From Saprospiraceae bacterium (GTDB taxonomy: Bacteria; Bacteroidota; Bacteroidia; Chitinophagales; Saprospiraceae), in assembly GCA_022841745.1 (NCBI GenBank), contig JALHQW010000073.1, positions 1-36,836 of the forward strand: 36,836 nucleotides of DNA, given 5' to 3'. Below, piece after piece: positions 1 to 36,836 of the stretch. How positions within the stretch are numbered: position 1 is the stretch's first letter; the number at the start of each line of letters is the position of its first letter. The notes beneath the pieces were generated by a model that saw only the letters and a list, made by a program, of their open reading frames with translations, did no database searches and had not been told where the DNA came from. A program made the position numbers and the translations under genes.

Positions 1-130
1 CATCAAAACGAAAAAGGAAAAAATAGACTTTTCACGAATACAAAAGCATCCTGAAATCCCGGAGCTTTCGTACCGCATCGCTGCCTGATGTGTTACTTTA
101 TTTTAAAACCGTTCCTAAATCATTTTTACC

Positions 131-3100
131 ATGAAAAAAGTCTTTCTAATCCTGCTTTGCCTCTACGGTTTTGGGTTAAGCAGCGCTTTCGCACAATGCA
201 ACGATTACCCCTTCCTTCTCAACTTTTCCGGCTTTACTTGTGGCGACGGCGAGGGCAATATTTGCATAGAAACTGACCCAGGTGTTTGGGGGTTTTGTTA
301 CGATGAGTATTCGGATTACGCCATTCAGATTAGCTATCTTGAGCCCAATTTCATCTATACAAACCTGAACCCAGGCAATGATGTTTTCCATTTCTCGGAC
401 GTATCCGACCCCATCAACAACCCTGGGGTGACTACGCTGCAGTATTTCCAGCCGAACCCACCCCAGGACGCCATTCTAGCGGACTGTTTGGTGGGAGTCC
501 TGCAAATACCCGGCACGGTCTTCACCTTGGAAGTGGTCAATACGGAAGCCCCATTCGATGTTATTGGCACGGCCACTTTTACCTTGGATGGTGGTGTCAG
601 TATTGGCATCACTGGCCAAACCAGCCTACTGACAGATTGGATTGCCCCCAACGGGCCGCTGCTCTCTGCTGCACAGGCGCTTACGCAAGGCCAAACCGTG
701 GAGTTCAACGGCACCATTATCGTCAACGTGGACTATACGTTCGATACTGACCCTGGTGGGCAGTACAATGAACTTATCATGAACCCAGCAGCAAGGTTGG
801 AGATACCCGCCAATACCCTTACCCTTCGCAGCGCCAACATGCACGGCTGTGGCGCCAATTGGGACAGGATCAATGTTCAGGATGGGGGCACACTGACCAC
901 TGCCTTTACCACGATTTCGGATGCAGATGTAGCCGTAGAGCTACAGCACAATGGCACCTACAATTTGCAGAATCGAACCACGTTGCACCACAACACCATT
1001 GGCATAGGCTCTTTTGGTGCATCCACCAAAACGGTGAACCTCAATGTAACGACCAATGTATTCAGCCAATCCATGATCAGGGATGGCGTTCAAGGTATTC
1101 ATTTTGAGAATGTCTCCTTGTTTAGCATCACCTCACCGTTCTGGTTCCAGAACATGAGCGATGTCGGCATGTTCCTCGACAGGTCGGACTTCAACGGGCA
1201 GTTCGTCAATTTCTTGGGCTGTCGGGAAGGCATAAGGGTGCCTACCCAGAACAACCTCCTCACCTTGGACAATTGCGATATGTCGGAAGGTCGCCTCGGC
1301 TTGATCACCAATGGCACTGCGGAACTTGAGGTCATCAACAGCACCTACTTCGACCTGCTCAATGGCATAACGGTTACCGATTTTGTGGGCAACAGCCACT
1401 CTGTCATTGAGGACAATATAATGGCCGACTGTGGCACCAATGTGTTTGGCTTGGTGCTGCCATCAAGGGCAGAGGTGCAGTACAACCAGATGCGGGCGAG
1501 GAACTACAACGTCTTCCTTTGGGGCGCCGCTGGCGGCGACCACCGCTGGGCCATCCAGCGGAACCCACAAATGTTGGTGCAGAACAGCGGTTACAATGTT
1601 TACCTCTACGGTACACAAAATGCCCGGGTGTTCAGGAACGACCAGTCCGTGCAGTCGAACGTGCTGGGCAATTTCTACATTAACGGCGGCTCCAACAACA
1701 AGGTGGGCTATAACCTGCTCACTGGCCAACAGGACAACATCACCCTGATAGGCAGCCCCTCCACCCAAATCTATTGCAACAACACCAGCTCCCCCGCTCG
1801 GGGCCTCACCGTGCTCAACGACAATGCAGGAGCCGATATCCGAACCAATGACTTCAATGGCAGCGGAGGCCTCAACCTTTCCTATGGCACCAGTGGAAGC
1901 AGTTTTGCGCACACGGGCAATCAGGTACACAAGGGCAACCTCTTCCAGGCCAGCACCCAGACCAACCCGAGGGCGAGGAATTTTAGTGCGGCTAGTATAG
2001 CAGACGATAATATATTTGAAGTCGGTTTTTTCGAAGTTCAAGGCAATGAAAAATTTCCATTTTTTATTGCCAATATCCCATTCTGGTTCGATAAGACTGG
2101 CGGCTTGGACGCTACCTGCCCCTCCCCGCCAGGCATTATCGCCGAAGAACCCGATATCAAGGAGGTCTATAAAAAAGCGGCACGCTCCAGCATTGACCTG
2201 CTCAATGCTGGAGTGGGCACCAGCTACGGCAGCGACGTGGAATTCGACGCCAAGCTGAAGCTCTACCGCCAACTGGCCATGCTGAACGAACTGGAACCAC
2301 TCAACGAAGCACCGATGGTGAGCTGGTACAATAGCCTCAACGGCTCGAACGCTCAAAAATTCGTGCAGTTCGAGACTGGCCTTCGGAATGCCCTTGCCCT
2401 GACCGCAACGGAGGACCAGCAGGTAGATGCCCTCAGCACCGATATGGCCAGCCTGCGTCAGGAAATCAACGAGATAGCATGGTTCGAGATAGGAAATGAC
2501 CATGCTGTAACCATTGACCCTGCCAAAAAAGCCCTTCGTGACAGCAAATTGGTCAGCCTGAAAGCGAAGGCCTCAGACCGGGCTGCCATCGCCAATGCCA
2601 AGAAGCAGGCACTCAACAGCCAATTGGCCAGCCTGACTGCCCTGAACAACGGCGTGACCCTGACCGCCACCACTGCCGAGGCCAACCTGAAATCGGCCAA
2701 TGCCTACCTGTTGACCCGTTTGTCTCCCAATTTTTCTGGCTTCTCGGAAGCACAGTTGACGGGCTTGGAAGCCGTCGCCAACCAATGTGTGGGCTACGGC
2801 GGCGAGGGCGTCATCATCGCAAGGGGGCTGGTGGCAGAGGCCAAAGGCACCATCACCGAGTACAATGACGAATGTGTGCAGGAAGTAGCACCAAGGAGTA
2901 GCGAGCAAGTCGTTGACAATGCGTTGGTAATTAGCGAACTTGTAGTGATGCCTAACCCAGCTTCTGAAATGGCCATTGTAATGTTCCCTGCCAATTCGGG
3001 CATAAAAGAACTAACCATTTCCAATTTGCTTGGTCAACAGATTGTACTGATGAAAATCGAACCTGACCAAAACCAGGTAAGCTTGAACCTTAATGGTTGG

Positions 3101-3172
3101 CTGCCGGGTGCCTACTTTATTGGAACTAACACTAAAGGGATAAGCCCAATAAAATTCTTCGTGAATAAATAA
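131..3172 (+). CDS. Large secreted protein with beta-helix-like region and T9SS C-terminal sorting domain
   Basis: The 1013-residue product starts with a clear signal peptide (MKKVFLILLCLYGFGLSS, cleavage near AFAQ at about residue 22). Residues about 200-650 are rich in short Asn/Gly-containing strands of the right-handed parallel beta-helix type (repeated N-x-x-x-x-N and VQYNQM-like units). Residues about 680-910 are helical and rich in Ala, Leu, Lys and Glu. The C-terminus (about 930-1013) is a T9SS type A sorting domain, with the VMPNPAS entry motif, the LLGQQI turn and a final KFFVNK. The protein is therefore probably exported through the Sec and type IX systems and held at or released from the cell surface. 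Its ligand or enzyme activity cannot be read from the sequence, since no catalytic motif is recognised. Base composition is uneven: a short AT-rich patch at about 1980-2090 and an AT-rich CTD sit in otherwise GC-rich coding sequence. The start is chosen for the signal peptide. Confidence 0.85.
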   Translation: MKKVFLILLCLYGFGLSSAFAQCNDYPFLLNFSGFTCGDGEGNICIETDPGVWGFCYDEYSDYAIQISYLEPNFIYTNLNPGNDVFHFSDVSDPINNPGVTTLQYFQPNPPQDAILADCLVGVLQIPGTVFTLEVVNTEAPFDVIGTATFTLDGGVSIGITGQTSLLTDWIAPNGPLLSAAQALTQGQTVEFNGTIIVNVDYTFDTDPGGQYNELIMNPAARLEIPANTLTLRSANMHGCGANWDRINVQDGGTLTTAFTTISDADVAVELQHNGTYNLQNRTTLHHNTIGIGSFGASTKTVNLNVTTNVFSQSMIRDGVQGIHFENVSLFSITSPFWFQNMSDVGMFLDRSDFNGQFVNFLGCREGIRVPTQNNLLTLDNCDMSEGRLGLITNGTAELEVINSTYFDLLNGITVTDFVGNSHSVIEDNIMADCGTNVFGLVLPSRAEVQYNQMRARNYNVFLWGAAGGDHRWAIQRNPQMLVQNSGYNVYLYGTQNARVFRNDQSVQSNVLGNFYINGGSNNKVGYNLLTGQQDNITLIGSPSTQIYCNNTSSPARGLTVLNDNAGADIRTNDFNGSGGLNLSYGTSGSSFAHTGNQVHKGNLFQASTQTNPRARNFSAASIADDNIFEVGFFEVQGNEKFPFFIANIPFWFDKTGGLDATCPSPPGIIAEEPDIKEVYKKAARSSIDLLNAGVGTSYGSDVEFDAKLKLYRQLAMLNELEPLNEAPMVSWYNSLNGSNAQKFVQFETGLRNALALTATEDQQVDALSTDMASLRQEINEIAWFEIGNDHAVTIDPAKKALRDSKLVSLKAKASDRAAIANAKKQALNSQLASLTALNNGVTLTATTAEANLKSANAYLLTRLSPNFSGFSEAQLTGLEAVANQCVGYGGEGVIIARGLVAEAKGTITEYNDECVQEVAPRSSEQVVDNALVISELVVMPNPASEMAIVMFPANSGIKELTISNLLGQQIVLMKIEPDQNQVSLNLNGWLPGAYFIGTNTKGISPIKFFVNK

Positions 3173-3186
3173 CTATTAAAACATGG

Positions 3187-3228
3187 ATCCGCCTGGGCTA
3201 TTTTGCCCAGGCGGATTTTCATTTTTTC
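3187..3228 (+). terminator. Rho-independent terminator after the first T9SS gene
   Basis: A perfect 12-bp inverted repeat (ATCCGCCTGGGC, loop TATTTT, then GCCCAGGCGGAT) at 3187-3216 is followed by a T-rich run. It lies 14 bases after the stop codon of the upstream gene and just before the signal-peptide start of the next one, so the two T9SS genes are probably separate transcription units. Confidence 0.9.
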
Positions 3229-3238
3229 ATTTCTGGCC

Positions 3239-4750
3239 ATGAAAAAATTACTTTTTATCATTTCGCTTGTAAGTGTTTGCGCTTTTTCATTGAAAGCCCA
3301 AAAATGGGATTATCAATGGCCATTAGGATATGATGCCGAGATTCCCGGTGTGCCAGATATTGGCATGCTTGATTTTAATTCACAGTTAGTCAAGGTGGAT
3401 ACTTTTTTACAAGACGTGATTAATTTTGGAATTGGAGCAAGTGGGAGTTTTGTCTGTGATAAGGAAACAGGGCAGGTTATCCTGATGACCAATGGCTGTA
3501 GGGTGTATGATGATGAGTTTAATATCGTTACTGGAAGTGATACCTTGTCGCCAGGCTCAAGTTATTTTAATTATTGTATAAATGGTAACAATTATCCAGT
3601 TAAGCAATCAACAATCATTCTGCCCGAACTTTTAAATGATTCGATATTTTATGTTCTACATAAAGATGAAATGATAAGCAGTGTATTTCAAGATGCTGTA
3701 AGCAACAATTTTTATTTGACCACCATTGTCCAAAAATCAGATGCTAGTTTTCAAATGGTAAGTAAGAGACATTTGTTAAGTATTCCTATTGGCGTAGGCA
3801 AGGTAACTGCTTGTGTCAACCATGATGGTACAAAGTGGTGGACATGGGTGGTTGGTTATGATACCAATGTTTTCTATAAATTTCTTGTTGGTGGAATTGA
3901 TACTATACAAGGGCCATTTGTCCAAGAAGTAGGTGGCGTTCTATACAACAAACTACTAGACATTGGTCAAGCCGCTTTCTCCCCCGATACCAAGACCCTG
4001 GCCATGAACGCCGACGACAAGAAGGTGAAGGTCTATGATTTCGACAACGAGACCGGGGAGCTTTCCAATTTCAGGGAAATCGCCTATCCAGACGACGGTG
4101 ACTACGCAAGGGGGCTGGTATTCTCGCCCAATTCGAGGTTCATCTACGTTACCTCAGTATCCAATCTTTATCAGATTGACTTACAGGACAATTCCGTAGA
4201 TCATATCGCATACCACCTCAGCGTGGACGAGGACAACTGGCCCGTCACCATCGGCTATATGCTCAACGGCCCCGATTGCAGGGTTTACCTCGATGCTGGC
4301 AGCACGACCTATTATATCCATGCTATTCACCAACCCAATGAGAAAGGATTAAATTGTTTATTTCAAGCAAGGGCACTAAGGTTACCCGCTAATCAAAATC
4401 ACGAGTTCCCCAACCTTCCCATGTACCGCTTCGACGGGGCCTGCGACAGTAGCATCGTGTTTCCGGTGTCGGCAGTGGGGGAAGCTATGGCAATGGGGGG
4501 GGATGTGATAATGGTTTATCCCAACCCGGTTGCATCAGAATTGAACATCCAATTGTCCTCATTCTCAAAATCGGAATGGGCAAGCATTAAGATTTTCAAT
4601 GCTTACGGAAAGCTGGTAAAATATGTAAAGGAAATAGATTCGGATAGTTTCTCAATATCCGTTGAGGACTTTGTACCCGGCATTTATTTTTTGCAATACT
4701 TGGAAGCTGGTGAAGTAAGAGCGGTGGAGAAGTTAATAGTGCAACGATGA
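3239..4750 (+). CDS. Secreted beta-propeller-like protein with T9SS C-terminal sorting domain
   Basis: The product is 503 residues from the ATG at 3239. That start is preferred over an upstream in-frame ATG at 3203 because it gives a clean signal peptide (MKKLLFIISLVSVCAFSLKAQ) and because 3203 lies inside the terminator hairpin. The body matches a family common in Saprospiria: an N-terminal KWDYQWPLGYD motif, then LMTNGC, then an alternation of short strands with SPDTKTLA and FSPNSRFIYVTS motifs that suggest WD40-like/YVTN propeller blades (about 245-330). The last 80 residues are a T9SS type A domain (VYPNPVASELNIQL to the terminal KLIVQR). Function beyond surface display is unknown. The gene is a composition mosaic: positions 3240-3955 are AT-rich, about 3960-4310 are sharply GC-rich, and the CTD is AT-rich again. 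This suggests recombination between paralogues. Confidence 0.85.
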   Translation: MKKLLFIISLVSVCAFSLKAQKWDYQWPLGYDAEIPGVPDIGMLDFNSQLVKVDTFLQDVINFGIGASGSFVCDKETGQVILMTNGCRVYDDEFNIVTGSDTLSPGSSYFNYCINGNNYPVKQSTIILPELLNDSIFYVLHKDEMISSVFQDAVSNNFYLTTIVQKSDASFQMVSKRHLLSIPIGVGKVTACVNHDGTKWWTWVVGYDTNVFYKFLVGGIDTIQGPFVQEVGGVLYNKLLDIGQAAFSPDTKTLAMNADDKKVKVYDFDNETGELSNFREIAYPDDGDYARGLVFSPNSRFIYVTSVSNLYQIDLQDNSVDHIAYHLSVDEDNWPVTIGYMLNGPDCRVYLDAGSTTYYIHAIHQPNEKGLNCLFQARALRLPANQNHEFPNLPMYRFDGACDSSIVFPVSAVGEAMAMGGDVIMVYPNPVASELNIQLSSFSKSEWASIKIFNAYGKLVKYVKEIDSDSFSISVEDFVPGIYFLQYLEAGEVRAVEKLIVQR

Positions 4751-4763
4751 TGAAGCCTTTACA

Positions 4764-6650
4764 TCACCCCACCGTCTTCAAATCCTTCACAAACCCATCT
4801 ACCCCCGCAGCCTTCATCGCCTTCTGCAAAGTGCTGGCATCTACGCTTTTGTCGAACACGCCCACCATTACCCGATAAGCCGTCTTGCCGTTGGCCTGCG
4901 TGATGTTCACCACCACGGGCTGGCTGAACTGTCGCTCCATTTTTTCCGCCTGAATCAGCACGTTGCCGTAGTCGGCGAATACGCCCAATTGCACTGAAAA
5001 GCCCAGTGGCTGCTGCCTTTCCACGCTAAAGCGGAACAGCCCCTGACCGGAAACCACGGGCGTGGTCACGGTAGAACTTGGCGGCTTGGGCGTCGTCCCG
5101 GCCGTGCCGTCCTTGCGACGCAGTGCCTCGGCCACGGCCTTGTCGGCGTTCACCCGCCCGAAGCCAAATTTGCGGCTATGGCCGTTCAAGTAGTCGCTGG
5201 CGCTACCGATTTTGTCGGCGGTGCTTTGCAATATTTCCTTCACCTCCTTGGCCGTCAGGTTCGGGTTGGCGGAGAGCATAAGTGCGCAGATTCCTGCCAC
5301 GATGGGCGTGGCACCGCTTGTGCCGCCGAAGTGCTTATAGGGCCCAGTGCGATCCACGCCGTCCGCCCAGTATTTGAAGGCACCTTCGCCCCGGACGGTG
5401 GTGCCGGGATCCCAGGAGGCACGGGCGGCGATAAGCGGCCAGTCACCATTGGAGGGTGCGCAGATGCTGACCTCACCGCCTTGGTTGGAGTAGCTGGCAT
5501 AGCGGTCCTTGCTGTCGCAGGCAGCCACGCAAATAACGTCGGGGTGGGCGGCATAGAAGTTCACAAAGTCCAGCCCCTCGTTGCCTGCGGCAAAAAGGAT
5601 GACGCATCCCTTGCCGCCCCTGCCTAGGCGGGCCGCCTTGGCAATGGCCTCCTCTTTTAGCGAGTTGAGGGAAAACTTGGGGTCGGTGGTGCCCCAACTG
5701 CAACTGACGACGTCGGCCCCGTTTTGGATGCAATAATCGAACATCTGCTCCGTGGAGCGCACGCTGAACGAGGTGCCGCTCACGGGCATGAACTTGGCAT
5801 TGGGGGCTACGCCCACCATGCCTTGCCCGTTTGCTACCGCAACTGCGAGGCTGGCGCAGGGGGTGCCGTGCGTGAAGCCGGGGTCGCCGTCCGAGAGGCG
5901 GTCGCTCTGCGTCCATAGGTCGAATGGGCGAAAGACCTTGGGCTTGAGGTCGGGATGCGAGATGTCGAAGCCATTGTCAATCACGGCCAGTACGATGTTT
6001 GACGAGCCGAGGCTGTCGAGGCGGGTCCAGGCGTCCACGATTTTGGCGTCGGCCCCTGCCTTGGTGGTGTACTGGCCGCTGGTGATGAAACCCGTGTTCT
6101 TCAGGTGCCATTCGTCGGCCATGAAGGTGTCGTTGGGCAAGGCGAGGTCGTATTCTTCGAGCAGCATGTCGAGGTCGGGTTCGGCGAATTTCACCAAAGA
6201 AACCTTTTGCAACGCCTGAGCGACCTTGATGGGGTTGGGCGAGTTCTTCGTTACCCTTGCAACGAGTTGGTCGCTGGCCCGCCGTTCCACCAATTGCAGT
6301 TTGTATTCGTCAAGAACGAGCGCCTGCTCGCCCTCGTCCACATCGGGCTGGAAGATGATGAACACCTCGCCCGTGGGCACGAGTGGTTTTTTGCTGCCTT
6401 CGGCAAAATAGACATGGGTGCCCAGTTCCACTTCCTTGCGCTGGCGCACCTCGTCGAGCTTGTCGTCAACGCTGGCACCGTCCTTTTGCAGGGAGACGAC
6501 CTTGAAGCCGCCTAGGCTGGGCAGCACTTCCTGCCGCACATAATCGGCCTTGGTGAAATCCGCTTTTTTCGTGCCTTTCAGCCCGACGAGGCTGGCACTT
6601 TTTTGCAAAACGAGGGTGCCTTTTCCGCTTTTGATTTTGTAATTGCCCAT
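4764..6650 (-). CDS. S8 (subtilisin-like) serine peptidase with C-terminal SPOR domain
   Basis: The 628-residue product carries the full subtilase triad: Asp225 (AVIDNGFDISHPDL), His261 (THGTPCAS) and Ser445 (GGTSGATP), with the oxyanion Asn357 (AAGNEG). Residues about 30-165 look like the pro-domain of fervidolysin-like subtilases, followed by the NDTFMADEWHLKNTG lead-in. After a Pro/Thr-rich linker (about 512-535), residues 550-626 form a SPOR-like domain (FSVQLGVFAD and YRVMVGVFDKSVDA), a fold that binds septal or denuded peptidoglycan. No signal peptide is visible at the N-terminus (MGNYKIKSGKG), which is odd for this combination. The enzyme may act in the cytoplasm, or it may leave by a route not seen here. 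It is convergent with the upstream T9SS gene with only 13 bases between stop codons. The peptidase call is firm; substrate and site of action are inferred. Confidence 0.93.
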   Translation of the reverse strand: MGNYKIKSGKGTLVLQKSASLVGLKGTKKADFTKADYVRQEVLPSLGGFKVVSLQKDGASVDDKLDEVRQRKEVELGTHVYFAEGSKKPLVPTGEVFIIFQPDVDEGEQALVLDEYKLQLVERRASDQLVARVTKNSPNPIKVAQALQKVSLVKFAEPDLDMLLEEYDLALPNDTFMADEWHLKNTGFITSGQYTTKAGADAKIVDAWTRLDSLGSSNIVLAVIDNGFDISHPDLKPKVFRPFDLWTQSDRLSDGDPGFTHGTPCASLAVAVANGQGMVGVAPNAKFMPVSGTSFSVRSTEQMFDYCIQNGADVVSCSWGTTDPKFSLNSLKEEAIAKAARLGRGGKGCVILFAAGNEGLDFVNFYAAHPDVICVAACDSKDRYASYSNQGGEVSICAPSNGDWPLIAARASWDPGTTVRGEGAFKYWADGVDRTGPYKHFGGTSGATPIVAGICALMLSANPNLTAKEVKEILQSTADKIGSASDYLNGHSRKFGFGRVNADKAVAEALRRKDGTAGTTPKPPSSTVTTPVVSGQGLFRFSVERQQPLGFSVQLGVFADYGNVLIQAEKMERQFSQPVVVNITQANGKTAYRVMVGVFDKSVDASTLQKAMKAAGVDGFVKDLKTVG

Positions 6651-6681
6651 GTGTCGTGGCTTTTGGATTGAAAATTGGTTA

Positions 6682-6764
6682 AGACGAGGGACGATAGACG
6701 GTGGACGATGGACGACTTACGGGGTTGCCTCCGTCCACCGTCAGTCGTCCATCGTCCATCGTCT
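6682..6764. repeat. Heptamer repeat GACGATG/GACGGTG with inverted partner arm
   Basis: The left arm (6682-6715) is a run of seven-base units of the form GACGATR or GACGGTG. After a short spacer, the right arm (6733-6764) repeats the same word in inverted orientation (CCATCGT type). The same word appears in frame inside trpE and inside the HYR protein gene of this window. It lies between two divergent genes and can fold into a long imperfect hairpin. Confidence 0.85.
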
Positions 6765-6874
6765 TCTTTGGCGGAAAATTACGAAACAGGCCGAAGTTGG
6801 GGCATGTATTCCAACAAAACCTCAACCAAAAGTGCCTATGCCAGTGTTTTTGCTATTTTTACGCCCGTTTTGAA

Positions 6875-6968
6875 TTGGCTGTTAGCTGTTGGCCCTTGGC
6901 CTTTGGCAATAGGCAGCCAACAGCCAAGGGCAAAAAACCAACAGCCAATAGCCAAAGGCCAACAGCCA
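6875..6968. repeat. Heptamer repeat TTGGCTG with inverted partner arm
   Basis: Units of the form TTGGCTG, TTAGCTG, TTGGCCC, TTGGCCT run from 6875 to about 6909. The inverted form (CAGCCAA type) fills about 6913-6968. It ends four bases before the ATG of the ECF sigma factor, so it must form most of that gene's 5' untranslated region or promoter-proximal DNA. A related array lies between trpD and trpG. Together with the array at 6682-6764, this explains the 6651-6972 spacer, where no other gene is seen. Confidence 0.85.
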
Positions 6969-6972
6969 GTAT

Positions 6973-7584
6973 ATGTCCATCCGCTTCTTAAATAAGCAAC
7001 CTGATGTCAGGCAGCTCTCCGACGAGGAACTGGTGAGCAGGTTCGCAGCGACGCAACAGCAGACGTACTTTGAGGAATTGTACCGCCGGTACATGCACCT
7101 GGCTTACGGCGTTTGCCTGAAGCTGATGAAAAACGAGGACGAAAGCCGGGACGTGGTGTCCGATGTGTTCAAAATCCTGTTCACTAAGCTACCGACGGCA
7201 GACGTCAAGTCATTCAAGGCGTACCTCTACACTGTCAGCCGGAACGAGTGCATTGCGAAGCTGCGGCAGAAGAAGTCGGACATGGAGAAGCTGGCGAAGT
7301 ACAACCACCTGGAAAATTCGCCGGACGACTTTATGGAAAACGACGGTTTCGCCGCTCTCTTCAACACCAATCCAAGCATGGAGCAGGAAGTCGAGCGGGC
7401 CGTTGCCCAGTTGGGTGATGAGCAACAAACCTGCGTCCGAATGTTTTTTTACGACGACAAGAGTTACAGAGAAATAGCTACCGAAACTGGATACACAGAA
7501 AAACAGGTGAAAAGTTACCTGCAAAATGGTAAGCGGAACTTGCGGATTCTGCTGGAAAAGGAAATGAGAAAACACACTGCATAA
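6973..7584 (+). CDS. ECF-type RNA polymerase sigma factor
   Basis: The 203-residue product has the extracytoplasmic-function layout. Region 2 spans about 17-90 (FEELYRRYMHLAYGVC, DVVSDVFKILF, and FKAYLYTVSRNECIAKLR). Region 4 spans about 137-190 (ERAVAQLGDEQQTCVRMFFYD, then the helix-turn-helix YREIATETGYTEKQVKSYL). It would direct RNA polymerase to a small regulon in answer to a signal relayed by an anti-sigma factor. The next gene, 26 bases downstream on the same strand, is a zinc-finger membrane protein that fits that partner. The start codon directly follows a heptamer repeat and no Shine-Dalgarno sequence is visible, which is common in this phylum. The regulon is unknown. Confidence 0.93.
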   Translation: MSIRFLNKQPDVRQLSDEELVSRFAATQQQTYFEELYRRYMHLAYGVCLKLMKNEDESRDVVSDVFKILFTKLPTADVKSFKAYLYTVSRNECIAKLRQKKSDMEKLAKYNHLENSPDDFMENDGFAALFNTNPSMEQEVERAVAQLGDEQQTCVRMFFYDDKSYREIATETGYTEKQVKSYLQNGKRNLRILLEKEMRKHTA

Positions 7585-7610
7585 ATTTCCAGATAACTAC
7601 AATTGCTCCA

Positions 7611-8393
7611 ATGGACGGAAATTTACGACAACAGATTTTTAAGCCTACCGCATGTCTCAGCCACGAGGAATTAAGGCAATACCTCAGCGGACACATGTCG
7701 AGAGAAGGCCAAAAGCGGGTGGAGAACCACCTGCTGGATTGCCCGCTATGCTCCGATGCCGTCGAAGGCTGCGAGGAGTCGGGCAACCACCTCACGGATG
7801 ACTTGGAAGACTTTGAAGCATTTAGTAAAAAGCTTTCCATGCCATCCCATACTGCCAAGGTTCGCCAACTGCAACCGGGCGGCTACCTGCGTCAAGCCAT
7901 TGCCGTAGCGGCCATGCTCGTGGTGGGTGCCGTGGCCTATTTCAGCTTCTTCAACAAGTCGCTGGATGGTCCTGCCTTGTACGCCAAGCATTATGTGCCG
8001 TATCAGAACGATGTGCCGTTGGCCATGCGGAACGACACGGCCCCCAGCGTGAACCCAAATTTTGCGCAGGCCATAACGGCCTACTCAGAAGGGGACTTCA
8101 CGCAGGCCAGTAGCATCTTCGAACAGGCATTGCAGCAGCAGCCCAGTCACGAGGCGACGCTGTTCTATGCCGGGCTTTCCAACTTGGAAAAGAACGATTT
8201 GGTGAAAGCGGAAAGCTACCTCGGCCAAGTGGCAAATGGTAGGGGCATCTATGCCAAAAAGGCCAGTTGGTACCTCGTCATGTGCGACCTGAAGGCGGGC
8301 AAGAAAGAAGCCGCTGCCGCCAAATTGGACAAAATCATCCAAGCTGGCGAAGTCATGGCAAATGAAGCAAAGCACTTGCGGGACGATATGTAA
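7611..8393 (+). CDS. Putative anti-sigma factor: zinc-finger, one TM helix, periplasmic TPR region
   Basis: The 260-residue product begins with an anti-sigma-type zinc-binding segment: Cys15/His18 and the HLLDCPLC motif, giving His40, Cys44 and Cys47. Residues about 93-114 (YLRQAIAVAAMLVVGAVAYF) form a single membrane helix, so the N-terminus would be cytoplasmic and the rest periplasmic. Residues about 148-250 hold two or three tetratricopeptide-like helical pairs (AITAYSEGDFTQASSIFEQAL and similar). Its position right after an ECF sigma gene suggests that it holds that sigma factor at the membrane and releases it on an envelope signal. The TPR part could sense a protein partner. The pairing is inferred from context and the zinc motif. 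Confidence 0.8.
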   Translation: MDGNLRQQIFKPTACLSHEELRQYLSGHMSREGQKRVENHLLDCPLCSDAVEGCEESGNHLTDDLEDFEAFSKKLSMPSHTAKVRQLQPGGYLRQAIAVAAMLVVGAVAYFSFFNKSLDGPALYAKHYVPYQNDVPLAMRNDTAPSVNPNFAQAITAYSEGDFTQASSIFEQALQQQPSHEATLFYAGLSNLEKNDLVKAESYLGQVANGRGIYAKKASWYLVMCDLKAGKKEAAAAKLDKIIQAGEVMANEAKHLRDDM

Positions 8394-8406
8394 TTGATTA
8401 TCAATG

Positions 8407-8448
8407 AAAAACAAAAGGGCTGGCGATTTCGCCAGCCCTTTTGTTTTT
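8407..8448. terminator. Bidirectional terminator between convergent genes
   Basis: A perfect inverted repeat of 20 bp (core AAAAGGGCTGGCGA with its complement, loop TT) has A-rich and T-rich flanks on both sides, so it can stop transcription in both directions. It lies between the anti-sigma gene and the convergent helix-hairpin-helix gene and touches the stop codon of the latter. Confidence 0.92.
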
Positions 8449-9431
8449 CACTCAAACGAGAAATACGGTTCCAGCCGCTTCCAGTCCTCCTCCTTGAATC
8501 CCGCCTTCACTTTCTTCACCGTTTCAAAATCTGTATAGCTTCCGTGCTGCTGCCGATAGTTGAACAAAATGGTTGCCTGAAAACTGCTGAGGTAGGGGTG
8601 AGCCTTCAGTTCATCCAGCGTGGCGGTGTTCAATCTTATTTTTCGGTAAATGTCCGCAGCAACCTGCATCTGTGGCACTGCTTTCTGGAAGACGCTGTCT
8701 GGCAAGCCAAACGTCTCGGCAACCTGGGCGGTGGAGGTGAAGCCGCCGAGCTTTTCCCGGTAGTTCACGATGCGCTTGGCCCAACCTGGCCCAATTCCCT
8801 TGATTTGTTGCAATTCCTCCATGTTGGCTGAGTTGATGTCAACCACGGTGGCGGTGTTTTTCTTCGTGAAATTTTGCGGCGCAAAAGCCCTTTCCTCATA
8901 GGTCGTCTTAGTTACAAGGCCTTGGCTTGCCTTGGCTTCGGCATAATCGTTATACTGGTCCTTGGCTGCCTTTGGTGGTATTTGGATGAACGCCTCCAAC
9001 CTTGCATAGTCTTCGGGCCGGATGGCGTAGATGCGCTTGAAGTCCTCTTTTTTATAAAATTGCCCACCCTTCGCCCGGTAGTTGAGGATGGTCTGGGCAG
9101 TGCGGGCCGACAGGCCCAAGCGCTCGAAATCGGCTTTAGAGGCGGTGTTCGGGTCGAAGGCAAACAGCTCGGTTTTGTGCGGGCTTTGGTTTTCCCTGCC
9201 CCTGAAGGCCACGGGCGTGTTCTCGCTTGCACGAGGTTCATCTAGGGTTGAAAAATTGACTGCGATGGCTTGAACCTCCGTGAAATTGGCGGAAGGAGGG
9301 CGGGGCAAGAACCAACCGGTGGTAAAAGGGAAGAACCAAGCCAAGGTGCAAAGGGCACAAAGTGCAATGCCAGCGTTTCGCTCCAAACGGGTGTAGTAGA
9401 AGTACGCTTGGAGGGCGTAAGTCGTTCTCAT
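8448..9431 (-). CDS. Membrane-anchored helix-hairpin-helix protein (ComEA-like repeats)
   Basis: The product is 327 residues from the ATG at 9431. A longer in-frame reading begins at 9620 but its first 63 codons run into repeat DNA and have no protein-like character. Residues about 15-40 (ERNAGIALCALCTLAWFFPF) form one membrane segment. Three helix-hairpin-helix modules follow: FDPNTASKADFERLGLSART, then VDINSANMEELQQIKGIGPG, then IRLNTATLDELKAHPYLSSF, each ending in an NYR-x3-G-x-[FY] pattern. These modules bind DNA non-specifically in ComEA, the periplasmic DNA receptor of natural transformation, and related proteins are widespread in Bacteroidota. A role in DNA uptake is possible but not shown, as no other competence gene is in the window. 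Confidence 0.85.
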   Translation of the reverse strand: MRTTYALQAYFYYTRLERNAGIALCALCTLAWFFPFTTGWFLPRPPSANFTEVQAIAVNFSTLDEPRASENTPVAFRGRENQSPHKTELFAFDPNTASKADFERLGLSARTAQTILNYRAKGGQFYKKEDFKRIYAIRPEDYARLEAFIQIPPKAAKDQYNDYAEAKASQGLVTKTTYEERAFAPQNFTKKNTATVVDINSANMEELQQIKGIGPGWAKRIVNYREKLGGFTSTAQVAETFGLPDSVFQKAVPQMQVAADIYRKIRLNTATLDELKAHPYLSSFQATILFNYRQQHGSYTDFETVKKVKAGFKEEDWKRLEPYFSFE

Positions 9432-9570
9432 GTATGTCCGAGTTTTTGCGGGCCTGGGGCCACAGGTGTTATGGCGGCAAGGAGAGCAAGGAGGCCGATT
9501 TTGTTTTAGGAAACAAAAATAATTCGGACTAAAATTCCAGTCAAATATTCTTTTGAGGTATAAAACAAAA

Positions 9571-9650
9571 CTGGATACTGGGCAGCCATGTACCCAGTAT
9601 CCAGTATCCAGTATCCCCAAAGGGGGTAAACCAGTATCCAGTATCCAGTT
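9571..9650. repeat. Heptamer repeat CCAGTAT with inverted arm
   Basis: The array begins with the inverted form (CTGGATACTGG), then runs CCAGTAT in tandem in two blocks around a CCCCAAAGGGG palindrome. It abuts the stop codon of the HYR protein gene and could serve as its 3' hairpin. The remaining stretch between this array and the 9431 start shows no gene. Confidence 0.85.
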
Positions 9651-12600
9651 ACTCCACCAAAACCAATTTCCCCGTCGCTACATCCCCAGCGGTTTGCAGC
9701 TTGAAGAAGTAAGTGCCCGCAGATGGTAAATCCGACTTGCTGATTCTAACCTCACTGTACCCCTTGGCGAAGCTGCCCTTCCGCACCATGACCAACCTTC
9801 CGGCGGCATCATGTATGTAAAGGGCGGCTTCTTGAGCCTCGGGTAGCGTGAAACCAATGACGGATGAGGTTTTGAAAGGATTGGGAGTAATGGAGACGGT
9901 TGACGGTTGACGATTGACGGTTGACGGAGCGGAGAAATCAAGGCTCAGGTCGAGCAGTTCCCCGGTTTCGTAGTAGGCTTCGGCCTTGGTGTAGTCGGAA
10001 CCGAGGCGCAGGGCTTGTGATAGCTGCGTTTGTTGCTTCGCAACAAAAACAAGGCTGAAAAGCACGGCGTCTTTGTCCAGACTGGTTGGCTCGTTGTTGT
10101 GCCAAGAGGTGGTCAACACGCCCTCGTCCAAGAGCCGGAAGCCGAAATTGGCTTCGGTCAGTTTGGGCAGTTCGCCCATTTTCACTTCTTGGAAATCCAG
10201 CTGCTCCGTGTCGAAGCGCAGGGTGAACTGGTAGCCAATGATGGCTTGGAAGTTCTCGGCGGTAATGTCCAATTGGTAAGCCTGACCGGGTTGGAGTTCC
10301 TCGTCCTTCATGCTGAACCGGAGCGTCTCGCCGCTGCGCTCCTCGCTTGGGTCGTCGAAGTTGTTGGGTACGGCAGAACCGTTCACGTCGCCGACTTTGA
10401 TGGCCACGAAGTTGACGGCGTTCATGTTGCCGTTCAGGTCGTTGATGCTGTACACCTCAGGGAACACCTCCACGAACGGGTTCGATGGGTTCGGGAAAAC
10501 ATAAGCCGCATCCACGAAACGCCACGACGTGTTGTTGGCGAAGGCGTCCGAGATAGTCAGGATGGCCTTTTGGATTTCCACCAGGTCGTAGGTAGTGATG
10601 CCATTCGAATGGTTGACATCAGCAGCAATTATCTTGTACGGTGAATCAAGGTATTCCATGCCAAGGATGTGCTTGCGAATCAGCACCATGTCGTAAGTGG
10701 AAACGCCGTTCATCAGGTTGGAGTCTTTTTCCGGCGAAACAGTGTAATCACCGCCCATCTGCACCGCAGCAAAATTGAAGGTACCATTTGCGCCCGTCAT
10801 GGCCGATTGCGAAAGCGGGTCGTTGAGGTTCACATGCACGTTCTGAACGTTCTGCCCGCTCTCATTGGTGACGGCCCCAGCAACGCCCGCTACGAGGTTG
10901 CCATTTCCGCCGCCATTGCCGCAGGCATTCATATTGTCCTGCACGACGAGGAAGGTGGTGCAGAAGTCCTGGTTGCCACTCGCATCCGTCACCCACATTT
11001 GGATGAGGATTTGCCCGACGTCATCGCAGTCCACCGTCAGGCCCGTTTCATTGATATTGGCTGAAAATGAGTAAATCAAACTGCCAGGGCAATTGTCGAA
11101 GCTGCCAGCGTTGAAGTCATTGGCCCAAGTGGTCACTGTGCCGTTCTGCATCAGCTCGACAATAAGGCCATTCTTGCAGTACGGCGTAGGCTTTTTATCG
11201 TCCTTCACTTGTATGGTGATAGCGCAGGTACCGGAGTTGCCACAGCCATCAGCGATGACGTAGTTGGCGGTATAGTTGCCGGGGTTCACGTTGGTGAACG
11301 GCCCGTAGCCACTGCCGAAACTGCTGTTCACAGAAACAGTCACGTTCTGGCTGCAGTCTTGGATATTCGTCACCTGCGGCAAGGTGAAGTTGCCCTTGCA
11401 GTTGGCGTCCACGGCCACCACCATATTGCTGGGGCAAGTGAAGGTCGGAGCCGTGTTGTCCGTCACCATGATGATTTGCTGTCCTTCCCACAGGCCGACC
11501 GTGCCACCTGCCACATAGGTACACCAGTTGATGACCTTCCAGGTGCGGATGATCTTGTAGCAAGCTGGGCCTGATACGACGAACACTTGGTCGGTATGGT
11601 TGATGGCCATCATTTCACAGTCACTGGTGATGGCTGGGGCGCCATAAGGAGCGGGCAAGTTGGCTGGCGCAAGGCTGCTTAGGCTGACACAGTTGCCCGG
11701 CACGTTGTAGTTGGGCGGAAAGGTGACGGTCACGGGCGTGTTGTCCACCGAAGTAATGGTCTGGGTACAGGTGCTTGAGTTGTTGTTTCCCAGTGTAGCC
11801 TTCCAGGTTCGAATGATGATGCCCACGTCGCACATGTTCAGGTTGCTGGCATCCGTGTAGGTAATGGTCGGGTTGCCACAAGAGGCCGCTGCTGTGGCTT
11901 GCCCTGTCAAGCTGAGGTTGGTCGGGTCTTGGGTGCAATTCACGGTTACATTCGGCGGGCAAAGAATGGACGGCTGCGAATGGTCGGTCACATGCACCGT
12001 CACCATACAGGTGTTGGTATTGCCACTGGCATCGGTGCCTTGCATTTGTACCTGAATGCCCTGGCCTACATCTTCGCAGCAGAATTTCACATTGGGGCCA
12101 TAAACGGGCTGTGTGCCACAGGCTTGGGTCATGCGGCGCACGGTGAGGTTCACAGGGCTGCAGTTGTCGTAGCTGCCGTTGTTGAAAGTCGTTGGGAAGA
12201 CCACGGCAGTGCCGTTGCTGTTCAGCGTCACCACAGTGTATTCGTTGCAAATCATGGTGGGGGAATCGTCATCCACCACGGTCAGTTTGGAGGTGCAGAA
12301 ATTGGAATTCCCACAGCCGTCTGTCACATTATAAGTGATGGTGTAAACGCCGGGGCTGACGTTGTTCAGTAGGCCACCATTGCCCTGCACCTGCCCAGCA
12401 GTCGAGGAAATACTGACCGTGAAACTAGTCGAGCAGTTGTCGGTAATGCCCACGGGCGGCAACAGCACGTTTGCCTTGCAAACAATGGCCGAGGTCGTGC
12501 CCACTGTCAGGTCGGCGGGGCAGGTGAGCGTTGGTGGCGTCACATCCTTCACAGCGATGATTTGCGTATGGGTTGAAATCTGGCTGTTGCACCAGTTGAC

Positions 12601-13473
12601 CACCGTCCATGTGCGCAGGATTTTATAGCTGTTTTGGCAAATGGGAATCTGTTGGTCGCTGAACGTGACCGCCATGTTGCAATAGCCCGTCCCGTTGGGA
12701 ATTGGGGAGCCGCCGATGCTGGGTGCGCCCGTGTTGGCTGGCGTGGTGTTCGGGTTCACGCAATTGATCACGGGCGCTGCGATGCCGTCACGGTGTGGCG
12801 GCCAAGTGATGTTCGCTGAGGTCGGTTTGGTGATGTTGATGGTCTGAGTACAGGTTTTGAGGTAGCCGCCCAGGTCCACCGCCAGCCAAGTGCGGGTAAT
12901 GATGGCGGAGAAGTTCGTACCTGCACAGCCAAGCACCTGTGTTTGGTCGGTGAAGCTGATGGTGAAATCGGAGCAATCGGTAGCGGTGGCCGTGCCAGTG
13001 ACAGCCGTCGTTGTCGGACTGGTGCAGGGCAAGGTGACATTGGCCGGGCAGGTAATCGTCGGGCCGACCTTGTCCTCCACGTTGATATTGCCCCAACAAG
13101 AGTTGCCAGAGGCCCAGTGCTTTACCTTTACGGTCAGCGTCTGGCCGATGTTGTCGGATGTGACGACCGGGCTGGTGGGGATGGGAAAGCCTGCAAGGTC
13201 CATCACGGTCACCACGTAGGCCGAGGGGCCGTTCGGTGAGCAGCTGTTGGGGTTTTGCAGAATCATGTCGTAGGTGATCGTGCTTTCGCAGGTGGGCGAG
13301 AGCGATACGTTGGTGGAGCCGGAACAAGCCATGCTGCACTGTGCGTTGAGGGTCGAGGTGCTGACCATTATACCTGCAATAAGCAGGAAACTGGCCTTGA
13401 GTAAAACGGACGTTTTGGTTAAAGAACGGTAAAAAGCCCGGTCAATTAAAACGGGTGTAATCGTTTCTTTCAT
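9649..13473 (-). CDS. Giant HYR-repeat surface protein with dockerin-like, cohesin-like and T9SS sorting domains
   Basis: The product is 1274 residues from the ATG at 13473. An upstream in-frame ATG at 13572 is rejected because its 33 extra residues would bury the signal sequence (membrane core LLKASFLLIAGIMVSTST, then NAQC). The bulk (about 60-840) consists of cysteine-rich immunoglobulin-like HYR repeats, recognised by TCPANVTLPC, TCPADLTV, CPPNVTVNCTQD and YNVTDGCGNS motifs. A carboxypeptidase regulatory-like domain follows (about 850-910, VAGAVTNESGQNVQNVHV). Next are two dockerin-like loops (NGVSTYDMVLIRKHILG and NGITTYDLVEIQKAILT, about 915-975), a cohesin-like domain (about 1050-1180) and a T9SS type A domain (SITPNPFKTSSVIGFTLPEA). 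It is probably a cell-surface adhesin or scaffold. Dockerin and cohesin folds in one chain could allow self-assembly, but this is inference. A heptamer repeat is in frame just before the sorting domain. Confidence 0.87.
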   Translation of the reverse strand: MKETITPVLIDRAFYRSLTKTSVLLKASFLLIAGIMVSTSTLNAQCSMACSGSTNVSLSPTCESTITYDMILQNPNSCSPNGPSAYVVTVMDLAGFPIPTSPVVTSDNIGQTLTVKVKHWASGNSCWGNINVEDKVGPTITCPANVTLPCTSPTTTAVTGTATATDCSDFTISFTDQTQVLGCAGTNFSAIITRTWLAVDLGGYLKTCTQTINITKPTSANITWPPHRDGIAAPVINCVNPNTTPANTGAPSIGGSPIPNGTGYCNMAVTFSDQQIPICQNSYKILRTWTVVNWCNSQISTHTQIIAVKDVTPPTLTCPADLTVGTTSAIVCKANVLLPPVGITDNCSTSFTVSISSTAGQVQGNGGLLNNVSPGVYTITYNVTDGCGNSNFCTSKLTVVDDDSPTMICNEYTVVTLNSNGTAVVFPTTFNNGSYDNCSPVNLTVRRMTQACGTQPVYGPNVKFCCEDVGQGIQVQMQGTDASGNTNTCMVTVHVTDHSQPSILCPPNVTVNCTQDPTNLSLTGQATAAASCGNPTITYTDASNLNMCDVGIIIRTWKATLGNNNSSTCTQTITSVDNTPVTVTFPPNYNVPGNCVSLSSLAPANLPAPYGAPAITSDCEMMAINHTDQVFVVSGPACYKIIRTWKVINWCTYVAGGTVGLWEGQQIIMVTDNTAPTFTCPSNMVVAVDANCKGNFTLPQVTNIQDCSQNVTVSVNSSFGSGYGPFTNVNPGNYTANYVIADGCGNSGTCAITIQVKDDKKPTPYCKNGLIVELMQNGTVTTWANDFNAGSFDNCPGSLIYSFSANINETGLTVDCDDVGQILIQMWVTDASGNQDFCTTFLVVQDNMNACGNGGGNGNLVAGVAGAVTNESGQNVQNVHVNLNDPLSQSAMTGANGTFNFAAVQMGGDYTVSPEKDSNLMNGVSTYDMVLIRKHILGMEYLDSPYKIIAADVNHSNGITTYDLVEIQKAILTISDAFANNTSWRFVDAAYVFPNPSNPFVEVFPEVYSINDLNGNMNAVNFVAIKVGDVNGSAVPNNFDDPSEERSGETLRFSMKDEELQPGQAYQLDITAENFQAIIGYQFTLRFDTEQLDFQEVKMGELPKLTEANFGFRLLDEGVLTTSWHNNEPTSLDKDAVLFSLVFVAKQQTQLSQALRLGSDYTKAEAYYETGELLDLSLDFSAPSTVNRQPSTVSITPNPFKTSSVIGFTLPEAQEAALYIHDAAGRLVMVRKGSFAKGYSEVRISKSDLPSAGTYFFKLQTAGDVATGKLVLVE
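9895..9927 (-). repeat. In-frame heptamer repeat (GACGGTT) inside the HYR protein gene
   Basis: Four and a half tandem units of GACGGTT (one GACGATT variant) lie in the linker just before the T9SS sorting domain and encode the peptide STVNRQPSTV. The same word occurs between genes at 6682-6764 and in frame in trpE. The 33-base length keeps the reading frame. Confidence 0.88.
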
Positions 13474-14137
13474 CGGATTACTTAATTTGTTGAATAAATC
13501 GGTTGTAAAAAAATCGGTGTAACTGATGAATGAAGGCGGCGAACCCTGGTGAATTCGCCGCTTCAAATACATGGATTATAATTTGTCAATTTCTTATCGG
13601 ACGCTTCGCTCAACTTTTTGAGAATCAACGCCTTGCGATGGTTTTTTTATTTGGTTAAAAGGCATAAAAATCCCTCCGCCAATGCATGCAGCATGACGAT
13701 TTAAACCTATACTCATGAGCCTCCAAGGCAACGAAGGGTATGCCCGGATTTGTCTATGTTCCAGTAATAATGGGTGGTTCCCGTAGTGTGCAGTTAAATC
13801 AGATATATGTGCATGGCAATGCCATACGCATATTGTCCTTTAAATTGGCTGAATTTTACAAAAGGGTAGATTGGAAAAGAGTTGAACTGCGCTTCAAGAA
13901 GCGTTCAACGGCACAGGGCATGCCCTGAAATTTTTAGGAAGAAACAATTGGAGAAGTAAGTCAAAAACGGAGTGTACGAAGTTTCGGTTAATACTTTTCA
14001 TGGGAAAATCGGTTGTGGATTACAAATACGGTTCGTTCAATTTTGGCAAAGGTAAACGGCTTTGTTGAATTGTCAAATAATTTTGAAAAAAATTAATGTA
14101 TAAGGTAAAACTTAGGGGTAGGCCGGGCTATTTTACC
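13474..14137. other. Gene-free region: probable long 5' leader of the HYR protein gene
   Basis: No convincing gene is seen in these 664 bases. A 62-codon reading frame on the + strand at 13740-13928 lacks family features and a credible start. The region holds a near-consensus promoter reading leftwards at 14047-14077, which would give the HYR gene a leader of about 565 nucleotides. Inside the leader are an interrupted stem-loop (13881-13909, arms GTTGAAC/GTTCAAC with inner GCTTC/GAAGC) and a perfect 14-bp palindrome, CAGGGCATGCCCTG, at 13914-13927. Whether these are regulatory is unknown. Confidence 0.5.
14047..14077 (-). promoter_or_regulatory. Near-consensus Bacteroidota promoter
   Basis: On the minus strand TTTG (14077-14074) is followed by exactly 19 bases and TACCTTTG (14054-14047), matching the Bacteroidota -33/-7 consensus TTTG-N19-TAnnTTTG. 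It points at the HYR protein gene and lies just after the gpsA stop codon. The predicted start of transcription is near 14041. Confidence 0.65.
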
Positions 14138-15193
14138 TCAAATAAAATCCACATCCACATAATATGGATAGCGCATCAGGTACTCAATGGCCTGTTGGAT
14201 GTCGTAGCCCTCATGTACGGCCCGGTAGAGCATCTGCGTGATGGGCACGTGCAGCTTTAAGTGGTCGGCCAGGTGCTTCGCAATCTTAAGGGTGCGCACG
14301 CCCTCGGCCACCTCTGGCATGGAGGCGAGGATGTCGGCGGTCTTTTCCCCTTGGCCGAGGCGGTAGCCGAAGGTGTAGTTCCGGCTGCTCATGCTGGTGG
14401 CCGTGCAGATGAGGTCGCCGATGCCAGCCGTGCCAACGAAGGGTTTGGGAGATGAACCGAGCGCCTTCCCATAATAAATCATCTCCATCAGTCCCCGGTT
14501 GATGAGCAGGGCTTGTAGGTTTTTGCCGAGGCCCAAGCCGCCCAAAATCCCGCTGCCGATGGCAATGGTGTTCTTCAATGCTCCCGCCAATTCCGCACCC
14601 AATATTTCATACGTGCCAAAAACTTGGAAATACTTGCTGCTCAAGACTTTCTTCCCCGTGCTTACCACTTCGTCGAACTTGCTGCCAATGACCGTGGCCG
14701 TCGGCTGCCCAGCCATGATTTCGGAGGCGAGGTTAGGCCCGGAAAGGCAGCCTACCCGCACCACCACCGATTCTTCCCTTATCACCTCGCTCATGGTGCG
14801 CACACCGTTGCGGGTGATTTTACCCTCTTTCAGTTCTTGCTCCGTCAGGTTTTTGAGGTCAAAACCCTTGGTGCCATGAATGAGGATATGGTAGGGCCGC
14901 AGGAACGGCGAGAAGGTCTGCATCATCGGGCGGAAGCCCTCGGAGGTGACGATGGGGAAAATCAGGGAACAGCTTTCGGCGATTTCCTGTGGGTCGGATG
15001 TGGCACGTATGCGCTTCGAAAGGGCGACGTTGAAGGTCGGGTGGCGGTGCTCCTTGTTGATGGATTCCACCATCTGTTCCCGTCGGCTGAAAATCAGCAC
15101 GTCGGTGTTGATGGCCAGCAAATTGGCTACCGCAGTGCCGAAACTGCCAGAGCCGATGACGCCCGTGGCGATATGTTTGTTGAAATTGGACAT
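14138..15193 (-). CDS. gpsA: Glycerol-3-phosphate dehydrogenase [NAD(P)+]
   Basis: The product is 351 residues from the ATG at 15193 (MSNFNKHIATGVIGSGSF). A slightly longer frame starting at 15223 would begin inside repeat DNA and is rejected. The N-terminal dinucleotide-binding motif GVIGSGSFGTAVANLLA, the HGTKGFD segment and the catalytic-domain signature ELAGALKNTIAIGSGILGGL (with its Lys) identify GpsA. This is the cytoplasmic enzyme that reduces dihydroxyacetone phosphate to sn-glycerol 3-phosphate for phospholipid synthesis. Length is close to the usual 330-350 residues. It lies downstream of the MFS gene on the same strand, but repeat DNA separates the two, so co-transcription is uncertain. 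Confidence 0.95.
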   Translation of the reverse strand: MSNFNKHIATGVIGSGSFGTAVANLLAINTDVLIFSRREQMVESINKEHRHPTFNVALSKRIRATSDPQEIAESCSLIFPIVTSEGFRPMMQTFSPFLRPYHILIHGTKGFDLKNLTEQELKEGKITRNGVRTMSEVIREESVVVRVGCLSGPNLASEIMAGQPTATVIGSKFDEVVSTGKKVLSSKYFQVFGTYEILGAELAGALKNTIAIGSGILGGLGLGKNLQALLINRGLMEMIYYGKALGSSPKPFVGTAGIGDLICTATSMSSRNYTFGYRLGQGEKTADILASMPEVAEGVRTLKIAKHLADHLKLHVPITQMLYRAVHEGYDIQQAIEYLMRYPYYVDVDFI

Positions 15194-15202
15194 TATGGAA
15201 AA

Positions 15203-15272
15203 GTCATTGGTCATTCGGGTCATTGGTCAATGGTTCGGAGTTAATGACAAATGATTTTAATGACCAATGACT
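15203..15272. repeat. Heptamer-type repeat TCATTGG with inverted arm
   Basis: Tandem TCATTGG and TCATTCG words at about 15203-15232 are followed by the inverted form (TTAATGAC, AATGACCAATGAC) up to 15272. The array lies about ten bases upstream of the gpsA start and so makes up its proximal 5' untranslated region. The architecture is the same as in the other heptamer arrays here, with a different word. Confidence 0.8.
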
Positions 15273-15329
15273 ATTAAAATCGGCCAAAACTACGCCTTTT
15301 TCAAAAACGCAAGCAATTGTGGCCGCAAA

Positions 15330-16610
15330 TCAAGTCGTGCCCTCCAACGGAACGACGGGCATGAGTTCTTCCTCCGCTACTTGGGCTGTTCGGGTAGGGT
15401 CGGGGTTGTTCTTCTTCATGCCCATGAAACCCCATGCGACCAAGACGCAAATGACCCCAGAAATGTACCAAAGCACATCGAACCCGTGCTGCTCGGCTAT
15501 TTTCATCGAAAAATAAGGTCCGATGATATGTGCCAGCGAGTACGTCATCGAGTACAGGCCCATGTACTTGCCCCGGTTTGCATCCGTGGTACGACTGAAG
15601 GCGAACGAATTGGCGAAGGGCATGTTGAATATCTCGCCAATCGAAAGCGCAAACATGGACAAGATGGCAATGGCAACGCTTTGCGGAGCAATATTCAGCA
15701 CAAGGTACCCGAAAGCATACAGGATGACACCAGCGATGATGCAGTTCATCCGCTTCATCTTCCGCTCCAGGGTGAATACCAGGGGCATTTCTGTCAAGAA
15801 TACAATCAGGCCATTGAATGCGAGCAAGGCCCCGATTTGCCACTCATTCATGTGCATGACCTTGTCATAATAAACAGGTAGCGACGAGATAATTTGCAAG
15901 AACACAGTGGCGCCCAACATGGTCAGCAACAGGAAAATCAAGTATTGCCTGTCCCGGTAGGGAGATTGCACAGCTGGTTTTTCTGCAGCTTTGGAGGCAG
16001 CCTTGTCTGCTTCGCTCAACTGCACCGGCTTGAGGATTGACCGAAAGAAAATCGCCGAAGCGATACAGGTTATGCCGTCCACCCAAAACAAAGTGTAGTA
16101 GCCTTTCCAAGCAGCCAATACTCCGCCCACTGCTGGCCCAATAGCGAACCCAAGGTTGACGGACATCCGCATAAGGGAATAGGAGCGGGTGCGGTTCTCG
16201 GGCGTGCTATGAGCAGCTACAGCCGCCATCGTGGCCGGACGGAATGCCTCACCCACCGTACTGAGCGTAAAAATCATGACATAAATGCCTTCCAAGCTCT
16301 TGACGTGGCCCAAGGCCATGAAGCCAATGCCTCCCAGGAACAGCGACCAAAATAGTACCCGATGGTAACCGATTCTGTCTGTCAGGTTGCCACCCAAAAA
16401 TGACCCCAAGAAAGAGCCTACCCCAAATATTGTCATGACAATGCCAGCCTGCTCCATCGTGAAGTGAAGGTCGGAAATGAGATAGACCGACAGAAAGGGA
16501 AGCACCATGGTGCCGCTCCGATTGATGAGGGAGGCCAGCGAAATCAGCCAAGCTGAACGTGACAGCCCTTTGTAAGGGGCAAGATAAGCGGATAAGGTGC
16601 GGGAAAACAT
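15330..16610 (-). CDS. Major facilitator superfamily transporter
   Basis: The 426-residue product shows about 12 hydrophobic segments in two halves joined by a charged cytoplasmic loop (about 195-212, LSEADKAASKAAEKPAVQSP). The inter-helix 2-3 motif GGNLTDRIGYHRVLFW matches the MFS signature G-x-x-x-D-R-x-G-[RH]-[RK], and the RMSVNLGFAIGPAVGGVLA segment matches motif C of antiporter-type drug exporters. It is probably a proton-driven inner-membrane exporter of the MdtH/multidrug type, but the substrate cannot be told. A short palindrome TATTTCG/CGAAATA at 16633-16648 lies upstream in the likely promoter region. A 100-base gap separates it from trpA, so it may be read as the tail of the trp transcript. 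Confidence 0.88.
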   Translation of the reverse strand: MFSRTLSAYLAPYKGLSRSAWLISLASLINRSGTMVLPFLSVYLISDLHFTMEQAGIVMTIFGVGSFLGSFLGGNLTDRIGYHRVLFWSLFLGGIGFMALGHVKSLEGIYVMIFTLSTVGEAFRPATMAAVAAHSTPENRTRSYSLMRMSVNLGFAIGPAVGGVLAAWKGYYTLFWVDGITCIASAIFFRSILKPVQLSEADKAASKAAEKPAVQSPYRDRQYLIFLLLTMLGATVFLQIISSLPVYYDKVMHMNEWQIGALLAFNGLIVFLTEMPLVFTLERKMKRMNCIIAGVILYAFGYLVLNIAPQSVAIAILSMFALSIGEIFNMPFANSFAFSRTTDANRGKYMGLYSMTYSLAHIIGPYFSMKIAEQHGFDVLWYISGVICVLVAWGFMGMKKNNPDPTRTAQVAEEELMPVVPLEGTT

Positions 16611-16710
16611 AGGTGGTAGCGTTGGTAAACCATATTTCGTGCGAAATAATGGATTCTATACCGCTCAAATCGGAATATAGTTCTGTGAGAACGATGTTTT
16701 TATGAAAAAA

Positions 16711-17478
16711 TCACTTTCCGCCCCTGATGCCTTCCACAAAATCATGTGCGGAAATACCTGCCTCCTGCGCCCTTATGAAGGCACTGCCCACCACGCCACC
16801 ATTAAGGTATTGGCAAACGGTATCGAAGGCCGATTTATCGGAAATGCCAAAGCCCACCAGCACGGGGTTATTTAGCTTTAGCTTCGCAATGCGCTGGAAA
16901 TAAGCCACTTGTGACGCATTGAAACCACCAGCGCCGCCTGTCGTGCTGGCCGTGCTCACTGCGTAGAGGAAGCCCCGACTGGCGGCATCCAGTTCCCGGA
17001 TGCGCTCATCCGACGTCTGCGGTGTGACGAGGAAGATGGGACAGAGGTCGTGCTGCGCAAACAGCGGTACATAGTTTTTTTGAAAAAAAGCCAACGGCAA
17101 ATCGGGCAAAATGACGCCGTCCACGCCCACCTCGGCGCATTTTTCACAGAACTGCTCTATGCCGAATTGCAACACAGGGTTCAGGTAGCCCATCAGCACC
17201 AGCGGCATTTCGGTCTCCGAGCGGATGCCTTCGAGCTGCGCAAAAAGCTTTTCCAAGGACATCCCGTTTTCCAGTGCCGCATGGCTACTGGCTTGGATCG
17301 TCGGCCCATCGGCCAGCGGGTCGCTAAAGGGAATGCCTACCTCCACGAGGTCGGCCCCGGCTGCGGCCAATTCAAGAACGGTCTGGCGGGTACCGTTGGG
17401 AGCGGGGTAGCCGGCGGTGAAGAAGATGGAGAGGATGTTATTGGGCTTATTGGCCAGCCGCTTTTCTAGTCGGTTCAT
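16711..17478 (-). CDS. trpA: Tryptophan synthase alpha chain
   Basis: The product is 255 residues from the ATG at 17478 (MNRLEKRL). A longer frame from 17517 adds 13 residues not typical of the family. The catalytic Glu and Asp lie in DLVEVGIPFSDPLADGPTIQ, and the GVDGVILPDLP, LVTPQTSDERI, GFLYAVSTASTTG and VGFGISD segments are the usual alpha-subunit landmarks. It splits indole-3-glycerol phosphate into indole and glyceraldehyde 3-phosphate and passes indole to TrpB through a tunnel. It normally sits next to trpB, but here two foreign genes separate them. Its start codon lies 32 bases inside the end of the HTH gene in another frame, so translation of trpA may be coupled to that gene. Confidence 0.97.
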   Translation of the reverse strand: MNRLEKRLANKPNNILSIFFTAGYPAPNGTRQTVLELAAAGADLVEVGIPFSDPLADGPTIQASSHAALENGMSLEKLFAQLEGIRSETEMPLVLMGYLNPVLQFGIEQFCEKCAEVGVDGVILPDLPLAFFQKNYVPLFAQHDLCPIFLVTPQTSDERIRELDAASRGFLYAVSTASTTGGAGGFNASQVAYFQRIAKLKLNNPVLVGFGISDKSAFDTVCQYLNGGVVGSAFIRAQEAGISAHDFVEGIRGGK

Positions 17479-18016
17479 GTTTCTTTGATTTGATAGGATT
17501 AGCAGATTTATTCCCACTTATTTTGGCAACCAGTTCATTTCGGCTGAGCGCAGGGCTATGTTTGAAACGGGTGTAACGCAATGTCTCCAGCTCATTTTTG
17601 ATTTGCACACTGAGCCAGAGTGTGGCAGAGATGGTGAAAATTTGCTCTAGTTTTAAAGCAAACTCAGGATTGATGCGACGGTTGCCTTTGAGCATTGCGC
17701 TTAGGTTCGATTCTTCAATTCCGATATATATAGCAAATTCCTTTTTCTTGACCCCAAGCGCTCCGATTGCTTCATTGAGAAGTGAAGGCATGTCAACGGG
17801 TAACTTTGATTCCGCATCGCGGAGATAAGCCCCCATCCTAAAGCGGATTTCCTTCAGTTTAGTGTCAGTACGTTCCTCACGACTCCTGTTTTCAGAATGC
17901 TGTTTGATGACCGATAAAAAGGCTTGCCAATCGGGGCTTTTTGTGTCCACGAAACCCGTACCGGCACCTTGAATGCCGCCTTCATTCACGAATTTTGAAT
18001 TTTTCATTTTTTTCAT
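17447..18016 (-). CDS. HigA/Xre-like helix-turn-helix protein (putative antitoxin)
   Basis: The product is 189 residues (a second possible start, MKNSKFV, lies three codons later). Residues about 75-150 form a HigA-like Xre helix-turn-helix: LNEAIGALGVKKKEFAIYIG, then ESNLSAMLKGNRRINPEFAL, then TISATLWLSVQIKNELETL. The EFAxxIGIxxSxLSxMLxGxRxI pattern is the DNA-contact unit. The first 70 residues are charged and may contact a partner. The tail is basic (NPIKSKKHEPTRK) and overlaps the start of trpA. The gene follows the GNAT-like gene with one base between them, and an AT-rich palindrome stands at the promoter of the pair. This is the layout of a higBA-type toxin-antitoxin unit, with the regulator second. 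DNA binding is well supported; the antitoxin role is inferred. Confidence 0.8.
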   Translation of the reverse strand: MKKMKNSKFVNEGGIQGAGTGFVDTKSPDWQAFLSVIKQHSENRSREERTDTKLKEIRFRMGAYLRDAESKLPVDMPSLLNEAIGALGVKKKEFAIYIGIEESNLSAMLKGNRRINPEFALKLEQIFTISATLWLSVQIKNELETLRYTRFKHSPALSRNELVAKISGNKSANPIKSKKHEPTRKAAGQ

Positions 18017-18017
18017 T

Positions 18018-18509
18018 TTATGAGTCTTGCAGATAAAGCTCCATCAGCTTGATTCCTGCTTCTGGGCTAAAGAACATTCGCTGCCCTAATCCCATTGTAG
18101 CCCCATATTTTTCTTGGTAAAGCGCTATTAGCACAGTCTTGCTTTCAAAAGACAAGCAGCCATCGTATGGGGGTTTTCCAAGTTCGAAGCTCAGCATGCA
18201 GCCATAAGCAATTAAACAACCCGCTACTAAATCGTATCTGCCTTTAGAACCGTAGTTGTGGGGAGCGACTTCAATGCAATCCATATAGACAATCCCATAA
18301 TCAAGCAGGCTGAGCATAATTATGCCCTCAATTTTCTGAGGTGATTCGTCAAGGACAAGTTTGTAAAAAACTGCACCTTGCTTCCTAAACAACTCCCGCC
18401 AAGTAAACTGCCATCCGTCCTTTTTTAGGGGCATATCACTGAATTTGGCAATCATGATTTCAGCAGATGCCAAATTACCTGATAAAGTATCTTTTACTTG
18501 GACTTTCAT
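18018..18509 (-). CDS. GNAT-like protein of unknown function (putative toxin partner of the HTH protein)
   Basis: The 163-residue product is not firmly recognised. It has no signal peptide. Residues about 56-125 (EGIIMLSLLDYGIVYMDCIE, then VAPHNYGSKGRYDLVAGCLI, then AYGCMLSFELG) read like the central strands and pyrophosphate-binding helix of an acetyltransferase (GNAT) fold. The usual Q/R-x-x-G-x-G/A signature is degenerate. The C-terminal part (GCLSFESKTVLIALYQEKYG, MFFSPEAGIKLMELYL) matches a conserved pattern that I associate with small Bacteroidota proteins encoded beside Xre regulators. It is the first gene of a tight two-gene unit inserted between trpB and trpA. Acetylation-type toxicity on tRNA or translation is possible by analogy with GNAT toxins. 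It could instead be a stress regulator without toxicity. Confidence 0.55.
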   Translation of the reverse strand: MKVQVKDTLSGNLASAEIMIAKFSDMPLKKDGWQFTWRELFRKQGAVFYKLVLDESPQKIEGIIMLSLLDYGIVYMDCIEVAPHNYGSKGRYDLVAGCLIAYGCMLSFELGKPPYDGCLSFESKTVLIALYQEKYGATMGLGQRMFFSPEAGIKLMELYLQDS

Positions 18510-18513
18510 GCTG

Positions 18514-18549
18514 CAAAACTACATAAAATTATCAAAATTTGATAATTTT
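18514..18549 (-). promoter_or_regulatory. Palindromic operator and promoter candidate of the GNAT/HTH pair
   Basis: A perfect 12-bp inverted repeat around one base (AAAATTATCAAA, A, TTTGATAATTTT) spans 18525-18549. Immediately downstream on the minus strand is TAGTTTTG (18521-18514), which fits the Bacteroidota -7 element TAnnTTTG. The palindrome therefore covers the spacer and -33 area, where a dimeric Xre regulator would block transcription. The start of the GNAT-like gene at 18509 would be nearly leaderless. Confidence 0.6.
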
Positions 18550-18551
18550 TT

Positions 18552-19787
18552 TTAGGCCAAAAACTTCGTGTACGTCCCCAAATCCTTATCCCCCCTCCCC
18601 GACAAACACAGCACCACAACATCCTCTTTTTCAAACTTGATTTTCTCAAAAACCGCCAGCGCATGCGCCGACTCCAGCGCCGGGATGATGCCCTCCAACC
18701 TCGCCAATTGGAAGGCCGCAGCCAGTGCTTCCCCGTCGGTAATCGGCACGAAGCTCGCCCGACCACTCGCCGCCAATTGCGCATGGAGCGGCCCCACGCC
18801 TGGGTAGTCCAGCCCCGCCGAGATGCTATACGGTTCGATGACCTGCCCGTCCCCGTTTTGAATCAACATGCTCAAGCTGCCGTGTAGAATGCCCGGTTTG
18901 CCTAGAGCGATGGTCGCCGCCGTCTCGCCCGTGTGGACACCGTGGCCCGCTGCCTCTGAGCCGATGAGCCGTACCGATTTTTCTTCGATGAAATGGTAGA
19001 ACGCTCCTGCCGCATTGCTGCCGCCGCCCACACAAGCGATGACCGCCGTAGGGTTCGCAATGCCCTCTTTTTCAAGCAGTTGCCACTTGATTTCCTCACT
19101 GATGACCGACTGCAAACGGGCCACCAAGTCAGGATACGGGTGCGGCCCCACTACCGAGCCGATGATGTAGTGCGTATCCACGGGGTTGCAAATCCAGTCC
19201 CGGATGGCCTCGTTGGTGGCGTCCTTGAGGGTCTGGTTGCCACTCACAGCGGGTACCACCGTAGCGCCGAGCATCCGCATCCGGGCCACGTTGGGTGCCT
19301 GCCGCTCGATGTCGAGAGCGCCCATGTAAACGATGCACTCTAGCCCCATCAAAGCGCAGACGGTAGCTGTTGCCACGCCATGCTGCCCCGCCCCGGTCTC
19401 GGCGATGATGCGCCGCTTCCCCAGCCGTTGCGCTAGCAAAATCTGTCCAACGGTGTTGTTGATTTTATGTGCCCCGGTGTGGCAGAGGTCTTCCCGCTTG
19501 AGGTAAATCTTCGTGCCGTACCGTTGCGACAGCCGCTTCGCAAAATAGAGCGGCGTCGCCCGTCCAGCATAGTCCTTTAGCAGCGCCCGAAACTCCGTCT
19601 GGAACTCCTCAGACCCGATGATGTCGAGGTAGCAACGGCGAAGCTCCTCCACGTTGGGGTGCAGCATTTCGGGAATGAACGCCCCGCCAAACTGGCCGTA
19701 GAAGCCGTCGGGGTCGGGAGAAGTGAGATTGTTTAGGTTTACCAAACTTTCAAAGTTTGGTAAACCTGTTTCACTTGAATAGCTCAT
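18552..19787 (-). CDS. trpB: Tryptophan synthase beta chain
   Basis: The 411-residue product contains the pyridoxal-phosphate lysine in [15 protein letters not shown], the phosphate-binding loop [10 protein letters not shown], and the [20 protein letters not shown] opening of the TrpB1 family. It condenses indole with serine to tryptophan in complex with TrpA. The start at 19787 overlaps the end of trpF by 17 bases. The N-terminus is unusual: residues about 7-18 ([12 protein letters not shown]) are encoded by a perfect 33-base palindrome that looks like a dispersed repeat. The family consensus begins only after it ([13 protein letters not shown]). The catalytic core is intact. Confidence 0.97.
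19735..19767. repeat. Perfect 33-bp palindrome inside the 5' end of trpB
   Basis: AGGTTTACCAAACTTT, a single C, then the exact reverse complement. It encodes part of the TrpB N-terminus (GLPNFESLV) in frame, and the mRNA would fold into a strong hairpin about 20 bases after the start codon. That could affect translation of trpB. Confidence 0.93.
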
Positions 19788-20463
19788 GCTTGAATGTTTT
19801 TATCAGGTCAAAATCCTTTAATCCGGGTTCGATTTCAAAGCGGGAGTTGATGTCGAGAGCGACGAGACCCCTGCCCCCTAAAGGGGGACCCACGGATGCA
19901 CTATTATCGGGACTCAGCCATTTTTGAAGTTCCGAAACCTGAAAATCTGTGGGTTCCCCTTTAGGGGTCAGGGGTGGCCCGATTCCACCACTCAGCACAA
20001 ACGGCGTCACTCCCTCGTACTTCTCCAACAGCCCCCAATCGAACGCCACCCCATTGCCGCCCCGATTTTTCCCCTTTGTGTCAAAAAGGAATTTGTCGCA
20101 GCAACCAGCGTATGCCGTCGTTTTTCCAAAATCAAAATCCTCATCCACGCCGAAGGCTTTCCATATTTCCAATCCGCTCATTTTCAAGGTGTAGCAAATT
20201 GCTGGCGATTCGTCGCCATGCAACTGAACGACCTGCAAACCAAGCGCCTCGGCAGTGCTTATCACCACTTCCACCGCCTCGTTCACGAACACGCCGACCT
20301 TTTTCGTCGGGCTGGGCAGTTCCCGAACCCAAGCCAAATCGGTCACCTCGCCCACGAAGCGGGGGCTTTTTTTGTAAAAAATGAACCCGATATAGTCCGG
20401 CTCCAAGGTCAGGAGTTGGTGGACGTTGGCGGGGTGTTTTAGGCCGCAGATTTTTAGTTGCAT
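19771..20463 (-). CDS. trpF: Phosphoribosylanthranilate isomerase with in-frame repeat insertion
   Basis: The 230-residue product carries the TrpF landmarks: [14 protein letters not shown] with the catalytic Cys, [41 protein letters not shown], and the phosphate-binding [17 protein letters not shown] with the catalytic Asp. It isomerises phosphoribosylanthranilate to the CdRP intermediate. The usual length is about 205 residues. The excess sits at residues about 163-199, between SGGIGP and LVALDINS, where a palindromic element of about 109 bases is read through (PLTPKGEP to [11 protein letters not shown]). This is the loop between two strands of the TIM barrel, so the enzyme can plausibly tolerate it. 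The trpC stop codon is about 110 bases upstream. Confidence 0.95.
19867..19975 (-). repeat. Palindromic protein-coding element, copy 1 (in trpF)
   Basis: Two 27-base arms (19867-19893 and 19949-19975) are reverse complements with two mismatches. Each contains the inner palindrome CCCCTAAAGGGG, and a spacer of 55 bases separates them. The element is read in frame as PLTPKGEP, spacer with SEL, then ASVGPPLG. A second copy in the same frame lies in trpD. Confidence 0.92.
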
Positions 20464-20470
20464 GGTATGT

Positions 20471-20580
20471 CATAGGGCTTTACCCTATGTTGGAATATTA
20501 TGCCCCTTTGGGGCTTTGATTCGGTTTAACATAGCCCTGAAAGGGCGAGATATCACAGCATTGGGCAACGCCCTATGCTA
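20471..20580. repeat. Four-hairpin palindromic element filling the trpC-trpF spacer
   Basis: Four adjacent small hairpins are visible: CATAGGG/CCCTATG (20471-20489), GCCCC/GGGGC (20502-20514), GCCCT/AGGGC (20534-20546) and GCATTGGGC/GCCCTATGC (20558-20579, imperfect). The element supplies the trpC stop codon and ends just before the trpF start. It resembles multi-hairpin intergenic repeats seen in many Bacteroidota genomes. Confidence 0.8.
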
Positions 20581-21364
20581 AGATACGATGTATGAAATCC
20601 TCACACGCCTCCCCCGGCCTATCCATCTTCATAAAACGCTCCCCAATCAAAAACCCCTGAAACCCCGCAGCCCGCAGTTCCAGCAATGCCGTCGGGTCAC
20701 TCAATCCTGACTCGCTGACCTTCACGAACTCCTGGGGAATATGCGGAGCAAGTTCCAGCGAGCGGCGCACGTCCACCGTGAAATCGGCGAGGTTGCGGTT
20801 GTTCACGCCTACGGCGTCCACCGTGTCGCAGATATGGCCAAGCTCGCTGTGGTCGTGGATTTCGAGGAGCGTTTCGAGGCCGAGCGAGCGGGCGAAGGCG
20901 CTGAGTTGTCGCACCTCGGCGGGCGTCAGCACGGCAGCGATGAGCAGAATGGCGTCGGCCCCGATGGCCTTGGCCTCCAGGATTTGGTACTCGCCAATGG
21001 TGAAATCCTTGCGCAAAATCGGCACCTCGTTCAGCCCACGGGCGATGAGTAGGTCTTCATTGTTGCCGCCGAAAAATTGCTCGTCCGTCAGCAGGGAAAG
21101 TGCCGAGGCACCTGCCCGCACATAGCCCGTGGTCACCTCCTCCACGGTCACGTTGCCGTTGATGATGCCCTTCGAGGGGGATTTTCTTTTGTGCTCCGCA
21201 ATGATGCCCGCCATGTCCGGCTTGCGCAGTGCAGCGGATAAGCTGAGGCATGGTCGTTCGAAAAGGGGGCTTTTCTCCAATTCAGCTATGGGCGTCTTGG
21301 CTTGTTGCTCCGCAACTTCAAGGCGTTTGTGGGCGATTATTTTTTGTAAAACGTTCATTTTCAA
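20573..21364 (-). CDS. trpC: Indole-3-glycerol phosphate synthase
   Basis: The 263-residue product (start 21364, or 21358 at the next Met, MNVLQKIIAHKR) has the family motifs in order: IIAEHKRKSPSKGIINGNVT, ALSLLTDEQFFGG, LRKDFTIGEYQILEAKAIGA, the catalytic-region LLEIHDHSEL, GVNNRNLADFTVD and VSESGLSDP. It closes CdRP to indole-3-glycerol phosphate, the substrate of TrpA. It is a single-function enzyme here, not fused to TrpF. Length matches the family. Both flanking spacers are occupied by palindromic repeats. Confidence 0.97.
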   Translation of the reverse strand: MKMNVLQKIIAHKRLEVAEQQAKTPIAELEKSPLFERPCLSLSAALRKPDMAGIIAEHKRKSPSKGIINGNVTVEEVTTGYVRAGASALSLLTDEQFFGGNNEDLLIARGLNEVPILRKDFTIGEYQILEAKAIGADAILLIAAVLTPAEVRQLSAFARSLGLETLLEIHDHSELGHICDTVDAVGVNNRNLADFTVDVRRSLELAPHIPQEFVKVSESGLSDPTALLELRAAGFQGFLIGERFMKMDRPGEACEDFIHRILA

Positions 21365-21377
21365 TTTTTGATGTCGC

Positions 21378-21459
21378 TTTTGTCATTGCCGAAGGCAACC
21401 TGCAACGTCACGAGGGACATCACGCATGACGTTGCGGTTTGCCTTCGGCAATGACAAAA
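21378..21459. repeat. Long inverted repeat filling the trpD-trpC spacer
   Basis: Arms of 33 bases (21378-21410 and 21427-21459) are reverse complements with two mismatches. Each holds an inner TTGCCGAAGGCAA palindrome, and a 16-base loop separates them. It lies between the trpD stop and trpC start and would form a very stable hairpin in the polycistronic mRNA. Confidence 0.92.
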
Positions 21460-21464
21460 AACGC

Positions 21465-22580
21465 TCATTGCAACTCCACCAACCGCCGTAGCGCTCGCAG
21501 CGCCCGCCCGCTCACGATGCTTTCATTCGCTTGCGCAATACAGGCCTCCAGCGATTGTTCCGGCGAAAGGCATTGCAGCGCCAGTGCCGAATTGGCCACC
21601 ACGACCCGCTTCTGCGCCACCGTTCCCTTGTTTTCCAAAACATTCAAGAAAATGGCCTTAGCCTCCTCCACCGTGTCCCCACCGAAAAGCTCAGCCTCGG
21701 TCACTTCCCCACCGAAGTCGGCAGGGGTAAACGTCGCCTCCCCCCGGCTGCTGACGGACTTGGCAAGGGCGGTGAGGGAAAGCTCATCGTAACCGCCGAG
21801 GGTGTGGATGACGTTGAAGCCCCGACTACAGCCCCTGACCCCTAAAGGGGAACCCACGGACGCAAACGCATCGGAACCTCCAAGACTTGGCAAATTAAGC
21901 TCCGAACCTCCCAGATTAGGTTCCCCTTTAGGGGTCAGGGGTTGCGTCACGGGTTGCCCCTGCAACAAATACCCATAAATCCGCTGCAATTCCAAACTGA
22001 ACACCCCAGTCAGTTGGCAATCCGGCTGGGCGGGGTTCACCAGCGGGCCGAGCATATTGAAGAAGGTCTTGATGCCGAGCGCCTTCCGCACGGGGCCGAC
22101 GTTCTTCAGCGCTGGGTGGAACATGGGGGCGTGGAGAAAGCAGATGCCTGCCTCGTCGAGTTCGTGGCGGAGGGCGTCGCCGTCGTTCTTGAAACGGTAG
22201 CCGAGGGATTCCAGCAAGTTGGAGGAGCCGCAGACGGAGGAGACGCCGTAGTTGCCGTGCTTGACCACCCGGCCACCTGCCCCGGCCACCACGAAGCTGG
22301 CAAGGGTCGAGATATTGAAGGTGTTCTTGCCGTCACCGCCCGTGCCGCAAAGGTCAATGGTGGGGTGGCCGCTCACGTCCAGCCGGATGCAGAGGTCGAG
22401 CAGGGCCTGGCGGAAGCCGTCGAGCTCTTCCACGCTGATGCTGCGCATGAGATAGACCGTGAGGAAGGCGGCCATCTGTGCTTCGTTCACTTCGCCACGG
22501 GTGATTTCCGTAAGGGTCTCGTAGGCTTCCTCACGGGTGAGGCGCTGGTGCTCGAAGAGCTTGTTGAGAATCTTCTTCAT
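21465..22580 (-). CDS. trpD: Anthranilate phosphoribosyltransferase with in-frame repeat insertion
   Basis: The 371-residue product has the TrpD signatures DLCGTGGDGKNTFNISTLAS (PRPP-binding glycine loop), VVKHGNYGVSSVCGSSNLLE, FLHAPMFHPALKNVGPVRKA and FNMLGPLVNPA. It transfers phosphoribosyl from PRPP to anthranilate. The usual length is about 330-345 residues. The excess is a palindromic element of about 112 bases at residues about 213-250, read as PLTPKGEP to [11 protein letters not shown], just before the conserved FNVIHTLGGYDELSLT segment. Active-site motifs lie outside it. The call is firm; the effect of the insertion on activity is unknown. Confidence 0.95.
   Translation of the reverse strand: MKKILNKLFEHQRLTREEAYETLTEITRGEVNEAQMAAFLTVYLMRSISVEELDGFRQALLDLCIRLDVSGHPTIDLCGTGGDGKNTFNISTLASFVVAGAGGRVVKHGNYGVSSVCGSSNLLESLGYRFKNDGDALRHELDEAGICFLHAPMFHPALKNVGPVRKALGIKTFFNMLGPLVNPAQPDCQLTGVFSLELQRIYGYLLQGQPVTQPLTPKGEPNLGGSELNLPSLGGSDAFASVGSPLGVRGCSRGFNVIHTLGGYDELSLTALAKSVSSRGEATFTPADFGGEVTEAELFGGDTVEEAKAIFLNVLENKGTVAQKRVVVANSALALQCLSPEQSLEACIAQANESIVSGRALRALRRLVELQ
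21831..21942 (-). repeat. Palindromic protein-coding element, copy 2 (in trpD)
   Basis: The left arm (21831-21857) and right arm (21919-21942) share 23 bases of perfect inverted complementarity, including the inner palindrome CCCCTAAAGGGG. The spacer shares words with the copy in trpF (CATCGGAAC- and TCCGAACCT-like). It is translated in the same frame as copy 1, giving PLTPKGEP and ASVGSPLG. It is three bases longer than copy 1. Confidence 0.92.
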
Positions 22581-22650
22581 GTTGTTAGCTTTTGGCTGTT
22601 AGCTTTTGGCCATGTCAGCAAATTGCTAACGGCCAATGGCCAACTGCTAG
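22581..22650. repeat. Heptamer repeat TTGGCTG-type with inverted arm between trpG and trpD
   Basis: TTAGCTTTTGGCTGTTAGC is followed by the inverted words GCTAACGGCCAATGGCC. It begins directly upstream of the trpD start and overlaps the stop codon of trpG, filling the spacer. The word family is the same as at 6875-6968. Confidence 0.8.
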
Positions 22651-23216
22651 TTTTTTACCCAGTTCTTCACCATCACCTTCCCCCATTCCGTCATAACCGA
22701 CTCTGGATGAAACTGTACCCCCCGTACGTCGTATTTTTTATGGGTCAAACCCATGATTTGTCCCTCGTCGTCCTCGCAGGTGAGGTCAAAGCAATCGGGC
22801 AGGCCGTTTTTAGAAACAACCCACGAATGGTAGCGCCCCGCAGCGAATGTCTCCGGTATTTCCCGAAAAAGCGGCTCGTCTGCCTTGCGGACATGCATCG
22901 GCGTGGCCACCCCGTGAAACACCTTCGGCAGGTTCTCCAATTGCCCGCCAAACACCTCCCCGATGGCCTGCAAGCCGAGGCAGACGCCGAAGATGCTCTT
23001 GGTCGGGGCCAACTCCCGAATCAGGTCACAGAGGATGCCCGATTCGGCGGGCAGACCGGGGCCTGGCGAGAGCAAAATCTTGTCGTATTGCGCAGCCTCC
23101 GCCACCGTGATTTCGTCATTGCGGAAAACGTCGGGGCGGATGCCGGACATCTCCTCAACGTATTGGACGAGGTTGTAGGTGAAGCTGTCGTAGTTGTCTA
23201 AAACGAGAATTTTCAT
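22647..23216 (-). CDS. trpG: Anthranilate synthase component II (glutamine amidotransferase)
   Basis: The 189-residue product is a class I glutamine amidotransferase with the triad Cys79 (GVCLGLQAIG), His170 and Glu172 (VQFHPES). The N-terminal ILVLDNYDSFTYNLVQYVEE and the LLSPGPGLPAESG oxyanion-region motif are typical of TrpG/PabA. It supplies ammonia from glutamine to TrpE. Because it sits in a trp operon, TrpG is preferred over PabA, although such subunits can serve both pathways. A divergent foreign gene separates it from trpE. Confidence 0.96.
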   Translation of the reverse strand: MKILVLDNYDSFTYNLVQYVEEMSGIRPDVFRNDEITVAEAAQYDKILLSPGPGLPAESGILCDLIRELAPTKSIFGVCLGLQAIGEVFGGQLENLPKVFHGVATPMHVRKADEPLFREIPETFAAGRYHSWVVSKNGLPDCFDLTCEDDEGQIMGLTHKKYDVRGVQFHPESVMTEWGKVMVKNWVKN

Positions 23217-23226
23217 TTTTCTTCAG

Positions 23227-23257
23227 TTTTGAATCTCAGGTTTTGTTGGTATTTTCG
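23227..23257 (+). promoter_or_regulatory. Candidate promoter of the retropepsin-like gene
   Basis: TTTTG (23227-23231), then 18 bases, then TATTTTCG (23250-23257), one mismatch from the -7 consensus TAnnTTTG. The ATG follows 24 bases later. This would let the inserted gene be transcribed against the trp operon. Confidence 0.4.
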
Positions 23258-23281
23258 CACAAACGTTTATAAAATCAAGCC

Positions 23282-23668
23282 ATGTCCATCATCAAGCTGC
23301 CAATCAACTATCAAGGCTCCGAAGGCGAAAAAATGCTTTACACTTTGTTCGATAGTGGTGCTTCATTTTCTTGCATCAATGCTGACTATTTGGATAGTTT
23401 AGAAAAGCCCGTCAAATTGTTCAAGCCAAAAGAAATTGAAACGGCAAGTGAAGGGCACTATGTGAAAATCACACACCGAGTTACACTTGATTTCAATGTT
23501 AATGATTTGACGCTTTCGGATGAGTTCTTGGTCGTTCCCAATCTCTCCGAAGAGGCAATCCTTGGTGTAGCAACGCTTCAAAAATGGCGCATCAAGCTTG
23601 ATTTCGAACATGATACAGTCATCATTGACCCAAAAATTGCCAAGTTCATCCTAAAAGATTTGAAATAG
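23282..23668 (+). CDS. Retropepsin-like aspartic protease domain protein
   Basis: The 128-residue product is a single retropepsin-like domain. The catalytic motif is LFDSGASFSC (Asp24), followed by a flap-like strand region. It closes with the family landmark EAILGVATLQKWRIKLDFEH, in which the ILG turn and hydrophobic helix match the second conserved element. Proteins of this size must dimerise to form an active site with two aspartates. No signal peptide or membrane segment is seen, so it is probably cytoplasmic. It is encoded on the strand opposite to the trp genes, between trpG and trpE, and stops two bases from the trpE stop codon. Its substrate is unknown. A link to mobile elements is possible but unproven. 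Confidence 0.75.
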   Translation: MSIIKLPINYQGSEGEKMLYTLFDSGASFSCINADYLDSLEKPVKLFKPKEIETASEGHYVKITHRVTLDFNVNDLTLSDEFLVVPNLSEEAILGVATLQKWRIKLDFEHDTVIIDPKIAKFILKDLK

Positions 23669-23670
23669 TT

Positions 23671-25104
23671 TCAAATCCCACTTTCGGCCCGTTTTACAGC
23701 CCTTCGCAATGCGCCGATTTTGTGAAAAACCTCCGCCAACTCTTTTTCTTCCACCGAATGCTTCACAATCCCCGCTCCAGCCTGGTAATGCAGCGTATTG
23801 TCTTTGCTCAAAAAACTACGAATGAGGATGGCGTGGTTCGTCTCGCCGCTGAAGGTGAAAAAGCCGACACAACCACCATAAAAACTGCGCTGGTTCGGTT
23901 CGATTTCGTCAATGAGTTGCATGGCCCGGTGCTTGGGGGCGCCCGACAAAGTGCCCGCCGGGAAGGTCTCCGCCAGCAATTTAACGGTTGAAACTTCTGC
24001 TGGCAAATCGCCCGACACCTCCGACACCAGGTGAATGACATGGCTGTAAAACTGCACCTCCCGGTAAGTCTCCACCTTCACGTTTCGGCAAAGGCGGTTG
24101 AGGTCGTTCCTCGCCAAATCCACCAGCATGACGTGCTCGGCATTCTCCTTCGGGTCGGCGGCGAGGGCTTCTGCGCCAAGGCGGTCAGCTTGGTCGTCGC
24201 CCGTGCGGGGGAAGGTGCCTGCGATGGGGTTGATAAACGCTTGACGGTGGACGCTTGACGGTGGACGGTGGACGGTTTTCAAGCGGACCTGCGCTTCTGG
24301 CGATGAGCCGAAGATTTTATACCCTCCATAATCGAAATAAAACAAGTATGGAGAGGGGTTCACGCTGCGCAAAGCCCGATAAACATTGAAGTCGTCGCCT
24401 TGGAACTGCTGCGAAAACTGGCGGGCCAGCACGATTTGGAACACGTCGCCACGCTGGCAGTGGTGCTTGCCTTGAGTTACCATTTTCATGTACGCCTCGT
24501 CCGTCATGTTCGTCGTTTCCTCGCCGACGGTTCGGAACGAGAAGGTCGGCACGGGAGCCACTTGGAGCAGGTTTTCCAGTTCGGCGAGCTGGCTCGGTTC
24601 GCCAGGCAGATTGTTTTCCAGCACGGTCATTTGCTGGTTGAAGTGGTTGATGGCCACGATGAAGCGGGGCAGTTGGTAGCGGATTTGCGGGATGTCCCGC
24701 TCAGGGTTCAATGGGCTTTTCAACTTGATTTTTTCAAAAAACTGCACCGCTTCGTAGGTGCAGTAGCCAAAAAATCCGTTGAATTTTTTGGCAATGGGAA
24801 CCTCCGTTTGGAGGTCAAACTTTTTGAAGAAAGCCTCCAACTTAGCCACTGCCTCCTGCGGTTTTTCAATCGTAAAATTAGCCGCAGGCTGCCCCGGCAA
24901 TTGTTCCGTAACTCGCTGATGGTCAACCATGAACTCTGCCATCGGCTCCAGGCAGAGAAACGAAATGCTGTTCTCGTTACCATGGTAGTCCGAACTTTCG
25001 AGGAGCAGGGCGCCGGGGTAGCGGTCCCGCAGCCGCAGGTACAGGCTGACAGGGGTGACGGTGTCGGCGAGGAGAACCTTGGTATGTGAAGTGATATGGT
25101 GCAT
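23671..25104 (-). CDS. trpE: Anthranilate synthase component I with in-frame repeat insertion
   Basis: The product is 477 residues from the ATG at 25104 (MHHITSHTKVLLADTVTPVS). A longer frame from 25158 is rejected because its extra 18 residues have no family character. The feedback-site motif LLLESSDYHGNENSISFLCL (Leu-Glu-Ser) is present, as are the catalytic-domain signatures FQIVLARQFSQ, AFINPIAGTFPRTGDD, DLARNDLNRLCR, FPAGTLSGAPKHRAM and YGGCVGFFTFSGE. It converts chorismate, with ammonia from TrpG, to anthranilate, the first step of the pathway. Residues about 277-289 (VHRPPSSVHRQ) are encoded by a heptamer repeat inserted just before AFINPIAGT. The upstream leader carries an attenuator. 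Confidence 0.97.
   Translation of the reverse strand: MHHITSHTKVLLADTVTPVSLYLRLRDRYPGALLLESSDYHGNENSISFLCLEPMAEFMVDHQRVTEQLPGQPAANFTIEKPQEAVAKLEAFFKKFDLQTEVPIAKKFNGFFGYCTYEAVQFFEKIKLKSPLNPERDIPQIRYQLPRFIVAINHFNQQMTVLENNLPGEPSQLAELENLLQVAPVPTFSFRTVGEETTNMTDEAYMKMVTQGKHHCQRGDVFQIVLARQFSQQFQGDDFNVYRALRSVNPSPYLFYFDYGGYKIFGSSPEAQVRLKTVHRPPSSVHRQAFINPIAGTFPRTGDDQADRLGAEALAADPKENAEHVMLVDLARNDLNRLCRNVKVETYREVQFYSHVIHLVSEVSGDLPAEVSTVKLLAETFPAGTLSGAPKHRAMQLIDEIEPNQRSFYGGCVGFFTFSGETNHAILIRSFLSKDNTLHYQAGAGIVKHSVEEKELAEVFHKIGALRRAVKRAESGI
24238..24276 (-). repeat. In-frame heptamer repeat (GACGGTG) inside trpE
   Basis: Units GACGGTG and GACGCTT occur in tandem and are read in frame as VHRPPSSVHRQ, between VRLK and AFINPIAGT. 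The same word occurs at 6682-6764 and in the HYR gene at 9895-9927. The insertion lies in the chorismate-binding domain, close to conserved residues. Confidence 0.9.
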
Positions 25105-25174
25105 CAGAAATTCGGAAATTGAGAAATTAAGTTGGATTAACCTACGCCCTGCTCCCATTTAGGGGCTGGGGCAA

Positions 25175-25210
25175 CAAAAAAGGCCTACCGTGAACGGTAG
25201 GCCTTTTTTG
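25175..25210 (-). terminator. trp attenuator terminator hairpin
   Basis: A perfect 17-bp inverted repeat (core GGCCTACCGT and ACGGTAGGCC, with flanking A6 and T6) lies between the leader peptide and trpE, 71 bases before the trpE start. On the minus strand the stem is followed by a T-rich tract. Its 5' arm GGCCTACC can instead pair with GGATAGCC (25247-25240) at the stop codon of the leader peptide, with seven base pairs and one bulged base on each strand, which makes an antiterminator candidate. Confidence 0.85.
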
Positions 25211-25241
25211 CAACATCGAAATATTGAGCAACGGCATACGG

Positions 25242-25325
25242 CTATCCACGGAAATCAGGTTCCTTGAATTGCCACCACCAATTTTGTGCGGTTGCGTTTG
25301 GCTGAAATTTGGATGTTGAAGTCAT
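25242..25325 (-). CDS. trpL: trp operon leader peptide with three consecutive Trp codons
   Basis: The frame encodes 27 residues, beginning MTSTSKFQPNATAQN, then WWW at residues 16-18, then QFKEPDFRG and a TAG stop. Three adjacent TGG codons in a short frame just upstream of trpE and its terminator hairpin are the hallmark of a ribosome-sensing leader peptide. A ribosome stalled at the Trp codons would leave the stop-codon region free to pair with the terminator's 5' arm, so transcription continues. A ribosome reaching the stop codon would cover that region and let the terminator form. A weak promoter candidate lies upstream (TTG at 25390-25388, 21-base spacer, TTTCTTTG at 25366-25359). The frame is too short for similarity searches to confirm easily, so the call rests on position and codons. 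Confidence 0.85.
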   Translation of the reverse strand: MTSTSKFQPNATAQNWWWQFKEPDFRG

Positions 25326-25417
25326 ATTTTGATTTGCGTCAAAAGTTTTAACTGGGCACAAAGAAACGGGGAGTGGGGGCAGAAAGTCAAGTATTGCCAG
25401 ATTTTTTCTTCAAAAAA

Positions 25418-27649
25418 TTATTCCAAAACCACCTTGCCAGTCTCCGCATCCAGCGTCAAAGTCCCAGCGCCCACAGGTATTTTTACCAAAATCTCCTTTC
25501 CTTTTTTTAGTTTTATTTTTTGGTCACCCCCTGTCTTGGTGTGAAAGACCAGCAATCTATTGCCAGCATAGACCACGCCTTCATCTGTGTAAAAATGGAC
25601 ACCAGATTCGGCCAGTAGGTAGCGCCACCAATTGGCATCAATAGGTGGGATGCCGAGGAACCAAGCCGTGTGCCCTGCTATTTTCTTCTTCGCAAAAACG
25701 GTACTGCCATCATGTTCATAACTGGCAATGGTCGTGGCAGAAGGGTCGCTTACCGACCACAAAGGCGAGAGCTTGCCCCAAGCAGTTTGTCTTGGTAAAC
25801 TGCCCACGGCCCGTACGGCTGGAACAGTATCGCATTGCGCAGCAACCAATTGTAAACCAGCGACTTGTGAAGAATTTGAAACACCCAACTGCTCCGGTGC
25901 ATATACCCAAAACAGGTGCCGCCCGTCTCGCTCCCAGAATTGCCGAATGGCCGCCAAGTCCTTTTCTTCCAGCAGCCAAGTGTTCGCAAAAATGACCGCC
26001 CGGTAAGGAGACGGGTCGAGCAGCGAGAGGTCGTTGAGGTGGACGGCATCCCACACTACTCCGGCATAGCTCAGTGCCAAGGGCAACCAGTCCACCACCT
26101 GTGAGCTGATGGGGCAGGAGTCCTGTTTGGTGCTTTTAAGGTGGTAAAAAACCTCGGTGTCATAGACCAGTAGCACGTCGGCAGCGGTCTGCCACGGGCG
26201 GTGCAGAAGCGAGTCGGCCAACGTTTTCAGGCGTTTTATGCTCCGCAAATAATCGGGGTGGTCCCAGTAGCCGATGGTGCCGGATTGGATGTCGTGCTCG
26301 TTGCCCCGGTGCAGGTTCATGCCGCTGGGGCCGAAGTCGTAGAACCAGAGGCCGGCGCCCTTAGTGAGCGGCGAGAGCACGTTCCGCTCGATGGCAGCGA
26401 TGTTTTCCTGCACGTTGCGGCGGTAGTTTTGCGAGTTGTCCTTGCCATTCAGCACGGGAAAGGTGCGGCGGGGCTGCTGGTCGTACTCGTCGAGCCAGAG
26501 CTTGCCGTGCAGGGTGATGCTACGTACGAGGCTGCGGCTGCGGTAAGGCTCGCCGGGGTCATAGCCATCGTCGGGATAATAGACCTGTGGGCCGCTCAGG
26601 TAGTCAATCCAGGGGGAGGCCAGCACCCGCTGAAGTTCCAAGTGGCCGCCCGCCGCCTGCCGGTTGAACATGGAGAAGAAATAGCCATAAAAGGCCCCGG
26701 TCAAAATCGGGCGGTTCCATTTTTCCTTTACCGTTTTGCAGAAAAAGAGGATGTTTTCGGCGACGAGTTCGTGCTGGCAGCGGTAGTAATCAAGAATGCG
26801 GATTTCGGATTGCGGATTGCGGAAGAGGCTGCCATCTTGCACTTTTCGTTCATCGGGGGTGGGGGCGGTGGCCTTGTCAAACGAGGCAGTTGGGGCATTC
26901 CAAGTTTTGCAAAGCGCCTCATTTGAGACATATTTTTCCTTGAGCCAACTTTGAAAATGCTGCTTCATCGGCTCGCTGAAATCGGCCTCGTGCTCGATAA
27001 ATCCCCACTGGTGCCACTCGCCGTAAACACCTGCCACCACATGGATGCCGATGAGCCGTTTGCCTTCTTTTGTCTTCGAAAACTCCTTGCAAAAACGAGC
27101 GAGCATTGCGCCAGCATCCTCCCGCCATTTTTGCGAAGCAAAGCTGACCCGCACGGGCAGTCCGGCGTCGTCCTGCACCAGGCGGCTGAGGCGCAGCGGC
27201 TCGAAGGGCTGGGCGGGGGTGCCGGCTTCGTAGGCCACCAGTTCGTCGGGATGCTGGGAGAGCCACCAAGCTGGCGGGTTCAGGTGCAGGCGGAAGACGA
27301 CTGCCGCATCGGGGCAGACGGCCAGTGTGCCTTGGATTTGCCGCTTCGCAATGTCGAGGCTGAACTGGCCGGGTGCCTGTGAAATATGTTCCCAAAAAAT
27401 ATCAAGCTGAAACAGCCGGATGCCCGCTTCGCAAAAATTGCGGAGGTTGTGCTGCGGCACCTCCTCCCACGACCAGCGGCCACCGGGCACGTCGGTCAGG
27501 GCGTAGAACATGGGCGATTCGGGCTTGCCATTGATGAAAATGGTGGGCTTGCCCTGGTAAGGTCGAAGCTCGGTGCTGAGGGACTGGGCAGTAGCCCATT
27601 GCGGAGCGAAAAACAAAAAGACCAGTAACGGTAGGTTCAGTTTTTTCAT
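25418..27649 (-). CDS. Secreted GH-A clan glycoside hydrolase (GH42 beta-galactosidase-like)
   Basis: The 743-residue product has a signal peptide (MKKLNLPLLVFLFFAPQWATAQ). Residues about 35-480 form a TIM-barrel of the GH42/GH35-like type. The candidate acid/base is Glu211 in VVAGVYGEWHQWG and the candidate nucleophile is Glu388 in GKLWLDEYDQQP. Residues about 505-640 (ADVLLVYDTEVFYHL, YAGVVWDAVHLNDL, YRAVIFANTWLL) match the GATase-like trimerisation domain of GH42. A small beta domain ends the chain. It probably cleaves beta-galactosides or a related glycan in the periplasm or outside the cell; the substrate is not determined. Residues about 277-284 (RNPQSEIR) come from an in-frame heptamer repeat. 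It is divergent from the SusD-like gene, which suggests a shared carbohydrate locus. Confidence 0.82.
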   Translation of the reverse strand: MKKLNLPLLVFLFFAPQWATAQSLSTELRPYQGKPTIFINGKPESPMFYALTDVPGGRWSWEEVPQHNLRNFCEAGIRLFQLDIFWEHISQAPGQFSLDIAKRQIQGTLAVCPDAAVVFRLHLNPPAWWLSQHPDELVAYEAGTPAQPFEPLRLSRLVQDDAGLPVRVSFASQKWREDAGAMLARFCKEFSKTKEGKRLIGIHVVAGVYGEWHQWGFIEHEADFSEPMKQHFQSWLKEKYVSNEALCKTWNAPTASFDKATAPTPDERKVQDGSLFRNPQSEIRILDYYRCQHELVAENILFFCKTVKEKWNRPILTGAFYGYFFSMFNRQAAGGHLELQRVLASPWIDYLSGPQVYYPDDGYDPGEPYRSRSLVRSITLHGKLWLDEYDQQPRRTFPVLNGKDNSQNYRRNVQENIAAIERNVLSPLTKGAGLWFYDFGPSGMNLHRGNEHDIQSGTIGYWDHPDYLRSIKRLKTLADSLLHRPWQTAADVLLVYDTEVFYHLKSTKQDSCPISSQVVDWLPLALSYAGVVWDAVHLNDLSLLDPSPYRAVIFANTWLLEEKDLAAIRQFWERDGRHLFWVYAPEQLGVSNSSQVAGLQLVAAQCDTVPAVRAVGSLPRQTAWGKLSPLWSVSDPSATTIASYEHDGSTVFAKKKIAGHTAWFLGIPPIDANWWRYLLAESGVHFYTDEGVVYAGNRLLVFHTKTGGDQKIKLKKGKEILVKIPVGAGTLTLDAETGKVVLE
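26798..26823 (-). repeat. In-frame heptamer repeat (GCGGATT) in the glycosidase gene
   Basis: GCGGATT, TCGGATT, GCGGATT, GCGGA run in tandem and are read as FRNPQSEIR in the coding frame. It lies in a loop region between barrel segments (PTPDERKVQDGSL and ILDYYRCQHEL). Confidence 0.85.
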
Positions 27650-27666
27650 CGAAAACGGTTGTGAAC

Positions 27667-27696
27667 CAAAGGTAAAAAAGCAGTTGGCAAATTCAA
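27667..27696 (-). promoter_or_regulatory. Candidate promoter of the glycosidase gene
   Basis: On the minus strand TTG (27696-27694), 19 bases, then TACCTTTG (27674-27667), matching the Bacteroidota consensus. The start codon is 17 bases further on. Confidence 0.6.
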
Positions 27697-27733
27697 TTTT
27701 GTGGTGATTTTATAAACTGGTTGACTACATTTG
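27697..27733 (+). promoter_or_regulatory. Candidate promoter of the SusD-like gene
   Basis: TACATTTG at 27726-27733 matches the -7 element TAnnTTTG exactly. The best -33 element, TTTTG at 27697-27701, is 24 bases upstream, longer than ideal. It is back to back with the glycosidase promoter. Confidence 0.4.
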
Positions 27734-27797
27734 CCATGTTGTGTATGGGCAGTTTTGGCTACCATTGGCAACGGCTATCTCAACTTATTGTGAAGCA

Positions 27798-29246
27798 ATG
27801 AAACAAAACGCCACCCTCGTCCTCCTTGCCGCCCTGCTGGCGATGCTCCCTTCTTGCCACGACCAAGATTATTACCAAGTGAACCCCAACGCCCCCTCTA
27901 CGGCCACACCAGCGTTGTTGCTCACGGGCATCTGCGTGAATGTGTTCAATATCTGGCCTGTTGACCCGGCGTATGCGGCACGGCACCTGACCTATTACGA
28001 GCGGCCAAACTCCAACGTGAACTATGGCTGGACGACCTCCAGTTTTGGGCCATACGCCACCTTGCGGCAGGTGGAAAACATGAATGAACTGGCCGTTGCC
28101 AATGGCGACAAGAACTACCAGGGCCTGGCCAAGCTCTTCCGGGCCGTGCTGTTTTCCGAGCTGACGCTCACCTTTGGCGAAATTCCCTACTCGCAGGCGA
28201 TGAAGGCCGAGGAGGGCATTGATGAGCCAGCCTACGACACGCAGGAGGACATTTTCGTGGGCCTGCTGAATGAGCTGGAAGAAGCAAACGCCCTGCTGGA
28301 TGTCGCCAATGGCAGCATCGGCGGCGATATTATTTATGGCGGCGATGCTTCGCAATGGAAGAAGGCGGTGAACGCCTTTCGGCTGCGGCTGCTCATTTAC
28401 CTGAGCAAAAAAGAAGACAATTCGAAGCTGAACATCAAGCAACAATTCCAGCAAATACTGGACAATCCCGATAAATATCCCTTGATGGAGGGCAACGATG
28501 ACAATGCGCAATTGACCTACAACACCAGCGCCACGGACAATTACTACCCTACCTTCAACAACCTGTCGCTGTCTAGTCTTGTGTCGTTGGAGAAGGGGAT
28601 GGTAAAACTGCTGAAAGACCGCCAAGACCCCCGCCTGTTCGACTACGGCGACCCCATACAAGGGATGCCCGCCAACGACTTCAACAGCTACGAGGGCGTG
28701 GACGCTGGCCTCGTCGTCTCCGACCAGCAGAACGCCGCCGTTAACGCCTCCAAAATCAACCGCCGCTATGTGAACGATGAGGTGAACGAGCCAATGGTTT
28801 TGATTGGCTACTCGGAGCAGGAGTTCCTGATTGCCGAGGGCATTGCAAGGGGCTGGGCGAGCGGGCCAGGCACGGCAGCCGGGCATTACAACACGGGCAT
28901 CCGGGCATCCATGCTGCAGCGTGGCCTCGGAGGGCCAGCCATAGATGGTTACCTGAACAAGCCACTGGTGAAGTTCGACCCGAATATTTACCTGGAACAA
29001 ATTATCACACAGAAGTACCTTTCCCTTTTCATGGCGTCGGGCTGGGTGCCCTTCTTCGAGCAGCGGCGCACGGGCTTCCCCAGCTTCAGCATCGGCCCGG
29101 CCACCCTCAACAACGGCCAAATACCCAAGCGCTGGCTCTACCCACAGGACGAGTACGACAACAACCGGGGCAATTTGCAGGATGCGCTGCAACGACAGTT
29201 CGGTGGAGATGACGATGTCAACGGGGTGATGTGGATATTGGAGTGA
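27798..29246 (+). CDS. SusD/RagB-like nutrient-binding outer-membrane lipoprotein
   Basis: The product is 482 residues from the ATG at 27798, chosen because it gives a lipoprotein signal peptide (LLAALLAMLPSC, lipid-modified Cys20). An in-frame ATG at 27741 would hide it. The family motifs are those of the SusD-like type 2 group: an N-terminal helical TPR-like body (ATLRQVENMNELAVANGDKN, YQGLAKLFRAVLFSELTLTF, GEIPYSQAM) and the C-terminal QKYLSLFMASGWVPFFEQRR followed by TGFPSF. SusD proteins sit on the cell surface as a lid on a SusC channel and bind the transported glycan or peptide. Here the likely SusC partner is 3.5 kb downstream rather than directly upstream. Confidence 0.92.
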   Translation: MKQNATLVLLAALLAMLPSCHDQDYYQVNPNAPSTATPALLLTGICVNVFNIWPVDPAYAARHLTYYERPNSNVNYGWTTSSFGPYATLRQVENMNELAVANGDKNYQGLAKLFRAVLFSELTLTFGEIPYSQAMKAEEGIDEPAYDTQEDIFVGLLNELEEANALLDVANGSIGGDIIYGGDASQWKKAVNAFRLRLLIYLSKKEDNSKLNIKQQFQQILDNPDKYPLMEGNDDNAQLTYNTSATDNYYPTFNNLSLSSLVSLEKGMVKLLKDRQDPRLFDYGDPIQGMPANDFNSYEGVDAGLVVSDQQNAAVNASKINRRYVNDEVNEPMVLIGYSEQEFLIAEGIARGWASGPGTAAGHYNTGIRASMLQRGLGGPAIDGYLNKPLVKFDPNIYLEQIITQKYLSLFMASGWVPFFEQRRTGFPSFSIGPATLNNGQIPKRWLYPQDEYDNNRGNLQDALQRQFGGDDDVNGVMWILE

Positions 29247-29250
29247 TTGT

Positions 29251-29397
29251 TTTATTTGATTTAAGAATTCAGATAGACGATTTAAGATTTTTGATTTATT
29301 GGGGCAATCAGATTTTAAAACATCAGTAATTTAAGATGTTTTCGGTGTTTAAATCGTATATCTTAATTCGTATATCTTATATCTTAAATCAAAACAA
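29251..29397. repeat. AT-rich heptamer-type repeat (TATCTTA/ATTTAAGA) with inverted arms
   Basis: The words GATTTAAGA, GATTTAAGATTTTTGATTT (about 29251-29296) and TTTAAGATG are answered by inverted TATCTTAATTCGTATATCTT and TATCTTAAATC words (about 29355-29391). The array fills the spacer between the SusD-like gene and the phosphatase gene and ends just before the latter's start. Confidence 0.75.
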
Positions 29398-29410
29398 ATT
29401 GAGCCATTTA

Positions 29411-31261
29411 ATGAAAAAATATATTATACTGCTTGGCATTGTTGCGAATGGCCTCAACCTCCTATCCCAATCCCTAGCCCCCCTCAACGCCCCCTTCACC
29501 GAGGGCCAGCCGCTCCAGTTCGCCTACACAGGTGGCACGGGGTCGCCGCAGGACTGGGTGGGCATCTACCAAGCGGGGCAAGTGCCGGGGCAGACGCCTT
29601 CCACCGTCTGGCAGTACGTGCCGACGACGAGCGGGCAGGTCGAGTTTGCGGGCACGCTGCCGCCCGGCGTTTATGATGCGCACCTGTTCTGCTGCAATGG
29701 CTACGACATCTTGGCCAGCCACACCGATTTTACCATCGGCGGCTCGGTGTTGCGCTCCCGGCTCGATTATTACAAGCTGACCGACAGCATAAAAGTCAGT
29801 GCCTTTGGGGGCATGGTGGGCGATGAAATCCGGGTTTACCACGCCGCCGATTTTGCCAATGGAAGCATCCTTGCCAATGCGACTCCACTGGCTGTACAGG
29901 CCATCAGCAACGCCAACCAAACGGTATATGATTTTGCGCCGCTTGCCTCAGTCGGTAATTTTGTCGTGTTGATTGTTTCCGGGGCGCAGGTGGCGGCCTT
30001 CGACCCCTTCGAGGTGAGGCCCGTGCCAATGCTGCCGCCCATCGTCACCCGCATCGGCCTTGGCTCTTGTGCCAGCCAGAACCTTGCCCAGCCGACGTTG
30101 GCGAACATCCTCAACCACGATATTGACCTGTTCCTCTACCTCGGCGACAACCTCTATATTGACACCTACAATCCTAATGTGCTGCGTTCGGCCTACGAAC
30201 AGTTCATCACTAATCGAGCTGAATATCAACAACTTAGGTCGAGCGTGCCCGTGCTGGCCACTTGGGACGACCACGACTACGGCTGCTGCGACGAGGACGC
30301 CGACTACCCGCACAAGGTGCTTTCGCAACAGGTTTTCCTCGATTTTTTTGAAGAACCCGCCAACTCGCCCCGCCGCACCCAGGAGGGCATCCACACGAGC
30401 TACCTCATTGGCCCGGAGGGCCAACGCCTGCAAATCATTTTGCTCGACACCCGCTACCACCTCGACGACCGCCGCCCCAACAACGGCTGCGGCATCAACG
30501 ACTACTGCCCTTGGGACTCGCCCGCCGACAGCACCAAGACCATGCTCGGTGCTGCGCAATGGGCTTGGCTGAAAACCGAACTGGAACAGCCTGCCGACCT
30601 GCGCCTCGTGGCCAGCAGTGTGCAGTTTTCGAGCAGCTACCACGGTTTCGAGAGCTGGCGGCTGTTCCCACACGAGCGGGAGCGGTTTCAGGAACTGGTG
30701 AAGGAAACTGGGGCCGAGCACCTCTTCCTTGTCTCTGGGGATATGCATTATTCTGAGGTTTCCAAATTGGCGAACGCCCCTGGCATTTATCCGCTCTACG
30801 ATTTCACGGCCAGCGGCATCACGAACACTTGGCCGCCAGCGGCCAATCAGAATCGGGTCGGCACGGCCTACGGCGGGGCCAACGTGGGCCTGATAGAAAT
30901 TGATTGGCAAGACAAAACCGTGCAATACAAGGCAATGGATGTTGCGGATGCGGTACGAGTGGAGTATGTTGTGCCCTTCGAGGAGATGGAGTTTGGGGCG
31001 ACTGCAACGACCGATGTTAATGGTCGCAACGCTTTGATTTTCAAGCAAGTACCGACGCCGGGACAGGGTGGGGCAAGGCTCGTTTTTGATGGAAAAACCA
31101 GTGGTGAACTCGTGTTGTACGACCTGATGGGCAGGGCAGTGTGCAGTATGGCAATTGAAAATGAGGAGGTGGTGCTGGTCGGTGAACTGCCGCCGGGGGT
31201 GTATGTGGCGAGGTTGCAACGTGGGGAACAAAATTCGGCTACAAGGGTCTTGGTGGAATGA
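29411..31261 (+). CDS. Secreted PhoD-like alkaline phosphatase/phosphodiesterase with SKICH-like N-terminal domain
   Basis: The product is 616 residues from the ATG at 29411 (MKKYIILLGIVANGLNLLSQ signal peptide). A start at 29336 would lie in repeat DNA. Residues about 25-110 form a small beta-sandwich with the pattern DWVGIYQAG, then YDAHLFCCNGYDILAS, shared with the next gene. Residues about 210-530 are a PhoD-type metallophosphatase: RIGLGSCASQN, LYLGDNLYIDTYN, TWDDHDYGCCDED (metal ligands), LLDTRYHLDD and LVSGDMHYSEVSKL. PhoD enzymes release phosphate from phosphodiesters and monoesters and need calcium and iron. The C-terminus (about 540-616) is a T9SS-type sorting domain that lacks the usual PNP motif. 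The enzyme should act at the cell surface, possibly feeding the adjacent SusCD-like uptake system. Confidence 0.9.
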   Translation: MKKYIILLGIVANGLNLLSQSLAPLNAPFTEGQPLQFAYTGGTGSPQDWVGIYQAGQVPGQTPSTVWQYVPTTSGQVEFAGTLPPGVYDAHLFCCNGYDILASHTDFTIGGSVLRSRLDYYKLTDSIKVSAFGGMVGDEIRVYHAADFANGSILANATPLAVQAISNANQTVYDFAPLASVGNFVVLIVSGAQVAAFDPFEVRPVPMLPPIVTRIGLGSCASQNLAQPTLANILNHDIDLFLYLGDNLYIDTYNPNVLRSAYEQFITNRAEYQQLRSSVPVLATWDDHDYGCCDEDADYPHKVLSQQVFLDFFEEPANSPRRTQEGIHTSYLIGPEGQRLQIILLDTRYHLDDRRPNNGCGINDYCPWDSPADSTKTMLGAAQWAWLKTELEQPADLRLVASSVQFSSSYHGFESWRLFPHERERFQELVKETGAEHLFLVSGDMHYSEVSKLANAPGIYPLYDFTASGITNTWPPAANQNRVGTAYGGANVGLIEIDWQDKTVQYKAMDVADAVRVEYVVPFEEMEFGATATTDVNGRNALIFKQVPTPGQGGARLVFDGKTSGELVLYDLMGRAVCSMAIENEEVVLVGELPPGVYVARLQRGEQNSATRVLVE

Positions 31262-31416
31262 CAATGCGGCAGCAAAGCCCCCAACATTTTTTATAACGAT
31301 AATTATTAGATAGAATCATAACTTCGGCGCATAATTTCTCAAAACAAAAAACTCTTCACCCAGCCATTTGCCGAAGGCAACCAAACCAAAGGCAACTGGC
31401 CAAACTTCCTTTCAAA

Positions 31417-32643
31417 ATGAAAAAAATCTTACTCGCATTTTCGCTGCTGACGATGGGCACTTTGCTCGTTGCACAGACGGTGACGCCTTCGGCTTCAACC
31501 TACCAATTCGGCGATGATATTGTGATATCATTCACCGGCTCCACAGCTCCGTTGGATTGGGTGGGCATCTACAACGAGGGCGAAACCCCCGACCCAAACA
31601 ATGGCGGTGTGGCTTCTATCACCTGGTTCTACATTAATGGCACACAGGACAACTCCAACACAACCGTGATATCGAACGGCACGTTGACCTTCACGAATGA
31701 TTTGCCTGATGGTAACTACATCGTTCATCTGCTTTGCTGCGACGGCTATACGGTGATGGCTTCCAACAGTTTTACGGTGGAAGGCGGGGGGCCAGCCCCA
31801 TCGGAATTGTACCAGGATAACTTCCCCTTCGTAGGTGGCACGGTCACTTTCAACTATGCGGAAGGGCCGGGCAATTCCACAGATTGGATTGGCATTTACA
31901 AGAAGGGCGAATCCCCAGACCCGAACAATGGCGGTGTGGCATCTATCATGTTCCAATACACCACCGGTACGGAAGGTGAATTGACCTTCGACCTTAACGT
32001 GCCGGAAATACCCGCTGGCGAGTACGATGCACATTTTTTCTGCTGTGACGCTTACGATATTCTTGCCAGCACATCATTCAGGGTTTACGAACCAACCCAG
32101 CCCGGTATTTCGCCCGGCAGCCTCTTGATGGAAGATATCCCTATTACCTTCGATTTTTCTGGGGGCACTGGTTTCCTTTCCGATTGGGTAGGCATATACC
32201 CAGCAGGTGAAGTACCCGATGGCGACCCCGCTTCCATTAGTTTCTTATATGTGCCTGGCCCTGATGGACAAGTGACTTTTGATGCCACAACAGACCTAAC
32301 GCCGGGTACTATGTACGATGCCCATCTTTTCTGCTGCGATGGGTATGATATTATCGCCAGCTACGAAAACTGGACGGTGGCTGTCTTCAACTCCACCAAC
32401 GAAGTCAAAGACAATCCCATCCTTTTCAACGCAAGCACCCCAGGGCAGGGCAATGTGTGGTTGACTTTCAACGAGCCTGTGCAGGGCGAGGTTTGCCTTT
32501 TCAATACGATGGGGCAAAACATGCAAAGCCGCAATGTAGATGGCCAAGCCAGCATGAACATGACCAATTTGCAGCCTGGGTTCTACGCTGTGCTGTTCCA
32601 GGGCAAGCAAGGTGTCCAGACAGCGAAAGTCGTTGTGAAATAG
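31417..32643 (+). CDS. Secreted protein of three tandem SKICH-like repeats plus T9SS-type sorting domain
   Basis: The 408-residue product has a signal peptide (MKKILLAFSLLTMGTLLVAQ). It has three repeats, at about 24-123, 128-224 and 231-322. Each has the pattern D-W-[VI]-G-I-Y-x2-G-E-x-P-D-x near the start and Y-x-[VA]-H-[LF]-[LF]-C-C-D-x-Y-x-[VI]-[MLI]-A-S near the end. The same domain occurs once at the N-terminus of the upstream phosphatase. The DWVGI and later Gly-Tyr/Ala-Ser pattern resembles eukaryotic SKICH domains, a beta-sandwich fold linked to membrane and phosphoinositide proteins; this is inference. The C-terminal 80 residues (NPILFNASTPGQGNVWLTF) are close to the phosphatase C-terminus, so the two genes share both domain types. 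It may bind the substrate of the phosphatase. No catalytic motif is seen. Confidence 0.8.
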   Translation: MKKILLAFSLLTMGTLLVAQTVTPSASTYQFGDDIVISFTGSTAPLDWVGIYNEGETPDPNNGGVASITWFYINGTQDNSNTTVISNGTLTFTNDLPDGNYIVHLLCCDGYTVMASNSFTVEGGGPAPSELYQDNFPFVGGTVTFNYAEGPGNSTDWIGIYKKGESPDPNNGGVASIMFQYTTGTEGELTFDLNVPEIPAGEYDAHFFCCDAYDILASTSFRVYEPTQPGISPGSLLMEDIPITFDFSGGTGFLSDWVGIYPAGEVPDGDPASISFLYVPGPDGQVTFDATTDLTPGTMYDAHLFCCDGYDIIASYENWTVAVFNSTNEVKDNPILFNASTPGQGNVWLTFNEPVQGEVCLFNTMGQNMQSRNVDGQASMNMTNLQPGFYAVLFQGKQGVQTAKVVVK

Positions 32644-32650
32644 GGAGCTT

Positions 32651-32730
32651 CGAGTATCAAGTAACGAGTGACGAGTAGGGGGCAGTAAGCATCGAATTCC
32701 CCCCACTTGCAACTCGCAACTTGATACTCA
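32651..32730. repeat. Heptamer repeat CGAGTAA/ACGAGTG with inverted arm
   Basis: CGAGTATCAAGTAACGAGTG on the left is answered by ACTTGCAACTCGCAACTTG on the right, giving arms of about 31 bases that are imperfect reverse complements. It lies in the spacer before the SusC-like gene. A promoter for that gene would have to lie in or right after it. Confidence 0.82.
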
Positions 32731-32770
32731 AATTTGTCATTCTCTTAGGGAACCTAATTCGGAACTATCC

Positions 32771-35700
32771 ATGAAGCGCACCAACTTCTTACTCTCCTTC
32801 CTCTTCCTCTTTTTGGCATCCAATTTTGCGCTTGCGCAAACCCGCACCGTTACTGGCCGAGTAACCACCGATGAGGCTGGCACGGCTGCCCTTGGCGCTA
32901 CAATCATGGTCAAGAACACCGATTTTGGAACGGTGACCGACCCCGATGGAAATTACACTGTGGAGGTGGCAGGTACAGCGCCAGTGCTGGTTTTTAGCTT
33001 TGTGGGCTTTGTTACGCAGGAAGTGCCCATCGGCGTCAGCAATATCGTCAATGTGATGCTCGTTGAGGATGCCAAAGTATTGGGAGAGGTGGTGGTGACG
33101 GCCCTCGGCATCAAGAAGGAGAAGGCAAAATTGGGCTACGCCACCCAAGAAGTACAAGGCGAGAACCTACAAAAGGCCACCGAGGCCAACGTGGCCTCCA
33201 ACCTCGCCGGACGGGTGGCAGGCCTCACCATTTATACAAAGACCAACCTCTATGAAAACCCGGAGATACAACTGAGGGGAAGGAACACGCTTGTAGTTAT
33301 TGATGGCATACCGACCCAGACCGATTTTTGGAACATTAGTCCCAATGACATCGAGAGTGTCAGTGTGCTGAAAGGCACCGCTGCCGCTGCCCTGTATGGC
33401 TCATTGGGCATCAACGGCGCTATCATGGTTACTACCAAAAGAGGCAAAAAAGGAAGCGACGGCATGGAGGTCTCCTTCAACACGAGCAACCAATGGCAAG
33501 CGGGCTTTCTGAAAATCCCCGAAGTGCAGACCGAGTACGGCATGGGCTGGAACGGGCAGTACGCCTTCAAGGACGGCAAGGGCGGCGGTCTTTTCGATGA
33601 CTACGGCTACGTCTATGGCCCTAAGCTGAACCAGCCAGACCCCACCACTGCGAGCGGTTTTGTGGAACTACCGCAGTGGAACAGCCCCCGTGACCCCGTC
33701 ACCGGGGAACTCGTGCCACTGCCCTGGATTAGCCGTAGCAGTAGCAACCTGGACAAGTTCCTCCGCAACCAGTTTATCACCACCAACAACCTCAGCATTG
33801 CGGGCAAATCGGAGCGGAGCGACTACCGCCTCTCGCTCTCGCACATGTACCAGAAAGGCCAAGTGCCCAATACCCAACTCAACAGCACCACCGCCACCCT
33901 CTCTGGTGGACTGAAGCTGACCAAGCGAATGAAGGCCGAGGCCAGTATCAGCTACAACCGCCAGTATTCGCCCAACTACCCCAGCGCAGGCTATGGGGCG
34001 GACAACTATTTTTACAATATCGTGCTATGGATGGGACCGGAGGTGGACATTAACGATATGCAGGAATACTGGCAGCCGGGCAAGGAGGGCACCCAGCAGA
34101 AGACCTACAATTACACTTGGTACAACAACCCCTGGTACTTGGCCAACGAGTACCTGAAATCCTGGACGAGCAATGTCATCGTAGGGCAAGCAAACGTGAC
34201 CTACGATTTCACGAAAGACCTCAAGTTCATGGTGCGCAGCGGCATCACGACGAACAATACCTTCACCGACCGCAAGACGCCGTACAGCTTTATTTATTAT
34301 AGCAATGGCGCATCGCCATTCGGCAATTACTGGCTGCGCAGGGACGAGACTTTCCAAATCATCTCAGACGCCCTATTGACCTACAACAAATCACTCTTGG
34401 GCGGTGACCTCGAACTGACCGTAAGTGGTGGGGCAAGCCACCGCTTCAACGGCCTCGGGCGGGTGACCTCCAACACGGTCGGGCTGAACATCCCTGGACA
34501 TTACAACCTCCGCAACTCCATTGCGCCAGCGCAAACAACGAATGAGCTGTATGAAAAAGAAGTAAAAAGCGTGTATGGCTACGCTGATTTGAGCTACAAG
34601 CGGATGGTCTATGTCGGCATAACAGGCCGCAACGACTGGACATCGGCGCTGCAAAAGCCCTACAATTCCTTCTTCTACCCCTCGGCCACGCTCGGCCTGG
34701 TGTTTTCTGAAATGTTCAAAATGCCCGATTTCATCAGCTACCTGAAGCTGCGGGGCGCTTGGGCCGACGTGAGTACTGATCCCGACCCCTACAACACCCT
34801 GCGCACTTATGCCATTGGACAACGCTGGGACGGCGACCTCTCACTCGGGCTACCCGGCTCGCTCATCGCACCCGACATCAGACCGAACCAGACCATCTCG
34901 CAGGAGTACGGCACTGAGCTAAAACTACTGAAAAGCCGTATCGGGCTTGATTTTACCTACTTCACTTACGATGACCAGAACTTCATCGTGCAGGCTCCCG
35001 TTTCGCAGGCCACTGGTTACGACAGCAGGCTGGTGAACGGCGGCATCGTCAATCGAAAAGGCGTTGAAGTGGTACTTTCAGTAACGCCTGTGAAGACCAG
35101 CAATTTCCGCTGGGACATCAGTGCCAACTATAGCCACGCTTACAGTTATCGCAAAGAATACTATGGCGGCGACACCCTGCTGGGGGGCGTGAAAATCGGG
35201 GAGCGCATTGACGTTTACCGGGGTTGGGCCTGGCAGCGCTCGCCCGATGGCAAAATCGTGGTGGACGCCAACGGCCATCCGATGTGGATTGATCACCCCA
35301 TCAACCTCGGCCATTTAGATCCCGACTGGGTTTGGGGCGTGAACAATAGCTTTACCTGGAAAAACTTCAGTTTCAGCTTCCTTTTCGATGGCAGGGTGGG
35401 CGGCGTAATGTACAATGGCGTTGAGGCCAAACTCTATGAGGGCGGCACCCATCCCAACACCGCCAACCACTACCGGGACGAAAGCTACGCCGGGGAAGCC
35501 ACTTGGCTCATTGATGGGGTCGTCGTCACCGATGGAGCCGCCGAATGGGACATTCAAGGCAACCTCGTGAGCGATACCCGCCAGTTTGCACCCAACACGA
35601 CGAAAGTGAAGTACATTGACTACCTTTTTGACACCTATGTGAACGGTATTGATGAGTCGGTATTGGACGACCGCACCTTCTTCAAGCTACGGGAAGCTAC

Positions 35701-35890
35701 AATCACTTGGCAAGCGCCTTCGGGCTGGCTTCAAAAAACGCCGTTCAAATCGCTGAATTTCTCCATCGTGGGCCGCAACCTCATGCTGTTCACCAAAGTT
35801 CCATTCATGGACCCCGATGGGTTCACAGGGCAATTGCTCAATGAGCCTACTTATCGGAACATTGGGGTGAATTTGAATTGTGGGTTTTGA
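32771..35890 (+). CDS. SusC/RagA-family TonB-dependent outer-membrane receptor
   Basis: The 1039-residue product has a signal peptide (MKRTNFLLSFLFLFLASNFALAQ). A carboxypeptidase regulatory-like domain follows (about 24-110, TVTGRVTTDEAGTAALGATI). The TonB-dependent plug (about 112-225) carries GEVVVTALGIKKEKAKLGYA, NVASNLAGRVAGL, the SusC signature LVVIDGIPTQ, and SVLKGTAAAALYGSLGINGA. The rest is a 22-strand barrel ending in an aromatic residue (NIGVNLNCGF). With a SusD-like lipoprotein it would import a large nutrient by TonB energy. It is complete, but no SusD gene follows it. The only one in the window is upstream, beyond the phosphatase and the SKICH-like gene. The substrate is unknown. 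Confidence 0.95.
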   Translation: MKRTNFLLSFLFLFLASNFALAQTRTVTGRVTTDEAGTAALGATIMVKNTDFGTVTDPDGNYTVEVAGTAPVLVFSFVGFVTQEVPIGVSNIVNVMLVEDAKVLGEVVVTALGIKKEKAKLGYATQEVQGENLQKATEANVASNLAGRVAGLTIYTKTNLYENPEIQLRGRNTLVVIDGIPTQTDFWNISPNDIESVSVLKGTAAAALYGSLGINGAIMVTTKRGKKGSDGMEVSFNTSNQWQAGFLKIPEVQTEYGMGWNGQYAFKDGKGGGLFDDYGYVYGPKLNQPDPTTASGFVELPQWNSPRDPVTGELVPLPWISRSSSNLDKFLRNQFITTNNLSIAGKSERSDYRLSLSHMYQKGQVPNTQLNSTTATLSGGLKLTKRMKAEASISYNRQYSPNYPSAGYGADNYFYNIVLWMGPEVDINDMQEYWQPGKEGTQQKTYNYTWYNNPWYLANEYLKSWTSNVIVGQANVTYDFTKDLKFMVRSGITTNNTFTDRKTPYSFIYYSNGASPFGNYWLRRDETFQIISDALLTYNKSLLGGDLELTVSGGASHRFNGLGRVTSNTVGLNIPGHYNLRNSIAPAQTTNELYEKEVKSVYGYADLSYKRMVYVGITGRNDWTSALQKPYNSFFYPSATLGLVFSEMFKMPDFISYLKLRGAWADVSTDPDPYNTLRTYAIGQRWDGDLSLGLPGSLIAPDIRPNQTISQEYGTELKLLKSRIGLDFTYFTYDDQNFIVQAPVSQATGYDSRLVNGGIVNRKGVEVVLSVTPVKTSNFRWDISANYSHAYSYRKEYYGGDTLLGGVKIGERIDVYRGWAWQRSPDGKIVVDANGHPMWIDHPINLGHLDPDWVWGVNNSFTWKNFSFSFLFDGRVGGVMYNGVEAKLYEGGTHPNTANHYRDESYAGEATWLIDGVVVTDGAAEWDIQGNLVSDTRQFAPNTTKVKYIDYLFDTYVNGIDESVLDDRTFFKLREATITWQAPSGWLQKTPFKSLNFSIVGRNLMLFTKVPFMDPDGFTGQLLNEPTYRNIGVNLNCGF

Positions 35891-35922
35891 GGGTTGAAGG
35901 ATGTGCGTTGGCTTAGGCCTTC

Positions 35923-36690
35923 TTACTTATCAACCTTCTTCTCCTTCGGCTTCTTTTTCACCGCAGCCTCCAGCATCATGATTTTTTGCCAAACCATGCC
36001 CGAAAGCTCATGGGAAAGGGATTCTACCTCATACACGGTTTTTTGAACTTCCGTATCTTGGAAACATTGAACGTGAAGCGCCGCCAGCTTGGAGTTGATG
36101 GCCAATAACTCGGAGCAATAATCGAGGTAACGGGTAAGCTCGTAGGGGGTCATCCTGCGCTCTGGGGAAGAGGCCGTATTTTTGAATTCAGCTACGAGCG
36201 AGCCGGGGTCCTTGGTCAGTTGGTGCATGTCCACCACGTGAGCGATGGAGCGGAGCCGGTGCAGGGAGTTAAGCGCCGCCTTGCGCTTGATGCGGTTTTC
36301 GAGCGTGGCAAGGAACAGGATGGCCAATCCCAGGAAAATCAACTCATTGATGGCACTTTCGGCGCCCTGCAAGATTTCCATCAAGCCGCTTTCGCCAGCC
36401 GGGATATAGCGTATGGTCATCACACAGAGCCAACCCGTGAGGCCCATCAGCAAGCCGATGGTCAGGAACGTGACGATGCGGATAGGCCACAGCGGCTTGG
36501 GCAACTGCTCCACCAACTGCACCACGGCCGCCGCCACTTCGCTCAATTCTCCCGCCACCTTACCCAACCCAGAATCAGGGAAGCGCTCCTCAATCCGCAA
36601 ACGCAGCTTATCCAGCGTGCTAAGGATATGGGTAGGCCGCAGTTCGGAGTAGCGGCTTGGTGGAAATTTTATGGCAAAAAAGAAAGGCAT
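35923..36690 (-). CDS. Conserved hypothetical protein with two membrane helices
   Basis: The 255-residue product is not recognised. Residues about 68-95 (LWPIRIVTFLTIGLLMGLTG) and about 112-132 (AINELIFLGLAILFLATLEN) form two membrane helices with a short loop of about 16 residues. The N-terminal 65 residues and the C-terminal 120 residues are hydrophilic and mostly helical, and the tail is strongly basic (KKKPKEKKVDK), so both ends are probably cytoplasmic. The loop between the helices is the only part likely to face the periplasm. The gene is convergent with the SusC-like gene (32 bases apart), and nothing in the window suggests a partner. Confidence 0.7.
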   Translation of the reverse strand: MPFFFAIKFPPSRYSELRPTHILSTLDKLRLRIEERFPDSGLGKVAGELSEVAAAVVQLVEQLPKPLWPIRIVTFLTIGLLMGLTGWLCVMTIRYIPAGESGLMEILQGAESAINELIFLGLAILFLATLENRIKRKAALNSLHRLRSIAHVVDMHQLTKDPGSLVAEFKNTASSPERRMTPYELTRYLDYCSELLAINSKLAALHVQCFQDTEVQKTVYEVESLSHELSGMVWQKIMMLEAAVKKKPKEKKVDK

Positions 36691-36836
36691 ATTGTCAATT
36701 GGCAGTTAAAATTGTTCACTGACCTATTGCAAGCCAGATAGCTTTGAAAAATGAAAGATATAGCAGTGATGAGGTATTTGCTCGGATAAGGGAATAACCC
36801 TCCTATCAGAGCCAATTACTGTCTCTGCCTTTGTTT

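Follow-up and report, generated by a model that had tools for sequence, protein, structure and literature searches.

Tandem arrays of 7-bp words occur throughout the 36,836-nucleotide stretch of DNA analyzed here (the window), and the arrays described in the first-pass annotation are confirmed at all ten of the places that it listed, two of them irregular. The reading that we prefer, and to which we give an even chance of being correct, is that these are neutral arrays that grow by slippage, with copying from one array to another both dispersing and overwriting them. Simple-sequence-repeat arrays of 7-bp (also 8-bp and, less commonly, 9-bp) words would have multiplied in this way within one Saprospirales genus. 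Slippage would lengthen and homogenize each array, and new or replacement arrays would consist of word units copied from other arrays of the same genome by template switching or short gene conversion, probably with no dedicated enzyme. Where coding allows, the same word often recurs close by as an inverted array, almost always with the C-poor strands facing each other. Copying within a genome would lead both to a species dialect of related words and to the change of word in a single slot.

Period-7 arrays exceed chance in the window and the genome

At a score of 9 or more, the window contains 12 period-7 segments, compared with a mean of 0.1 per dinucleotide shuffle (10 shuffles). The same scan gave 0, 0, 0, 0, and 1 segments for periods 2 to 6, three for period 8, and four for period 9. 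Eight of the ten places are taken in by the 12 segments, with an A+T-rich segment at 17990 left out. The remaining two are irregular: at 15203 the array contains a joint of odd length (14% indels), and the array at 22583 consists of two copies of a 14-bp unit. At the hairpin beginning at 29250, the 3′ arm alone (29350–29390) passes the scan.

A sample of 837 kb from the same genome, comprising 40 contigs besides the window, carries 127 period-7 and 57 period-8 arrays, compared with 0 and 0 in one shuffle, and a genome-wide total of a thousand or more heptamer arrays is estimated. Periods 7, 8, and to a lesser degree 9 are raised, with enrichment chiefly at 7 and 8 plus their multiples. The arrays are strongly intergenic: 98 of the 127 period-7 arrays are not deep in an ORF, though ORFs make up 88% of bases.

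Seven hairpins and three single arrays in the window

All seven intergenic arrays of the window form hairpins, their intergenic status depending on start-codon choice. Two share the spacer of divergent subtilase and sigma-70 factor genes, each with a G-rich 5′ arm. The first (6683–6764) is built of GACGATG/GACGGTG arrays and, judged by eye, has variant units in congener G007, no counterpart in G005 or G006, and a different hairpin in G013. The slot of the second (6874–6968, TTGGCTG word) holds a related word in G007 and, again by eye, a TTAGACT-type hairpin in G006. A hairpin of ACTGGAT/CCAGTAT arrays (9570–9649), for which G007 has a related array, separates two codirectional genes. Irregular GTCATTG arrays form a hairpin between gpsA and an MFS gene (15199–15275), seen by eye in degenerate form in G007 and not in G005, G006, or G013. 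In the trpD/trpG spacer, TTAGCTT/TTGGCTG units form an imperfect hairpin (22583–22648, pairing read by eye), and its counterpart at the same place in G013 has a similar loop and altered arms. The spacer between SusD-like and PhoD-like genes carries a degenerate hairpin (29250–29398) with the arms GATTTAAGA... and ...TCTTAAATC, and similar ends occur at L111:5481-5618 and L124:3460-3601. Lastly, CGAGTAA-type units form a hairpin (32649–32732) that separates two plus-strand genes. An Rfam search gave no match in the window.

The three arrays located within genes are single, and in each the G-rich strand is antisense. All three lie on the plus strand of minus-strand genes: a GACGGTT array lacking an inverted arm (9895–9927) in a secreted-protein gene (9649–13572), a GACGGTG array (24237–24276) in trpE, and a TGCGGAT array (26797–26823) in a GH42-like gene (25418–27649). 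The counterpart of the last in G006 is a TTCGGAT array that is 12 nt longer.

The annotation had stated that every array between genes has an inverted partner and that only one orientation is seen inside genes. Both statements describe the window and weaken in the 837-kb sample, where an inverted partner accompanies 81 of 154 intergenic arrays but not the other 73, and where single arrays make up 27 of the 41 inside ORFs. Among all 195 arrays of the sample, 100 are single and 95 paired. The single in-ORF arrays that could be scored are C-rich in the sense strand in 24 of 26 cases here and in 14 of 21 cases in congeners. Stop codons in C-poor words can partly explain this orientation bias; words that are stop-free on both strands (paired arrays included) divide 17 to 6, C to G, in this genome and 5 to 8 in congeners, so the bias is ascribed largely to stop codons.

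Hairpins of arrays have a nearly strict polarity

Array hairpins from this genome and the genus samples comprise 83 G-first, 3 C-first, and 3 tied cases, compared with 105:59:14 for other hairpins, and period-7 hairpins of this genome, counted per array, are G-first by 66 to 1. The rule, which is nearly strict, is a C-poor 5′ arm on either strand (31% G, 9% C). The mild G-first tendency of the control hairpins themselves counts against a clean rule. Other periods give a mixed picture: in congeners, paired period-6 arrays are C-first (2 of 2) and period-10 arrays G-first (4 of 4), and period-11 arrays in loci across the phylum are C-first in 5 of 19 cases.

G-quadruplexes were rejected as the cause, because polarity persists in the 13 hairpins whose arms are free of GG and CC (10 G-first, 1 C-first, 2 ties); moreover, common words such as CGTGATT, AAGATAT, and ACTGGAT contain no GGG and thus lack the G-tracts of a quadruplex. 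Avoidance of Rho loading predicts G-rich sense strands in single arrays between codirectional genes. These arrays exhibit no strand preference (21 G-sense and 19 C-sense here, 11 and 7 in congeners), and this candidate was likewise set aside. The G-rich strand alone folds slightly more stably (mean −1.11 versus −0.66 kcal/mol; more stable in 68 and less stable in 14 of 126 arrays), which weakly supports fold-back. A conserved GGGG loop motif proved inconsistent on inspection by eye.

The two arms of a hairpin carry the same word in an independent order of units (55 pairs, mean z −0.1, one pair with p of 0.1 or less), as measured by a test that is free of register bias and has low power on homogeneous arrays. 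An earlier test, in which the register was chosen by complementarity, had given a mean z of 1.61 (n = 64) and pointed to mirrored arms. Inverted duplication with mirrored arms was not upheld once the register bias had been removed. Independent unit order would be expected if the arms are renewed separately.

A shared stock of related heptamers

The words had been called unrelated. Not all of them are: 41 of the 42 distinct words of the genome have another word one substitution away, compared with a mean of 24.4 and a maximum of 31 in 60 letter shuffles. The probability that two arrays of the genome share a word is 0.041, versus 0.0009 for uniform words. Eleven words are common to the genome and its congeners (null mean 1.5, maximum 6), a count that makes no distinction by orthology of the stretches, and none is common to the genome and 79 loci from the phylum (null mean 1.15). 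With regard to chance frequency, the 14-mer GCGGATTGCGGATT occurs 101 times in this genome, overlapping copies counted, and its reversed control 0 times; G010 has 95 copies and five of the 13 congeners have none. The words thus belong to a set of related heptamers that is shared between loci and with congeners.

Nearly all sampled arrays lack common flanks. Comparison of 78 array clusters (437 kb, arrays masked) returned 10 similarities in all, of which four join neighboring clusters with overlapping windows, three belong to one 8-mer family, and three are others (84, 29, and 27 bp). The shared word stock and the uniform architecture support the proposal that the arrays have a single generating process behind them and are not seven independent elements.

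Sister species can differ in the word at an orthologous slot

Arrays differ strongly between species, each represented by one genome. The clearest case of a slot whose word differs among sister species is the trpE loop: the slot of 24237–24276 holds other words in G005, G013, and G007, and no array was found there at the other 112 of the 116 trpE loci compared. Different words in one slot also occur in the secreted-protein gene and in the spacer at 6875. In the latter, the word differs between species, yet both arms are complementary. The secreted-protein stretch (9895–9927) has equal length in G007, G006, and G005 and is 3 nt longer in G013, and its word in G006 is AATGGTN. Such a change of word at constant length would need balanced events, which counts against copying.

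The copying route is inferred. Enrichment at periods 7 and 8, the sharing of words, the species dialects, the dispersal without flanks, the different words within a slot, and the independent unit order of the arms are the points in its favor. Neither slippage nor copying predicts the 83:3 polarity or accounts for the word length of 7 to 9 bp.

Alternative explanations

It is possible, but in our judgment unlikely, that the hairpins are kept for a role in RNA, as terminators, mRNA stabilizers, or regulators, with arrays simply offering an inexpensive route to a long stem. The intergenic bias and the arms in the spacer at 6875 that are still complementary although the word differs between species would fit such a role, as would the pairing of a C-poor arm with a G-poor partner, which avoids self-structure. 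Against it, mismatches in the sense RNA of 53 codirectional hairpins comprise 49 G-U wobbles versus 41 of the reverse kind (p 0.46; control 65:51, p 0.23), although this is a weak test. Nearly half of the intergenic arrays are unpaired, single arrays between codirectional genes have no preferred strand, and hairpins are also found in divergent spacers and within the trp operon.

Unlikely as well is independent slippage on local sequence, in which 7 bp would reflect a polymerase footprint (a proposal of Mrazek 2007, according to PMC4679880 and PMC4692102) and common words a sequence preference. Consistent with this, period 7 is the commonest of periods 5 to 9 at 80 Bacteroidota trpE loci, with 43 arrays in 1.44 Mb, mostly of different words; these 43 include three runs of N, and one of the loci, L009, is from a congener. 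However, exact words are shared within the genus sample and none with the 79 phylum loci, and both the word dialects between species and the hairpin polarity count against independent origins.

We consider it improbable, if conceivable, that a sequence-independent process draws on a heritable stock of words in the genome and adds C-poor words of 7 to 9 bp to the two 3′ ends that face inward at a site, so that polarized hairpins result and the word can later be overwritten in place. This process would be common to unrelated phyla (Xanthomonas, Nostoc, and Saprospirales), and polarity would be the mark of a DNA-end or fork-linked copying reaction undescribed in bacteria.

Spread of hairpin units by a transposase, REP/RAYT or other, is very improbable. 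REP sequences with RAYT are intergenic hairpins in many copies, of fixed sequence and without tandem heptamers. The array hairpins are likewise intergenic and numerous, but a fixed conserved sequence is absent: the tandem words in the arms have many different sequences, and the loops vary. A search for RAYT candidates found nine Y1-transposase (PF01797) matches in the genome, RAYT and IS200/IS605 types not being told apart, and such matches occur in 12 of the 14 genus genomes. Eight of the nine loci were examined and seven have hairpins, yet the hairpin nearest the Y1 gene is never a heptamer array (0 of 7). Two of the eight, L004 and L002, do carry a heptamer hairpin, at a distance of about 0.7 and 1.4 kb from their Y1 matches. 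Overall, the eight loci (26 kb) contain one period-7 array at a strict threshold, compared with about 4 expected from the average density in the genome. Period-7 density is uncorrelated with Y1 count among 35 family genomes (rho 0.13, p 0.47), although those with Y1 have 20 arrays in 638 kb and those without have 2 in 302 kb. Congener G009 (78% complete) has no Y1 match, yet carries 34 copies of the 14-mer described above. Sequence shared beyond the array, as expected of a MITE, is rare among the 78 clusters except for the 8-mer family, whose common core of ~64 bp is MITE-like, and most in-ORF arrays have no hairpin. Of the two mechanisms first suggested, a REP-like system as mobilizer is not supported, and replication-based copying is the reading preferred here.

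Least credible is a process like the healing of chromosome ends, in which a break or gap in the chromosome leaves two 3′ ends, each is lengthened with C-poor repeats copied from one template, and the two are then joined. This would yield convergent C-poor strands, a shared word, independent unit order, and a nonrepeat middle, but single arrays occur as often as pairs do, no enzyme was identified, and searches of 14 genus genomes revealed no pattern, with no Ku match and reverse-transcriptase matches in seven.

Relation to known repeat systems

Among the closest known systems are heptanucleotide long simple sequence repeats (LSSRs) and the cyanobacterial STRRs. Two hallmarks of LSSRs and STRRs, a tandem 7-bp unit above chance and genome-wide dispersal, are both found here, as are short arrays and several words per genome. 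As far as the cited accounts go, the differences are that dozens of related words occur per genome here, that about half of the arrays are in polarized hairpins, and that slot words differ between sister species. The presence of many words at once exposes rules hidden in single-word cases, namely near-strict polarity and slot word differences even inside an enzyme gene, and with these the cause of period 7 could be tested in a relative that can be cultured. The LSSRs are attributed to Mrazek 2007 in PMC4679880 and PMC4692102; the latter cites three Calothrix heptamers and places the first notice of the bacterial heptamer excess in 2007, and the cause of this excess is a hypothesis only in the papers cited here.

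Xanthomonas GGGAATC repeats, for which 70 and 75 convergent two-site cases are reported in two species (Rehm 2015, PMC4692102), share the 7-bp unit and the convergent G-rich strands of paired arrays (83:3:3 here), and we take their orientation to be the same polarity. That account describes one G-quadruplex-forming word family, whereas many words occur here, with polarity also where GG is absent. In the P6b stem of the Nostoc trnL intron, built of the 7-nt repeats TDNGATT or NNTGAGT (Kaasalainen 2015, PMC4476775), a stem of heptamers is likewise found and a whole-region swap of one word for the other is inferred; the case reported is a single RNA locus, unlike the several spacers and protein genes here. 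TAACTGA repeats of Beggiatoaceae, Cyanobacteria, and Bacteroidetes, with 169 sets in the main genome (MacGregor 2015, PMC4679880), are also heptamer direct repeats, some in Bacteroidetes, that are missing from the same spacers of some relatives. As described there they differ in comprising one word; most of those in the main genome lie immediately before a start codon, and one indirect repeat is known from it.

Arrays with a 7-bp period are abundant in the genome and its genus

The source genome (8.43 Mb, 178 contigs) contains the window as contig C73, which carries the trp operon, gpsA, and subtilase, SusD-, PhoD-, and GH42-like genes; its protein family matches include SusD-like proteins and a type IX sorting domain. 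We scanned for arrays by self-identity at distance p, using dinucleotide shuffles as the null. The window holds 12 period-7 segments compared with a mean of 0.1 in 10 shuffles, and the same scan yields zero or one segment for each of periods 2 to 6. These segments cover eight of the 10 places where the first-pass annotation located heptamer arrays, and the arrays at the other two (15203 and 22583) are irregular. The excess extends beyond the window: a sample of the window plus 40 stretches (836,836 bases, approximately one-tenth of the genome) contains 127 period-7 and 57 period-8 arrays, with none of either in one shuffle. Periods 5, 6, 9, and 10 contribute 1, 12, 24, and 5 arrays, respectively, and an excess is also seen at multiples of 7 and 8. 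Scaled up, the whole genome would hold about 1,280 period-7 arrays.

The density among congeners is 131 period-7 arrays per Mb (sampled from 11 of 13), compared with 22 arrays in 0.97 Mb from 40 other genomes of the family and 43 in 1.44 Mb from 80 Bacteroidota trpE loci, which include three N runs and one congener. Thus, this kind of array is widespread, and the genus is very rich in it. With ORFs called by a greedy rule (covering 88% of bases), 29 of the 127 sampled arrays lie deep within ORFs of at least 600 nt. Among 195 arrays of periods 7 and 8 with neighbours and a score of at least 10, an inverted partner accompanies 81 of the 154 that are intergenic and 14 of the 41 located in ORFs. 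The array hairpins reside in co-directional (53), convergent (12), and divergent (10) spacers and in ORFs (9).

Array hairpins share a polarity

Among 89 inverted repeats overlapping arrays in the genome and genus samples, the 5′ arm is G-rich in 83, C-rich in three, and neither in three; the corresponding counts for 178 other hairpins are 105, 59, and 14 (Fisher p = 1e-9). The array-hairpin 5′ arm averages 31% G and 9% C, such that two C-poor strands face each other. As the polarity is defined on the 5′ arm, it reads identically from either strand.

When polarity is counted by array, wherein both arms of one hairpin count, the G-first to C-first ratios in the genome are 66:1 for period 7 (76 unpaired), 31:2 for period 8 (29 unpaired), and 12:0 for period 9 (25 unpaired); only one of 54 arrays of periods 5, 6, 10, 11, and 12 is paired. 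Congeners give 14:0 (one tie), 12:2, and 3:1 (one tie) for periods 7, 8, and 9, and 4:0 for period 10, but period 6 is C-first (0:2). The ratios are 4:0 and 3:0 in family stretches, and 10:1 and 4:1 for periods 7 and 8 in the phylum-wide trpE loci. Unlike these two periods, five of 19 period-11 arrays in phylum loci L010 to L088 are paired C-first. Paired GGGAATC repeats of Xanthomonas, reported to be convergent in 70 cases in one species and 75 in a second (PMC4692102), have, in our interpretation, the same polarity.

A shared vocabulary with species dialects

The 116 arrays sampled outside the window use 42 words, and seven of the nine words of the window are found again in this sample. The probability that two of these arrays carry the same word is 0.041, compared with 0.0009 if words were uniform. 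Of the 42 words, 41 have a one-substitution neighbour, versus 24.4 for shuffled words. The genome and congener samples have 11 words in common, which may include orthologous stretches (letters shuffled within words: mean 1.5, maximum 6), and none is common to the genome sample and 79 phylum loci (null mean 1.15). In agreement with the expectation that such words exceed chance genome-wide, GCGGATTGCGGATT occurs 101 times in this genome (overlapping copies counted), and its reversed control is absent from all 14 genus genomes. The same sequence occurs 95 times in G010 and 57 times in G001, with no copies in congeners G002, G003, G011, G012, and G013. Word dialects differ between species. Two words of this genome are candidate likenesses of Nostoc motifs: TACGATT fits Class I TDNGATT, and CGAGTTT is one letter off NNTGAGT.

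The same slot can carry different words in related species. The stretch compared at TrpE residues 295 to 308 is 75 nt long in 107 of 116 loci, 81 nt in one, 90 nt without an array in four (two of which, L009 and L093, represent one genome), and 102 to 111 nt with an array in the window and three congeners; every length keeps the reading frame. The window carries the word ACCGTCC at this slot, G007 carries GGCAGTT, and G005 and G013 both carry ACCAATC/T. A stretch within a secreted-protein gene (9840–9980), equal in length in four species and 3 nt longer in G013, carries GACGGTT in the window and AATGGTN in G006. The spacer hairpin at 6875 is TTGGCTG-like in the window and G007 and TTAGACT-like in G006, and the 6683 hairpin is absent from the same spacer of G005 and G006. 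The trpD-trpG hairpin common to the window and G013 has an almost unchanged loop and changed arms. A comparable 7-nt repeat stem is reported for Nostoc trnL P6b, where whole-word replacement was inferred (PMC4476775). The portions of the open-licence PMC literature covered here contain single- or two-word heptamer cases (PMC4679880, PMC4692102, PMC4476775), and in those portions neither a multi-word vocabulary with common polarity nor word turnover in a protein gene appears.

The array itself is the likely moving unit

Masked flanks of 78 array clusters yield 10 similarity rows: four from neighbouring clusters with overlapping windows, three from one 8-mer family, and three others of 84, 29, and 27 bp. 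This near absence of flank similarity indicates that what moves, in almost every case sampled, is the array itself and not a larger element. The 8-mer family, GGTTTTCG octamer arrays at L112:11198–11360, L118:18042–18214, and L127:152–502, is MITE-like in its shared core of ~64 bp; two of the three have similar ends (CAATGGTTCG).

An inverted-repeat-based test, in which register is picked by complementarity, gave a mirrored unit order in the two arms. This did not hold up when arrays were detected separately against a best-of-shifts null (55 pairs, mean z −0.1, one pair with p ≤ 0.1; power is low for identical units). The arms have a word in common, but not demonstrably a unit order.

Possible origins of the arrays and their polarity

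Beyond what is established (array excess, vocabulary, polarity, different words per slot, and absence of shared flanks), we propose that arrays grow by slippage, and spread and are overwritten by copying from other arrays. Slippage and copying do not predict the polarity. The polarity and the unmirrored arms would both be expected if the two inward 3′ ends were extended on a single template; however, no enzyme is known for this reaction, Ku has no match in the 14 genus genomes, and RVT_1 matches occur in seven of them. Selection on the RNA structure of the hairpins may also be considered, for which a wobble test was not significant with array hairpins or with control hairpins. The polarity also holds in hairpins with neither GG nor CC in their arms (10 G-first, one C-first, two ties), and quadruplexes are therefore unlikely as its general cause. 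Y1 transposases, as the motor of a REP/RAYT-type system (one of two options put forward in the first-pass annotation), are unsupported by Y1 loci and by family and genus genome surveys.

Other palindromes

A palindromic element of 106 to 123 bp with CCCCTGACCCCTAAAGGGGAACC arms lies in frame in trpD (21826–21948) and trpF (19867–19975). The trpD copy is absent from five aligned relatives, although G006 has a short C-rich palindrome at this place; the trpF copy is common to the window and G013. This element has 68 BLAST matches in the genome, and among 12 loci the frame is open in four (trpF included), not open in seven, and unscored in one. Open copies encode PLTPKGEP...SPLGVRG-like peptides. 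The element is reminiscent of Rickettsia palindromic elements. A dispersed palindrome of type GAGAGGAGGGGTTATCAAACCCC occurs at L115:8145–8205, L119:13645–13712, L120:9244–9333, L121:8983–9046, and L127:8572–8659, and also in L004 and L005, and a recurrent palindrome starting with TTTGTCATTGCCGAAGGCAA occupies the trpC-trpD spacer (21378–21459), L119:1007–1141, and L005:2749–2867.
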